From Pseudomonas lalucatii (GTDB lineage: Bacteria; Pseudomonadota; Gammaproteobacteria; Pseudomonadales; Pseudomonadaceae): DNA of 64,000 nt. Position 1 is the stretch's first letter. The number at the start of each line of letters is the position of its first letter. The notes beneath the pieces were generated by a model, which worked only from the letters and a program-made list of their open reading frames with translations, ran no database searches and was not told the origin of the DNA. The stretch lies in the NCBI RefSeq assembly GCF_018398425.1, contig NZ_JADPMV010000001.1, positions 1,922,001 to 1,986,000 of the forward strand, read 5' to 3'. Made by a program: the position numbers and the translations under genes. Of the stretch, positions 1-64,000 are shown piece by piece.

Positions 1-595
1 TGACGGTCGGACGGTGCTGAGTGGTCTTGCGCTCGCCGCGACGGTCGTCGTCGCTGCGCACCTTGTCGGGGCGACGAGGCTCGTCTTTCTTGCGCTCTTC
101 GACCACGGGCGCGGCTACCGGCAGCTCGACCACGGTCGCGGAAACCGGCGCAGGCGCGCTGTCCTCGGTTTTCGCGCTGGCAGCCTTGAGCTTGGCCTCT
201 TCCTCGGCGCGACGCTTGGCCTCTTCCTCGGCCTTCAGGCGCGCGGCTTCGGCAGCGGCACGCTGCTCGGCAAGCTCGCGCTGCTTCTCGGCTTCGATCT
301 CTTCGGCGCTGCGCTTGACGAAGGTCTTCTTCTTGCGCACTTCCACGCTGATGGTCTTGCTGCCAGCCACCCGCAGGGTGCTGGTGGTCTTGCGCTGCAA
401 GGTGATCTTGCGCGGCTCTTCAACTTTATCGCCATGGCTGCTCTTGAGGTGCGCGAGCAGGGCTTGCTTCTCGTTATCGGTGACAACTTGCTCGGCACTG
501 CTGTGCGGCAAACCCGCCTCTCGCATCTGCTGCAGCAGGCGCTCTACCGGTGTGTCGACCACTTGGGCCAGTTCTTTCACCGTGACTTGCGACAT
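1..595 (-). CDS. infB: Translation initiation factor IF-2, N-terminal part (cut by window edge)
   Basis: The first about 198 codons are present; the gene runs off the left edge, so the GTPase domain is not visible. The protein begins [13 protein letters not shown], the typical IF2 N-terminal fold, with a start at 595 preceded by an AGGAG Shine-Dalgarno. Residues roughly 90-160 form the Lys/Glu/Ala/Arg-rich linker usual for bacterial IF-2. IF-2 brings initiator tRNA to the 30S subunit. It follows nusA on the same strand with a gap of only 26 bases, as in the classical metY-rimP-nusA-infB operon. Confidence 0.95.
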
Positions 596-621
596 GCATT
601 TCTCTCCTCAGGCCGTAAAAC

Positions 622-2103
622 TTACTCGAACCAGTGGGCTCGGGCGGCCATGATCAGCTTGCCGGCACGCTCTTCGTCGATGCCGTCGATGTCGAGCAAG
701 TCGTCAATCGACTGCTCGGCCAGGTCTTCGCGGGTAATCACACCGCGCACTGCCAGTTCCTGCGCCAGGCCCTTCTCCATACCCTCGAGGGAGAGCAGGT
801 CTTCGGCCGGGTGGGCGTCTGCCAGCTTTTCTTCTGTGGCGATGGCCTTGGTCAGCAGGCGATCTTTTGCCCGCGCCCGCAGCTCGTTGACGATCTCTTC
901 GTCGAAACCGTCGATGCTGAGCATCTCCTCCATCGGCACATAGGCGATCTCTTCCAGGCTGGTGAAACCTTCCTCCACCAGTACCTGGGCCAGCTCTTCG
1001 TCGACTTCCAGCTCGTCGATGAAGCGCTGCAGGATGTCGCCAGTCTCTGCCTGCTGCTTGGCCTGGATGTCCGCCTCGGTCATCACGTTCAGCGTCCAGC
1101 CGGTCAGCTGGCTGGCCAGGCGGACGTTCTGACCACCACGGCCGATGGCCTGGGCCAGGTTGTCTTCGGCGACGGCGATGTCCATGGCATGGGCATCCTC
1201 GTCGACGATGATCGCCGCCACTTCCGCCGGCGACATGGCGTTAATGACGAACTGCGCCGGGTTCTCGTCCCACAGGACGATGTCCACACGCTCGCCACCC
1301 AGCTCGCCGGATACCGCCTGCACGCGCGAACCGCGCATGCCGATACAGGCACCCTGCGGATCAATGCGCTTGTCCTTGGAGCGCACGGCGATCTTGGCGC
1401 GCGAGCCCGGGTCCCGGGAGGCGGCCATCACCTCGATCAGCTCCTCGGCGATTTCCGGCACTTCGATGCGGAACAACTCGATCAGCATCTCAGGGGCAGT
1501 ACGCGACAAAATCAGCTGCGGACCGCGATTTTCGCTGCGGATTTCCTTGAGCAGTGCGCGCAAACGGGCACCGACACGGAAGGTTTCGCGCGAAATGATG
1601 TCTTCGCGAGCCAGCAGGGCCTCGGCGTTGTTGCCGAGATCGACGATGACGCTGTCGCGGGTGACCTTCTTCACGGTACCGGAGATGATTTCGCCAAGAC
1701 GTCCGCGATAGGCCTCGACGACCTGCGCCCGCTCGGCCTCGCGCACTTTCTGCACGATGACCTGCTTGGCGGTCTGCGCGGCGATGCGACCGAACTCGAT
1801 GGATTCGATCTTCTCCTCGATGACGTCACCGACCTTGGCGTTGGCTTCACGAGCCCGCTCCATGTCCGTGGTCAGCTGGTGCGCCGGGTCCTCGAACTCT
1901 TCTTCTTCGACCACTGTCCAGCAGCGGAAGGTCTCGTAGTTGCCGGTCAGACGATTGATCGCCACCCGCAACTCGACTTCGTCCTCAAAACGCTTCTTGG
2001 TCGCCGTGGCCAGGGCCAACTCCAGCGCCTCGAAAATCACGCTGGCCGGCACGCCCTTCTCGTTGGACACCGACTCAACAACCAGCAGTACTTCTTTGCT
2101 CAT
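622..2103 (-). CDS. nusA: Transcription termination/antitermination factor NusA
   Basis: This 493-residue protein has the NusA layout: an N-terminal RNA polymerase-binding domain (about 1-125), an S1 domain starting near residue 137 (GEIISGTV), two KH domains (about 200-350) and two C-terminal acidic repeats (about 365-490) as in gammaproteobacterial NusA. It binds RNA polymerase and controls pausing, termination and antitermination. I chose ATG at 2103 ([12 protein letters not shown]), the conserved N terminus; the open frame continues 17 codons upstream without a better start. It sits 47 bases after rimP and 26 before infB, in one operon. Confidence 0.98.
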
Positions 2104-2150
2104 CGTACGCCTCGCCTTTCGCAATCCATTGGATCCGCGGGATCCGCGTC

Positions 2151-2609
2151 TCAATCAAACCGGGGGATAACATTGGCCTTGTCGATCGAGTCGATCGGCA
2201 ACAGGAACTCGTGGTCATCCACCTGCACCACCACATCCTGCTCCTCCACACCGCGGAGAAGACCCTGAAAGTTGCGGCGCCCTTCGAACGGCGAGCGCAG
2301 CTTGATTTTCACCTGTTCGCCGACAAAGCTGGCAAATTGCTCCAGCGTGAACAGCGGCCGATCCATACCCGGCGAAGACACCTCCAGGGTGTACTCCGCG
2401 CTGATCGGATCCTCGACATCGAGGACACCACTGACCTGCCGACTGACCTTCTCGCAATCGTCAATCAGAACGCCGTTGGCATGATCGATATAAATACGCA
2501 GCAGCGAATGCCGCCCTTGCGACAGGAACTCGATACCCCAGCATTCATAGCCGAGTGCCTCGACTACCGGGGCCACCAAGGCCTGCAACTGTTCTAGCTT
2601 GCTCGACAC
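2151..2609 (-). CDS. rimP: Ribosome maturation factor RimP
   Basis: A 152-residue protein needed for maturation of the 30S subunit. The family signature [10 protein letters not shown] and the C-terminal SH3-like part ending in [12 protein letters not shown] are visible. The conserved N terminus (SSKLEQL) demands a GTG start at 2609, preceded by GGGG-rich Shine-Dalgarno sequence at about 2613-2618; the frame upstream of this GTG runs into the terminator and tRNA region and is not coding. It is the first protein gene after the initiator tRNA, as in the E. coli metY-rimP-nusA-infB operon. Confidence 0.97.
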
Positions 2610-2637
2610 CTGAACCCCTCGCGCATGCTGTGCAAAT

Positions 2638-2659
2638 AAAAAATGGGCGAAACGCCCAT
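2638..2659 (-). terminator. Rho-independent terminator/attenuator before rimP
   Basis: A perfect 7-bp stem ATGGGCG-AAA-CGCCCAT (2643-2659) is followed on the minus strand by a run of six T. It stands between the initiator tRNA gene and rimP, so it either ends tRNA transcripts or attenuates read-through into rimP-nusA-infB. Confidence 0.7.
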
Positions 2660-2706
2660 CCCTTCGATTCGGCTCAAGAGGCCGAAAAACCTGTCTCCCA
2701 GCTAGC

Positions 2707-2728
2707 AAAAAGCCCCTTGAAAGGGGCT
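2707..2728 (-). terminator. Terminator after tRNA-fMet
   Basis: The hairpin AGCCCC-N6-GGGGCT (2711-2728) is followed on the minus strand by TTTTT (2711-2707). It begins 11 bases past the tRNA 3' end and is the first of two terminators in series ahead of rimP. Confidence 0.75.
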
Positions 2729-2738
2729 CCGCTGCTAC

Positions 2739-2815
<77 letters not shown>

Positions 2816-2912
2816 TCAAAGCTGGGGCCGAAGTATACGGCCGAACCCCCAAAGGGGTCAACCGAAGCTCCAGCAACAAGAAGACCCGCATGTAGCGGGC
2901 CTGCTTGAAAAT

Positions 2913-2998
2913 TGGTACCGAGGAGGGGACTCGAACCCCTACAGCCTATGGCCACTACCACCTCAAGGTAGCGTGTCTACCAATTCCACCACCTCGGC
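2913..2998 (-). tRNA. tRNA-Leu (GAG)
   Basis: An 86-nt class II tRNA with a long variable arm, acceptor stem GCCGAGG/CCTCGGT, anticodon stem CTACC/GGTAG around loop TTGAGGT (anticodon GAG) and encoded CCA. It lies between secG and the initiator tRNA on the same strand. Confidence 0.97.
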
Positions 2999-3025
2999 AA
3001 AATCGCTTGCAACCTCTACCGCTTT

Positions 3026-3406
3026 TTACTGCTCTGGAGCCTGAGGTACGTCAGCCGCATCGACCGCCGCTTTTTGCTCTTCGAGCACCGGCACATCTTC
3101 AGCCGCCGGCCTTTCTTGCTGCACTTCCTCAACCGCCGCTGCCGGCAGCCCAACCTGGCCCAATGTATCGGCCTTTTGGTTAGCAAAGAACGCTAAACCC
3201 AAGCTGGTTAAGAAAAAAGCGGTGGCGAGTATAGCAGTAACGCGACTCAAAAAGGTAGAGGAACCTTGGCTACCGAAAACGGTAGCAGAAGCACCCGAAC
3301 CAAAAGACGCGCCCGCATCGGCACCCTTGCCCTGCTGCAACAGCACCAGCGCGACCACACCGATCGCACCCAGCAGATGAAGAACTACTACGACTGTTTC
3401 CAGCAT
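3026..3406 (-). CDS. secG: Preprotein translocase subunit SecG
   Basis: A 126-residue inner-membrane protein with the SecG pattern: a first membrane helix at about 2-22 ([22 protein letters not shown]), the conserved cytoplasmic [15 protein letters not shown] loop, a second helix near 50-72, then an acidic, Ala/Pro/Glu-rich tail typical of pseudomonads. It is the accessory subunit of SecYEG. ATG at 3406 gives the conserved start; upstream in-frame codons belong to the tpiA-secG junction. It follows tpiA directly and is followed by tRNA-Leu. Confidence 0.95.
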
Positions 3407-3410
3407 GTTT

Positions 3411-4166
3411 TCAGTTTCCCGCGGCGCGACAGATCGCACCGAACTCATCCGCATTCAGAGAGGCTCCACCCACAAGCCCCCCATCGATATCCGGCATGCC
3501 GAACAACTCGGCTGCATTGGCGGCCTTGACGCTGCCGCCATAAAGAATCCTCACCGCCGCGGCCACCTCGGCGTCGTGCGCAGAGAGCTGCGCACGAATG
3601 GCGGCATGCACCTCTTGCGCCTGCTCCGGCGAGGCCGTCAGCCCGGTACCTATCGCCCAGACCGGCTCGTAGGCCACCACTGCCCGGGCAAATACACCGA
3701 TTCCCTGCGCATCGATCACCGCAGCCAACTGACATCGCACCACCGCCAGGGTCTCACCGGCCTCCCGCTGCTCCAGGGTTTCCCCCACACAGAGCACCGG
3801 AATCAAGCCGCAAGCCTGGGCCGCAACAAACTTGCGTACCACACACTCGTCGGACTCTCCCAGCAGCTGACGACGCTCGGAGTGCCCAACCAGCACCAGC
3901 GTACAGCCAGCATCCTGCAACTGGCTGGCGGCGAGCTCGCCCGTCAAAGCCCCTTGCTGCGGCTCGACAGCGCAATCCTGAGCACCTACCACCACACCCG
4001 AGCCTGCGAGCCCATCGACCACCTGGACCACATGCAGACTCGCGGGACACACCGCAATCTCCACACCGGCAGGCAGCACCTGCCGGCGAAGACCTTCGAT
4101 CAGCTCTGCGACGCTGGCGCGGGTACCGTGCATTTTCCAGTTACCAGCAACCAGGGGGCGACGCAT
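3411..4166 (-). CDS. tpiA: Triosephosphate isomerase
   Basis: A 251-residue TIM barrel that interconverts dihydroxyacetone phosphate and glyceraldehyde 3-phosphate. The catalytic residues are visible: the Asn/Lys pair in GNWKMHG (about residues 9-11), His95 in VGHSERR and Glu167 in [11 protein letters not shown]. The phosphate loop GGSVKAANA is near the C terminus. The gene ends four bases before the secG start and follows glmM, the usual pseudomonad order. Confidence 0.98.
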
Positions 4167-4231
4167 GCTTTACCTCGTCGGTCAAAGAGGGCGCAGATGT
4201 TACCCAACAGCTTCCGAGCTGGCAAGCCGAA

Positions 4232-5569
4232 TCAAGCACATACTTCGGCAACAACCTTAGCCAATTCATCGGCATAGCCGCGCACCTGACCCTCATCGTC
4301 GCCCTCGACCATTACCCGCACCAGCGGCTCGGTGCCGGACTTGCGCAGGAGCACGCGCCCGCGCCCCGCCATGCGCTCGGTCACCCGAGCACTGGCATCC
4401 TGCACGGCCGGATGCTCGAGCGGATCCGCACCGCCGGCGAAGCGCACGTTCAGCAACACCTGCGGGCACTTGCGCATTCCCTGGCGGGCCTCGGCCAGGC
4501 TCTGCCCGCGACGCTTGAGGGCAAGCAGCACCTGCAGCGCGGCGATGACCGCATCGCCGGTGGTGGTGTGCTGGAAACAGACCAGATGCCCGGAATTCTC
4601 CCCGCCGAGCTGCCAATTGCGCGCCAGCAGTTCGGCTATCACGTAGCGGTCGCCGACCTTGGCACGCACAAAGGGAATTCCCAGATCGGCGCATGCCAGT
4701 TCCAGACCGAGATTGCTCATCAGAGTGCCGACCACGCCCCCCTGCAGCTTGCCCCGCTCCTGCAGGTCGCGAGCGATGATGAACAGCAGTTCGTCGCCAT
4801 CCACCAGGGCGCCGGTATGATCGACCATCAACACCCGGTCGGCATCGCCATCGAAGGCGATACCCAGGTCAGCCTGCTGAGCGACCACCTCGGCCTGCAG
4901 CGCATCCATATGGGTCGAACCGCAGCCGTCATTGATATTGAGCCCGTTGGGCTGCGCGGAAAGCACCGACACCTGGACACCGAGCTCGCGGAACACGCTG
5001 GGCGCGACCTTGTAGGCGGCCCCATGGGCGCAGTCGACGACCAGCTTCAGACCGGAGAAATCGGTGCTGCTCGGCACACTGGCCTTGCAGAACTCGATGT
5101 AGCGCCCCGCCGCGTCATTGATCCGCGTCACCTTGCCCAACTGCTCGGACTCCACCACCGTCATCGGCGTATCGAGCAACTCCTCGATCATCAATTCCAC
5201 CTCGTCCGGCAGCTTGGTGCCCTGCCCCGAGAAGAACTTGATGCCGTTGTCGTGGTGCGGGTTGTGCGAGGCACTGATGACGATGCCCGCTTCCGCATGG
5301 AAAGTGCGGGTCAGGTAGGCGATCGCCGGCGTCGGCATGGGCCCCAGCAGCATCACGTCGGCGCCGGCGGCCAGCAGTCCGGCCTCCAGGGCCGACTCGA
5401 ACATGTAGCCGGAAATCCGCGTGTCCTTGCCGATCAGGATGCGACACTTGCCCTGCTTGCGAAACGCCATGCCGGCCGCCCAACCGAGCTTGAGCATGAA
5501 GTCCGGCGTGATGGGGAACTCGCCGACGCGCCCACGGATGCCGTCGGTACCAAAATATTTTCTAGCCAT
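4232..5569 (-). CDS. glmM: Phosphoglucosamine mutase
   Basis: A 445-residue alpha-phosphohexomutase that converts glucosamine-6-P to glucosamine-1-P for UDP-GlcNAc synthesis. Visible motifs are the phosphoserine loop [16 protein letters not shown] (Ser101), the metal loop DGDADR near 241-246 and the C-terminal phosphate-binding [12 protein letters not shown]. It is full length and starts [13 protein letters not shown]. It sits between folP and tpiA as in E. coli and Pseudomonas. Confidence 0.98.
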
Positions 5570-5587
5570 ATCCCGCTTCCTTCTGAA

Positions 5588-6439
5588 TTATTCGGCCGCT
5601 TCGACTGCGGCGATCATGCGCACCACGTCCACCGTCTCGGCCACGTCGTGGACCCGCAGAATCCGTGCACCCTTGATCAGGGCCAGCGCCGCCAGCCCCA
5701 GACTGCCATACAGCCGCCCGCCCACCTCGTGGCCGAGCACCCGGCCGATCATGCTCTTGCGCGAGACACCGACCAGAAGCGGTCGCCCCAGGTCGTGCAA
5801 CGACTCCAGGCGCTTGAATAGGCTGAGATTGTGCTCCAGGGTCTTGGCGAAACCAAAGCCCGGATCGAGGATCACCCGCTCGGCGGCAATACCAGCCGTC
5901 GCGCAGGCCGCCAGGCGCCCGGCGAGAAACTCGCGCACCTCGAGCAGGATGTCGGCATAGCAGGGGTCCTGCTGCATGGTGCCGGGCTCGCCGCGCATGT
6001 GCATCAGGCACACAGGCAAGCCGCTGGCCGCGGCCGCCTCGAGGGCGCCATCGCGCCGCAACGAGCGCACATCGTTGATCAGCCCGGCGCCCAGGCGCGC
6101 CGTCTCGCGCATGACTGCCGGCGTCGAGGTATCCACCGAGACGATCACATCGAGCTCGGCGGCGATGGCCTCGACAACCGGGGCCACCCGATCCAGCTCC
6201 TCGGCGGGCGACACCGCCTGCGCCCCGGGGCGGGTCGACTCGCCGCCGACATCCACCAGGGTCGCCCCGGCGCGCACCATCGCCGCCGCATGGCGGAGCG
6301 CGGCGTCGCGCTGACTGAAGCGGCCACCATCGGAGAAGGAGTCAGGGGTTACGTTGAGGATGCCCATCACGTGCGGACGGGCCAGATCGAGAAACCGGCT
6401 GCCACAGGGCAGCCGGCTCGAGCCTTGCGATAGAGACAT
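5588..6439 (-). CDS. folP: Dihydropteroate synthase
   Basis: A 283-residue TIM-barrel enzyme that joins p-aminobenzoate to 6-hydroxymethyl-dihydropterin diphosphate in folate synthesis; it is the sulfonamide target. The two signature motifs are present: MGILNVTPDSFSDGG near residue 25-40 and VDVGGESTRPGA near 60-72. I prefer ATG at 6439 (AAGG 7 bases upstream) over an in-frame TTG at 6445. The start is within 10 bases of the ftsH stop, so the two are probably co-transcribed. Confidence 0.97.
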   Translation of the reverse strand: MSLSQGSSRLPCGSRFLDLARPHVMGILNVTPDSFSDGGRFSQRDAALRHAAAMVRAGATLVDVGGESTRPGAQAVSPAEELDRVAPVVEAIAAELDVIVSVDTSTPAVMRETARLGAGLINDVRSLRRDGALEAAAASGLPVCLMHMRGEPGTMQQDPCYADILLEVREFLAGRLAACATAGIAAERVILDPGFGFAKTLEHNLSLFKRLESLHDLGRPLLVGVSRKSMIGRVLGHEVGGRLYGSLGLAALALIKGARILRVHDVAETVDVVRMIAAVEAAE

Positions 6440-6447
6440 TGGCAACC

Positions 6448-8370
<1,923 letters not shown>

Positions 8371-8571
8371 TTAGCTACCCTCTGAAGCAGGCCCCGTGCG
8401 CAAGCGTGCTTCGCATGACGACCAGTTATGTACCGATCTAACTTACTACACTACGCCTGCAGCTGGCAGACGCGGTCTGTAACCCTTTATTTGGCGCCGG
8501 CAGCGCCCACCGCCGAGCACTCTGCCTCCAAGGGGGTTGGACTGACAATCCCGCCTTTGGTTGCATCGGAC

Positions 8572-9195
8572 TCAGGCACCGCGAAAGCCGCGGGCCAGCA
8601 GGTACTGCTCGCGGGAGCGGTCACGGGACGACAGCGGCTTGCGCATCTGCACCTTGTCGAACATCTCGCGCACCTGCTTGTGGTACAGGTCGAAGCCCTC
8701 GCCCTGGAAGATCTTGATCAGAAAATCGCCGCCCGGGCGCAACACCCGCCCGGCCAGGTCCAGAGCCAGCTCGCACAGGTACATGGCGCGCGGCTGGTCG
8801 GCCGCCCTTACCCCACTCATATTGGGGGCCATGTCGGAAATCACAAGGTCCACCGGGTTGCCGCCGATCGCCTCGAGGATCCGGGTGAACACCGCATCCT
8901 CGGTGAAGTCGCCCTGGATGAAGGTGACGTCCGGGATGCTGTCCATCTCCAGGATATCGGAGGCGATCAGCGTGCCCTTGTCGCCGATCAGCCGGCTGGT
9001 TACCTGGGACCAGCCGCCGGGCGCGGCGCCGAGGTCGACCACCGTCATACCCGGGCGCAGGATGCGGTCCTTCTCCTGGATCTCCAGCAGCTTGTAGCTG
9101 GCGCGGGAGCGGTAACCGTCCCTCTGCGCCATTTTGACGTAGGGATCGTCGAAGTGTTCTTTCAGCCAACGGGGGCTGGTCTTGGAACGGGCCAC
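8572..9195 (-). CDS. rlmE: 23S rRNA (uridine-2'-O)-methyltransferase RlmE
   Basis: A 207-residue Rossmann-type methyltransferase (formerly FtsJ/RrmJ) that methylates U2552 of 23S rRNA. The SAM-binding [14 protein letters not shown] and the acidic [14 protein letters not shown] motif are visible, as is the [21 protein letters not shown] terminus shared by the family. It lies upstream of ftsH, the E. coli-like pairing, with a 200-base gap; it is divergent from yhbY. Confidence 0.97.
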
Positions 9196-9295
9196 ACGGC
9201 ACCTCTTGTACGGGTCGTGAATAACTGGGCGGGCCCGAAGGCGCTCGGGTAAACTAGCCGCCGCTTTTTACCAGATCAGACGCAGGGGTCAGATT

Positions 9296-9607
9296 ATGCC
9301 GCTCACTCAGGAGCAGAAGAAACAATACAAATCTATCGGCCACCACCTGAAACCGGTATTGATCGTGGCCGACAATGGTTTGACCGAGGGCGTGCTGGCC
9401 GAGCTGGAGCGCGCGCTGAACGATCACGAACTGATCAAGGTACAGCTGCGCATCACCGAACGCGAGGACCGCCTGGCCGCGATCGACGAGCTGTGCAAGG
9501 CCGCCAGAGGCGAGCTGGTGCAGGTCATCGGCAAGATGGCGCTGATCTACCGCAAGAACCCCAAGCCGAACAAGAACCTGTCCAATATCAGCCGCTTCCA
9601 GGGCTGA
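9296..9607 (+). CDS. yhbY: YhbY family CRM-domain RNA-binding protein
   Basis: A 103-residue single CRM (chloroplast RNA splicing and ribosome maturation) domain protein, linked in E. coli to 50S subunit maturation. The conserved N-terminal LTQEQKKQYKSIGHHLKPV and the GxxG-like loop region are visible. It is the only plus-strand gene in the first 20 kb and is divergent from rlmE; the 100-base gap must hold both promoters. Confidence 0.93.
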   Translation: MPLTQEQKKQYKSIGHHLKPVLIVADNGLTEGVLAELERALNDHELIKVQLRITEREDRLAAIDELCKAARGELVQVIGKMALIYRKNPKPNKNLSNISRFQG

Positions 9608-9652
9608 CCGCGCGCCGGCCGGAGCCTCGACGCCTCCGGCCCGCCCCGCGGA

Positions 9653-10051
9653 TCAGGTGCGCCGCATCGGCACCGGCTGCAGCACCAACAGCAGGCCACA
9701 GAAGGCCAGCGCCAGGTAGCTGAACGACAACCAGCGCTGGGCATCCGGGCACCACTGGCGCACCACGAAATAACCGCCCGCCATCAGCAGCACCGTGACC
9801 AGCAACTGTCCACGGATATCGCGCCACAGACTCGCCAGGCGCTCCACCCGCACCAGTACCAGCAGCTGCAGCACGGCGCAGCAAGCCGTCAGGCCGATCA
9901 GCAGCGCAGCCAGCGCCGAGCCAATCTCCTCGATCAGCAGCGGCGCCAGGCCCAACGCGGCTAAGGCCGGCAGCACCAGGAAGTACAGCAGCCAGAGGCC
10001 ACCGACCCAGAGCGTCTGGGCCAGCAGCCAGCCGATCGCAGCGGCGTTCAG
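9653..10051 (-). CDS. DUF4149-like small membrane protein, non-ATG start
   Basis: A hydrophobic protein with about four membrane helices; the segment LWVGGLWLLYFLVLPALA resembles the start of DUF4149 proteins. Function unknown. No ATG or GTG lies in frame upstream of a GTG at 9976, but starting there would delete the conserved WVGGLW segment. Reading on upstream gives uninterrupted codons into greA; the best available start is CTG at 10051 (LNAAAIGWLLAQ), giving 132 residues and beginning 11 bases after the greA stop. The start is therefore a guess; the coding nature is reasonably sure. It is probably the last gene of the carAB-greA unit. Confidence 0.65.
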   Translation of the reverse strand: MNAAAIGWLLAQTLWVGGLWLLYFLVLPALAALGLAPLLIEEIGSALAALLIGLTACCAVLQLLVLVRVERLASLWRDIRGQLLVTVLLMAGGYFVVRQWCPDAQRWLSFSYLALAFCGLLLVLQPVPMRRT

Positions 10052-10061
10052 TGCCTGACGC

Positions 10062-10534
10062 CTAGATATGGCGAACCTCGACGATCTCGTACTCGACCAG
10101 ACCGCTCGGGGTGTTCACCGCCACCACGTCGCCCTCTTCCTTGCCCACCAGGGCGCGGGCGATGGGCGAGCTGACCGACAGCTTGCGCTGCTTGATGTCC
10201 GCCTCGTCCTCGCCGACGATCTGGTAGGTCACGCTCTCGTCGGTTTCGACGTTGGCGATCTCCACCGTGGTGCCGAAGATCACCTTGCCGGTGTGGGCGA
10301 TGCTGGTCACGTCGATGATCACGGCGTTCTGCAGGCGCCCCTCGATGTCGCGGATACGCGCCTCGACCATGCCCTGCTGCTCGCGGGCGGCATGGTATTC
10401 GGCGTTTTCCTTGAGGTCGCCCAGCTCACGGGCGGTGCCGATGTCCTGGCTGAGCTTCGGCCGGACGACCTTGGTCAGATGGGCCAGCTCTTCTTCCAGG
10501 GCGCGGGCGCCCTGGACGGTCATGGGGTACTTGG

Positions 10535-10538
<4 letters not shown>
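10062..10538 (-). CDS. greA: Transcription elongation factor GreA
   Basis: A 158-residue protein with the N-terminal coiled coil (about 1-75, with [14 protein letters not shown] at its tip, the acidic residues that reach the polymerase active site) and a C-terminal FKBP-like domain ending in [15 protein letters not shown]. It rescues backtracked RNA polymerase by stimulating transcript cleavage. The ATG overlaps the carB stop by four bases, so it is translationally coupled to carB, as reported for the P. aeruginosa car operon. Confidence 0.98.
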
Positions 10539-13756
<3,218 letters not shown>

Positions 13757-13929
13757 GTTCTTTACTCGAATCCTTGGGTCAGTCGGCGAGTCATCTTGAG
13801 AGCTACTGCGCGCCGCCTGGGCTGCGTTGCGCGGTACTCACTTCCTCGCCGTACTGCATCTACTGTCTCGTCGTTGCGTTCCGGACGCCTTGCCCAGACC
13901 GCGCTCGCTACACTCTCCAGACCACTCGT
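13757..13929 (-). other. 173-base gap between carA and carB without a gene
   Basis: No plausible gene is seen here. In P. aeruginosa PAO1 an extra orf, as I recall, sits between carA and carB; this gap is too short for it. The sequence has repeated short motifs rich in TACTG and CGTTGCG but no convincing hairpin or promoter that I can support. Confidence 0.5.
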
Positions 13930-15066
13930 TTACTGGCGCTTGGCCATGGCTTCGATGAAGCGGTCGAACAGCGGCGCGACGTCGTGCGGGCCCGGGCTCG
14001 CCTCGGGGTGGCCCTGGAAGCTGAAGGCGACCTTGTCGGTGCGCTCGATGCCCTGCAGGGTGCCGTCGAACAGCGATTTGTGGATGGCGCGAACGTTGCC
14101 CGGCAGGCTGCTCTCGTCCACGGCGAAGCCGTGGTTCTGGCTGGTGATCATCACCACGCCCGAATCGAGGTCCTGCACCGGGTGGTTGGCGCCGTGGTGG
14201 CCGTGGCCCATCTTCAGGGTCTTGGCGCCGGAGGCCAGGGCCAGCAGCTGATGGCCGAGGCAGATGCCGAACACCGGAATATCGGTCTCGAGTACGTCCT
14301 TGATGGCCTGGATCGCGTAGTCGCAGGGCTCGGGGTCACCCGGGCCGTTGGACAGGAACACGCCGTCCGGGCTCAGGGCCAGCACCTCGCTGGCCGGGGT
14401 CTGCGCCGGCACCACGGTCAGGCGGCAGCCGCGTGCCACCAGCATGCGCAGGATGTTCAGCTTGACGCCGTAGTCGTAGGCCACCACATGGTAGGGCAGT
14501 TCGGCGGCCGGGACCTGCGGATGGCAGTCGCCCTTCAGCTCCCAGGTGCTCTCGCGCCACTCGTAGCGCTCGGTGCAGCTGACCACCTTGGCCAGGTCCA
14601 TGCCCTTGAGGCCGGGGAAGCTGCGCGCCAGCTCCAGGGCCTTCTCCTCGGTGGCGTCGGCACCGGCGAGGATGCAACCGTTCTGCGAGCCCTTCTCGCG
14701 CAGGATACGGGTCAGGCGACGGGTGTCGATGCCGGCGATGGCGACCGTACCGTTCTCCTTCAGGTACTCGTCCAGCGGCTGCTTGTTGCGCCAGTTGCTG
14801 GAAGTCAGCGGCAGGTCGCGGATGATCAGGCCGGCGGCCCAGACCCGATTGGACTCGGCGTCCTCCGGCGTGGTGCCGGTGTTGCCGATGTGCGGATAGG
14901 TCAGGGTGACGATTTGCTGGGCATAGGAGGGATCGGTGAGGATTTCCTGATAGCCGGTCATGGCGGTATTGAACACCACCTCTCCAATAGTATGGCCATC
15001 GGCACCGATGGCCTCGCCGCGAAAAATGCTGCCGTCAGCAAGGGCGAGTATGGCTGGCTTAGTCAA
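13930..15066 (-). CDS. carA: Carbamoyl-phosphate synthase small subunit
   Basis: A 378-residue glutaminase subunit. The N-terminal CPSase domain is followed by a class I glutamine amidotransferase domain with the nucleophile in [12 protein letters not shown] (Cys near 268) and the catalytic His/Glu near HPEASPGP at the C terminus. It hydrolyses glutamine and channels ammonia to CarB. It begins [13 protein letters not shown] and is preceded by a terminator that separates it from dapB, so the car operon probably has its own promoter within 15067-15110. Confidence 0.99.
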
Positions 15067-15110
15067 GAAGACCTCCCGTCGATCAAGGCTTGAAGCAAAC
15101 GCAGATTGTA

Positions 15111-15150
15111 AAAAAGCGGGATGACGTATCGACCGTCACCCCGCTTTTTT
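15111..15150. terminator. Bidirectional terminator between dapB and carA
   Basis: A long inverted repeat pairs AAAAAGCGGG-(A)TGACG with CGTCA-(C)CCCGCTTTTTT. It has T-runs in both directions. It lies downstream of dapB and upstream of carA, ending the dapB transcript. Confidence 0.85.
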
Positions 15151-15260
15151 ATCTGATTCATTCTGCGTAACTTTTAGTGGACACACTAAAGCGGGAAGCT
15201 TACAGGAAGGTGGCTTTTCGGTCCACCCGCAGATAAGCCTCCGATCTCTCCCGCCGCACC

Positions 15261-16127
<867 letters not shown>

Positions 16128-16131
16128 TTAT

Positions 16132-17259
16132 TTACAGATCGCCGAAGAAGCGCTTGACGCCCTCGAACCAACCATTGGCCTTGGGCGAGTGGGAGCTGTC
16201 GCCCGCCAGGGACTGCCTGAATTCCTCGAGCAGCTCGCGCTGGCGCCGATCCAGATGGACCGGGGTCTCCACCGCGACCCGGCACATCAGGTCGCCGGCA
16301 CCGCCGCCACGCACCGGCGCCACGCCCTTGCCGCGCAGGCGGAACAGCTTGCCGGTCTGGGTGCCCTCGGGAATCTTCAGCTTGACCCGGCCGTCCAGGG
16401 TCGGCACCTCCAGCTCGCCGCCCAGCGCCGCGTCGGCGAAGCTGATCGGCACCTCGCAGTACAGGTGCTTGCCGTCACGCTGGAAGATCGAGTGCTCGCG
16501 CACGTTGACCACCACGTAGAGGTCGCCGGCCGGACCACCCATGGCGCCCGCCTCGCCCTCGCCGGACAGACGGATGCGATCGCCGGTATCGACACCGGCC
16601 GGCACCTTCACCGACAGGGTCTTGTGCTCTTCCACGCGGCCATGGCCATGGCAGCTGCCGCAGGGGTCGGTGATCATCTTGCCGTTGCCGTGACAGCGCG
16701 GGCAGGTCTGCTGCACCGAGAAGAAGCCCTGCTGCATGCGCACCTGGCCGATACCGCCACAGGTGGTACAGGTCACCGGACTGGTGCCCTTCTTGGCCCC
16801 CGAGCCATCGCAGGCCTTGCAGTTGACCAGGGTCGGCACGCGGATGGTCACCGTGGTGCCGCGCACCGCCTCCTCGAGGTCCAGCTCCAGGGTGTAGCGC
16901 AGGTCGCTGCCACGCTGGGCACCGCCACGCTGACCGCCACGGGCACCGCCGAAGAAGTCGCTGAACACATCGCCGAAGATGTCGGAGAAGTTCGCCCCAC
17001 CGAATCCGGCACCGCCGCCCGCGCCCATGTTCGGGTCGACGCCGGCGTGACCGTACTGGTCGTAGGCGGCCCGCTTGCTGGCGTCGGACAGCACCTCGTA
17101 GGCCTCGTTGGCCTCCTTGAACTTCTCTTCCGACGCTTTGTCGTCGGGATTGCGGTCCGGGTGATGCTTCATCGCCAGGCGCCGGTAAGCCTTCTTCAGC
17201 TCGGCTTCGCTGGCGCCGCGCTCGACACCCAGCACCTCGTAATAGTCACGTTTAGACAT
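16132..17259 (-). CDS. dnaJ: Chaperone protein DnaJ
   Basis: A 375-residue type I J-protein: J domain with HPD at about residues 33-35, Gly/Phe-rich linker (about 75-110), four CxxCxGxG zinc repeats ([32 protein letters not shown]; about 148-200) and the C-terminal substrate-binding barrels. It delivers unfolded proteins to DnaK and stimulates its ATPase. It follows dnaK on the same strand after a 173-base spacer that contains short GC-rich inverted repeats. Confidence 0.99.
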
Positions 17260-17432
17260 AGATCCTCAACACCCTCAAATCGCCTCCTCCAGACACGCCA
17301 ACGCGGGAGCAAGCCCCCGCGCGACGGTTCCTCCCCAACGCGACGCCTGTCGCGTCGGACGGAGCTGCTGGCAGCGGCCGCTCCCGGCGGCCTGCTGCAT
17401 TTCCCGCATCCCTGCGGGTCACAAGCCTGCGC

Positions 17433-19349
<1,917 letters not shown>

Positions 19350-19449
19350 ATTCACTCTCCCGAAACTTGGATATTCCCGCCGCCTCGCTTCGCCAGCCGC
19401 GGTAGCACTAAAACGCTTGATTCAACAAATGGGGGCGCGCCGCCGGATT

Positions 19450-20016
19450 TCAAGCCTGCTCGTCGATGGACGGCGGCACCTCGGCCGGGGCCTTGCTGAC
19501 CACCACCATGGCCGGGCGCAACAGCCGGCCATTGAGCAGGTAGCCCTTCTGGAACACCTTGAGCACGCTATTGGGCTCGACCTGGGTGCTTTCCTGCATG
19601 GCCATCGCCTGGTGGTGCTCCGGATCGAAGGGCGCGCCCTCCGGGTCCACCACCTCCAGCTGATAGCGCTTGAGGGTGTCCTGGAACAGCTTGAGGGTCA
19701 GCTCCATGCCCTCGCGCACCGCCTTGATCGCCTCGTCGTCCGGGCTGGACAGCTCCAGGCCGCGCTCGAGACTGTCGACCACCGGCAGCAGGTCGCCGGC
19801 GAACTTCTCCAGGGCGAACTTGTGCGCCTTCTCCACATCCTGCTCGGCGCGGCGACGCACGTTCTGCAGGTCGGCCGCCATGCGCAAGGCCTTGTCCTGG
19901 GCGGCAGCCAACTCTTCCTCGAGAACCTGGATACGCGCATCCAACTCGCCGCCCGCCGCCTCGACCTCGGCGGAAACCTCGGGAAGCTGGTTATCTTGGG
20001 TCTGTTCGTCTGCCAT
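19450..20016 (-). CDS. grpE: Nucleotide exchange factor GrpE
   Basis: A 188-residue protein with a long N-terminal helix (about 20-90) and a C-terminal beta domain containing the [28 protein letters not shown] and [10 protein letters not shown] stretches typical of GrpE. It releases ADP from DnaK. It is the first gene of the grpE-dnaK-dnaJ heat-shock operon. Confidence 0.98.
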
Positions 20017-20069
20017 GCAACTCTCCTCTGAAAATTTGGCGCCGGCCGCAACCCGCGCACCTGCCGCCT

Positions 20070-20097
20070 ATATGGGGCCGAAATTTCCAGCTTCAAG
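20070..20097 (-). promoter_or_regulatory. Sigma-32 heat-shock promoter of grpE-dnaK-dnaJ
   Basis: On the minus strand CTTGAA (20097-20092) is followed after exactly 14 bases by CCCCATAT (20077-20070), a near-perfect match to the RpoH consensus CTTGAA-N13/14-CCCCATnT. The -10 element ends 53 bases before the grpE start. This explains heat induction of the chaperone operon. Confidence 0.92.
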
Positions 20098-20110
20098 GGC
20101 AGCGCGAGGA

Positions 20111-20147
20111 TTGTCAGCGGCAAAACAAACACTGTATAAATAACCAG
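20111..20147 (+). promoter_or_regulatory. recN promoter with overlapping LexA box
   Basis: TTGTCA (20111-20116) and TATAAA (20135-20140) are 18 bases apart. The -10 box lies inside CTG-N10-CAG (20132-20147), the LexA operator pattern. RecN is a classical SOS gene, so repression by LexA is expected. Confidence 0.88.
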
Positions 20148-20171
20148 ACCTTCATCCCGAGAGGCTTCGCC

Positions 20172-21845
20172 ATGCTGGTGCACCTGTCCGTACACAACTA
20201 CGCCATCGTTGAACACCTCGACCTGGAACTGGACGGCGGGATGAGTGTGATCAGCGGCGAAACCGGCGCCGGCAAGTCGATCATGCTCGACGCCCTCGGC
20301 CTGTGCCTGGGCGACCGCGCGGACAGCGGCGTAGTACGCCCCGGCGCGGACAAGGCGGACATCCTCGCCAGCTTCGACCTGCACGACATCCCCGAGGCCC
20401 GCACCTGGCTGGCCGAGCGCGACCTGGACGGCGACGGCCCGTGCATCCTGCGCCGGGTGATCACCGCCGAAGGCCGCTCGCGCGGCTACATCAACGGCTC
20501 GCCCTGCCCCCAGGGCGATCTCAAGGCCCTCGGCGAGCTGCTGATCGACATCCACAGCCAGCACGAACACCAGTCGCTGCTCAAGGCCGAGACCCACCGC
20601 CGCCTGCTCGACGAATACGCCGGCAGCCAGGAACTGGCGCGCCAGGTGCAACTCGCCGCGCAGCGCTGGAAGCAGACCAAGAGTGAGCTGGAGCGCCTGT
20701 CCGGCCTCGGCGACGAGCAGCGCGCCCGCCACCAGCTGCTCAGCTACCAACTGGAGGAGCTGGACAACCTGGCCCTCGGCGAACAGGAGCTGGAGCAGCT
20801 CGAAGCCGAGCACAAGACCCTGACCAACGCCGAGAGCCTGCTCAGCGCCTGCCGCCTGGTGATCGAGCAGTGCAGCGAGAACGACGCCGGCAACGTGCTG
20901 TCGGCGCTGACCGCCAGCCTCAACCGCCTCGGCGGCTTCCAGGGCCAACCCGGCGCACTGAACGAGGCGATCAGCCTGCTGGCCAGCGCGCAGATCCAGG
21001 TGGAGGAGGCGGTCGGCGAACTCAACCGCTTCCTCGACCACTTCGAGGCCGATCCCGAGCGCCTGCAGCAGCTGGAGGAGCGCCTCGACAACATCTACAC
21101 CCTGGCGCGCAAGCACCGCATCCAGCCCAGCGACATGGCCGCGCTGCAGCAGCAGCTGTTCGAGGAGCTGGAGAGCCTCAACGCCGACGACCAGGCCGTC
21201 GAGCGCCTGGGCGAGGAACTGGACGCCTATGCGCGCCACTACCGGGAAAAGGCCGGCGAACTGAGCGCCCTGCGCTGCGAGGCCGCCAAGCGCCTGGCCG
21301 GCGCCGTGGAGACGGAAATGCACAGCCTGGGCATGCCCGGCGGGCGCTTCAGCATCCAGCTGCGCGACAACGCCAGCGACGAGCCCCAGGCCAACGGCCT
21401 GGAACAGGTCGAATTCCTGGTCAGCGCCAACCCCGGCCAACCGCTCAAGGCCCTGGCCAAGGTCGCCTCCGGCGGCGAACTGTCACGCATCAGCCTGGCC
21501 ATCCAGGTGATCACCGCGCAGACCTCGCGGGTGCCGACCCTGGTGTTCGACGAGGTCGACGTCGGCATCGGCGGCCCGACCGCCGAGGTGGTCGGCCAGC
21601 TGCTGCGCCGCCTCGGCGAGCGCGGCCAGGTGCTATGCGTCACCCACCTGCCGCAGGTGGCCGCCCAGGGCCACCAGCACCTGTTCGTGCACAAGCTGCG
21701 CGACAGCGACGCCACACGCACGGCGGTGAGCAAGCTCGAACGCAGTCAGCGGGTCGAGGAGATCGCCCGCATGCTCGGCGGCGTCGACCTCACCGAAGAG
21801 TCCCTGGCCCACGCCCGGCAGATGGTCGCCAGCGCCCAGGCCTGA
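20172..21845 (+). CDS. recN: DNA repair protein RecN
   Basis: A 557-residue SMC-like ATPase. The Walker A GETGAGKS is near residues 32-39, two coiled-coil arms flank the centre, and the C-terminal half has the ABC signature ASGGELSRISLA and Walker B LVFDEVDVGIGG. It acts in double-strand break repair by tethering DNA ends. It is divergent from grpE and controlled by a LexA box 25 bases upstream of the start. Confidence 0.98.
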   Translation: MLVHLSVHNYAIVEHLDLELDGGMSVISGETGAGKSIMLDALGLCLGDRADSGVVRPGADKADILASFDLHDIPEARTWLAERDLDGDGPCILRRVITAEGRSRGYINGSPCPQGDLKALGELLIDIHSQHEHQSLLKAETHRRLLDEYAGSQELARQVQLAAQRWKQTKSELERLSGLGDEQRARHQLLSYQLEELDNLALGEQELEQLEAEHKTLTNAESLLSACRLVIEQCSENDAGNVLSALTASLNRLGGFQGQPGALNEAISLLASAQIQVEEAVGELNRFLDHFEADPERLQQLEERLDNIYTLARKHRIQPSDMAALQQQLFEELESLNADDQAVERLGEELDAYARHYREKAGELSALRCEAAKRLAGAVETEMHSLGMPGGRFSIQLRDNASDEPQANGLEQVEFLVSANPGQPLKALAKVASGGELSRISLAIQVITAQTSRVPTLVFDEVDVGIGGPTAEVVGQLLRRLGERGQVLCVTHLPQVAAQGHQHLFVHKLRDSDATRTAVSKLERSQRVEEIARMLGGVDLTEESLAHARQMVASAQA

Positions 21846-21868
21846 GCACCAGCGGGCCCGCACAAACG

Positions 21869-21896
21869 AAAAAGGCGACCCGAGGGTCGCCTTTTT
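21869..21896. terminator. Bidirectional terminator between recN and fur
   Basis: A perfect 12-base inverted repeat, AAAAAGGCGACC-CGAG-GGTCGCCTTTTT, with T-runs on both sides, lies between the convergent recN and fur genes. Confidence 0.92.
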
Positions 21897-21913
21897 GCAC
21901 AATGCCTGAACGC

Positions 21914-22318
21914 CTACTTCTTCTTGCGCACGTAGAGCACCAGGTTGTGATCGACCAGCTCGAAGCCGTGCTCGCGGACGATCTCCTTCTGCCGCCTCTC
22001 GATCTCCGGATCGAAGAACTCGATCACCTCGCCGGAGTCGACACAGACCATATGGTCGTGGTGACCGCTGTCGGCCAGCTCGAACACCGCGTGGCCGCCG
22101 TCGAAATTGTGCCGCACCACCAGGCCCGCCGCCTCGAACTGGGTCAGCACGCGATACACCGTGGCCAGGCCGACATCTTCGCCCGCCTCCATCAGCGCCT
22201 TGTATACATCCTCTGCGCTCATGTGGCGCTGCTCGGCGGAGTCGAGCATCTGCAAAATCTTGACCCTCGGCAGGGTCACTTTCAGGCCAGCCTTGCGTAG
22301 TTCGCTATTTTCAACCAT
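21914..22318 (-). CDS. fur: Ferric uptake regulator Fur
   Basis: A 134-residue repressor with an N-terminal winged helix (about 1-84) and the C-terminal metal-binding and dimerisation domain with HHDHMVCVDSGEVIEF. As in other pseudomonads, only one of the two cysteines of the E. coli structural zinc site is present. It starts MVENSELRKAGLKVTLPR and represses iron uptake genes when loaded with Fe2+. It is divergent from bamE across a 97-base intergenic region. Confidence 0.98.
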   Translation of the reverse strand: MVENSELRKAGLKVTLPRVKILQMLDSAEQRHMSAEDVYKALMEAGEDVGLATVYRVLTQFEAAGLVVRHNFDGGHAVFELADSGHHDHMVCVDSGEVIEFFDPEIERRQKEIVREHGFELVDHNLVLYVRKKK

Positions 22319-22342
22319 GGTCTGCTTTCTCGTGGAAGCGGT

Positions 22343-22371
22343 TTCGCAGCTTCCCTTATTGCGGGTATGAT
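22343..22371 (+). promoter_or_regulatory. Likely bamE promoter
   Basis: TTCGCA (22343-22348), a 17-base spacer and TATGAT (22366-22371), placed 44 bases before the bamE start, match a sigma-70 promoter. Confidence 0.55.
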
Positions 22372-22415
22372 CCGGGTTTACGTTGCCCAGCCAAGATAGT
22401 GGAAGTCACCCACCG

Positions 22416-22934
22416 ATGCAAAATGCCAAGCTCCTGCTGACCAGCCTCACTCTCACGGGGCTCTTCGCACTCGCCGGTTGCTCATTCCCCGGGGTTTACA
22501 AGATCGACATCCAACAGGGCAATGTCGTCACGCAGGACATGATAGACCAGTTGCGCCCCGGAATGACCCGCCGCCAAGTGCGGTTTATCATGGGCAACCC
22601 GCTGCTGACCGATACCTTCCACGCCAACCGCTGGGACTACCTCTACAGCATCCAGCCGGGCGGCGGCCAGCGCCTGCAGGAGCGCGTCAGCCTGGTCTTC
22701 GACGGCAGCGACCAGCTGGTCGGCCTGGCCGGCGACTTCCTGCCCGGCGTCAGCCGCGACCAGGAAATCCTCGGCGAAGGCGGCGACACCAGCGCGACCG
22801 TGGCCGACAAGCCGCGGAGCGAGGACACGCCACCGCCCCCCGGCTCGCTGCTCGAGCAGATCCAGAGCGAAGTGGACAGCGTGAAAGCCGTACCGGTACC
22901 CACCCCGGAGCCACTGGAAAGCTCGCCGCAATAA
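22416..22934 (+). CDS. bamE: Outer membrane assembly lipoprotein BamE (OmlA)
   Basis: A 172-residue lipoprotein. The lipobox LAGC puts the acylated Cys at residue 22 after a hydrophobic signal. The SmpA/OmlA domain follows ([22 protein letters not shown]). The C-terminal Pro/Glu-rich extension is typical of pseudomonads. It is a non-essential part of the BAM complex that inserts outer-membrane proteins. ATG at 22416 is chosen because it begins the signal peptide. Divergence from fur matches the omlA-fur arrangement of P. aeruginosa. Confidence 0.95.
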
Positions 22935-22950
22935 GCGCCAAATACAACAA

Positions 22951-22975
22951 AGCCCGGATGACTCCGGGCTTTTTT
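22951..22975 (+). terminator. Terminator after bamE
   Basis: AGCCCGGA-TGAC-TCCGGGCT (22951-22970) is followed by TTTTT, 17 bases downstream of the bamE stop and just before the convergent rnfH end. Confidence 0.9.
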
Positions 22976-22992
22976 ATGCGTGCGCCCTTGAC

Positions 22993-23313
22993 TCAGGCGC
23001 CCTGCTCGTCGGCCTTGGCCTTGGCCGCCCGGGCCGCACGCTGCTTGCGCACCTCCTTAGGGTCGGCGATCAGCGGCCGATAGATTTCCACTCGCTCGCC
23101 GTCTTCCAGCACCCGCTCGTCCGGCTTGGCCACCGCCTTGCCGAATATCCCCAGGGGGCTGGTAGCCAGGTCCAGGCCGGGGAAATGCGCCTCCATCCCC
23201 GACTGCAGCACCGCCTGGCGCACCGTAGTGCCGTGGGGCAGGCTCAGGCGCAGCAGCTTCTGCTTGTCGGCCAGGGCATAGACCACCTCGACCACTATGG
23301 TTCTGTTATCCAT
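22993..23313 (-). CDS. rnfH: RnfH family ubiquitin-like protein
   Basis: A 106-residue small beta-grasp protein of the RnfH (UPF0125) family, usually paired with ratA; its exact function is unclear. The typical N terminus is VEVVYALADKQKLLRLSLP and the conserved VEIYRPLIADPKEVRKQRA closes the domain. ATG at 23313 (MDNRTIVVEVVY) overlaps the end of ratA by 8 bases, indicating translational coupling. Confidence 0.93.
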   Translation of the reverse strand: MDNRTIVVEVVYALADKQKLLRLSLPHGTTVRQAVLQSGMEAHFPGLDLATSPLGIFGKAVAKPDERVLEDGERVEIYRPLIADPKEVRKQRAARAAKAKADEQGA

Positions 23314-23740
23314 ACAACTCCTTGGCCCGCTGGCAGAAGGCATCCACCAGGGTGTTGGCGGCCTGGTTGAACAGCGGCCCGAGGGTCGCCCGCACCAGCG
23401 GACCGGCGTAGTCGAAGGTCAGGTCCAGACTGATCTTGCAGGCCTTTTCCCCCAGCGCCTTGAACTCCCAGCGCCCGTGCAGCTGGGTGAAGGGGCCCTC
23501 CTCCAGGTTCAGCTCGATCGACTGCCCCGGCACCAGGCTATTGCAGGTGACGAAGCGCTGGCTCAGCCCTCCCTTGGCCACCGCCAGGCTCGCGCGCATG
23601 CGCGTTTCGCTGACCTCCAGCACCTCGCTGGTCGAGCACCAGGGCAGGAATTGCGGATAGCTCGCCACATCGTTGACCAGCTCGAACAAGGCCTGCGCCG
23701 GATAGGGCAGCAAGGCCGAACGATGGATATGGGTGCTCAT
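23306..23740 (-). CDS. ratA: Ribosome-associated toxin RatA / coenzyme Q-binding START-like protein
   Basis: A 144-residue SRPBCC/START-like protein (MSTHIHRSALLPYPAQALFELVNDV), homologous to E. coli RatA and to yeast COQ10. In E. coli it has been described as blocking 70S formation, but a role in ubiquinone handling is equally suggested by COQ10 homology. It overlaps rnfH, the standard pair. Confidence 0.93.
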   Translation of the reverse strand: MSTHIHRSALLPYPAQALFELVNDVASYPQFLPWCSTSEVLEVSETRMRASLAVAKGGLSQRFVTCNSLVPGQSIELNLEEGPFTQLHGRWEFKALGEKACKISLDLTFDYAGPLVRATLGPLFNQAANTLVDAFCQRAKELYG

Positions 23741-23774
23741 AGTCCGGCGACTTCACTCATCGGATTGACTGCCC

Positions 23775-25178
23775 TCATTTGCTCAACTCGGCCACGAACA
23801 CTACCAGCACGCCTATAGGCGCGACCACCCGGATCAGCCACAGGGCCAGATTGAACAGCAGCGGGCTCTTCGCCGCCAGCTCCTCGCGCACCGCCTCGCG
23901 GCTCAGCACCCAGCCGGCGAACAGGGCGAAGGCCAGGCCACCGAGCGGCAGAAGGATGCGGCTGGTCAGGTAGTCGATGCTGTCGAAGAAGGTCTTGCCG
24001 CCCTCGGCGCCCCACTGGAACAGGCGGAAGCCATCCTCGGCGAACACGAAGAACTTGGCCTCGGCGCCGACATTGAACGACAGCACGGTGCCCATGCCGA
24101 CCACCCAGCACAGCAGCGCCAGCACCGCGGTCACCCGGGCCCGGCTGCGCCCGCTGCGCTCGACGAAGTAGGCCACCGCCGGTTCCAGCATGGAGATCGA
24201 CGAGCTCCAGGCCGCCACCGCCACCAGCACGAAGAACACCAGGCCCATCAGCTGGCCGAAGGCGATATTGCCGAAGGCGATCGGCAGGGTGACGAACATC
24301 AGCCCGGGACCGGCGCCCGGCTCCAGGCCGGCGGCGAACACGATGGGGAACAGCGCCAGGCCGGCGGTCAGCGCCACCAGGGTGTCGAGCAGGCCGACCG
24401 CCATCACCGTGCCGCCGATGGAGGCATTCTTCGGCATGTAGGCACCGTAGACCATGATCGAGCCGACCCCCACGCTGAGGGTGAAGAAGGCATGGCCCAT
24501 GGCCGCAAGGATGCCGCCCTGCACCTTGCTCGGATCGAAATGGAAGAGGAAATCGAAGCCCTGGCGGAAATACCCGGTGGTCAGGCTGTAGCCGAGCAAC
24601 ACCAGCAGCAGGACGAACAGCAGCGGCATCATGATGCGCAGGCTGCGCTCCAGGCCGGCCACCACGCCACGGGCGATCACCAGCGCGGTGAGGAACATGA
24701 ACAGCGTGTGCCACAGGGTCAGGCGCCAGGGGTCGCCGGTCAGGCCGCCGAACGCGGCACCGGCGCCTTCGCCGCTGATGCCGGCGAAGCGCCCGCTGCC
24801 CATGCCGAGGATGTATTCCAGGGACCAGCCGGCCACCACGCTGTAGAAGGACAGGATCAGCAGCGCGGCGACCATGCCCATCAGCGCCGCCAGCGACCAG
24901 TGCCGCGAGGCACCCGCCTCGATGGCCAGGCTCTTCATGGCGTTGACCGGACTCTGCCGGCCGCGTCGACCGATCAGGGTCTCGGCCAGCATGATCGGCA
25001 CCCCGACCAGGGCGATGCAGATCAGGTACATGACCACGAAGGCACCGCCGCCGTAGACCCCGGTCATATAGGGGAACTTCCAGATATTGCCCAGGCCTAC
25101 GGCCGAGCCGGTCGCCGCGAGAATGAAGACCCAGCGGCTGGCCCAGGCGCCATGAATCGAGACCTTGTCGTTCGCCAT
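23775..25178 (-). CDS. Neurotransmitter:sodium symporter (SNF) family transporter
   Basis: About 467 residues with 11-12 predicted membrane helices. The N-terminal helix contains [14 protein letters not shown], the hallmark Na+ and substrate-binding segment of LeuT-like transporters. Bacterial members take up amino acids with sodium; the substrate here is unknown. I chose ATG at 25178 ([12 protein letters not shown]) because the family starts there; the open frame reaches an upstream ATG at 25232 but neither has a clear Shine-Dalgarno. It lies between ratA and smpB, which are neighbours in P. aeruginosa as I remember it. Confidence 0.9.
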
Positions 25179-25332
25179 GTGCGATGCGTTCGCTCTGATT
25201 GGAAAAAAGATCGCGCATTGTCGGGGATTCATGAAAACGGCTCAAGCGCAGCCGAACCGAGGTCCGCCGCAGACCGGCGAAAATCCGCGTTTTTGCCCCA
25301 TCCGGCGCATGGCGCCGGCGTCGGCGACTCCC

Positions 25333-25338
25333 TATAAT
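25333..25338 (+). promoter_or_regulatory. -10 box of smpB, close to the start codon
   Basis: A perfect TATAAT ends only 9 bases before the smpB ATG. No -35 match at the right distance and no Shine-Dalgarno are seen between it and the start, suggesting a leaderless or near-leaderless transcript. Confidence 0.55.
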
Positions 25339-25347
25339 GCGCGCCCT

Positions 25348-25830
25348 ATGGCTAAACAAAAGAAACACCCACAAGGCACCATCGCGCAGAACAAGAAGGC
25401 GCTGCACGACTATTTCGTCGACCAGAAGTTCGAGGCGGGCCTGGCCCTGTCCGGCTGGGAGGTGAAGAGCCTGCGCGCCGGCAAGGCCCAGCTGGTCGAC
25501 AGCTATGTGCTGCTCAAGGACGACGAGGCCTGGCTGATGGGCTGCCACATCACCCCGCTGAAGACCGCCAGCACCCATGTGATCGCCGACCCCACGCGCA
25601 CGCGCAAGCTGCTGCTGAACAAGCGCGAGCTGGACAAGCTGTTCGGCTCGGTGCAGCAGAAGGGCTACACCTGCGTGGCGCTGTCGCTGTACTGGAAGCA
25701 GCACCTGGTCAAGTGCGAGATCGCCCTGGCCAAGGGCAAGAAGGACTTCGACAAACGCCACACCGAGAAGGAACGCGACGCCGACCGTGAAGTGCAGCGC
25801 GCCATGCGCAGCAAGGGCAAGGACGAGTAG
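25348..25830 (+). CDS. smpB: SsrA-binding protein SmpB
   Basis: A 160-residue tmRNA-binding protein for trans-translation. It has the oligonucleotide-binding barrel ([32 protein letters not shown]) and the basic C-terminal tail ([22 protein letters not shown]) that mimics the tmRNA decoding arm. ATG at 25348 gives the standard [11 protein letters not shown] start. Its partner, tmRNA, is encoded about 10.4 kb downstream in this window. Confidence 0.97.
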
Positions 25831-25857
25831 GCGGGCGCCGACGCCCGCCCGCATCCC

Positions 25858-26625
25858 CTAGCGCAGACCGCGACGCTGCGCCCGCGCCACCCGCTGGGCC
25901 TCCTGCTGCACCTCGGCGAGCACCTCCTGCACATAGTCGATGTGCCGGTTGGACAGTTCCCGCGCCTCCTCGGCGCGTCCCGCCATGATCGCCTCGTATA
26001 GCGCACGGTGCTGCGCGATCAGCATGTCGCGGGTCTCGTCGCGCTGGGCGTACATCCCGCCGATATTGGTCACCACGTTGCGCTTGAGCAGGTCGAACAG
26101 GCCACGGATGGTATGCAGCAGCACCGCGTTGTGGCTGGCCTCGGCGATGGCCAGGTGGAAGCGTGCGTCGGCCGCGCCCTCCTCCGCACGCGTCACCTTG
26201 CCACTGCGCCCGTAGCAATCCTGCAGGGCGGCGAAGGCCTCGCTCAGGCGCTCGCGGTCCAGCTCGGTGGCACGCTGCGCGGCGTAGTAGGCACAGGAAC
26301 CCTCCAGGGTGTGGCGGAACTCCAGGAGATCGCGCTGCGCCTCCGGATTGCTCTCCAGCAGATGCAGCAAGGGGTCGCTGAAGGTCGAACCCAGTGACTC
26401 GGCCACATAGTTGCCGCCGCCCTGGCGGCTGACCAGCAGCCCCTTGGCCACCAGCTTCTGGATCGCCTCGCGCAGCGACGGCCGCGACACCCCGAAGCGC
26501 TCGGCCAGCACCCGCTCGGCGGGCAGGCGCTCGCCGACCTTGAGCGTGCCCTCCAGGATCATGGTCTCCAGCTGAGCGACGATATCGTCCGACAGACGGC
26601 GCTGGCGCACCTGACCTACTTCCAT
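25858..26625 (-). CDS. lldR: Lactate-responsive regulator LldR (FadR/GntR family)
   Basis: A 255-residue regulator with an N-terminal winged helix (RQRRLSDDIVAQLETMILEGTLKVGERLPAERVLAERFGVSRPSLREAI, about 6-75) and a C-terminal FCD effector domain with metal-binding histidines. It is divergent from lldP-lldD-dld and should repress them without lactate. ATG at 26625 has GGGAG upstream. Two inverted repeats of the TTGGT-N3-ACCAA type in the intergenic region are its likely operators, one just upstream of its own start. Confidence 0.93.
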   Translation of the reverse strand: MEVGQVRQRRLSDDIVAQLETMILEGTLKVGERLPAERVLAERFGVSRPSLREAIQKLVAKGLLVSRQGGGNYVAESLGSTFSDPLLHLLESNPEAQRDLLEFRHTLEGSCAYYAAQRATELDRERLSEAFAALQDCYGRSGKVTRAEEGAADARFHLAIAEASHNAVLLHTIRGLFDLLKRNVVTNIGGMYAQRDETRDMLIAQHRALYEAIMAGRAEEARELSNRHIDYVQEVLAEVQQEAQRVARAQRRGLR

Positions 26626-26638
26626 AACCCGCTCCCCA

Positions 26639-26651
26639 TTGGTTTTACCAG
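26639..26651. promoter_or_regulatory. LldR operator 2 (autoregulatory)
   Basis: TTGGT-TTT-ACCAG, one mismatch from a perfect inverted repeat of the FadR/PdhR type, 14 bases upstream of the lldR start. Confidence 0.6.
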
Positions 26652-26795
26652 CTTTGCGTGCCTGCTCAGGCACTTGCCTGGCCAGCCTATAGCGCCCACC
26701 GCCCCCTTACAAGCCAAGCCCTCGCGACCAAAGTCGTAAGCCCGCCGATTGACAGGCCTGCGCATGCGCTCTTACCCTTACCAGGCCATTTTGTT

Positions 26796-26812
26796 AATTG
26801 GTCTTACCAATT
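26796..26812. promoter_or_regulatory. LldR operator 1
   Basis: AATTGGT-CTT-ACCAATT is a perfect 7+3+7 inverted repeat of the FadR-family type (TnGTnnnACnA core), 130 bases before lldP. A TTGACA lies at 26749-26754, so the operator may sit just downstream of the promoter. Confidence 0.8.
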
Positions 26813-26855
26813 ATCGGATGCCAATAACAATTCCAAGAAGCTTACGAGGTCCTCC

Positions 26856-26927
26856 ATGCCCGTCATGCCCATTCCGCTTGTCGCACTGTCCTTCCCCGTA
26901 AATTCACCGCGCACCGCGCGTCATTGA
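26856..26927 (+). CDS. Possible 23-residue leader peptide before lldP
   Basis: A short frame ([13 protein letters not shown], ending TARH) with a CGAGGT Shine-Dalgarno 5 bases upstream. Its TGA lies immediately before the GGAGGA that serves lldP, so ribosomes ending here could reinitiate at lldP. It may be chance; there is no homology evidence. Confidence 0.3.
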
Positions 26928-26941
26928 GCGGAGGACTCGCC

Positions 26942-28639
26942 ATGTCATCCGGTCTACTCGCCCTGCTCGCCTTCTCCCCCATCCTGCTCGCCGCCCTGCT
27001 GCTGATCGGCCTGCGCTGGCCGGCCAAGCGCGCCATGCCGCTGGTCTACCTGCTCACCGCCGGCATCGCCCTGTTCGCCTGGGACATGAGCCTCAACCGC
27101 GTGCTCGCCTCCTCCGTCCAGGGCCTGGTGATCACCGCCGGCGTGCTGTGGATCATCTTCGGCGCCATCCTGCTGCTCAACACCCTCAAGCACTCCGGCG
27201 GCATCACCGCGATCCGCGCCGGCTTCGCCACCATCAGCCCGGACCGGCGCATCCAGGCGATCATCATCGCCTGGCTGTTCGGCTGCTTCATCGAGGGCGC
27301 CTCGGGCTTCGGCACGCCGGCGGCGATTGCCGCACCACTGCTGGTGGCCATCGGTTTCCCGGCGCTGGCCGCGGTGATGCTGGGCATGCTGGTGCAGAGC
27401 ACCCCGGTGTCCTTCGGCGCCGTCGGCACGCCGATCATCATCGGCATCAACAGCGGCCTGGACAGCGCCGCCCTGGGCGCGCAACTCACTGCCCAGGGCT
27501 CCAGCTGGGAGCTGTTCCTGCAGCTGATCACCAGCAACGTGGCGATCATCCACGCCCTGGTCGGCACGGCCATGCCGCTGATCATGGTGCTGATGCTGAC
27601 GCGTTTCTTCGGCAAGGAGAAAAGCTGGAAAGCGGGCTTCGAGGTGCTGCCCTTCGCCCTGTTCGCCGGCCTGGCCTTCACCCTGCCGTACATGGCCACC
27701 GGCGTGCTGCTCGGCCCCGAGTTCCCCTCCCTGGCCGGCGGCCTGATCGGCCTGGCCATCGTCACCAGCGCCGCCCGCGCCGGTTTCCTGGTGCCGAAGA
27801 ACACCTGGGACTTCGCCCCGGCCCGGGATTGGCCGAGCGAATGGCTCGGCAGCGTGGAGATGAAGCTGGACGAACTGACCGCCAAGCCGATGAGCAGCCT
27901 GCGCGCCTGGCTGCCCTACGTGCTGGTCGGCGCCTTGCTGGTGATCAGCCGGGTGTTCCCGGAGGTCAGCAGCGCGCTGAAATCGGTGCTGCTGGTATTC
28001 CCCGACATCCTCGGCGAAGCCGGGATCAAGGCCGACTTCATGCCGCTGTACCTGCCCGGCGGCATCCTGGTCGCCGTGGTGCTGGCGACCTTCTTCCTGC
28101 ACGGCATGAAGCTGCGCGAGCTGGGCGCCGCGGTCGGCGAGTCGAGCAAGGTGCTGCTGGGTGCCGGTTTCGTCCTGCTGTTCACCGTGCCGATGGTGCG
28201 CATCCTGATCAACTCCGGGGTCAACGCCGCGGACCTGCCGAGCATGCCGATCGCCATGGCCCGCTACGTGGCCGACAGCGTCGGCGGCGTGTACCCGCTG
28301 CTGGCCCCCAGCGTCGGCGCCCTGGGCGCCTTTATCGCCGGCTCGAACACGGTCAGCAACATGATGCTCAGCCAGTTCCAGTACGGCGTGGCGCATAGCC
28401 TGGGCATCTCCGGCGCGCTGATCGTCGCGGTGCAGGCCATCGGCGCGGCCGCCGGCAACATGGTGGCCATCCACAACGTGGTGGCGGCCTCGGCCACGGT
28501 GGGTCTGCTCGGTCGCGAGGGCACCACCCTGCGCAAGACCGTCTGGCCTACCCTGTACTACGTGCTGTTCACCGGGCTGATCGCCCTCGTCGCCATCTAC
28601 CTGCTGGGCGTCAGCGACCCGCTGACCGTAGGCCGCTAA
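26942..28639 (+). CDS. lldP: L-lactate permease
   Basis: A 565-residue lactate permease (LctP family) with 12-14 membrane helices. Conserved segments include [30 protein letters not shown] and [17 protein letters not shown] near residue 115-140. It imports lactate with protons. ATG at 26942 has GGAGGA 7 bases upstream. First gene of the lldP-lldD-dld operon. Confidence 0.96.
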
Positions 28640-28691
28640 TACCCCCGCGCGCTCCGGCTCGGTCGCGGCGCGCATCCTTAACCTGTGTACC

Positions 28692-28720
28692 GACATGCCG
28701 GTCACCGCTACCGGCATGTC
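28692..28720. repeat. Intergenic hairpin between lldP and lldD
   Basis: A perfect 11-bp inverted repeat GACATGCCGGT-N7-ACCGGCATGTC without a T-run. It could stabilise or process the lldP-lldD mRNA rather than terminate it. Confidence 0.6.
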
Positions 28721-28751
28721 GCCCCCTAGTTCTGGCCCTCGAGAGAAGCCG

Positions 28752-29897
28752 ATGATCATTTCCGCCTCGACCGACTACCGCGCCGCGGCCCAACGCAAGC
28801 TGCCGCCGTTCCTGTTCCACTACCTCGACGGCGGCGCCTACGCCGAGCACACCCTGCGGCGTAACGTCGCCGACCTGGCCGACATCGCCCTGCGTCAACG
28901 GGTGCTGCGCAACATGGCCGAGCTGAGCCTGGAGACCCGCCTGTTCGGCGAGACCCTGGCCCTGCCGGTAGCCCTGGCCCCCGTCGGCCTGACCGGCATG
29001 TACGCGCGCCGCGGCGAAGTGCAGGCGGCCAAGGCGGCGGCGGCCAAGGGCGTGCCCTTCACCCTATCGACCGTCTCGGTGTGCCCGATCGAGGAGGTGG
29101 CGCCGGCCATCGACCGGCCCATGTGGTTCCAACTCTACGTGCTCAAGGACCGCGGCTTCATGCGCAACGCCCTGGAGCGGGCCAAGGCCGCCGGCGTCAC
29201 CACCCTGGTATTCACCGTCGACATGCCGGTACCGGGTGCCCGCTACCGCGATGCCCACTCCGGCATGAGCGGCCCCAACGCGCCGCTGCGCCGCATGCTG
29301 CAGGCCATGAGCCATCCCCGCTGGGCCTGGGACGTGGGCCTGCACGGCCGCCCCCACGACCTGGGCAATATCTCCGCCTACCGCGGCGACCCCACCGGCC
29401 TGGCCGACTATATCGGCTGGCTGGGCGCCAACTTCGACCCCTCGATCTCCTGGAAGGACCTGCAGTGGATCCGCGACTTCTGGGACGGCCCCATGGTGAT
29501 CAAGGGCATCCTCGACCCCGAGGATGCCCGCGACGCGGTCAAGTTCGGCGCCGACGGCATCGTCGTGTCCAACCACGGCGGCCGTCAGCTCGACGGCGTG
29601 CTGTCCAGCGCCCGGGCGTTGCCGGCCATCGCCGACGCGGTCAAGGGCGAGCTGGCGATCCTCGCCGACTCCGGCGTACGCACCGGCCTCGACGTGGTAC
29701 GCATGCTCGCCCTCGGCGCCGACTGCGTGCTGCTCGGCCGCGCCTTCGTCTATGCCCTGGCCGCGGCCGGCGGCGCCGGGGTGAGCAACCTGCTGGAGCT
29801 GATCGACAAGGAGATGCGCGTGGCCATGGTGCTGACCGGCGCCAAGTCGATCGAGGAAATCAACGCCGATTCGCTGGTGCGCGAGCTCGGCCGCTGA
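28752..29897 (+). CDS. lldD: L-lactate dehydrogenase (quinone-linked, FMN)
   Basis: A 381-residue alpha-hydroxy-acid oxidase family enzyme oxidising L-lactate to pyruvate and passing electrons to the respiratory chain. The FMN barrel motif [11 protein letters not shown] contains the catalytic His and Arg (about 275-285), followed by [23 protein letters not shown] at 28752 ([18 protein letters not shown]) is the family start. Lies between lldP and dld. Confidence 0.97.
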
Positions 29898-29964
29898 GCC
29901 CCCTTCGTCCACACGCCATGGCCGCCACAGCGGCCGGCCCTAGCCCCTGACTCCCGGAGCCCGT

Positions 29965-32772
29965 ATGAGCCTGCCTGCCCCCTTCCTCGCCGAGGTCAAC
30001 CGCCTGATTCCGCGCCAGCGACGCTTCGACGACCCGCTGTCGACCCTGGCCTTCGGCACCGACGCCAGCTTCTACCGACTGATTCCCAAGCTGGTGGTGC
30101 GGGTCGAGAGCGAGGCGGAGGTGGTGCGCCTGCTCGAGCTGGCCAGCGCCCAGCGCGTGCCGGTGACCTTCCGCGCCGCCGGCACCAGCCTGTCCGGCCA
30201 GGCCATCAGCGACTCGCTGCTGATAGTGCTGGGCGACCACTGGAACGGCCGCGAGATCCGCGACCAGGGTGCGCAGATCCGCCTGCAGCCGGGCGTCATA
30301 GGCGCCCAGGCGAACGCCGTGCTGGCCCCCTTCCGGCGCAAGATCGGCCCCGACCCGGCCTCGATCAACGCCTGCAAGATCGGCGGCATAGTCGCCAACA
30401 ATGCCAGCGGCATGTGCTGCGGCACCGCGCACAACAGCTACCACACCCTGGCCGGCATGCGCCTGGTGCTGGCCGACGGCAGCGTGCTGGACACCGAGGA
30501 CGGCGCCAGCGTCGCCGCCTTCCAGGCCCGCCACGGCGCGCTGCTCGAGCAGCTCGCCCGGCTCGGCCGCGAGACCCGCGCCAACCAGGCGCTGGCCGCG
30601 CGCATCCGCCACAAGTACCGGCTGAAGAACACCACCGGACTGTCGCTCAACGCCCTGGTCGACTTCGACCAGCCGCTGGACATCCTCAGCCACCTGCTGG
30701 TCGGCTCCGAGGGCACCCTGGGCTTTATCAGCGCGGTGACCTACCACACGGTGCCCGACCACCCGCACAAGGCCAGCGCCCTGCTGGTGTTCCCCGAGGT
30801 GGACAGCTGCTGCCGCGCGGTGACGGCGCTCAAGCGCCAACCGGTCTCGGCGGTGGAACTGCTCGACCGGCGCAGCCTGCGCTCGGTGCAGGACAAGCCA
30901 GGCATGCCCGCCTGGGTCAAGGCCCTGTCGGCGGACGCCTGCGCCCTGCTGGTCGAGTCCCGCGCCGCCAGCCAGAGCCTGCTGCACGAGCAACTGGCGC
31001 AGATCACCAGCGCCCTCGAGCCCTTCCCCCTGGAGAAGCGCGTCGACTTCAGCGAGGACCCGGCCGTCTACGACCTGCTGTGGAAGATCCGCAAGGACAC
31101 CTTCCCGGCCGTCGGCGCGGTGCGCCAGACCGGCACCACGGTGATCATCGAGGACGTCGCCTTCCCGGTCGAGCAGCTGGCCGAGGGGGTCAAGCGCCTG
31201 CTGGCGCTGTTCGACAAGCATGGCTACTTGGATGCGATCATCTTCGGCCACGCCCTGGAGGGCAACCTGCACTTCGTCTTCACCCAGGGCTTCGACGATC
31301 CGCTACAGGTCGCCCGCTACCAGGCCTTCATGGACGACGTGGCCCAGCTGGTGGCGGTGGAATTCGGCGGCTCGCTCAAGGCCGAGCATGGCACCGGCCG
31401 CAACATGGCGCCGTTCGTCGAACTGGAGTGGGGCGCCGATGCCTACCAGTTGATGTGGCGCATCAAGCACCTGCTCGACCCCCAGGGCATCCTCAACCCG
31501 GACGTGGTGCTGAGCGAAGACCCCGAGATTCACCTCAAGCACCTGAAGCCGCTGCCGGCCGCCGACGCCATAGTCGACAAGTGCATCGAATGCGGCTTCT
31601 GCGAGCCGGTCTGCCCGTCCAGGGAGCTGACCCTCAGCCCCCGCCAGCGCATCGTCATCTGGCGCGACATCCAGGCGCGGCAGCGGCGCGGCGAAGACAC
31701 CGCGGCGCTGGAGCGCGACTACCAGTACCAGGGCGTCGACACCTGCGCCGCCACCGGCCTGTGCGCCCAGCGCTGCCCGGTGGGGATCAACACCGGCGAT
31801 CTGGTGCGCAAGCTGCGCGCCCGCACGGCGAGGCACCCGGCCACGGCCGACTGGCTGGCCGGGCACTTCGCCACGGCCCTCCAGGCCGCGCGCCTGAGCC
31901 TGCTGACCGCCAACACGGCGCGCCGACTGCTCGGCGCGCCGCTGCTGGCGAAGGTTTCTACGGGCCTGCGGCGGGTCTCGGGCCGGCGCCTGCCGCAGTG
32001 GACCCCGGCCATGCCGCAAGCCGTCCGGCCCATACGCATCGCCCCGGCGGCCGAAGACGACCGGCCGCGGGTGGTCTACCTGGCGGCCTGCGTGTCCCGC
32101 GCCATGGGTCCGGCCTGCGGCGACGCCGAGCAGACGCCGCTGATCGACAAGACCCGTGCCCTGCTGGAGAAAGGCGGCTTCCAGGTGGTCTTCCCGGCGA
32201 ACCAGGACAGCCTCTGCTGCGGCCAGCCCTTCGCCTCCAAGGGCTACGCCGCCCAGGCCGAGGCCAAGCGCGAGGAGCTGGTCGCCGCCCTGCTCGCCGC
32301 CAGCCGCGGCGGCCTCGACCCGGTCTACTGCGACACCAGCCCCTGCACCCTGCGTCTGCTGCAAGACGGCCTCGACCCGCGCCTGCAGCTGTTCGACCCG
32401 GTGAGGTTCATCCGCGAGCGGCTGCTCGAGCGCCTGGAGTTGCAGCCCCAGGCCGAGCCGGTGGCGGTGCACGTGACCTGCAGCACCCAACACCTGGGCG
32501 AGGCCCAGGGGTTGATCGACATCGTCCGCCGTTGCACCGCGGAAGTCGTGGTACCCGAGGGCATCCACTGCTGCGGCTTCGCCGGCGACAAGGGTTTCAC
32601 CACGCCGGAGCTCAACGCCCACGCGCTGCGCAGCCTGAAGGAGGCGGTGCAGCTCTGCGCAGAAGGCGTGTCCACCAGCCGCACCTGCGAGATCGGCCTG
32701 TCCCGGCACGGCGGCATCGACTACCACGGCCTGGTCTATCTGGTCGACCGGGTCAGCCGAGCCAGGGCCTGA
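29965..32772 (+). CDS. dld: FAD/4Fe-4S D-lactate dehydrogenase (quinone-linked)
   Basis: A 935-residue fusion: FAD-binding PCMH domain (about 35-265), FAD-oxidase C domain (about 280-530), two 4Fe-4S motifs (CIECGFCEPVCP near 539 and CAATGLCAQRCP near 594) and two cysteine-rich CCG domains (SLCCGQPF near 750, HCCGFAGDKGF near 868). This layout is that of the Pseudomonas D-lactate dehydrogenase encoded with lldPD. It oxidises D-lactate to pyruvate at the membrane. A GC-rich hairpin (32773-32790) follows the stop but has no T-run. Confidence 0.93.
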   Translation: MSLPAPFLAEVNRLIPRQRRFDDPLSTLAFGTDASFYRLIPKLVVRVESEAEVVRLLELASAQRVPVTFRAAGTSLSGQAISDSLLIVLGDHWNGREIRDQGAQIRLQPGVIGAQANAVLAPFRRKIGPDPASINACKIGGIVANNASGMCCGTAHNSYHTLAGMRLVLADGSVLDTEDGASVAAFQARHGALLEQLARLGRETRANQALAARIRHKYRLKNTTGLSLNALVDFDQPLDILSHLLVGSEGTLGFISAVTYHTVPDHPHKASALLVFPEVDSCCRAVTALKRQPVSAVELLDRRSLRSVQDKPGMPAWVKALSADACALLVESRAASQSLLHEQLAQITSALEPFPLEKRVDFSEDPAVYDLLWKIRKDTFPAVGAVRQTGTTVIIEDVAFPVEQLAEGVKRLLALFDKHGYLDAIIFGHALEGNLHFVFTQGFDDPLQVARYQAFMDDVAQLVAVEFGGSLKAEHGTGRNMAPFVELEWGADAYQLMWRIKHLLDPQGILNPDVVLSEDPEIHLKHLKPLPAADAIVDKCIECGFCEPVCPSRELTLSPRQRIVIWRDIQARQRRGEDTAALERDYQYQGVDTCAATGLCAQRCPVGINTGDLVRKLRARTARHPATADWLAGHFATALQAARLSLLTANTARRLLGAPLLAKVSTGLRRVSGRRLPQWTPAMPQAVRPIRIAPAAEDDRPRVVYLAACVSRAMGPACGDAEQTPLIDKTRALLEKGGFQVVFPANQDSLCCGQPFASKGYAAQAEAKREELVAALLAASRGGLDPVYCDTSPCTLRLLQDGLDPRLQLFDPVRFIRERLLERLELQPQAEPVAVHVTCSTQHLGEAQGLIDIVRRCTAEVVVPEGIHCCGFAGDKGFTTPELNAHALRSLKEAVQLCAEGVSTSRTCEIGLSRHGGIDYHGLVYLVDRVSRARA

Positions 32773-32814
32773 AGCCGGCGAGCGCCGGCTGGGGGGGAAA
32801 GCAGACCAGCGGCC

Positions 32815-32842
32815 TTGGGCTCGGCCTGGCACTTTCTATACT
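32815..32842 (+). promoter_or_regulatory. Promoter of the 81-residue secreted protein gene
   Basis: TTGGGC (32815-32820), 16-base spacer, TATACT (32837-32842), 30 bases before the start. Confidence 0.5.
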
Positions 32843-32872
32843 GAAAGTCCCACTCCCTGAAGGAGCCACCCC

Positions 32873-33118
32873 ATGCGCCGCCTAGTCGCTTTCCTCGCCG
32901 CCACCCTGCTCAGCGTCCCGCTCTGGGCCGCGCAGTGCCCGGCGGACATGGCGAAGATCGATGCCATGCTGCAAAGCAATCCGCCCAGCGACCCCGCCGT
33001 GCTGGCACAAGTGCAGAAGCTCCGCACCGAGGGCGAGCAGCTGCACCAGAACGGCGATCACGGCCAGTCCGTGCAGGTGCTCGGCGAAGCCCTGCAGCTG
33101 CTCGAAGCCAGCCAGTAG
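32873..33118 (+). CDS. Small periplasmic protein, function unknown
   Basis: An 81-residue protein with a clear Sec signal (MRRLVAFLAATLLSVPLWAA, cut about residue 20) and a short helical mature part with one Cys and a Gln/Leu-rich amphipathic C terminus. AGGAG precedes the ATG by 9 bases and a promoter is present, so the gene looks real. It resembles small uncharacterised Pseudomonas proteins; no function can be given. It is convergent with the hybrid kinase gene. Confidence 0.8.
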   Translation: MRRLVAFLAATLLSVPLWAAQCPADMAKIDAMLQSNPPSDPAVLAQVQKLRTEGEQLHQNGDHGQSVQVLGEALQLLEASQ

Positions 33119-33134
33119 ACCGTACCGGCCAGGG

Positions 33135-36080
33135 CTAACCGCCCTGGCCCTGGCCTTGGACCTGAATCTGCTCCTGCCCGAGGAATGACAACGCCAGCGC
33201 GCGCACTTCGGCCGACGCGAGGGGCTTGACCATGCAGACCTGAGCGCCGCGCAGGCGCGCATCGGCAAACGCCAGCTCATCGGCCGTCGCGCTGATCACG
33301 AACACCGGTACGCCACACAGGCGCGGGTCGCTACGCATGGCGTCCAGTACCTGCAGGCCGCCGCCGTCCGTCATATCCAGGTCCAGTATCAGCAGGTCCG
33401 GCGTGGCGGTGACCAGCAACGCCAAGGCCCCCTGCACCGAGCCAATCCCGCGCACCCGGGCGAACTCGCTCAACGCCTCCTGAGCCACCTGCTGGCTGAT
33501 CGGGTAATCCTCGACACACAACACCTCGGACAAGCCGTTGCTGCTTGCCCGCCGCGCAGCCGACTCGGACGCTGCGGCCGAGGCCGGTGCCGCGGCGCTG
33601 GGCAGGTCGATCCAGAAGCGACTGCCAACCCCGGCGGTGCTCTCGAAGCCCATCTCGCCGCCCATCAGGCTGGCCAGCTCGCGGCTCAGGACCAGGCCGA
33701 TGCCGGTGCCCGGCGTGCTGGAATTCTCCCGCCCCAGCCGCTGGAACGGCTGGAACAGCTGCGCCTGCTGCTCCTGGGTCAAGCCCGGGCCGCTGTCCTC
33801 GACCCATAGCCGCACGCCGGCCGAACGCAGCTCGTACCCCATGCGGATGAGTCCCTGGGGGCTGTTGTACTTGATCGCATTGGACAGCAGGTTGAGCACC
33901 ACCTGGCGCACGCGGCGCAAGTCGGCCTGCACGTACAGGGGCGCTTCGTCGTCGTCCTGCACCTCCAGCCGCAGCTGGCGCTGCTGCACCTCAGGCTGCA
34001 CCAGTTCGGCACAGCCGCTCAAAAGCGGGCCGATTTCCACCGGCTCCATCCTCAGCTGCTGGCGGCGACTCTCGATGCTCGACAGGTCGAGGATGTCGTC
34101 GACCAAGGACGTCAGGTGGCGACTGGCATTGACGATCTCCCGCGCATAGTCCGCCTCCTGCTGGGCATCGGCCTTCTCCTGCGCCTCCATCTCGATCAAC
34201 TGGCCGAAGCCGTGGATCGCGTTCAGCGGCGTGCGCAGCTCATGGCTCATGCTCGACAGGAAGCGACTCTTCGCCTGGCTGGCCGCCTGGGCCTCCAGGC
34301 TGGCGCGGCGCAGCTCCTCCTGGGCCTGCTTGAGGCGGGTGATGTCGACATGGGTTCCGGCGATCCGCAGCACCTGCCCCTCGGCATCGCGCTCCAGGAC
34401 CTTGCCGCGGCTCAACAGCCAGGCAAATTCGCCGCGGGCATCGGCATAGCGGTACTCGGCCTCGAACTGGTCCTCGCCGCTGCTGGCGAACTGGCCGCGC
34501 AGGTGGCGAATACGCTCCACATCGTCCGGGTGCATGCGCTGATTGAACTCGCTCAGGCTCATGCACTCCTGGGTCAGGCCGAAGCGCTTGAGGAAGCGCC
34601 CGCTGAGCGTGATGGTCATGTTCGGCACATCCACTTCCCACAGGCTCTCGGTGGTGCTTTCCAGCACCAGCTCGAGAATCCGCTGCGCCTGGCGGCGCTC
34701 GGTCTCGCTGGCCTGCAGCTGCTCGCCGGTGTGCTGCACCGCCTGCGCCATGGCATTGAGCTCGACGATCTGACTGGTCGGGGCGCTGGGGTGGAAGTCG
34801 CCCTGACCGATGCGCCGCATCATCGCGCCGATGCCGGCAATCGGCCGCGCCAGCTGATCGCTCAGGTGCCGCGAGCGCCACCACATCCAGGCGAAGAACA
34901 GCAGGTAGAACAGCGCCAGACCGACGATCAGCAGGTAACCGATCTGCAGATAGCGCTCGGCCAGGCGATTGGTCTCGCTGAAGATCTGCTCCTCATCCAC
35001 CACCAGCAGCAGGCGCCAGCCGGTCTGCGGAATCTCGCTCCAGGCCACCAGACGGCTGCGCCCGGCCAGCTGCACCTCTTGGACCTTGTCCTGGCCGGCC
35101 GCCATGGCCTGCAGCAGCGGCTGCAGGTCGGCGTACTTGTCCAGGCGGAAGTCCTCGGGCTTGAGCACCTCGCGGCGTACCGCCTCGGCGTAGGAGTACT
35201 CGGTCAGCTCGCGCAGGCCGAAATCCCCCTCGCCGGCCTGGGGTAGCGCCATGATGTTGTGATCGCGACTGACCAGCATGGCGTAGCCCTGCCACGGCAC
35301 ATCCAGCTCGCCGATTTCCGCGAGCATCTGGCCGACGGTGATGTCCAGGCCGACCACGCCCTCGAGAAACTCACCCTGATAGACCGGGGCGACCGCCGAC
35401 ATCATCCAGCCCTGCCCGGCCGGGTCGAGGTAGACGTCGGTCCAGGCCACCTTGCGCTCCGGGTTGTGCCGGGCGTCGGCCAGGTAATAGAAGTTGTAGT
35501 CCGGTATCACCATGTCATGGGGATACTGCTCGGGGGTCATGAAGAACGGATAGATGCGGTTGTAGCTGTCCCAGCTGTTGAAATAGACCGCGGCAACCAG
35601 CGGGTTGGCCGCGCGGATCGAGTGCATCAGCGGGTCGACCTGCGACAGGCGCAGGACCTTGGCGCGATCCTGCCGCTCGGGTGGCGTGCTGTTGGCGTAG
35701 AAGGACGCCGCGCGGCCATCGTCGCTGCGGCTGTAGTACACCCCGCTGGCGGTCGAGGTATGCCGCCGACGCTCCAGCTCATCGGGCTGGAAACCGGTGT
35801 TCTGCAGCGCCCGCAGCGTCGCGTCGCGGAATATCTGCACCTGGGCCTCGACGGCCCGCAGGCGGCTGTCGATCACCTGCCCCTCCCGAGCCACCGCAGT
35901 CGCCAGGTCTCCCAGGGCGCTCTGCTGCAGATAGCCGATCTGCGCATCGCGAATCGCCGCGTTGCTCAGCAAATAGACGGTAATCAGCACCGACTCGACC
36001 AGGATCAGCGGAATCAACGCACTCTGTACGAAGGCGCGCCAGATCCACTGGCGCAAGGGATAACGCGACGCGCGCGACAT
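33135..36080 (-). CDS. Hybrid sensor histidine kinase (Cache-HAMP-PAS-HisKA-HATPase-REC)
   Basis: A 981-residue membrane kinase. Helix at about 15-37, a large periplasmic Cache-type sensor (about 40-380; the YNRIYPFF, GWMMSAVAPVYQG and GVVGLDITVGQML stretches are typical dCache), second helix about 385-408, HAMP-like linker, PAS/PAC (about 470-590), HisKA with SHELRTPLNAIHG (His near 611), HATPase with DSGPGL and TGIGLVLSRELA, and a C-terminal receiver with phospho-acceptor Asp near 900 (LLILDLDMTDGG). The signal is unknown. No separate regulator is adjacent. Confidence 0.93.
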   Translation of the reverse strand: MSRASRYPLRQWIWRAFVQSALIPLILVESVLITVYLLSNAAIRDAQIGYLQQSALGDLATAVAREGQVIDSRLRAVEAQVQIFRDATLRALQNTGFQPDELERRRHTSTASGVYYSRSDDGRAASFYANSTPPERQDRAKVLRLSQVDPLMHSIRAANPLVAAVYFNSWDSYNRIYPFFMTPEQYPHDMVIPDYNFYYLADARHNPERKVAWTDVYLDPAGQGWMMSAVAPVYQGEFLEGVVGLDITVGQMLAEIGELDVPWQGYAMLVSRDHNIMALPQAGEGDFGLRELTEYSYAEAVRREVLKPEDFRLDKYADLQPLLQAMAAGQDKVQEVQLAGRSRLVAWSEIPQTGWRLLLVVDEEQIFSETNRLAERYLQIGYLLIVGLALFYLLFFAWMWWRSRHLSDQLARPIAGIGAMMRRIGQGDFHPSAPTSQIVELNAMAQAVQHTGEQLQASETERRQAQRILELVLESTTESLWEVDVPNMTITLSGRFLKRFGLTQECMSLSEFNQRMHPDDVERIRHLRGQFASSGEDQFEAEYRYADARGEFAWLLSRGKVLERDAEGQVLRIAGTHVDITRLKQAQEELRRASLEAQAASQAKSRFLSSMSHELRTPLNAIHGFGQLIEMEAQEKADAQQEADYAREIVNASRHLTSLVDDILDLSSIESRRQQLRMEPVEIGPLLSGCAELVQPEVQQRQLRLEVQDDDEAPLYVQADLRRVRQVVLNLLSNAIKYNSPQGLIRMGYELRSAGVRLWVEDSGPGLTQEQQAQLFQPFQRLGRENSSTPGTGIGLVLSRELASLMGGEMGFESTAGVGSRFWIDLPSAAAPASAAASESAARRASSNGLSEVLCVEDYPISQQVAQEALSEFARVRGIGSVQGALALLVTATPDLLILDLDMTDGGGLQVLDAMRSDPRLCGVPVFVISATADELAFADARLRGAQVCMVKPLASAEVRALALSFLGQEQIQVQGQGQGG

Positions 36081-36170
36081 AGGTAAGGTCTCGTCCCAAA
36101 GACATGACTGAAACTCAGGTGCCTAATCATAGCCGTACTCGGGGGAGCGCGTCCGGGCGGCATCGCCGGG

Positions 36171-36199
36171 TCGACGCCGGGATGCCTATGCCGTACACT
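36171..36199 (+). promoter_or_regulatory. ssrA promoter
   Basis: TCGACG (36171-36176), 17-base spacer and TACACT (36194-36199), 30 bases before the mature tmRNA 5' end. Confidence 0.5.
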
Positions 36200-36229
36200 C
36201 CGCGTTGTGGCTTCACCCACGACAGTTTT

Positions 36230-36587
36230 GGGGCCGATTAGGATTCGACGCCGGTAGCAAAACTTGAGGGGCATGCCGAGCTGGTAGCAGAACTCGTAAA
36301 TTCGCTGCTGCAAACTTATAGTTGCCAACGACGACAACTACGCTCTAGCCGCCTAAGTGCCGCTAGCTGACCCTAGGGGATGCCTGTAAACCCGAAGATT
36401 TGGTCAGTCATATAGAACAGGATCGCCGCCAAGTTCGCTGTAGACGTAACGGCTAAAACTCATACAGCTCGCTCAAAGCGCCCTGCCACTCGGGCCGCGA
36501 TGAGTTAACTCAATAGAGATGGCTAAGCATGTAGAACCGATAGCGGAGAACTGGCGGACGGGGGTTCAAATCCCCCCGGCTCCACCA
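36230..36587 (+). ncRNA. ssrA: Transfer-messenger RNA (tmRNA)
   Basis: A 358-nt one-piece tmRNA. The 5' end GGGGCCGATTAGGATTCGACG and the 3' end GGTTCAAATCCCCCCGGCTCCACCA form the tRNA-Ala-like domain. The tag reading frame at 36324-36356 encodes ANDDNYALAA followed by TAA, the Pseudomonas tag. It rescues stalled ribosomes with SmpB. The CCA is encoded. tmRNA 3' ends are frequent integration sites, and here the gene marks the border between core and accessory genes. Confidence 0.98.
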
Positions 36588-36632
36588 AATGCAAGTTTCC
36601 ACATGTTCCCACATGAGCGGAAACACCCCTGA

Positions 36633-36660
36633 AAAGCCCGCCCGTGCGGGCTTTCTTGTT
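36633..36660 (+). terminator. Terminator after ssrA
   Basis: AAAGCCCGC-CCGT-GCGGGCTTT followed by a T-rich CTTGTTT, 45 bases past the tmRNA 3' end. Confidence 0.85.
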
Positions 36661-37108
36661 TCTAACGTTCCCCGCCAAATACACACTGCGAGCGCCGCCG
36701 TGTATCCCCTGATGTACCTGCCATGTAATTTGAAAGCGCGGGGCGCGGATGAGGCGCTGCGAAGTCAAGCGCCGACCGCTGACAGGCTCAGTGACTGCCA
36801 GCTTGGCGCCAGAGGACAAGAAATATCGCGGGCAGACGGCAGCAGGCTCTGCGTCCCCGGGCTCACTCTCATCGCCAAGCCCGGCCATGAGAAGGCACTC
36901 GAGCCAGACAATGCTCCATGTTTCCATGCATGGGCGGAGCACGCCACATTCAGTGCGACGGCGGCGCAACGACCACGGGAGTACATCGCAGGACGGAGGC
37001 GCCGGCTACCCGCCGCTGGCGCCGCCGTTCGGACAATCTATTCAGCCAGCCGCTTGGCGCACCCCAACAATGACCTGCCGAGATGAGCTCCGTACGGCCG
37101 GCCTTGGC
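36661..37108. other. Gene-free stretch between tmRNA and steroid cluster
   Basis: About 450 bases without a gene I can support. Open frames on both strands have no Shine-Dalgarno, no recognisable domain and unusual composition. I looked for an integrase remnant or a second copy of the tmRNA 3' end and saw neither. Confidence 0.5.
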
Positions 37109-38242
37109 TTAGCCGGCCGCTTTCCCGCCACGGAAATAGGGAATCACCCGCTCACCGATGTTCTTCAGGGTTTCCAGCTGCGCCCACTGCGGCACCGTAC
37201 CCATCTGGCAGATGAACAGGATCTCGTCGGCGCCGGCGTCGATCAGGCGCTGCACGTAGCCGATGCAGTCCTCGACCGTGCCGTAGGCGTGGTTGGGGTT
37301 CATCATCGACATGGTCGGGTCGGAGAAGTCCACCGTCACCTCTTCCGAGGCGAAGCGCGACTTGATCACCGCCTGGCCGTTGCCGTCGACGAAGGTGTCG
37401 TCCTTCCACTTCTCCGGGTCCGGCCGCTCGCCGCCGGCGTACCAGTAGGACAACGACTCCATGAAGTAGCGCTGGCCGCGGATGCCGATCTGCCGCGCCT
37501 GCTGGTTGTCGTCGAGGACGATGGCCGGGCACAGCGCGGCGATATGCCGGTTGGGGCGGAAACCCACCTGATCCTTGAGCTCACGCGTGTCCCAGGCCTC
37601 GTGGTACACCGCGACCTTCTTGGCGATTTCCTCCGGGCCGCCGAAGCCCAGCACCAGGGCACCCAGGCCGCGCTCGCCGGCGCGCTTGAGCGACTCGGTG
37701 TTGGTGCAGGCCAGGTACATCGGCGGGTGTGGGTCCTGGTAGGGCTTGGGGTGGATCGGCCGCAAGGGAATCTGCACGAAGTCGCCGTGGTGCTCGATCT
37801 CGTCCTGCACGAACATCTTCGGAATCAGGTACATGGCCTCGTCGATCTGCGGCTGCAGGGTCGCCAGGTCGTAGCCGAAGGTGCCGGCCTCCTGCTGGGT
37901 GCCGCCCTTGCCGACGCCGAAGTGCACGCGGCCCTTGGACAGCAGGTCGAGGGTGGCGATGCGCTCGGCCACCTTGACCGGATGGTTCATCGCCGGCGGC
38001 AGGCAGACCACGCCGTGGCCGATGCCGATGCGCTCGGTCTTGCCGGCGACGAAGGCCAGCATGGTTTCCGGCGCGGACATGTGCGAGTAGTTGCTCAGCG
38101 CGGTGTGCTCGACGCACCAGAAGGTGTCGAAGCCGAGCTGGTCGGCGAGCACCGCCTGCTCGACGGTGTCGTCGAAAACCTTGCGGTCGCCGGCGCGGCT
38201 GGAATCGACTGTCTGTGCCTCGTAGATCAGGGAGAATTTCAT
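37109..38242 (-). CDS. LLM-class flavin-dependent oxidoreductase
   Basis: A 377-residue bacterial luciferase-like (F420/FMN) monooxygenase. Typical stretches are DQLGFDTFWCVEHTALSNY at about 34-52, RIGIGHGVVCLPPAMNHPVKVAERIATLD near 72-100 and GRVHFGVGKGG near 105-115. Such enzymes hydroxylate or Baeyer-Villiger-oxidise hydrophobic substrates with reduced flavin from a partner reductase. It precedes the HsaA/HsaB genes of a steroid cluster, and HsaB could supply FMNH2, but no LLM enzyme is a standard part of the pathway; the substrate is unknown. Confidence 0.85.
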   Translation of the reverse strand: MKFSLIYEAQTVDSSRAGDRKVFDDTVEQAVLADQLGFDTFWCVEHTALSNYSHMSAPETMLAFVAGKTERIGIGHGVVCLPPAMNHPVKVAERIATLDLLSKGRVHFGVGKGGTQQEAGTFGYDLATLQPQIDEAMYLIPKMFVQDEIEHHGDFVQIPLRPIHPKPYQDPHPPMYLACTNTESLKRAGERGLGALVLGFGGPEEIAKKVAVYHEAWDTRELKDQVGFRPNRHIAALCPAIVLDDNQQARQIGIRGQRYFMESLSYWYAGGERPDPEKWKDDTFVDGNGQAVIKSRFASEEVTVDFSDPTMSMMNPNHAYGTVEDCIGYVQRLIDAGADEILFICQMGTVPQWAQLETLKNIGERVIPYFRGGKAAG

Positions 38243-38438
38243 TCGCTAGCCCTTCTTGTTCTGGATTCGGTTGAGCCTGGGAATCCCTAGGCCTTGCGCG
38301 CATGGTCGAGGATCGAGGGGCCGGCGGAATCCCCCAAACAGACTACTTGCAATGGCCTGAAGGCCGCGTCTCCCGGCGCCTTCGGCGAAAACCCAAACGC
38401 CCGCACAGAGGCGGGCGCATGGCAGCTGGATGGATGGC

Positions 38439-38510
38439 CGTAGGATGGGTTGAGCGCAGCGATACCCATCTGGCCGGAGTGATGGGTATCGCGTTGCTCA
38501 ACCCATCCTA
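38439..38510. repeat. Imperfect 30-bp inverted repeat element
   Basis: The left arm 38439-38468 begins GTAGGATGGGTTGAGC and ends ATACCCAT; the right arm 38481-38510 is its near-exact inverse, with a 12-base spacer. It resembles dispersed intergenic repeats of the GTAGGATGGGTTGAGC type in pseudomonads. It sits five bases past the end of the HsaA-like gene, and may act as its transcript end. A second, short hairpin (CGCCCGC-N6-GCGGGCG, 38398-38417) lies beside it. Confidence 0.75.
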
Positions 38511-38514
38511 CGCA

Positions 38515-39699
38515 TCAGAGGAAGAAATCCGTGCTGTCCTGACCCATGCTCACCCCGCCGAGGTTCCAGGCGTACTTGGCCGGACTGTTGGCGACGTGGG
38601 CGCGGCCGGTGTGGATGTCGCGGAAGGCGCGGTTGATCGCGTGGCTGCGAAAGATGGTCGAGGCGCCGCTGTTGAACATCAGCTCGCCCACCGCCCGCGC
38701 GCACTTGTCGGCGACCAGCGCCGAGTCGTAGCGCATCTTCACCCGCTCGGCCATCGCCAGCGGCTCGCCGTGCTGCGCCCGTTGCAGCATCAGCTCGAAG
38801 TTGCGGTAGAGCACTGTCTTGCACTCGTCGACACAGACCATGGCATTGGCCAAGGCGCTCTGCGCCGCCGGATCCTGGACCATCTTGCGCCCGTCGTTGA
38901 CCCCAACCCGCGCGCGGTTGTGCGCGACGAACTGATCCACCGCGCCCTGCAAGGCGCCGATCGCCGAGGACGACACGGCGCGCACGAAGATCTGGCCGAA
39001 CGGCAGGCGGAACAGCGGCGCCGCATTGACCGCATTGCCCGGGCTGTCCTGCATGAAACCGTCCAGGGCGCGGTGGGTGCGGTACTCGGGCACCAGGGCG
39101 TTCTCCACCAGGATGTCGTGGGAGCCGGTGGCTTCCAGGCCCATGACGTTCCAGTTGTCGAGAATCTGGTAGTCCCTGCGCGGCACCAGGAAGGTCCGGT
39201 AATCCGGCGCCCCGCCCGCCTCGGCCGGCGGCACCATGGCGCCGAGGAACACCCAGTCGCAGTGCTTGCTGCCGGAGGAGAAGCCCCAGCGACCACTCAG
39301 ACGGAAGCCGCCCTCGACCCGCTCGACCTTGCCCACCGGCATATAGGAGGAGGAGATCAGCACGCTGGAGTCCTGGCCCCAGACGTCCTGGGCGGCGCGG
39401 TCGTCGAACAACGCCAGCTGCCAGTTGTGGATGGCCACCACGCCGAGCACCCAGGCCGAGGACATGCAGCCCTCGGCGAGGCACATCTGCACCTCGAAGA
39501 AGTCTTTCGGCTCCAGCTCGTAGCCTTCCCAGCGGGTCGGCTGGAGGATGCGGAAGAAACCGGCCTCCTGGAAATCGCGGATGGTCTCTTCCGGCAACTG
39601 GCCGAGCGCGGCAGCCTGCGGCGCGCGCTCGCGCAGCACCGGCACCAGTTCGCGGGCTCGTTGGATCAGACGCTGGCGAATCAGCTCTTGGTCGAGCAT
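38515..39699 (-). CDS. hsaA: 3-hydroxy-9,10-seconandrostatrienedione 4-hydroxylase, oxygenase component (HsaA/TesA2-like)
   Basis: A 394-residue acyl-CoA dehydrogenase-fold flavin monooxygenase, the same length as M. tuberculosis HsaA. Shared stretches as I remember them: GFFRILQPTRWEGYE near 45-60, VAIHNWQLALFDDRAAQDVWG near 92-112, ISSSYMPVG, WGFSSGSKHCDW and GLEATGSHD. It should ortho-hydroxylate the phenolic A ring of 3-HSA to 3,4-DHSA, using reduced flavin from HsaB, encoded divergently at 39996. ATG at 39699 has AGGAG upstream. Confidence 0.88.
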   Translation of the reverse strand: MLDQELIRQRLIQRARELVPVLRERAPQAAALGQLPEETIRDFQEAGFFRILQPTRWEGYELEPKDFFEVQMCLAEGCMSSAWVLGVVAIHNWQLALFDDRAAQDVWGQDSSVLISSSYMPVGKVERVEGGFRLSGRWGFSSGSKHCDWVFLGAMVPPAEAGGAPDYRTFLVPRRDYQILDNWNVMGLEATGSHDILVENALVPEYRTHRALDGFMQDSPGNAVNAAPLFRLPFGQIFVRAVSSSAIGALQGAVDQFVAHNRARVGVNDGRKMVQDPAAQSALANAMVCVDECKTVLYRNFELMLQRAQHGEPLAMAERVKMRYDSALVADKCARAVGELMFNSGASTIFRSHAINRAFRDIHTGRAHVANSPAKYAWNLGGVSMGQDSTDFFL

Positions 39700-39902
39700 C
39701 TTGTTGTTCTCCTCTGTTCGCCCCGTCCGCCGGGGCGCGCGTTCAGCGGTGGTGGGTCGCGCGGCACAGCGGCGGCTCACCCTACGCGGGCATTCAAACA
39801 ACGCTAGCAGCGGCCAACATCCCTCAAACGGACCATATGGGCGGCGCCATTCCTCCCCGCGGCAAGCACCCCTCCCTCCAGCCGGTAACGCCGAAGCGCG
39901 AC

Positions 39903-39946
39903 TAGTCCCCTCGGACGATGTTGCCGGGCCAAGCCGTTGCAAGAAT
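39903..39946 (+). promoter_or_regulatory. Cluster operator/promoter A (before hsaB)
   Basis: TAGTCC-CCTC-GGACGATG (39903-39920) is followed after 20 bases by AAGAAT (39941-39946). No -35 box is seen. It is the first of seven copies of this module; it lies 76 bases before the flavin reductase gene in the divergent hsaA/hsaB gap. Confidence 0.75.
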
Positions 39947-39995
39947 CCATCACACGCCATGCACCAGCAGCCGTGCACAACAAGAGGGCCGTGCG

Positions 39996-40508
39996 ATGAA
40001 CCCAGTCGATCTGAAAGCCGAGATGCTCCAGGCCATGCGCCGCCTGGCCAAGTCGGTGACCATCATCACCACCAGCAACGGCAACGAGCGTTTCGCCATG
40101 TCCGCCACCGCGGTCGACTCGCTGTCCACCGAACCGCCGTCGCTGCTGATCTGCGTCAACCAGACCGCCTCGCTGCACGCGGTGCTGGATGCCGGCGCGG
40201 ACTTCTGCGTGAACATCCTCGGCCTCGAGCAGGAAGAGCTGTCGCAGCTGTGCAGCGGCCCGATCAAGGGCGAGGCGCGTTTCCAGCGCGGCAACTGGCG
40301 CACCAGCGAAGGCGGCATCCCCTACCTGGGCGATGCGCAGTCGGCCATCCTCTGCCGCCAGGACGGCAAGTTCAGCTACGGCACCCACAGCATCTTCATC
40401 GGCCGTATCCAGCAGATTCACAACGGCGCCGAAATCAGCCCGCTGGTCTACCTGGATGGCGGCTACACCACCACCGCACCGGCGCCGACCCTCGCGGCGG
40501 CCGGTTGA
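39996..40508 (+). CDS. hsaB: Flavin reductase, HsaB/TesA1-like
   Basis: A 170-residue NAD(P)H:flavin reductase of the HpaC/HsaB family (AMRRLAKSVTIITTSNGNERFAMSATAVDSLSTEPPSLLICVN, with GTHSIFIGRI near 130). It would supply reduced flavin to the HsaA-type monooxygenase encoded on the other side of operator A. It starts a plus-strand run hsaB - KstD-like - SDR - kshB with very short gaps, so the four are probably one operon. Confidence 0.87.
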   Translation: MNPVDLKAEMLQAMRRLAKSVTIITTSNGNERFAMSATAVDSLSTEPPSLLICVNQTASLHAVLDAGADFCVNILGLEQEELSQLCSGPIKGEARFQRGNWRTSEGGIPYLGDAQSAILCRQDGKFSYGTHSIFIGRIQQIHNGAEISPLVYLDGGYTTTAPAPTLAAAG

Positions 40509-40518
40509 GGCGCGCGGC

Positions 40519-42198
40519 ATGACGGCGACAGAGGCGCTTGCCCCCCTGCGGGTGGACGCTGCCGAGGCGCTCGGCTGGGACGAGTGCGCCGAGTTGCTGG
40601 TGGTCGGCTTCGGCGGCGCCGGAGTCTGCGCGGCCATCGAGGCAAGCGACCGCGGCCTCTCGGTGCTGGCCCTGGAGCGCTTCGCCGGCGGCGGCGCCAC
40701 CGCGCTCAGCGGCGGCGTGGTGTATGCCGGCGGCGGCACCCCCTACCAGCAACAGGCCGGTTACAGCGACAGCGCCGATGCGATGGTCGCCTACCTGCGC
40801 CAGGAAGTCGGCGAGGCGGTGTCCGCCACTACCCTGCGCGACTTCTGCGAACGCAGCTGCGCGCAGCTGGCCTGGCTGGAGCGCCAGGGCGCCGCCTTCG
40901 AGGCCAGCGTGCCGCCGCACAAGACCTCCTACCCGAGCGACCAGTACTACCTCTATTACTCCGGCAACGAGGCGGTGCCGGCCTATGCCGCCCAGGCCGC
41001 GCCGGCGCCGCGCGGGCACCGCAGCAAGGGCCCGGGGATGTCCGGCGCCAGCCTGTTCGCCGCCCTGAAAAACGCCGCCCTCAGCCGCGGCGTGCGCCTG
41101 CGCCAGCAGTGCGAGGTGCGCCGCCTGGTCCTCGGCCCCGGCGACGAGGTGCTCGGCGTCGAGGCCTGGCAGCTGCCGCCCGACAGCCGCGCCGCGCGCT
41201 GGCATCGGCGCCTGAGCCGCTGGGCCACGGCCATCCATATGTACGCCCCGCCCCTGGCCGAGCGCTTGCGTGCGCGGCTGCGGCGGATCGAGCTGGGCCA
41301 TGCCGAACGCCGGCTGATTCGCGCCGAGCGCGGCGTGCTGCTGAGCGCCGGCGGCTTCATCTTCAACCGCGCGATGATCACGCGCTACGCGCCGCAGTAC
41401 CTGGCCGGCCTGCCGCTGGGCACCACGGGTTGCGACGGCAGCGGCATCCGCCTCGGCCAGGGCGCCGGCGGCGCCCTGGCGCGCATGGACAAGGTCAGCG
41501 CCTGGCGTTTCATCAACCCGCCGCTGGCCTGGGCCCGTGGCCTGATCGTCAACGACGCCGGCCAACGCTACTGCAACGAAGAGGTCTACGGCGCCACCCT
41601 GGGCCACGCCATGGTCGAGGAACAGGGCGGCCGCGCCATCCTCATCCTCAATAAGGCCCTGCTCCGCGAGGCGCTGCGCCAAGTCGGGCCGGGCAAGGTC
41701 TGGCAGTTCCAGCGCCTGCCGGTGCTGCTCAACCTGCTGTGCAACGCCAAGCGTGGGGCCAGCCCGGCGGCCCTGGCCGAACGCTGCGGCCTGCCGGTAG
41801 CCAATCTGGAACGGGCCCTGGCCGACTACAACAGCTCCGCCCGCGGCGAGACGGCCGATTCCTTCGGCAAATCGGCGGCCATGCTCGCCTCGCTGGAGCA
41901 AGGGCCCTGGTACGCCATCGACCTGTCCTTCGACAGCAAGCTGTTCCCCTGCCCGGCCATCACCCTCGGCGGCTTGCGGGTCTGCGAGCGCAGTGGCCAG
42001 GTGCTGGACGCTGCCGGCGCCCCCATCGCCGGGCTGTACAGCGCCGGACGCAATGCCGTGGGCATCGCCTCCAACCTCTATGTGTCCGGCCTGTCGCTGG
42101 CCGACTGCGTGTATTCCGGCCGTCGCGCCGCCGCCCACCTGGCGAACCAGATTCAACCCGCAACCGCCCGATCAGGAGAACAACAATGCAACGAGTAG
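40519..42198 (+). CDS. FAD-dependent 3-ketosteroid dehydrogenase-like protein, possibly delta4-(5alpha) type
   Basis: A 559-residue flavoprotein of the fumarate reductase/KstD superfamily. The FAD site LVVGFGGAGVCAA is at about 32-44, the GGGATALSGGVVYAGGGTP segment follows near 60-78, and the C terminus has GLYSAGRNAVGIASNLYVSGLSLADCV. The SGNE and PAPRGH-type segments around residue 150-170 recall 3-oxo-5alpha-steroid 4-dehydrogenases rather than KstD. It would introduce a double bond into ring A. It overlaps the next SDR gene by 13 bases. Exact specificity is an inference. Confidence 0.75.
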   Translation: MTATEALAPLRVDAAEALGWDECAELLVVGFGGAGVCAAIEASDRGLSVLALERFAGGGATALSGGVVYAGGGTPYQQQAGYSDSADAMVAYLRQEVGEAVSATTLRDFCERSCAQLAWLERQGAAFEASVPPHKTSYPSDQYYLYYSGNEAVPAYAAQAAPAPRGHRSKGPGMSGASLFAALKNAALSRGVRLRQQCEVRRLVLGPGDEVLGVEAWQLPPDSRAARWHRRLSRWATAIHMYAPPLAERLRARLRRIELGHAERRLIRAERGVLLSAGGFIFNRAMITRYAPQYLAGLPLGTTGCDGSGIRLGQGAGGALARMDKVSAWRFINPPLAWARGLIVNDAGQRYCNEEVYGATLGHAMVEEQGGRAILILNKALLREALRQVGPGKVWQFQRLPVLLNLLCNAKRGASPAALAERCGLPVANLERALADYNSSARGETADSFGKSAAMLASLEQGPWYAIDLSFDSKLFPCPAITLGGLRVCERSGQVLDAAGAPIAGLYSAGRNAVGIASNLYVSGLSLADCVYSGRRAAAHLANQIQPATARSGEQQCNE

Positions 42199-42941
42199 AA
42201 GGCAAGGTCTGCATCATCACCGGCGCCGCCAGCGGCGTCGGCCGCGAGGACGCCCTGCTGCTGGCCAGCGAAGGCGCCAAGGTGGTGCTCACCGACCTCA
42301 ACGAGGAGGCCGGCCGCCAGGTCGCCGCCGAGATCGGCGAGCACGCCCTGTTCATCCGCCAGGACATCGCCAGCGAAGCCGACTGGCAGAACGTGATCAA
42401 GCTCACCCTGGAGCGTTTCGGCCGTCTCGACGTGCTGGTCAACAACGCCGCCATCCTGGCTCTGGGCAGCATCGAGGACACCAGCCTGGAGCTGTGGCAG
42501 AAGGTGCAGCGGATCAACAGCGAGGGCTACTTCCTCGGCTGCAAGTACGGCGTGCAGGCGATGAAAGAAACCGGCGGCGGCTCGATCATCAATATGTCTT
42601 CGGTGGCGGCCCTGGGCGGCATGCCGCTGTTCTGCGCCTACTCGGCGTCCAAGGGCGCGGTGGCGGCCATGAGCCGCTCCATCGCCCTGCACTGCAAGCA
42701 GCAGGGCTACCGCATCCGCTGCAATACGGTGCACCCGGACGGCATCAACACGCCTATGACCCAGGCCCTGACCGGCGGCCAGGCGATCCCCCAGGAGACC
42801 CTGGACCAGGACCCGCTGAACCGCATGTGCGCGCCGCGCGATATCGCCAACCTGGTGCTGTTCCTCGCCTCGGACGAGTCGCGTTTCATCAATGGCAGCG
42901 AGCTGCGGGTGGACAACGCGCAGCTGATCAGCGGCCTGTAA
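42186..42941 (+). CDS. 3beta/17beta-hydroxysteroid dehydrogenase-like SDR
   Basis: A 251-residue classical SDR. NAD-binding TGAASGVG near 12-19, NNAA near 88, catalytic Ser and YSASK near 150-156. The run KQQGYRIRCNTVHPDGINTPM and the end LASDESRFINGSELRVDN closely parallel the Comamonas testosteroni 3beta/17beta-hydroxysteroid dehydrogenase as I recall it. It probably oxidises a hydroxyl of the sterol nucleus. Translationally coupled to the upstream flavoprotein and 13 bases before kshB. Confidence 0.85.
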   Translation: MQRVEGKVCIITGAASGVGREDALLLASEGAKVVLTDLNEEAGRQVAAEIGEHALFIRQDIASEADWQNVIKLTLERFGRLDVLVNNAAILALGSIEDTSLELWQKVQRINSEGYFLGCKYGVQAMKETGGGSIINMSSVAALGGMPLFCAYSASKGAVAAMSRSIALHCKQQGYRIRCNTVHPDGINTPMTQALTGGQAIPQETLDQDPLNRMCAPRDIANLVLFLASDESRFINGSELRVDNAQLISGL

Positions 42942-42954
42942 AGCGGAGGTGAAC

Positions 42955-44049
42955 ATGGGCACCCAGCAGCTGCACCTGACTCCGTCCGAGCAGCCTGTGA
43001 CCGGCAGCTACCGGCTGCAGGTGGCCGAGGTAATAGACGAAACGGCCGACGCCCGCTCGCTGGTGCTGCGGGTGCCGGCCGAGCTGCACGAACGCTTCGC
43101 CTACAAGCCGGGGCAGTTCCTCAGTTTCCGCGTGCCCTACCAGGGCAAGCTGCTGACCCGCTGCTACTCCATGGCCAGCTCGCCGCACTGCGACGCCCTG
43201 CCCAAGGTGACCATCAAGCGGGTCGCCGACGGCCGGGTGTCCAACTGGATGAACCAAGAGGTGCAGGCCGGCGACTGGCTGGAAGTGCTGCCGCCGGCCG
43301 GTCATTTCTGCTTGAACGAGAGCCACCTGGATGACGGCGACAACGAACTGCTGCTGTTCGGCGGCGGCTCGGGCATCACTCCGGTGTTCTCCATCCTCAA
43401 GTCGGCGCTGCGTACCACCCAGCGACGGATCAAGCTGATCTACGCCAACCGCGACGAAGCCTCGGTGATCTTCAAGGACGAACTGCGCCAATTGGCCAAG
43501 GCCAACGGCGAACGCCTGCAGGTGGTGCATGTGCTGGACTCGGTGCAGGGCTTCCTGACCGCCGCCGAGGTGCGCCAGCTGGTGCGCGGCCATGCCGGCG
43601 CCGAATTCTTCATCTGCGGCCCCGGGCCCTTCATGGACACGGTAGAGGGCACGCTGCTGGATCTGGGCGTGGCGTCGGCGCGCATCCATGTCGAGCGTTT
43701 CGTCTCGCCGCCCGATCCGGACCAGCTGCAGGCGCAGCAGGCCGAGGCGCGCGCGGCCAGCCTCGATTCGAGCTGCGCAAGCCTGACCGTGGAGCTGGAT
43801 GGTCAGCGCCACGAGATTCCCTACCAACCCGGCGACACCCTGCTGCAGAGCTGCAAGGCGGCCGGTCTGGCGGTGCCCTCCTCGTGCGAGGAAGGCTTCT
43901 GCGGCGCCTGCATGTGCCGGGTCGAGGAAGGCGAAACCCGGCTGGCGCGCAACGACGTGCTCAGCGCCGCAGAACTGGCCGCGGGCTGGACCCTGGCCTG
44001 CCAGAGCCGGCCGAGCAGCGCGCAGCTGCGGGTGAAGTTCCCCGATTGA
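42955..44049 (+). CDS. kshB: 3-ketosteroid 9alpha-hydroxylase, reductase component KshB
   Basis: A 364-residue ferredoxin-NAD reductase: FAD domain (QVAEVIDETADARSLVL near 21-37; RCYSMASSP near 67-75), NAD domain (GGGSGITPVFSI near 140) and a C-terminal plant-type 2Fe-2S domain with C311, C316, C319 and C349. The order and several stretches (IYANRDEASVIFKDELR, FICGPGPFM) match actinobacterial KshB. It passes electrons from NADH to KshA, encoded 13.5 kb away. ATG at 42955 has GGAGG 6 bases upstream and is preferred to GTG at 42949. Confidence 0.9.
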   Translation: MGTQQLHLTPSEQPVTGSYRLQVAEVIDETADARSLVLRVPAELHERFAYKPGQFLSFRVPYQGKLLTRCYSMASSPHCDALPKVTIKRVADGRVSNWMNQEVQAGDWLEVLPPAGHFCLNESHLDDGDNELLLFGGGSGITPVFSILKSALRTTQRRIKLIYANRDEASVIFKDELRQLAKANGERLQVVHVLDSVQGFLTAAEVRQLVRGHAGAEFFICGPGPFMDTVEGTLLDLGVASARIHVERFVSPPDPDQLQAQQAEARAASLDSSCASLTVELDGQRHEIPYQPGDTLLQSCKAAGLAVPSSCEEGFCGACMCRVEEGETRLARNDVLSAAELAAGWTLACQSRPSSAQLRVKFPD

Positions 44050-44080
<31 letters not shown>

Positions 44081-44173
44081 GAGTGTTAGCTCCTTTTCCC
44101 CGGCTCAGGCCGGGCTTTTCTGCGCCCGCCACAACGGGCAACGGCCTGTCGCCAATATGACCTTCCCCTGGCT

Positions 44174-44217
44174 TAGTCTCAATGGACGATCACCGACGGC
44201 CGCGCTGTGGTTAGACT
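44174..44217 (+). promoter_or_regulatory. Cluster operator/promoter D (before SDR-fadD3)
   Basis: TAGTCT-CAAT-GGACGATC (44174-44191) and TAGACT (44212-44217) 20 bases later. It lies 69 bases before the SDR gene at 44260. Confidence 0.7.
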
Positions 44218-44259
44218 CCGCACGAAGAACCTACTCACAACAATAAAACGAGGTGCGTA

Positions 44260-45003
44260 ATGGCACGATTGCAGAACAAGGTGGCGGTGGTTACGGGTGC
44301 CGCTTCGGGTATCGGCCTGGCCTGTGCCCGGCGCTTCGCCGAGGAAGGCGCACAGGTGGTGGGGCTGGATATCGGCGCCGCGCCGGCGGAGTTTCCCGGT
44401 CTGTTCATGAGCCTGGACGTGCGTGACGAGGCGCAGATCGAGCAGCTGATGAGCGAGATAGTCGGCCGCTTTGGCCGCCTGGATGTGCTGGTCAATGCCG
44501 CCGGCATCGCCGACCAGGGCAGCGTTACCGCCACCAGCACGGCCAACTGGCAACGGGTGCTGGACATCAACCTGACCGGCAGCATGCTCACCAGCAAGTA
44601 CGCCCTGGCGCCGATGCTGGCCCAGCGCAGCGGCTCGATCATCCATATCGGCTCGATCTTCGGCCTGCAGGGCTGCGACAACAACGTCGCCTACAACGTG
44701 GCCAAGGGCGGCATCAACCAGCTGACCCGCTCCATGGCCATCGACTACGGCCATGCCAATATCCGCGTCAACGGCCTGTGCCCCGGGCTGATCGATACGC
44801 CTATGACCTCCATGGTCCGCGACAATCAAGCCTTCCATGCCTACTTCGCCTCGCAGCACATGCTGTGCCGCGCCGGGCAACCGGAGGAAGTGGCCAACGT
44901 CGCGCTGTTCCTCGCCTCGGACGAGGCCAGCTTCGTCAGCGGGCAGATGATCGCGGTGGATGGCGGTTTCTCCGCCGGCCGGCGTTTCGCTCCGCCGCAG
45001 TAA
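44260..45003 (+). CDS. Short-chain dehydrogenase/reductase
   Basis: A 247-residue classical SDR with TGAASGIG near 12-19, NAAG near 83, a catalytic Ser in HIGSIFG and YNVAKGG (Tyr/Lys near 146-150), and the C-terminal VDGGFSAG. Substrate unknown; in this cluster a hydroxysteroid or a hydroxyacyl intermediate of side-chain or C/D-ring degradation is plausible. First gene after operator D and 74 bases before the fadD3-like ligase gene. Confidence 0.85.
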   Translation: MARLQNKVAVVTGAASGIGLACARRFAEEGAQVVGLDIGAAPAEFPGLFMSLDVRDEAQIEQLMSEIVGRFGRLDVLVNAAGIADQGSVTATSTANWQRVLDINLTGSMLTSKYALAPMLAQRSGSIIHIGSIFGLQGCDNNVAYNVAKGGINQLTRSMAIDYGHANIRVNGLCPGLIDTPMTSMVRDNQAFHAYFASQHMLCRAGQPEEVANVALFLASDEASFVSGQMIAVDGGFSAGRRFAPPQ

Positions 45004-45077
45004 GCCCGCCTCCGCGGGCCGGACGCCCTGCCCGGCCCGCTGCCCCTTTGCCCTGATCCTCTGCCCGAGGAGGTGCC

Positions 45078-46652
45078 ATGTCGCCCGTCGAATCCACCAC
45101 CATTCCGCAACTGCTGGCCAATGCCTCCCAGGCCTTTGGCGACAGCCCGGCCATCGTCGACGGCGGCCGGCGCATCGGCTACCGCGAACTCGACCGGCTG
45201 CGCCAGCAGGCCGCCTATGCCCTGCTCGCCCTGGAGATCCAGGCCGGCGAGCGGGTGGCGATCTGGGCACCGAACATCTGGGAATGGATAGTCGCCGCCA
45301 GCGCCCTGCACAGCGTCGGCGCGGTGCTGGTGCCACTGAATACGCGGATGAAAGGCAGCGAGGCGGCCTTTGTCTTGCGCGAGAGCGGCGCCAGCCTGCT
45401 GTTCTCAATAGGCGAATTTCTCGGCGTCGACTACCCACGTCAGCTGGACGGCGAGCACTTGCCGGCGCTGCGCCAGATCGTCTGCCTGCGCGGCAGCGCG
45501 GCGGATTGCCTGGACTGGGCCGAGTTTCTCGCCCTCGGCCGCAATGTCCCGGCCGCCGTGCTGGCGCGCCGTCAGGTGGCGGTCACGGCGCAGTCGCTGT
45601 CCGACCTGCTGTTCACCTCCGGCACCACAGGCCGGCCCAAGGGGGTGATGACCGAGCACGGACAGAACCTGCGGGTGGTGCGTGACTGGAGCGAGGTGGT
45701 CGGCCTGCGCCAGGGCGAGCGCTACCTGATAGTCAATCCGTTCTTTCACTCCTTCGGTTACAAGGCCGGCTGGCTGGCGGCGCTGATGCGCGGCTGCTGC
45801 ATCTACCCGCAGCAGGTGTTCGACGTCGAACAGCTGATGGCCTGCGTGGCCCGCGAGCGGATCAACGTGCTGCCGGGGCCGCCGACCCTCTATCAGTCGC
45901 TGCTGGCCCACCCCGAACGCAGCCAGTACGACCTGTCCTCGCTGCGGGTGGCGGTGACCGGCGCCGCGGCGATTCCGGTGCAGATGATCCAGCGCATGCG
46001 CGACGAACTGGGCTTCGCGACCATAGTCACCGCCTACGGCCTAACCGAGGCCTGTGGTTTCGCCAGCATCTGCCGCCCCGGCGACCCGCCCGAACTGGTC
46101 GCCAACAGCAGCGGCCGGGCCATGCCCGGCGTCGAGCTGTGCTGCGTGGACGCCGAGGGCCGCCGCCTGCCGCCGGGCCAGGCCGGCGAGGTGCTGGTGC
46201 GCGGCTACAACCTGATGCGCGGCTACTTCAACGACCCCCAGGCCAGCGCCGAGGCCCTGGACGCCGACGGCTGGCTGCACACCGGCGATATCGGCGTGCT
46301 CGACGAGCAGGGCTACCTGCGCATCACCGACCGGCTCAAGGACATGCTGATCACCGGCGGCTTCAACGTCTACCCGGCGGAGATCGAGCAGTGCCTGCTG
46401 CGCTACCCGGGCCTGGCCCAGGTCGCGGTGATCGGCATCGCCGACGAGCGCCTCGGCGAGGTGGCCATGGCCTTCCTGCTGCCGACCCCCGGCCGCACCA
46501 TCGAGGCGTCGGCCGTGCTCGCCTGGTGCCGCGAGCAACTGGCCAACTACAAGGTGCCGCGCCGGGTGCAGGTGGTCGAGGCCCTGCCGCTGAACGCCGC
46601 CGGCAAGGTGACCAAAAATGTCCTGCGCGAGTGGGCGGCCGCCGCAGTCTGA
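45078..46652 (+). CDS. fadD3: FadD3-like acyl-CoA synthetase (HIP-CoA ligase)
   Basis: A 524-residue ANL-family ligase. AMP-binding P-loop LLFTSGTTGRPKG near 178-190, NPFFHSFGYKAGWLA near 218, GPPTLYQSLL, TAYGLTEACG near 318, WLHTGDIG near 395 and the C-terminal catalytic Lys in NAAGKVTK near 513. The FFH-FGYKAG and GPPTIYQSLL-type stretches are those I recall from M. tuberculosis FadD3, which activates the C/D-ring indanedione propionate (HIP) with CoA. Follows an SDR under operator D. Confidence 0.82.
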   Translation: MSPVESTTIPQLLANASQAFGDSPAIVDGGRRIGYRELDRLRQQAAYALLALEIQAGERVAIWAPNIWEWIVAASALHSVGAVLVPLNTRMKGSEAAFVLRESGASLLFSIGEFLGVDYPRQLDGEHLPALRQIVCLRGSAADCLDWAEFLALGRNVPAAVLARRQVAVTAQSLSDLLFTSGTTGRPKGVMTEHGQNLRVVRDWSEVVGLRQGERYLIVNPFFHSFGYKAGWLAALMRGCCIYPQQVFDVEQLMACVARERINVLPGPPTLYQSLLAHPERSQYDLSSLRVAVTGAAAIPVQMIQRMRDELGFATIVTAYGLTEACGFASICRPGDPPELVANSSGRAMPGVELCCVDAEGRRLPPGQAGEVLVRGYNLMRGYFNDPQASAEALDADGWLHTGDIGVLDEQGYLRITDRLKDMLITGGFNVYPAEIEQCLLRYPGLAQVAVIGIADERLGEVAMAFLLPTPGRTIEASAVLAWCREQLANYKVPRRVQVVEALPLNAAGKVTKNVLREWAAAAV

Positions 46653-47064
46653 CCCAGTCCCAGCAGCGCAGCGGCCTGAGGAGGCAGAACCCATGAGCCG
46701 CCCCTGCGCCATGCGCGAAGCCGGGCTGCGCCTGGGGAGCGCAGCCCGGCATCCTGCACCCCTCAGACAGCGCCGAAAGCCGCCTCGAACGCGCCGGCGA
46801 AGCTCCTGCCACCTCACGCTCGGCCGCCAGGGTCTCGGCCTTGAGCATGTCGGCGGCGTCCCCCTCGCACAACTCGGCGAAAGCCGGGCTGGTATGGATG
46901 AAGTCTAGGGGGCGGCGACGAGGAGAAGTTCCAGCGCAACCTGACGGCGATGCTGGACAGCTGCAAGCGTTTCCTCGACTTCGACAAGATCGATGTAGTG
47001 CCCACCAGCCAGTACCCGATCAAGCTGCCGACGGCGGTCTGAGACCAGGTGGCGAGGCCTGCGC
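46653..47064. pseudogene. Intergenic region with decayed coding remnants
   Basis: No intact gene. On the plus strand 46902-47042 reads 46 codons ending LPTAV-stop, with protein-like content (FQRNLTAMLDSCKRF) but no start and an in-frame stop just before. On the minus strand about 46905-46755 reads a protein-like stretch (CEGDAADMLKAETLAAE) that needs a frame change to reach a natural end (FAGAFEAAFGAV). Both look like leftovers of lost genes; I cannot name the families. Confidence 0.4.
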
Positions 47065-47098
47065 AACAACCGACGGGCCCTAGGGCCCGTCGGTTGTT
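47065..47098. terminator. Strong bidirectional terminator
   Basis: A perfect 16-bp stem, AACAACCGACGGGCCC-TA-GGGCCCGTCGGTTGTT, separates the plus-strand fadD3 unit from the convergent SDR-kstD unit. Confidence 0.85.
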
Positions 47099-47104
47099 TG
47101 CACT

Positions 47105-47983
47105 TCAGATCACCCGCGCGGGATGTTGCAGCCGTGGCGCGCCGAGCATCTCGCGGTAGGACGGCGGCTGGCGGCCCGCGGCCTCGCTGATGCCGTAGCG
47201 CGGGGCGATCTCGGCGGTGACCAGGGTCTGCCCGCTATAGCTCGGCAACTCGGGGTCGCCCAGCAGCGCGTGGATCACCCGGCCATTGAACTCGGGCGTC
47301 TCGGCCTGGGCCAGAAACGCCTGGTACTGCTCGCCGTGCTGCGCGCCGGCGAGGCGCGTGCGCTCGGTCAGCTGCGGACCCAGCCACAGCGACAAGGCGG
47401 CCACGCCGCTGCCCTCGAAGTCGATGGCCATGTCCGCCGCCAGCTTGTCGACCCCGGCTTTCTGCGCGCCGTAGGCCGGGCCGTGCATGTAGCAACCGGC
47501 GCCGAACGAGGAGGTGAAACAAATCAGCCCACGGCCCGCCTTGAGCAGCAGCGGCGCGGCGTAATAACTGGCGACATAGGCCGAGCGCAGGCCGACCTCG
47601 AGGATGTCCACCAGCTCCAGCGGCTTGCTCCAGAAGGGGCCCGGCTCGATCAATTGTTCATGGATAAAGGCGGCGTTGTTCACCAGCAGGTCCAGGCGCC
47701 CGCATTCCTCCGCGACCCGGGCGAACAGCGCCCGCACCTGGGCATCCTCGGCATGGTCGCAGTGCACCGCGATGCCGCGACCGCCGGCGGCGCCGATGGC
47801 CGCGGCGGTGCCTTCCAGCGAGCCGTCGAGGGCCTGGCCATAGAGTTTGGAACCGGCCTGGGCCGGGGCGCGACCGGTGACATACACGGTCATGCCGGCG
47901 GCGCCCAGGGCCAGGGCGATACCGCGGCCGACGCCACGGCTGGCGCCGGTAACCACGGCGACTGGGGACGTTGCAGTTGGCAT
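47105..47983 (-). CDS. Short-chain dehydrogenase (DHRS1-like)
   Basis: A 292-residue SDR with TGASRGVGRGIAL near 13-25, a VTGRAP substrate-side loop, NNAA near 110, FTSSFG and YGAQKAG (Tyr/Lys near 172-176). The extended C terminus resembles DHRS1-type proteins. It follows kstD by 15 bases on the same strand, so the two form an operon; a keto/hydroxysteroid role is likely but not shown. Confidence 0.83.
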   Translation of the reverse strand: MPTATSPVAVVTGASRGVGRGIALALGAAGMTVYVTGRAPAQAGSKLYGQALDGSLEGTAAAIGAAGGRGIAVHCDHAEDAQVRALFARVAEECGRLDLLVNNAAFIHEQLIEPGPFWSKPLELVDILEVGLRSAYVASYYAAPLLLKAGRGLICFTSSFGAGCYMHGPAYGAQKAGVDKLAADMAIDFEGSGVAALSLWLGPQLTERTRLAGAQHGEQYQAFLAQAETPEFNGRVIHALLGDPELPSYSGQTLVTAEIAPRYGISEAAGRQPPSYREMLGAPRLQHPARVI

Positions 47984-47998
47984 GGGCAGCTCCTGAGG

Positions 47999-49753
47999 TT
48001 AAGCCTGATCGGCGGATTCGGCGGGCACGCACGGGCTGTGCAGGCGTGGTTTGATCTGGCTCTTGATATGGTTGGCCGCGAGATAGCCGAAGCACATCGC
48101 CGGGCCGATAGTCGAGCCGGCGCCCGGGTAGGTGCGGCCCATCATCGAGGCGGCGCAGTTGCCGATCGCATAGAGCCCGGCGATGGGTTGACCGTCGACA
48201 TGCAGCACGCGGGCATGGGTATCGGTGAGCAGGCCGCCCTTGGTGCCGATGTCGCCGGCGTCGATGCGCACCGCGTAGTAGGGGCCCTTGCTCAGCGGCG
48301 CCAGGCAGGGATTGGGCCGTACATGGGGGTCGCCGTAGTAGCGGTCGAACAGCGACTCGCCCTTGTGGAAATCCTCGTCGCGGCCCTGCTCGGCCATGCC
48401 GTTGAAGCGCTCGACCGTCGCCGTCAGGCCCGCCGGGTCGACGCCGATCTGCCCGGCCAGCGCCGCCAGGCTGGCGGCCTTGTGGAAGTAGCCGCGTAGC
48501 GCCTTGGGCACCTGCCAGTCGGGCTGGGCATAGCCGGGCAGCAGCGCGCCGCAGGGATATTTGCGCCTGAATTCGGCGTCGAAGACCATCCAGCAGGGCA
48601 CGCTGGTCGCGCCTTCGCGGTTGTGCGCGTACATGGCGTAGACGATGTCGGTGTAGGGCGCCGCCTCGTTGACGAAGCGCTGGCCGGCGGAATCGACCAG
48701 GATGCAGCCGGGCAAGTTGCGCTCGACGAACATCGCCCGCTGTTTCTCCTCGCCGGCGACGTGGCTGGTCGGCGCCCACCAGCTGTGCGCCATCAGCGCG
48801 GTGGCCGCGCCTATGCCCTGACCGGCACGAATCGCATCGCCGGTATTGTTGGGCGGCGTGGCGCTCCAGGCGGCTTGCGAGGGTTGCGGCAGGTACTGCG
48901 CGCGCATCGCCTGGTTACGCTCGAAGCCGCCGGCACCGAGGATCACGGCATGCCGCGCCTTGATCCGCAGCGGCTGTCCCTCGCGACTGACCAAGGCGCC
49001 GCAGACCCGCCCGTCGTCGATGATCAACTCGTCCAGGGCGCAGTTCAGCCACAGCGGCACGCCACGGTCCAGCAGCGAGGCACGCAGGGCGCCGATCAGC
49101 GCGTTGCCCAGGGTCAGGAAACGGTCGCGGCGCGACAGCCTCCGGCCCTGCCAGTCGCGCCAGTAGCGCCACAGCACCTTGGCGGTCAGGCGCAGCCAGC
49201 CGGGGCCGCGACACAGCAGCACCTGCGCTTCCTTCATGGTCATGGCCATGCGTCCCAGCATCAGGGTGCCGGGCGATGGCGCGCGCATGCGCAAAAATTC
49301 CTCGCCCAGCTCGGCGGCGTCGAACGGCAGCGGGTCCATGGAGCGGTAGCCCGGCTTGCCGCCTGCCACCTCCGGGTAGTAGTCGGCGTAACCGGGCTGC
49401 GCCTCGAAGCGCACCCGGCTGTGCCGCTCGAGGTACTCGACCATCTCGCGGCCGCGTTCGACATAGGCCTCGATACGCCCGTCGTCGACCTCCCCCTGGG
49501 TCACCGCCTGGATATAGCGGATGCCCTCCTCCACCGAGTCGCTGCCGCCGAGGGCGGCGATGCGGTGATTGTTGGGAATCCAGATGCCCCCGCCGGACAC
49601 CGCCGAGGTGCCGCCGTACTGCTCGCTCTTCTCGATCAGCAGCACGTCGAGGCCGAGGTCGTGGGCGCGCAAAGCGGCGGTCATGGCGCCGGCGCCGGAG
49701 CCGACCACCAGCACATCGCAGGCTTCATCCCAGTAGATCGTGCCGTCATTCAT
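47999..49753 (-). CDS. kstD: 3-oxosteroid delta1-dehydrogenase KstD
   Basis: A 584-residue flavoprotein. FAD-binding DVLVVGSGAGAMTAA is near 13-27, GGTSAVSGGGIWIPNN near 43-58, GYADYYPEVAGGKPG near 118-132, KGPYYAV with the conserved Tyr near 491 and GTKGGL just after, and the C-terminal MGRTYPGAGSTIGPAMCFGYLAA that closes the FAD site in KstD proteins. It introduces the C1-C2 double bond into 3-ketosteroids; with KshAB this opens ring B. First gene of a minus-strand kstD-SDR unit behind operator G. Confidence 0.88.
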   Translation of the reverse strand: MNDGTIYWDEACDVLVVGSGAGAMTAALRAHDLGLDVLLIEKSEQYGGTSAVSGGGIWIPNNHRIAALGGSDSVEEGIRYIQAVTQGEVDDGRIEAYVERGREMVEYLERHSRVRFEAQPGYADYYPEVAGGKPGYRSMDPLPFDAAELGEEFLRMRAPSPGTLMLGRMAMTMKEAQVLLCRGPGWLRLTAKVLWRYWRDWQGRRLSRRDRFLTLGNALIGALRASLLDRGVPLWLNCALDELIIDDGRVCGALVSREGQPLRIKARHAVILGAGGFERNQAMRAQYLPQPSQAAWSATPPNNTGDAIRAGQGIGAATALMAHSWWAPTSHVAGEEKQRAMFVERNLPGCILVDSAGQRFVNEAAPYTDIVYAMYAHNREGATSVPCWMVFDAEFRRKYPCGALLPGYAQPDWQVPKALRGYFHKAASLAALAGQIGVDPAGLTATVERFNGMAEQGRDEDFHKGESLFDRYYGDPHVRPNPCLAPLSKGPYYAVRIDAGDIGTKGGLLTDTHARVLHVDGQPIAGLYAIGNCAASMMGRTYPGAGSTIGPAMCFGYLAANHIKSQIKPRLHSPCVPAESADQA

Positions 49754-49829
49754 GGGACCATCTCCGCTCAGGGTCTAGAGGACAAGGAGCCGCCGCCGTC
49801 AGCCCGGAGCTGTGCGCAGTCGACCCGGG

Positions 49830-49875
49830 ATTGTTCGCAGCAGTCGCGCCGAGAGGCATCGTCCGATGGGACTAA
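49830..49875 (-). promoter_or_regulatory. Cluster operator/promoter G (before kstD)
   Basis: On the minus strand TAGTCC-CATC-GGACG-GATG (49875-49857; one extra base against the consensus) is followed after 21 bases by AACAAT (49835-49830). It points at kstD, whose start is 76 bases further. Confidence 0.65.
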
Positions 49876-49907
49876 AATCATGGGAGAAAACCTGCGCCGA
49901 TCGGGTT

Positions 49908-49952
49908 AGTCCGCTTGGACGATGTTGGTCCTTAGACGATGACTCCATAGTC
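49908..49952 (+). promoter_or_regulatory. Cluster operator/promoter B (before DUF1302 gene)
   Basis: TAGTCC-GCTT-GGACGATG (49908-49925) and CATAGT (49947-49952) 21 bases later, 65 bases before the DUF1302 gene. A degenerate second half (GGTCC-TTA-GACGATG, 49928-49942) follows directly. Confidence 0.75.
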
Positions 49953-50017
49953 ACACCAGCTCCCCCAAAAAACCTGAAACGCAGGTCGGGTAGCACCGAC
50001 TTCTGTATGAGGACGAC

Positions 50018-51595
50018 ATGATAAAAACAACAATCGCCCCGCAACCGCTACGCACCGCCATCCGCCTCGGCCTGGCCGTGTTCGCCGGCGGCCTGGCCAG
50101 CCAGGCCAGCGCCCTGTCCTTCCAGCCCAGCGATGAGCTGAGCATCGACTGGGACACCACCCTGAGCTACAGCCTGGCCTGGCGCACCGAAGGTCGCGAT
50201 CGGCGGCTGACCGCTAACGCCAATGGCAACGACGGCGACAATGCCTTCGACAAGGGCAGCCTGATCAACAACCGCGTCGGCTTCCTCACCGAGGCGGACT
50301 TCAAATGGCGCGGCGACTACGGTCTGTTCATGCGCGCCGCCGGCTTCTACGACCGGGTCTACGACCAGGGTAACGACAACGACAGCGGCACTTCCAACTG
50401 CTTCGCCGGGGGTCAATGTTCGCGTCCCGACCGTTTCTCCCAGGAGACCATCGACCAGCACCGCGAGGACCTGCGCCTGCTCGATTCCTACTTCTACGGC
50501 AGCTGGGAGCTGGGCGGGCGCAACCTCAACCTGCGCCTCGGCGATCAGGTGGTGAGCTGGGGCGAGAGCCTGTTCTACCAGGGCATCTCCTCGGCGCAGA
50601 GCCCGGTGGACGCGACCAAGGCGACCACCCCGGGGGTCGAGGTCAAGGAGATCCTGCTGCCGGTCGGTCAACTGTTCGGCCAGTTCAACCTGACCGACAA
50701 CCTCGACCTGCAGGCCTACTACCAGTACGAATGGGAGAAGACCGAACTGTTCGGGGTCGGCAGCTACTTCTCCACCACCGATTTTATCGACGAAGGCGGC
50801 TTCAACGACTCCACCGGCTTCCTCCGTCGGCTGAGGGACGACAAGCCGAGTGACAGCGGCCAGTACGGCATGGCCCTGACCTACACCGCCGAATCGCTGA
50901 ACAACACCGAGTTCGGCCTCTACTATTCGCGCTTCCACGCCAAGACCCCGGTGCTGGACTTCCAGACCGAGCTGGGCAGCTACCGGGCGCGCTACTTCGA
51001 CAACATCGACCAATACGGTGCCAGCTTCGCCACCGTGCTCGGCGAGACCAGCTTCGCCGGCGAGGTCAGCTACCGCGACGGCCAGCCGGTGTTGGTCGAC
51101 AACGGCTTCGGCAGCCCGGTCAAAGCCGAGACCCTGCAGGCGCAGATGTCGATGATTCACGTGCTTGGTCCGACCGTCTGGGCGGACAACACCACCCTGG
51201 TCGGCGAGGTGATCTACAACACCGTGCTGAGCAACGACGAATCGCAGCCCTTCACGCCCTTCCCAGGCTTCACCCTGCCGGGCACCGACACCCTGTTGTT
51301 CGACCGCGACGCCTGGGGCTACACCGTGCAGGCGACCCTCGACTACAACAACGTGTTCAGCGGCTGGGACATGTCGCTGCCCATCACCTACAGCACCGCC
51401 GCGCAAGGCGACAGCTCGCTGCTGGGTTCGATCAACTCGGGTGAGGGCGACGACCGCATGAGCATCGGCAGCTCCTGGCGCTATCTCGGCAACTTCACCG
51501 TGGAGGCTAGCTACAACGCCTATCTGGGCAACGCCAAGAACTCCCCCCTGGCGGATCGCGACCACCTCGCGCTCAACTTCAAGTACCGTTTCTGA
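50018..51595 (+). CDS. DUF1302 family exported protein
   Basis: A 525-residue DUF1302 protein with a signal peptide (about 1-33, cut after SQASA) and a beta-rich mature part ending in the aromatic NFKYRF, the signature of an outer-membrane barrel. Proteins of this family occur next to DUF1329 in clusters for degradation of hydrophobic compounds, where an uptake or surface role is suspected. Here it heads a two-gene unit under operator B. Confidence 0.85.
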   Translation: MIKTTIAPQPLRTAIRLGLAVFAGGLASQASALSFQPSDELSIDWDTTLSYSLAWRTEGRDRRLTANANGNDGDNAFDKGSLINNRVGFLTEADFKWRGDYGLFMRAAGFYDRVYDQGNDNDSGTSNCFAGGQCSRPDRFSQETIDQHREDLRLLDSYFYGSWELGGRNLNLRLGDQVVSWGESLFYQGISSAQSPVDATKATTPGVEVKEILLPVGQLFGQFNLTDNLDLQAYYQYEWEKTELFGVGSYFSTTDFIDEGGFNDSTGFLRRLRDDKPSDSGQYGMALTYTAESLNNTEFGLYYSRFHAKTPVLDFQTELGSYRARYFDNIDQYGASFATVLGETSFAGEVSYRDGQPVLVDNGFGSPVKAETLQAQMSMIHVLGPTVWADNTTLVGEVIYNTVLSNDESQPFTPFPGFTLPGTDTLLFDRDAWGYTVQATLDYNNVFSGWDMSLPITYSTAAQGDSSLLGSINSGEGDDRMSIGSSWRYLGNFTVEASYNAYLGNAKNSPLADRDHLALNFKYRF

Positions 51596-51618
51596 AGCCT
51601 CTGACGGAGGAATCCAGC

Positions 51619-52998
51619 ATGACCCTAAGATCCCACTTCCTGCTGCATACGGCCCTGGCCGCCGCGCTGCTCGGCGCCAGCCTGGCCGCCCAAGCCAAGG
51701 TCGGCCCGGAACAAGCCGCCCGCCTGGGCCAGGACCTGACCCCCATGGGCGCAGAGAAGGCCGGCAACGCCGACGGCAGCATCCCCGCCTGGTCCGGCCA
51801 ATGGCGCGGCGCGCCGCCCCATGTGCAGTTCGCCGGCCCGGGGGCGGTCTACCCGGACCCCTACGCCGACGAGAAGCCGCTGTTCGTCATCACCGCCGAG
51901 AACATGGCGCAGTACGCCGACAACCTCAGCGACGGCCAGCAGGCGCTGCTCAAACGCTACCCCAGCACCTTCAAGATTCCGGTCTACCCCAGTCATCGCG
52001 ACTTCCGTTATGACCAGAAGAGCGAGGAATACATCAAGCACAATGCCCTCAACGCCGAACTGATCGACGGCCCTAGCGTCAAGAACGCCTTCGGCGCCTC
52101 GCCCTTCCCGGTCCCGCAGAATGGCAACGAGCTGATACTCAACCACACCATGCAGGGGCGCGCCGCGAAAGAAGAAGCCGCCTACCTTCAGGCGGTGAAC
52201 TACGCCGACGGCAACAAGGTGTTCGAAAAGGTCAATTACAAGATCTACTCGGTCTGGTCCGACCCGGGCAAAAGCCTGGATACCCTCGGCGGCATGTTCA
52301 CCCACTTCCTGCTCACCACCCTGGAGCCGGTGCGCAAGAAGGGCGAGATGGTGGTGGGTCACGAGTTCGTCAACCCGGTGGGCAATCCGCGCCAGGCCTG
52401 GATGTATGCACCGGGACAGCGCCGGGTGCGCCGTGCGCCCACCGTCGGCTATGACTCGCCCACCGGCGCCGGCGGTTTCCGCGTGTACGACGAGGATCGT
52501 CTGTTCAACGGCGCCCCGGATCGCTACGAGTGGACGCTCAAGGGCAAGAAGGAGCTGTACATCCCCTACCACAACTACAGGCTCGATGATCCCAGCGTGA
52601 CCACCGAGCAACTGTTGGCCACCAATGGGCATCTCAATCCCGACCACATGCGCTATGAGAAACACCGGGTCTGGGTACTGGAGGCCAAACTCAAACCCAA
52701 CAGCCGGCATATCTATGCCAAGCGCGTGCTCTACCTCGACGAGGACTCCTGGGCCGCCGTGCTGGCCGACAACTACGACAGCCGTGGGCAATTCTGGCGC
52801 ACCAATATGCAGACCTCGATCTACGCCTACGACATGCAGCGTTATCACTCCCGCCTGGGTGTGTACCACGACCTGATCGCCGGCTCCTACATGGTCGACC
52901 GCCTGCTGGTCGATCAGCAGCCGGCCCTGCTCAATGCCAGCAGCTTCAGCGAAAGCGACTTCACCCCCAGCAACCTGCGCAAGCTGGGCACCCGCTAA
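51619..52998 (+). CDS. DUF1329 family exported protein
   Basis: A 459-residue DUF1329 protein with a signal peptide cut after LAAQA (about residue 26). The mature protein starts KVGPEQAARLGQDLTPMGAEKAGN, typical of the family, and resembles LolB/outer-membrane-lipoprotein sorting folds by family description. Paired with DUF1302 in steroid and other catabolic clusters. Function unproven; transport or envelope handling of hydrophobic substrates is the usual guess. Confidence 0.85.
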   Translation: MTLRSHFLLHTALAAALLGASLAAQAKVGPEQAARLGQDLTPMGAEKAGNADGSIPAWSGQWRGAPPHVQFAGPGAVYPDPYADEKPLFVITAENMAQYADNLSDGQQALLKRYPSTFKIPVYPSHRDFRYDQKSEEYIKHNALNAELIDGPSVKNAFGASPFPVPQNGNELILNHTMQGRAAKEEAAYLQAVNYADGNKVFEKVNYKIYSVWSDPGKSLDTLGGMFTHFLLTTLEPVRKKGEMVVGHEFVNPVGNPRQAWMYAPGQRRVRRAPTVGYDSPTGAGGFRVYDEDRLFNGAPDRYEWTLKGKKELYIPYHNYRLDDPSVTTEQLLATNGHLNPDHMRYEKHRVWVLEAKLKPNSRHIYAKRVLYLDEDSWAAVLADNYDSRGQFWRTNMQTSIYAYDMQRYHSRLGVYHDLIAGSYMVDRLLVDQQPALLNASSFSESDFTPSNLRKLGTR

Positions 52999-53189
52999 GT
53001 CCTGGCCTGGCTGCGCGCCACGCGCGCCAGCCAGGCATCGGCTTAGCTGCATGCCCTGAGGCCGACGCGCCTCCCCCAGCATTCAAGCACTCACACACCC
53101 GTAATTGAGCGGCCTTCGCCTGGTTGTGCACAGACGAGGGCCCTTCAACCCGGGCCCAAGGCTGCCGCGCGCCTGTCATACCCGCTCGA

Positions 53190-53209
53190 CCGCCTGGCGG
53201 GCCTTTTTT
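53190..53209 (+). terminator. Terminator-like hairpin after DUF1302-DUF1329 unit
   Basis: CCGC-CTG-GCGG followed by GGCC and TTTTTT. A short stem but with a good T-run; it also lies close upstream of the SurE-like gene. Confidence 0.55.
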
Positions 53210-53242
53210 GCCCTTCGGCTAAACCCTGTGGAGACAATAACA

Positions 53243-54232
53243 ATGAGAAACCTGCTAGCCACTTCACTGACCCTGGTCGCCGTGTCCCTGGCGCCGTCGG
53301 CCCATGCCCTGAACATCTTGCTGACCAACGACGACGGTTGCCGCGCCCCCGGTATCGCCGCGGTGCACCAGGCCCTGATCGCCGCTGGCCATCAGGTCAC
53401 CCTGGTGGCCCCGGCGCTCGACAACAGCGGCATAGGCGCGGCCAGCGTGGTCAGCCCCGGCCAGGCCCTGGCGGTGACCGAACTGGCCCCCGGCAAGTAC
53501 TGCGTCGGCGCGCCTGCCGAGCATGCCCCGGAGCATGGCAAGAACGGCGCCATCGGCACCCCGGTGGACGCGGTCAACCTCGGCCTCGACCTGCTGCTCA
53601 AGGACAATCCGCCGGACCTGGTGGTCTCCGGCACTAACTTCGGCGACAACGTCGGCCCGCTGACGCAGATGTCCGGCACGGTCAACGCCGCCGTACGGGC
53701 CATGTTCAAGGGGGTGCCGGCGATCGCGGTGTCCACTGGCATCGACCTCGAACTGATCATGCGCGACCGCCAGGCCGGATACCTGAAGACCCTCAACGCC
53801 CTGGACGACACCGCCAACTTCGCCGTCAAGGTGATCGACAAGGCCAGCGCGGAAGGCGCCAAGGCCAAACAGCAGTGTGTTAAGAGCGGCGGCAAGGCCA
53901 AGCCGTTCTGCGAACTGAACGTACTCGGCCTGCCCGGCACCACGGGGCTGAACATCAACTACCCGGCCCGTGAGGCCGGTGAGGTGCAAGGCGTCAGTTA
54001 TGCGCCGATCGGCGACTGGGGCATGGTCGGCTTCCAGACCCAGCGTGGCGGCGACGGTGTGGTCCGGGTCAATCTGGCGCCACCGCCGACGCCAACCGCC
54101 GAGCAGCAGCGGGCGGATGCCTACCAGCTGTTCACCGGCAAGGCGGTGATCACCGTCATCGACGGCAATATGAGCGCCCCCGAAGCCCTGCAGCAGCAAG
54201 CCAAGCAGATGCTCGAGGGCCTGACCCCATAG
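53243..54232 (+). CDS. Exported SurE-like phosphatase
   Basis: A 329-residue SurE-family protein. ILLTNDDGCRAPG (metal-binding Asp pair), the Ser of DNSG near 63 and VSGTNFGDNVG (metal-binding Asn) are the SurE active-site motifs. Unlike housekeeping SurE, it has a Sec signal (MRNLLATSLTLVAVSLAPSAHA) and so acts in the periplasm. SurE removes phosphate from nucleoside monophosphates; the substrate here is unknown. No operator is seen upstream; it follows the DUF1302/1329 unit by 244 bases. Well-placed strong terminator downstream. Confidence 0.82.
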   Translation: MRNLLATSLTLVAVSLAPSAHALNILLTNDDGCRAPGIAAVHQALIAAGHQVTLVAPALDNSGIGAASVVSPGQALAVTELAPGKYCVGAPAEHAPEHGKNGAIGTPVDAVNLGLDLLLKDNPPDLVVSGTNFGDNVGPLTQMSGTVNAAVRAMFKGVPAIAVSTGIDLELIMRDRQAGYLKTLNALDDTANFAVKVIDKASAEGAKAKQQCVKSGGKAKPFCELNVLGLPGTTGLNINYPAREAGEVQGVSYAPIGDWGMVGFQTQRGGDGVVRVNLAPPPTPTAEQQRADAYQLFTGKAVITVIDGNMSAPEALQQQAKQMLEGLTP

Positions 54233-54262
54233 GTCCGCCATGAGTTGATGCCCTGGAAAGTC

Positions 54263-54302
54263 AGAAGGCCCCTGCCGGCTTGCGGCAGGGGCCTTCTTTT
54301 TG
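54263..54302 (+). terminator. Terminator after SurE-like gene
   Basis: A 15-bp perfect stem AGAAGGCCCCTGCCG-GCTTG-CGGCAGGGGCCTTCT followed by TTTT. Confidence 0.9.
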
Positions 54303-54348
54303 GCTATGTACCCGTTATGTGTTGCACGGAGCCGGAGTTCTTTGTCGC

Positions 54349-54405
54349 AGCCAGCTTGCTGGCGATCCCTCTCACAGCGGAAAGCATCGCCAGCAAGCCG
54401 GCTCC
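54349..54405. repeat. REP-like inverted pair
   Basis: AGCCAGCTTGCTGGCGAT (54349-54366) and ATCGCCAGCAAGCCGGCTCC (54386-54405) face each other. The cores GCTTGCTGGCGAT/ATCGCCAGCAAG(C) and the CTCCTAC end are those of Pseudomonas REP elements. Confidence 0.7.
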
Positions 54406-54463
54406 TACAGACGCTGTGTCTTGGCCTGTTAGCCATTGCAACAACCAATCGGGACATGGCCTA

Positions 54464-54502
54464 AAACCAAGCCCCGGCAGCGTACGCGCCGGGGCTTGGT
54501 TT
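54464..54502 (-). terminator. Terminator of the RibBA-like gene
   Basis: AAACCAAGCCCCGGC pairs with GCCGGGGCTTGGTTT around a 9-base loop; T-run on the minus strand. It lies 43 bases after the end of the RibBA-like gene. Confidence 0.8.
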
Positions 54503-54544
54503 ATTGTTGCGCCGCCGCAACCAAGCGGATGCGGCGCTAGAGAC

Positions 54545-55654
54545 TCAGTCGGCCAGGGCCTGGAAGGGAACGAACTCCACCACCTCCAGCTCGAAGCCGG
54601 CTACCGCCTTGTAGGGTACCGGCGAACTCAGCAGGCGCATCTTGCGCACATTGAGGTCGCGCAATATCTGCGCGCCTATGCCCAGGGTGCGCTGGGCAAA
54701 CTGCGGCGGCCGCGGCTTGCCCGCGCTCTGCTGGCACAGTTGCTCGAACAGGCCGTCCGGGGTCTCCCGCTGGGCCAGCAGCACCACCACCCCGCTGCCC
54801 TCGGCCGCTATCTGGGCCATGGCGCGGTCCAGGTTCCACTGCGCCGGCCCGCTCTCGGGCTCGCAGCCCAGGGCATCGCGCAGGGTCTCGACCGCCTGCA
54901 CCCGCACCAGGGTGGGCCTATGGCTGTCGACTCGGCCTTTGACCAGGGCCAGATGCAGTTGCCCCCGATACGCATCCTGGTAGGTCAACACACGAAACTC
55001 GCCATGCCGGGTACGCAGCGGGTATTCGCCGGAATGCTGGATGCAGCCTTCGTGGAGGATGCGGTAGTGGATCAGTTCGGCGATGCTGCCGATCTTCAGC
55101 CCATGCTGCTGGGCGAACTGCAGCAACGTCTCGCCCTGGGCCATTTCGCCGGCCTCGTCGAGGATGCTGACCAGGATGGCCGCCGGCAATAGACCGGCCA
55201 GGCGAGTCAGGTCGCACGCCGCCTCGGCCGGGCCGGCACGGTTCATCACCCCACCCGGCTGCGCCTGGATCGGGAAGATATGCCCGGGTTGCACCAGATC
55301 GCCGGGGCGGCTGGCCGGGTCCACCGCGACCTGCACCGAACGCGCCCGATCGGCGGCCGAGATGCCGGTACTGACCCCCTCGGCCGCCTCGATCGAGACG
55401 GTGAAGCCCTGGCCGTGCGGAGCCCGCGAATGAGGCACCATCAGCCCGAGGCCGAGTGTCCGGCAACGCTCCTCGGTGAGCGCCAGGGAGATCAGCCCGC
55501 GGGCCTGCACGGCCATGAAATTGATCGCCTCGGCGTCGACCTGTTCGGCCGCCATGAGCAGCACGCCGTCGGTGTGCTGCTCGTCGTCGCTCAGCACCAC
55601 CATCTCGCCGTGACGCAGAGCCTCGAGCAGCTCCTGAATACTGTTCAACTGCAT
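54545..55654 (-). CDS. RibBA-like protein lacking catalytic residues
   Basis: A 369-residue protein with the fold order of RibB (about 1-200) and GTP cyclohydrolase II (about 205-365). The RibB half keeps TGFTVSIEAAEGVSTGISAADRA-like and GHIFPIQAQPGGV segments, but the substrate/metal loop DDEDRENEGD is replaced by DDEQHTDGVL and the catalytic GHTEA is GPAEA. The GTP cyclohydrolase half lacks the zinc cysteines. It is therefore unlikely to make dihydroxybutanone phosphate. It ends a minus-strand unit SDR-esterase-RibBA-like. A role linked to flavin-rich steroid metabolism is only a guess. Confidence 0.75.
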   Translation of the reverse strand: MQLNSIQELLEALRHGEMVVLSDDEQHTDGVLLMAAEQVDAEAINFMAVQARGLISLALTEERCRTLGLGLMVPHSRAPHGQGFTVSIEAAEGVSTGISAADRARSVQVAVDPASRPGDLVQPGHIFPIQAQPGGVMNRAGPAEAACDLTRLAGLLPAAILVSILDEAGEMAQGETLLQFAQQHGLKIGSIAELIHYRILHEGCIQHSGEYPLRTRHGEFRVLTYQDAYRGQLHLALVKGRVDSHRPTLVRVQAVETLRDALGCEPESGPAQWNLDRAMAQIAAEGSGVVVLLAQRETPDGLFEQLCQQSAGKPRPPQFAQRTLGIGAQILRDLNVRKMRLLSSPVPYKAVAGFELEVVEFVPFQALAD

Positions 55655-55664
55655 GCCAGACCTC

Positions 55665-56591
55665 TCAATTCAAAGCCGCGCGCAGATCGGCGGCAGCGGC
55701 GCTCAGGGCTTCGCCGGCGCGCTCGACGAACGGCGCCATGCTGACGAAGCCGTGGATCATGCCGTCATAGCGCTGCAGACGGCAGGCCACGCCAGCCTGC
55801 TGCAGGCGCTGGGCCAAGGCCTCGCCCTCGTCGCGCAGCGGGTCGAACTCGGCCGTGATCAGAGTCGTTGGCGGCAGGCCGCTCAGGTCTTCGGCCAGCA
55901 GCGGCGAAGCCAGCGGGTCATCGCGCTGTTCGGCACGTTCCAGGTACTGCTGCCAGAACCACTGCATCTGCGCCCGGCTGAGGAAGTAGCCCTCGGCGAA
56001 TTGCCCATAGGAGTCGCTGCCACAGCGCCCGTCGGTGACCGGGTAGAACAGGCACTGATAGGCGATGCGCGGCCCGCCTTGCGTGGCCGCCAGGCGGCTC
56101 ACCGCCAGCGCCAGGTTGGCTCCGGCGCTGTCGCCGGCCAGGGCCAGGCGGTTGGCATCGACGCCCAGCGCCTCGGCCTGCTCGACCAGCCAGCAGGTGG
56201 CGCGGTAGCAGTCCAGCGGCGCCGCCGGGAACTTGGCTTCCGGCGCCAGGCGATAGGCCACCGACACCACCGCGGCGCCGCTCTGTTTGGCCAGGGCGCG
56301 ACACAGATTGTCATGGGTATCCAGAGTGCCGATGACGAAACCGCCGCCGTGGAAGAACACCAACAGCGGCAGGTTCGCCTGGTCCAGCGGCCGGTACAGG
56401 CGGGCGTCCAGCTCGCCGGCGGCGCCGGCTACGCGCAGCTCGCGGACCTCGGCCATGGGCTCGCCGGGGATAGGCGGCATCAGGTTGTCGGAGAACTGCC
56501 GGTAATCTGCAGCGTGGAGCCGACCGAAGTCGGGCTCGGGCAGGCCACTGAACTGCTGCAGTACCGTGGCGATCTGCTTATCCAGCGACAT
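55665..56591 (-). CDS. Alpha/beta hydrolase of the hormone-sensitive lipase family
   Basis: A 308-residue esterase. The oxyanion-hole motif HGGGF is near residue 80, the nucleophile is in GDSAGAN (GxSxG, Ser near 153), the acid is in FDPLRDEG near 250 and the His in GMIHGF near 280. Family members hydrolyse esters of hydrophobic alcohols; here a steroid ester or a ring-opened lactone is possible. ATG at 56591 overlaps the SDR stop, so it is coupled to that gene. Confidence 0.87.
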   Translation of the reverse strand: MSLDKQIATVLQQFSGLPEPDFGRLHAADYRQFSDNLMPPIPGEPMAEVRELRVAGAAGELDARLYRPLDQANLPLLVFFHGGGFVIGTLDTHDNLCRALAKQSGAAVVSVAYRLAPEAKFPAAPLDCYRATCWLVEQAEALGVDANRLALAGDSAGANLALAVSRLAATQGGPRIAYQCLFYPVTDGRCGSDSYGQFAEGYFLSRAQMQWFWQQYLERAEQRDDPLASPLLAEDLSGLPPTTLITAEFDPLRDEGEALAQRLQQAGVACRLQRYDGMIHGFVSMAPFVERAGEALSAAAADLRAALN

Positions 56592-57423
56592 GGCTAGCTC
56601 CTGGCTCATCGGCCGCAACGAATTGGAACACCGGGTTGCTCTCCTCCAGCACGCTCTGCACCCGGCGCTGCAGGGCCGGCTTGAATAACTTGTGCGGGAG
56701 TATCCAGAAGCGCTTCTCGGCAATGGCGGCGAACACCAGTTCGGCCAGCCGCAGCGGGGTCATGCCCTGACGGATGCTGGCGTCGAGCAGCTGGTTGAGT
56801 TGCGCGCCGGCGACCCCTTCGACCTGGTCGGATGCCATGATTTCGCTGGCCACCGGCCCCGGGCAGAGCACCGACACCGACACGGATGCCTGCAACTGGC
56901 TGAGTTCGTAGTGCAGGGTTTCCGAGAGCGCCACCACCGCCTGCTTGGTCACGTTGTAGGGCGCCATCAAAGGGCTGCTGAGCAGGCCGGCGAGCGAGGC
57001 GGTATTGATCACATGGGCCGGGCGACCCTGGGCCAGCAGCAGCGGCACGAAACTGCGGATGCCGTTGATCACCCCGTCCAGGTTCACCCTGAGCATGCGC
57101 TGCCACTGGGCGTGGCCGATCTCCCAGCAGTGACCGGTCTGCATCACCCCGGCATTGTTGAACAGCAGATCGACGCCGCCGCAACGCGCCACCGTGAAGT
57201 CGCGCAGGCACTCGACCTGGGCCGGATCGCCGACATCGGCGACGCAGGCGTGGGCCTCGGCGCCGCGGCCTTGCAGCTCGGCGCACAGCGCCAGCAACCG
57301 CGGCTCATCCACATCGCTGAGCACCAGGCGCATGCCCAGCCCCGCGGCGTATTCGGCCAGGCCGCGGCCAATGCCGCTGGCCGCTCCGGTGATCACCGCC
57401 ACGCGGCCCTGTTCACTGCTCAT
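56578..57423 (-). CDS. Short-chain dehydrogenase/reductase
   Basis: A 281-residue SDR with TGAASGIGRGLAE near 12-24, NNAG near 92, catalytic Ser in NTASLAG and YNVTK (Tyr/Lys near 157-161). Its longer C terminus ends in a Lys/Arg-rich helix. It resembles many dehydrogenases in lipid and steroid clusters; substrate unknown. ATG at 57423 has AGGAG. First gene of the minus-strand unit that diverges from kshA across operator C. Confidence 0.85.
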   Translation of the reverse strand: MSSEQGRVAVITGAASGIGRGLAEYAAGLGMRLVLSDVDEPRLLALCAELQGRGAEAHACVADVGDPAQVECLRDFTVARCGGVDLLFNNAGVMQTGHCWEIGHAQWQRMLRVNLDGVINGIRSFVPLLLAQGRPAHVINTASLAGLLSSPLMAPYNVTKQAVVALSETLHYELSQLQASVSVSVLCPGPVASEIMASDQVEGVAGAQLNQLLDASIRQGMTPLRLAELVFAAIAEKRFWILPHKLFKPALQRRVQSVLEESNPVFQFVAADEPGASHVAG

Positions 57424-57481
57424 GCTCGACTCCTGCTGAAAGTGGTAGCGCAACCAGTAGAGCCGCCCAGGCCGGGCCGGC

Positions 57482-57526
57482 CATCGTCCATTCAGACGAT
57501 GCCCCACGCTGTGGGCGTTGCAGAAT
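57482..57526. promoter_or_regulatory. Cluster operator/promoter C (between SDR unit and kshA)
   Basis: CATCGTC-N6-GACGATG is a perfect inverted repeat (57482-57501). On the plus strand CAGAAT (57521-57526) follows after 19 bases, before kshA. On the minus strand TCTACT (57461-57456) follows after 20 bases, before the SDR unit. It may serve both directions. Confidence 0.75.
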
Positions 57527-57606
57527 CCGTAACGTGCACCAGCGCTGCCCCAGGTTTGCCTGAGCCTGCGCCAGCCCAATCAGCAACGCCTGCGGAGAAC
57601 AACAAG

Positions 57607-58650
57607 ATGAGCACCCTGCATCGCATCGAAACGCGCCAACTCGAAGACCGTTACGCCCGTGGCTGGCACTGCCTCGGCCTGGCATCCCACTACCGCGACG
57701 GCAGGGCCCACCGCCTGGACGTGTTCGGCACCCGCCTGGTGGCCTTCCAGGGCGAGGACGGCGAATTGCATGTGCTCGACGGCTACTGCCCACACATGGG
57801 CGCCGACCTCAGCCAGGGCTGCGTCGAGGGCAACTCGCTGCGCTGCCCCTTCCACGCCTGGCGCTGGGGCGCCGATGGCGTGTGCGACGATATTCCCTAC
57901 GCCAAGCGCATCCCGCCACGGGCCAAGATCAAGAGCTGGCCGCTGATGGAGGAGAACCAGCTGCTGTTCGTCTGGAACGACCCGGAAGGCAACCCGCCGA
58001 TCGCCGAGCAGCGCATCCCGCGCATCGCCGCCTGCTTCGACGACGAGTGGGCCGACTGGGAAGTGGCCGAGCTGCAGATCGCGACCAACTGCCGCGAGCT
58101 GATCGACAACGTCGCCGACATGGCGCACTTCGGCACCGTGCACGGCGCCCCGGTCGAGGCATTCAGCAACGTCTTCGAGGGCCATAGGGCGACCCAGATC
58201 ATGCGGGCGCGCAGCGAACGGCTGTCCGGCGACAGCGAGCTGAGCACGGTGGCCACCTACTTCGGCCCGGCCTACCAGATCACCGAGATGACCGGCGAAA
58301 TGGACGGGCAGCCGATCCACTCGATCCTGCTCAACTGCCATGTGCCGATCGACCTCAACAGCTTCACCCTGCGCTACGGCGTGCTGGTGAAGAAGATCCC
58401 CGGACTCAGCGACGCACAGAACAGCGCCATGGCCAAGGCCTACGTGCAGCAGGCGCAGGCCGCCTTCTACGAGGACGTGGCGATCTGGCACAGCAAGACC
58501 CGGGTCGACAACCCGCTGCTGTGCGACGGCGACGGTCCGGTCTACCAGCTGCGCAAGTGGTATGCGCAGTTCTACAGCGACGTCGCCGCGCTGCCGGCCG
58601 AACTCGGCGAGCGCAAGGTGTTCGCCGTACGCAGCCCGGAGCCGGCCTGA
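57607..58650 (+). CDS. kshA: 3-ketosteroid 9alpha-hydroxylase, oxygenase component KshA
   Basis: A 347-residue Rieske non-haem iron oxygenase. The Rieske ligands are C61, H63, C80 and H83; the iron site is D171, H174 and H179 in DNVADMAHFGTVHG. Long stretches agree with KshA of M. tuberculosis as I remember it (RYARGWHCLG, LDGYCPHMGADLS, SFTLRYGVLVKK, WHSKTRVDNPLL, YQLRKWYAQFY). It hydroxylates 3-ketosteroids at C9, which with delta1-dehydrogenation breaks ring B. Electron donor KshB is encoded at 42955. Sits under operator C, divergent from an SDR unit. Confidence 0.93.
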   Translation: MSTLHRIETRQLEDRYARGWHCLGLASHYRDGRAHRLDVFGTRLVAFQGEDGELHVLDGYCPHMGADLSQGCVEGNSLRCPFHAWRWGADGVCDDIPYAKRIPPRAKIKSWPLMEENQLLFVWNDPEGNPPIAEQRIPRIAACFDDEWADWEVAELQIATNCRELIDNVADMAHFGTVHGAPVEAFSNVFEGHRATQIMRARSERLSGDSELSTVATYFGPAYQITEMTGEMDGQPIHSILLNCHVPIDLNSFTLRYGVLVKKIPGLSDAQNSAMAKAYVQQAQAAFYEDVAIWHSKTRVDNPLLCDGDGPVYQLRKWYAQFYSDVAALPAELGERKVFAVRSPEPA

Positions 58651-58705
58651 AAACGCGGGATGGCGGCAGCCCCTGGTGCCATCCCGCCGCCCTCTAGCCT
58701 GGGCG

Positions 58706-58735
58706 TTGCACTCGGCAGAAGGCGCCGTTTATGCT
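58706..58735 (+). promoter_or_regulatory. Possible constitutive promoter of the LuxR regulator
   Basis: TTGCAC (58706-58711), 18-base spacer, TATGCT (58730-58735), 39 bases before the start. No copy of the cluster operator is present here. Confidence 0.4.
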
Positions 58736-58774
58736 CGGGGGCCGACACTGCATAAAAATAACAACGGTACCCCT

Positions 58775-59905
58775 ATGGCACGCACTCTCAGCCTCGAGAC
58801 GTTCAGCGAGTTGCTCGGCAATCTCTATCAGGGACCGCTGGAGACTATTCCCTGGGCCAGCTTCCTCAACCAGCTCAACCTGCACCTGGACAGCAAGTAC
58901 GTCACCTTCATCCTGCGGCCGCCGAGCCAGCACGACAGCGGCCTGATGGTCAACACCACCGGCACCTCGGCCGAGGCCACCGCCTCCTACAACCAGCACT
59001 TCTTCACCCTCGACCCCTTCGTCGACCTGCCCAACCGCCAGGTCGTCACCCTCGCCGAATTCGTCTCCACCGACGACTGGCTGAATTCCGAGTTCTACAA
59101 GAACTTTCTCGAACCCGTGGACGTGTTCCACATCCTCGGCGCCGACATCAACACCAGCGACGGTGCGCAGTGCCGCATCCGCATCAGCCGCGGGCGCGCC
59201 AGCCCGGCCTTCGACGACACCGACAAGGCGCTGCTGGCGCAATTCATCCCGCACCTGGAGCGCTCGATCAAGATCCATATGCAGCTCAACCGCATCGAGA
59301 CCGAACGCAACCTGTATGCCGGCGCGGTCGACCAGATGGCGGTGGGCACCATCATCCTCGACGAGGCCGGCAAGGTGCTGCAGACCAACCAGGTCGCCGA
59401 TCTGCTGCTGCAGGACAAGGACGGCCTCAAGCTGGTCAACGACGGCCTGCAGGTCGGCACCACGCGCGACACCCAGGAGTTCCGCCGCCTGGTCAAGCAG
59501 TCGCTGCTGTCGCAGAAGAGCGGCACCCCCTCGGTGGTCGAGGCGTTGCGCGTGCAGCGGCCGTCCGGGCGCGCCGACCTGGGCATCATCGTCCGCTCGG
59601 TGCCGCTGTCGGCCTGGAGCGAGGGCAAGCAGTGCCCGGCGGTGGTGATCTTCATCAGCGACCCGGAACAGCAGTCCAGCGCCCCCCAGGAGATCGTCCG
59701 GGCGCTGTTCGACCTCACCCCGGCCGAGACCCAACTGGCCATGCTGCTGGCCAACGGTCTGACCCTCGACGAGGCCTCGGAAGAGCTGGGCATCAGCCGC
59801 AACACCGCGCGCGCACACCTGCGCTCGACCTTCTCGAAGACCGGGGTGACCCGCCAGACCATGCTGGTGCGTCTGATCCTGCGCAGCGTGGCGACCCTCG
59901 GTTAA
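58775..59905 (+). CDS. LuxR-family transcriptional activator, TesR/TeiR-like
   Basis: A 376-residue regulator with an unassigned N-terminal sensor part (about 1-190), a PAS-like middle (AVDQMAVGTIILDEAGKVLQTNQVADLLL, about 190-300) and a C-terminal LuxR helix-turn-helix (LTPAETQLAMLLANGLTLDEASEELGISRNTARAHL, about 310-365). Size and layout match the testosterone-inducible TeiR/TesR type of Comamonas as I recall it. It lacks a receiver domain, so it probably senses a steroid or metabolite directly. It is the only transcription factor in the cluster part of the window and thus the candidate for the repeated operator. Confidence 0.85.
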   Translation: MARTLSLETFSELLGNLYQGPLETIPWASFLNQLNLHLDSKYVTFILRPPSQHDSGLMVNTTGTSAEATASYNQHFFTLDPFVDLPNRQVVTLAEFVSTDDWLNSEFYKNFLEPVDVFHILGADINTSDGAQCRIRISRGRASPAFDDTDKALLAQFIPHLERSIKIHMQLNRIETERNLYAGAVDQMAVGTIILDEAGKVLQTNQVADLLLQDKDGLKLVNDGLQVGTTRDTQEFRRLVKQSLLSQKSGTPSVVEALRVQRPSGRADLGIIVRSVPLSAWSEGKQCPAVVIFISDPEQQSSAPQEIVRALFDLTPAETQLAMLLANGLTLDEASEELGISRNTARAHLRSTFSKTGVTRQTMLVRLILRSVATLG

Positions 59906-59909
59906 GCGC

Positions 59910-59953
59910 TAGTCCGCATGGACGATGGCGGGGTGGGCGCTGACGCGCAGAGT
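59910..59953 (+). promoter_or_regulatory. Cluster operator/promoter E (before nudE)
   Basis: TAGTCC-GCAT-GGACGATG (59910-59927) and CAGAGT (59948-59953) 20 bases later, 41 bases before the Nudix gene. It starts 4 bases after the LuxR stop codon. Confidence 0.75.
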
Positions 59954-59994
59954 GTCATCACCGAGACACCCTCCCCACGCACAGGGGCCACACC

Positions 59995-60543
59995 ATGCGC
60001 AGCTGTCCGACCATCCTGAAAACCGAACTGCTGGCCGAAAGCGGCTACTTCCAGATCGAGGCCCTGCACCTGCAATTCAGCAACGGCCAGCAACGGGTCT
60101 ACGAGCGCCTGCGCGGCACCGGTTACCGCTCGGTAATGCTGGTGGCGCTGCCCGACCCGGAGCATGTACTGCTGGTGCGCGAGTATGCGGTGGGCGTGGA
60201 ACGCCAGGTGCTCGGCCTGCCCAAGGGCGGCGCCGAACCGCACGAGAGCTACCTGCAGGCGGCGCAACGCGAGCTGATCGAGGAGGTCGGCCTGCGCGCC
60301 GAGCGCCTCACCGAGCTGGGCGAACTGACCCTGGCGCCCGGCCACCTGTGCCATAGCTGCCAGGTGATCCTCGCCGAACAGTTGAGCCCCTGCTACCTGC
60401 CGGGCGACGAACCCGAGCCGCTGGAGCTGATTCGCCTGCCGCTGAGCCAGATCGGCGAGCTGGTGGCGCACGGCGAACTGCACGAGGCCCGCGCCATCGC
60501 CGCCTTGTTCATGGCCCTCAGCGCCCTCGCCCGGCGCGCCTGA
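59995..60543 (+). CDS. nudE: NudE-type Nudix hydrolase
   Basis: A 182-residue Nudix protein. The Nudix box GGAEPHESYLQAAQRELIEEVGL (near 81-103) matches G-x5-E-x7-REUxEExGU exactly. Similar to E. coli NudE, which cleaves ADP-ribose, NADH and Ap3A-type compounds. Its promoter carries operator E, so it appears to be part of the steroid regulon; NAD-rich oxidation steps may explain the need to clean up nucleotide by-products. Confidence 0.88.
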   Translation: MRSCPTILKTELLAESGYFQIEALHLQFSNGQQRVYERLRGTGYRSVMLVALPDPEHVLLVREYAVGVERQVLGLPKGGAEPHESYLQAAQRELIEEVGLRAERLTELGELTLAPGHLCHSCQVILAEQLSPCYLPGDEPEPLELIRLPLSQIGELVAHGELHEARAIAALFMALSALARRA

Positions 60544-60583
60544 AGCAGCGCCGAAACGCCGTCTATCGTCCGCCTCCGCGGCC

Positions 60584-60627
60584 TAGTCCATTCGGACGAA
60601 GCCCGCCGCATGGTCGCCGCCTAAGGT
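60584..60627 (+). promoter_or_regulatory. Cluster operator/promoter F (before 56-residue peptide)
   Basis: TAGTCC-ATTC-GGACGAAG (60584-60601) and TAAGGT (60622-60627) 20 bases later, 82 bases before the small gene at 60710. Confidence 0.7.
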
Positions 60628-60709
60628 GAGCGCATAACAACAAGCTCCAACGCCTGCCGCAGTGGCAAAACCGTCTGACTGCGGCGGCTTGAGGAAGCCG
60701 AGGTGCGCC

Positions 60710-60880
60710 ATGAAGAACCCTGCGATAGTGCTGCTGCTTGTCATCTGCGTCGCCAGCCTGGCCGCCCTGAGCCTGCTGCTGCCCCCTCCCGCCTATCGAG
60801 TGGCGAGCCAACCCACCTGCCAGGCCTATGTCGGCGGCTGTTACATGCCTCCGCCCTCGATCCACCGCCTGCTGCCCTGA
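60710..60880 (+). CDS. 56-residue membrane-anchored or secreted peptide, undescribed
   Basis: The frame starts with ATG preceded by GAGG at 7 bases. It begins MKNPAIVLLLVICVASLAAL, a strong membrane helix or signal sequence, followed by a Pro-rich tail with two Cys (TCQAYVGGCYMPPPS). It is the only gene downstream of operator F. I do not recognise it. Its place in the regulon argues that it is real. Confidence 0.6.
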   Translation: MKNPAIVLLLVICVASLAALSLLLPPPAYRVASQPTCQAYVGGCYMPPPSIHRLLP

Positions 60881-61006
60881 GCCGCCGCGCCTGGTCACGC
60901 CCGCCTCGAAGGCCGGGCGAACGGCTCGGCGCGTCCTGCACCGACATGCCCGGTGGGCACCCAAAAAAGGCTATGCCCCCGGTTACCTGTTGCCTGCAGC
61001 AATTCC

Positions 61007-61077
61007 TTGTAGGAGCGGGCCATGCCCGCGATCCGCACGCGGCCAGACCATTTCGCGGCCATGGGCCGCTCCTGCGG
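61007..61077. repeat. REP/BIME-like inverted pair
   Basis: TTGTAGGAGCGGGCCATGCC begins the left unit (61007-61032) and TTTCGCGGCCATGGGCCGCT the right (61051-61077). Both carry the GTAGGAGCGGGC/GGCCGCTCCTGC pattern of Pseudomonas REP elements. The surrounding 60881-61166 holds no gene that I can support. Confidence 0.75.
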
Positions 61078-61166
61078 ATAGCGCGGTTTGCTCTCCTCGC
61101 CCCCATCAGGGCAAGAGGCAATCTGGGCAGCTGAGCAAGCGCGCAACACCTATCTGGGACAGAGTC

Positions 61167-61204
61167 AAAAAAAACGGCGGGGCTCGCATGGCGGGCCCCG
61201 CCGT
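61167..61204 (-). terminator. Terminator of the hsaEGF operon
   Basis: ACGGCGGGGC (61174-61183) pairs with GCCCCGCCGT (61195-61204); the minus strand then has eight T. It begins 21 bases past the aldolase stop. Confidence 0.88.
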
Positions 61205-61224
61205 GGTTAAGCCGGTTTCGGCGC

Positions 61225-62259
61225 TCAGGTCGGCAGCACGCCGCGGGCCCGCGACAGGGTCAGGGCCAGGTCTTCGATCATGTCTTCCTGACCGCCCACC
61301 GTGCCGCGCCGGCCCAGTTCCACCAGCAGCTCCCGGGCGGAGATGCCGTACTTCTGCTCGGCGCGCTTGGCGAACAGCAGGAAGGAGCTGTAGACCCCGG
61401 CGTAGCCCAGGGTCAGGGCGTCGCGATCCAGGCGGATGGGCTGGTCCATCATCGGCACCACCAGGTCCTCGGCCACGTCCATGATGGCGTAGAGGTCGAC
61501 GCCGCTGCTCACGCCCATGCGCTCGAGCACCGCGACGAATACCTCCAGCGGAGTGTTACCGGCGCCGGCGCCGAGCCCCGCCACCGAGCCGTCGATGCGC
61601 GCGGCGCCCGCCTCGATGGCAGCCAGGGAGTTGGCGATGGCCATGCCCAGGTTGTGGTGGCCGTGGAAGCCGACCTCGGTGCGCGGGTTCAGCTCGGCGC
61701 GCAGCAAGCCGATCTTTTCCGACACCTCGGTGGGCAGCATATAGCCGGCCGAGTCGGTGCAGTAGATGCAGTTGGCGCCGTAGCTCTCCATCAGCCGCGC
61801 CTGCTCCAGCAGTTTTTCCGGGCTGAGCATATGCGCCATCATCAGGAAGCCGACGGTGTCCAGGCCCATCTTGGCCGCCATGCCGATGTGCTGCTGCGAC
61901 ACGTCGGCCTCGGTGCAGTGGGTCGCCACGCGAATGGTCGACACGCCGTAGTCATGGGCCATCTTCAGGTGCTCTACTGTGCCGATGCCCGGCAGCAGCA
62001 AGGCGGAAATCTTCGCCTGCTGCATCCGCGGCACCACCGCGGCGAAATACTCCTCGTCGCTGTGCGCCGGCATACCGTAGTTCAGCGAGGCGCCACCTAG
62101 GCCGTCGCCGTGGGTGACCTCGATCAACGGGATGCCGGCGGCATCCAGGCCGCTGGCCACCGCGACCATCTGCTCCAGGGAAATCTGATGCTGCTTGGCG
62201 TGCATGCCGTCGCGCAGGCTCATGTCGTGGAGGGTGACGCGTTTACCGTGCAAGTTCAT
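61225..62259 (-). CDS. hsaF: 4-hydroxy-2-oxovalerate/hexanoate aldolase (HsaF/TesG/BphI-like)
   Basis: A 344-residue DRE-TIM aldolase. [17 protein letters not shown] contains R16, D17 (metal) and H20 (general base); the other metal ligands are in [11 protein letters not shown] near 198-204. It splits 4-hydroxy-2-oxohexanoate (from ring A) into pyruvate and propanal. It works as a complex with the aldehyde dehydrogenase encoded next to it, with channelling of the aldehyde. The start at 62259 gives the family N terminus [12 protein letters not shown]. Confidence 0.93.
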
Positions 62260-62273
62260 GGGGTTCTCTCCAC

Positions 62274-63182
62274 TTAGCGAATGGGCAACTGAAGCGCGCC
62301 CTTGTGCGCCTCTTCGGCAAACATCTCGGCGGTGCGCAGGCCGGCGGCGGTCATGATGTCGAGGTTGCCGGCGGATTTGGGCAGGTAGTCGCCAAGCCCT
62401 TCCACCTCGATGAAGATCGACACCTTGTTGCCGTCGAAAACCGGCCCGTTGATCAGCTTGTAGCCCGGCACGTAGCGCTGCACCTCCTTGACCATGTGCA
62501 GCACCGAGGCGCGGATCTCCGCCTGGTCCGGCTCGCCCTCGGTCAGGCAGTGGATGGTGTCGCGCATCATCAGCGGCGGCTCGGCCGGGTTGATCACTAT
62601 GATCGCCTTGCCGCGCTTGGCGCCGCCGATCTGTTCCACAGCGCCGGCGGTGGTGCGGGTGAATTCGTCGATGTTCTGCCGGGTGCCCGGGCCCACCGAA
62701 CCGGAGGACACGGTGGCGACTATCTCGCCGTAGCTGACCGGCTGCACCCTTGAGACCGCGGCGACCATGGGGATGGTGGCCTGGCCGCCGCAGGTGACCA
62801 TGTTGACGTTCAACGCCAGGCTGGCGGCGTGCTGTTTGAGGTTCACCGGCGGCACGCAGTAGGGGCCGATGGCCGCCGGGGTGAGGTCGATCATGATCAC
62901 CCCCAGCGCGTTGAGCTTGCGGCTGTTCTCGGCGTGCACATAGGCCGAGGTGGCGTCGAAGGCGATGCGGATGTCGTCGTCCAGCACGTGCGGCAGCAGG
63001 CCGTCGACGCCCTCTGCGGTGGTCTTCAGGCCGAATTCGCGAGCGCGCTTGAGGCCCTCGGATTCGGGGTCGACGCCGACCATCCACACCGGTTCGATCC
63101 AGTCCGAGCGGCGCATCTTCATCAACAGGTCGGTGCCGATATTGCCCGGGCCGATGATTACCGCTTTGAGTTTCTTGCTCAT
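62274..63182 (-). CDS. hsaG: Acylating acetaldehyde/propanal dehydrogenase (HsaG/TesF/BphJ-like)
   Basis: A 302-residue NAD- and CoA-dependent enzyme turning propanal (or acetaldehyde) into the acyl-CoA. NAD-binding [13 protein letters not shown] near 9-21 and the catalytic C131 in [15 protein letters not shown] are visible. ATG at 63182 is preferred over 63188 because GAGGA lies at the right distance. Partner of the aldolase; operon order hsaE-hsaG-hsaF. Confidence 0.94.
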
Positions 63183-63184
63183 GC

Positions 63185-63994
63185 TCATTCCTCGAAGGAC
63201 ACCCGGGCACTGCCCAGGCCGTCGATGGTCAGGGAGAAGTGGTCGCCGGCCGTGACCGGCTCCAGCGGCACCAGCGAACCGGAGAGGATGATCTCGCCGG
63301 CCTTGAACGGAATGCCGAAGGCGCCCAGGGTATTGGCCAGCCAGGCCACCGCGGTCAGCGGGTTGCCCTGCACGGCGGAGCCGAGGCCCTCGCTGATCCG
63401 CTGGCCGTTCTTGAACACCTGCATGCGCAGCTTGGGCAGGTCCAGATCACGCGGATCGAGGCGCTGCTCGCCGAGCACGAACACCCCGCAGGAGGCGTTG
63501 TCGGCGACCGTGTCCTGGATGCGGATGCGCCAGTCCTGGATGCGCGAATCGACTATCTCGAAACAGGGCATCACGCTCTCGGTGGCCTCCAGCACGTCCT
63601 GCTCGGTGATGCCGGGGCCGACCAGGTCGTGCTTGAGCAGGAAGGCGATCTCGCCCTCGGCGCGTGGCTGGATCAGGCGGTTGGCGGAAAGCGAAATGCT
63701 CGCGCCCTCGGCGAAGTGCATCTGCCGGGTGAGAAAGCCGAAGTCCGGCTGGTGCACGTCGAGCATCTGCTGCACCGCCGCGGAGGTGACACCGATCTTC
63801 TTGCCGACTATGGCGTCGCCGGCCGCCACCCGCCGTTCCACCACCTGCAGGGAGATGTGGTAGGCGTCCTCGATGCCGATCTGCAGCCAACGCGCGCTCA
63901 GCGGCGGCACGCAACGGCCGTTGCTCAGGGCCTGGTACAACTCGGTGGCGTACTGCTGGCGCAGCGCCTGTTGCAGGGCGAGGTCGTTGCTCAT
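63185..63994 (-). CDS. hsaE: 2-hydroxyhexa-2,4-dienoate hydratase (HsaE/TesE-like)
   Basis: A 269-residue member of the 2-hydroxypentadienoate hydratase (MhpD/fumarylacetoacetase-like) family. [15 protein letters not shown] near 65-80 and [14 protein letters not shown] near 110-125 hold the metal-binding Glu residues. It adds water to the dienoate from ring A cleavage. The start lies 7 bases from the window edge; upstream genes, probably including the extradiol dioxygenase and hydrolase, are outside the window. Confidence 0.92.
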
Positions 63995-64000
63995 GGCCGG

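Follow-up and report, generated by a model that had tools for sequence, protein, structure and literature searches.

An inverted repeat as probable operator of a TeiR/TesR-type LuxR activator in the steroid cluster of Pseudomonas lalucatii

The steroid degradation cluster of Pseudomonas lalucatii carries copies of an inverted repeat, TMGTC-N6-GACGA, which is very probably the operator of a LuxR-type activator of the TeiR/TesR kind and would form a class II promoter together with a -10 hexamer. The window analysed here is a stretch of 64,000 nucleotides, for which a first-pass annotation had claimed seven repeat sites. All seven are present with zero to two mismatches to the consensus TAGTCC-N4-GGACGATG (Table 1). 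Perfect copies are found at 39903+, 49857-49874 minus, 49907+ and 59910+, the copy at 60584+ has one mismatch, and those at 44174+ and 57484+ have two. The earlier coordinates hold apart from 49875 and 49908, which are each off by one, and 57482, which is the start of a minus-strand face whose plus counterpart begins at 57484. This last site is symmetric and lies between two divergent genes, which had been missed. All sites were said to point at units of the cluster; the genes that follow them are given in Table 1, with the 57482/57484 site facing two genes.

The units proposed to be controlled from within the window are hsaB-kstD-like-SDR-kshB, SDR-fadD3, kstD-like-SDR, DUF1302-DUF1329, SDR, kshA-luxR, nudE and a small ORF. 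The hsa, kst and tes names are based on Pfam/NCBIfam matches and similarity as well as on the general order of the pathway. Four further copies lie past base 64000 (64883-, 65038+, 72344+ and 84211-, window numbering continued), from which the regulon is predicted to reach about 20 kb beyond the window. The hsaE-hsaG-hsaF genes, which are inside the window, are a proposed unit driven by the outside site 64883. The site at 72344 is weak. Its -10 is poor, and it points at a 63-aa ORF and a gene of the TPR type. No good site points at the operon starting at 72243 (minus), at hsaA (39699, minus) or at the gene at 38242 (minus), and the span also includes SurE-, ribBA- and alpha/beta-hydrolase-type genes (53243-56591) that have no separate site.

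Table 1. Operators and associated features in the window.
Feature	Position	Strand	Remarks
Operator TAGTCCCCTCGGACGATG (39903-39920), -10-like AAGAAT (39941-39946)	39903..39946	+	before hsaB (39996)
Operator TAGTCTCAATGGACGATC, -10-like TAGACT	44174..44217	+	before SDR (44260) and fadD3
Operator TAGTCCCATCGGACGATG (49857-49874), -10-like AACAAT (49830-49835)	49830..49874	-	before kstD-like (49753) and SDR
Operator TAGTCCGCTTGGACGATG, -10-like CATAGT (49946-49951)	49907..49951	+	before DUF1302/DUF1329 genes
Symmetric operator, plus face TCGTCCATTCAGACGATG, -10-like CAGAAT (57521-57526)	57484..57526	+	before kshA (57607), luxR downstream
Symmetric operator of kshA/SDR, minus face TCGTCTGAATGGACGATG, -10-like TCTACT (57456-57461)	57456..57499	-	before SDR (57423)
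LuxR-type regulator, 376 aa	58775..59905	+	C-terminal GerE HTH 314-367; proposed binder of all sites
Operator TAGTCCGCATGGACGATG, -10-like CAGAGT	59910..59953	+	before NudE-type NUDIX gene (59995)
Operator TAGTCCATTCGGACGAAG, -10-like TAAGGT	60584..60627	+	before conserved small ORF
56-aa ORF	60710..60880	+	hydrophobic N-terminus, two Cys, ends ...LLP
Proposed regulated units within the window	39996..63994		operons inferred from gene order and strand

Within the window the repeat is found 21 times at up to three mismatches, compared with 4.63 +/- 2.20 (largest 11) in 100 shuffles. Genome-wide, the consensus of the first-pass annotation places five of five perfect copies and eight of ten copies with at most one mismatch inside C1:1961903-2006228. 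With two or three mismatches it was rejected as a genome-wide search pattern, since the 102 matches at up to two mismatches stand against 100 for the reversed pattern and this level is therefore noise. A refined pattern, TMGTCYNNWYRGACGWWG, was needed for that reason. It matches exactly ten times in the 4.58-Mb genome, always in the steroid cluster; because it was derived from these same sites, the informative part of this result is the absence of other genomic copies. With one mismatch allowed it gives 16 matches, 12 of them in the cluster, and the reversed pattern gives 14. The exact refined copies are confined to the steroid cluster, and the many copies scattered through unrelated genes which the first-pass annotation had named as a refuting result are not seen. 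All twelve matrix matches (at eleven positions, one of which scores on each strand) are intergenic in a cluster which is only 12% intergenic. It had also been stated that the core half, here taken as the housekeeping genes at 1-36 kb, has no copy, which is right overall except for one match with a single mismatch inside nusA (1265).

The -10-like hexamer follows the operator at a near-fixed distance of 20 nt, and the gap at the seven sites measures 19-21 nt, slightly narrower than the 19-22 nt given before. When the start of transcription is predicted from the -10, the dyad is centred at about -41.5, in agreement with the earlier estimate of about 42 bases. In 95 of 125 non-redundant flanks the best -10-like hexamer begins at offset 38-40. 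A and T are present at the exact offset in 77 of the 125 flanks; this number drops to 15 and 17 when the frame is slid by one, and to at most four at other slides up to ten. The absence of a -35 box was noted as well, which has to be modified: the operator does cover the -35 slot, but the slot is not empty, as it is filled by the operator's own xTGxCx. At this slot (offset 16) the operator's ATGnC matches TTGACA at an average of 2.74 of six positions over the 125 flanks, and the highest average match, 3.30 at offset 10, falls within the dyad, at too great a distance from the -10. An activator site centred near -41.5, with the start so placed, and overlapping the -35 slot is the arrangement of a class II sigma-70 promoter. 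The proposal of a class II activator-like module is supported by the near-fixed spacing in 125 promoters, the covered -35 slot and the confinement of exact copies to the cluster. Class II promoters of the lux-box and NarL-FixJ type likewise have a dyad of about 18-20 bp near -42 over the -35 slot, while TMGTC-N6-GACGA is distinct from the operators of these types known to us.

The candidate binder is the LuxR-type protein encoded at 58775-59905. Its gene is located inside the 9,10-seco steroid cluster, with kshA adjoining and hsa-type genes on both sides. Among 44 of the 45 cluster genes, that is all except g070 (43 searched against Pfam and a further one against NCBIfam), this protein is the only match to a DNA-binding family; g062, g063 and g071 have no Pfam match. 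At E <= 0.001 it matches only HTH-type families, with neither an autoinducer-binding (acyl-homoserine-lactone) domain nor, unlike NarL/FixJ response regulators, an N-terminal receiver domain. It is 39% identical over 372 aa (E 2e-99) to TeiR, also called TesR, from Comamonas testosteroni; the two are full-length homologues and have the identical recognition-helix core NTARAHLRS. The KstR1 and KstR2 proteins of Actinobacteria resemble the proposed system in that one regulator serves a whole steroid cluster, and their operators are not known to be related to the one described here. Unlike the LuxR-type candidate activator, they are TetR-type repressors (PMC8399759). TeiR/TesR has been known as an activator of testosterone degradation since 2004 (reference in PMC6895838). 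Kinase activity and a polar position in the membrane are also ascribed to it (PMC6678751, PMC8399759), which differs from the simple activator picture proposed here. TeiR-like genes are likewise present in the Pseudomonas steroid cluster of Pseudomonas stutzeri Chol1 (C211_RS11295), where the deletion of one of them is reported to delay cholate degradation and growth (unpublished, quoted in PMC8399759); the available text of that article reports no operator for these regulators. As in the first-pass annotation, which knew no published operator with this sequence, none was found for TeiR in the literature searched, which includes the accessible parts of PMC6895838, PMC13101464, PMC6678751, PMC12239570, PMC8700777, PMC8399759 and PMC10637631, and subscription papers may describe one. 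A text search with the letters of the motif gave nothing related by title among the matches listed.

We propose that a dimer of the LuxR protein binds TMGTC-N6-GACGA at about -41.5, where it would cover the -35 slot, and that the bound dimer would recruit sigma-70 polymerase in this strain in response to a steroid or a catabolite as presumed ligand. Most of the steroid cluster would then be switched on together. The predicted regulon includes the kshA-luxR unit, so the regulator probably activates itself.

The distribution in the genus is consistent with this assignment. At least two exact copies are found in 52 of 298 genomes and the LuxR gene also in 52; both occur together in 51 genomes and each alone in one, which supports the LuxR protein as a candidate. 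In 50 related loci (992 kb) the matrix finds 288 matches, compared with one each for the reversed and the shuffled matrix. LuxR paralogues away from the hsa genes have sites of their own in G665 and G593, and in G632 and G644 sites precede steroid genes that are hundreds of kb away from the luxR gene. The sole LuxR-positive genome without sites, G614, has the recognition helix NTARTHLRA instead of NTARAHLRS, which is a single case. No site was found in the 19.5 kb examined of G043, which encodes steroid genes and a 47% identical LuxR protein with the same recognition-helix core, and no clear signal came from a simple count of dyads in loci that encode distant LuxR proteins. Seven LuxR-negative genomes contain one or two exact copies of a looser pattern, eight in all. 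Seven of these eight lie within ORFs of 100 aa or more, which counts for little in GC-rich DNA, and two have scores typical of true sites (26.6 in G520 and 22.4 in G573).

In G280, taken for a Comamonas-type genome because of its TeiR (LuxR 97% identical to TeiR), the operator recurs at the same distance from the -10. It precedes tesB/hsaC, hsaA, an SDR pair, a DUF1329 gene and an SDR-MaoC-thiolase-luxR unit, the last of these sites reaching only 11.0 on the matrix. In RNA-seq of C. testosteroni JLU460ET, the genes that were matched to these units by gene order in the printed table are up by log2 4.2-8.3 after 3 h of testosterone, and an XRE gene past the last site is not induced (PMC10637631). 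Since induction is seen for most genes of this region, the agreement is not very specific. The ksi and hsdA genes are induced as well (6.67 and 7.44; PMC10637631), yet the region where they are expected by order, G280 2793001-2812500, has no site.

Could the repeat be a true activator operator with another binder, for instance a NarL-type response regulator from another part of the genome that would receive its signal from the hybrid histidine kinase (33135-36080)? This kinase adjoins the cluster, and the two site-like copies in LuxR-negative genomes, one in each, would fit. The co-occurrence in the genus names no binder either: strong KshA_C matches (E < 1e-60, a cut of our own) are found in 51 of 298 genomes, all of them LuxR-positive, and since KshA and LuxR travel together the LuxR protein cannot be separated in this way from another factor linked to the cluster. 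At the Pfam cut-off 71 of 298 genomes pass, of which the further 20 match more weakly and were taken for other Rieske proteins. We nevertheless regard a different binder as unlikely. The LuxR protein stands alone among the scanned cluster genes as a DNA-binding family match, its paralogues bring their own sites, the operator recurs in the genome with the 97% TeiR, and in the LuxR-positive genome without sites the recognition helix is changed; moreover, TeiR is reported to be required for growth on testosterone (PMC6895838).

That the repeat is a repressor operator relieved by steroid appears very unlikely, even though C. testosteroni is reported to have repressors of hydroxysteroid dehydrogenase genes, one of them LuxR-type (PMC8700777). 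With the dyad at a nearly constant -41.5, where a consensus -35 would be, no strong promoter appears to be left to repress, and the TeiR homologue is a positive regulator (PMC6895838, PMC8700777, PMC8399759). Least probable is a -35 element recognised by an alternative sigma factor of the ECF type, to which the near-fixed distance to a second element and the GGAC core could point. Against it stand a -10 that is sigma-70-like and a core that is a dyad, which points in both directions where genes diverge. The 22 nt between GGACGA and the -10 also argue against it, given the usual ECF spacing. No sigma factor was found among the cluster genes scanned, save a weak HTH cross-match of the LuxR protein itself.

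For the preferred reading, an operator of a TeiR-type LuxR activator, a further possibility may tentatively be considered, although we hold it for rather less than an even chance: one operator code TMGTC-N6-GACGA, which carries direction, could serve TeiR-type steroid activators in Pseudomonas, Comamonas-type bacteria and some Alphaproteobacteria. The promoter-proximal half would be GGACGATG, with its TG and a following C in the -35 slot, and the distal half would be TAGTCC in one-way promoters, whereas a symmetric site would be placed between two induced divergent genes. Of 174 asymmetric sites, 172 have the -10 on the GATG side, and 18 have one on the other side too. Between kshA and SDR, 41 of 42 loci have a fully symmetric site, and the distal half of this site occurs in only 8 of 197 other sites (45 of the 50 loci were used for this count, without L091, L121, L125, L128 and L129, which differ in gene order). 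In G280 two TCGTC-type sites lie between divergent genes that match induced pairs. Not every site fits: between hsaA and hsaB the site is one-sided, although both are induced in Comamonas; at nudE the distal half is mostly TCGTCC; and at the G280 site 2821243 the plus face lacks a -10-like hexamer at the expected spacing. If the directional reading is true, a change of TAGTCC to CATCGTCC would add divergent activity only where a -10 is present.

Regulation in bile-acid-degrading Proteobacteria was called "largely unknown" in a 2021 review (PMC8399759). If the operator reading is true, a known switch protein of the TeiR type would gain a directly testable DNA target, regulons would become readable from sequence, and the operator could be used as a promoter part for steroid biosensors. 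It would also point to missing pathway genes such as the NudE-type hydrolase and the conserved 56-aa ORF. The latter has no Pfam match, and ORFs of 54-57 aa which resemble it by eye are present in all nine related loci that were picked.

The genome of P. lalucatii (4.58 Mb in two contigs) carries a 9,10-seco steroid cluster, which occupies the right half of the window (bases 1922001-1986000 of contig C1) and about 20 kb past its edge. The cluster contains hsaA, hsaB, a kstD-type gene, kshB, fadD3, DUF1302/DUF1329 genes, kshA and hsaC-G as well as genes for a CoA-transferase, an enoyl-CoA hydratase, an acyl-CoA dehydrogenase and a thiolase; the names rest on Pfam/NCBIfam matches and similarity, and partly on the usual order of the pathway. 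The ribBA-type gene perhaps provides for flavin supply.

All seven inverted-repeat sites claimed by the first-pass annotation are present, two of them with coordinates off by one. We fetched 55 kb past the window and scanned the 119 kb with a matrix made from eleven sites. Twelve matches reached at least 23.0 bits, corresponding to eleven places (one matched on both strands) and all located between called genes; below this value the scores fall to 18.3 and 16.0, both inside genes. In the whole genome the refined pattern has ten exact matches, every one in the steroid cluster, and 16 at up to one mismatch (12 in the cluster; reversed pattern 14). As the pattern was derived from the cluster sites themselves, the informative part is the absence of exact matches elsewhere. 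The many scattered copies that the first-pass annotation regarded as speaking against its module were not found genome-wide.

Features of the steroid cluster and of related loci (L-numbers are fetched loci; numbers above 64000 continue the window numbering rightwards)
Feature	Position	Strand	Remarks
Hybrid sensor kinase	33135-36080	-	one end of the cluster
ribBA-type gene	54545-55654	-	DHBP synthase and GTP cyclohydrolase II domains; within the cluster
LuxR-type regulator, 376 aa	58775-59905	+	HTH 314-367
NudE-type ADP-compounds hydrolase	59995-60543	+	above NCBIfam cut-off; directly 3' of luxR, with an operator of its own
56-aa ORF	60710-60880	+	3' of operator 60584; hydrophobic N-terminus, two cysteines
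Added site	64883	-	beyond window; before hsaD-E-G-F
Added site	65038	+	beyond window; before SDR gene
Added site, weak	72344	+	beyond window; before 63-aa ORF and TPR-type gene
Added site	84211	-	beyond window; before hsaC and ring C/D genes
SDR gene after operator 65038	L031:3115-3887	+	split into two ORFs, 163 and 82 aa
446-aa protein after weak site 72344	L031:10767-12107	+	very widespread family, called TPR protein in some sources
PAS-GGDEF-EAL protein	L032:3527-5923	-	end opposite to the hybrid sensor kinase
Second LuxR gene locus L159	G665:C1:4979001-4998500
Second LuxR gene locus L160	G593:C22:60001-79500

Fifty loci encoding relatives of the LuxR protein (992,253 bases) yielded 288 matrix matches, compared to one each for the reversed and the Markov-shuffled control. 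Together with the twelve own matches these make 300 promoters, of which 125 were kept after removal of flanks at least 60% alike. Apart from the operator, the conspicuous columns make up a TAnAnT-like hexamer that occupies offset 39-44, counted from the start of the site. Of the 125 promoters, 77 combine A at 40 with T at 44, compared to 15 and 17 after sliding by one base and at most four for any other slide of ten bases or less; in 95 promoters the hexamer most similar to a -10 box begins at offset 38-40. By convention, the transcription start is taken as seven bases past the -10 hexamer. With this predicted start the hexamer spacing places the dyad centre at about -41.5, in line with the first-pass annotation (about 42 bases before the expected start). 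The -35 slot (offset 16-21) is occupied by ATGnC of the operator, which matches TTGACA poorly (2.74 of 6 on average); a higher score of 3.30 at offset 10 lies inside the dyad, too distant from the -10. Judged by its sequence, the layout is that of a class II activator promoter.

The candidate binder of all these sites is the LuxR protein, the sole match to a DNA-binding family among 44 of the 45 called cluster genes (43 scanned with Pfam, one more with NCBIfam). The genome encodes no second full-length relative; two other matches comprise the HTH region alone. A LuxR relative at E <= 1e-40 is encoded in 52 of 298 genomes of the genus, at least two exact copies of TAGTCYNNNNGGACGATG occur in 52, and both are found together in 51. 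G614 has the protein without copies, G462 copies without the protein, and six more genomes a single copy; the seven LuxR-negative genomes hold eight copies in all, two of which score like true sites. The reversed pattern, as read by eye from the genome counts, has a single copy in each of ten genomes and two copies in none. As the genomes are interrelated, the Fisher value for this overlap is not a fair probability. KshA_C (E < 1e-60) is present in 51 of the 298 genomes, all LuxR-positive, and therefore the genome count cannot separate LuxR from another factor linked to the cluster.

Stronger evidence for LuxR comes from four further facts. Paralogues of LuxR, about 70% identical, are encoded in G665 and G593 in stretches devoid of hsa genes. 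They are accompanied by operators of their own in front of SDR and DUF1302/1329 genes, an arrangement suggestive of a steroid regulon that was duplicated and became specialised. Hundreds of kb from luxR, the genomes G632 and G644 carry exact sites in front of operons of the hsaC and the hydratase type. The G614 protein, a single case, reads NTARTHLRA where aligned proteins from site-bearing genomes read NTARAHLRS or NTARAQLRS. Two Rhodospirillales loci with LuxR relatives (44-46%) have one strong site each, between fadD3 and a luciferase-like gene. Against LuxR count G043 (47%, same helix core), with no site in 19.5 kb, and G045 (36%), with one weak site.

Aligned over 372 aa, the LuxR protein and TeiR of Comamonas testosteroni share 39% identity. 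A protein with 97% identity to TeiR is encoded in G280, where the matches listed include 17 exact copies of TMGTCNNNNNNGACGATG, nine of them within 2.756-2.926 Mb; at one mismatch, 147 matches genome-wide compare with 71 for the reversed pattern, so the loose pattern is noisy. One site, TAGTCTCAATGGACGATG, lies about 70 bp before tesB/hsaC and is followed by CAAAAT after 20 nt; further sites precede hsaA, a DUF1329 gene and an SDR pair. Another, with a matrix score of only 11.0, precedes an SDR-MaoC-thiolase unit with the TeiR gene last, an arrangement that suggests autoregulation. The G280 gene order agrees with Table 4 of the C. testosteroni JLU460ET transcriptome (PMC10637631), whose rows were paired with G280 genes by order alone. 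After 3 h of testosterone, that table gives log2 changes of 8.25 for hsaC, 7.63 for hsaA, 6.90 for the SDR gene GM003937, 5.35 for GM003919 and 4.88 for the LuxR gene GM003916, and for divergent pairs 4.52/4.69 (GM003898/3899) and 5.82/4.23 (GM003903/3904); the XRE gene GM003938, past the last site, is unchanged. Since most genes of Table 4 are induced, the agreement between sites and induction is not very specific. It is further limited by ksi and hsdA, which are induced (6.67 and 7.44; PMC10637631), as no site was found at their expected place by order, G280 2793001-2812500.

The operator sequence may also encode direction; our hypothesis is that the GATG side faces the -10 and that symmetric operators serve divergent genes. 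Of 174 asymmetric sites, 172 have their -10 on the GATG side, and 18 have one on the other side too. Among 42 loci, 41 have a symmetric kshA/SDR site (CATCGTC-N6-GACGATG), whose type of distal half occurs in eight of 197 other sites (five of the 50 loci excluded). G280 has two TCGTC-type sites between divergent genes. Exceptions are the hsaA/hsaB site, which is one-sided although both genes are induced in the JLU460ET table, the nudE sites, whose distal side is mostly TCGTCC, and G280 2821243, where no -10-like hexamer follows the plus face at the expected spacing.

TeiR/TesR is described in the literature searched as a LuxR-type positive regulator and partly as a polar membrane kinase. As no operator for it was found in that literature, outside of which the 2004 TeiR paper falls, we regard operator and regulon as new and the kind of activator as already known. 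PMC8399759 calls regulation in bile-acid-degrading Proteobacteria largely unknown as yet, and quotes unpublished work in which deletion of one of two TeiR-like genes in P. stutzeri Chol1 delays both growth and cholate breakdown.

Among the genes downstream of individual sites, the 446-aa protein has no Pfam match of its own. In the split SDR gene the 163-aa ORF corresponds to the front and the 82-aa ORF to the end of the SDR domain. The 56-aa ORF, also without a match in the Pfam scan, has a conserved, proline-rich end of the ...LLP type, and similar ORFs of 54-57 aa are present in all nine hand-picked related loci, as judged by eye.
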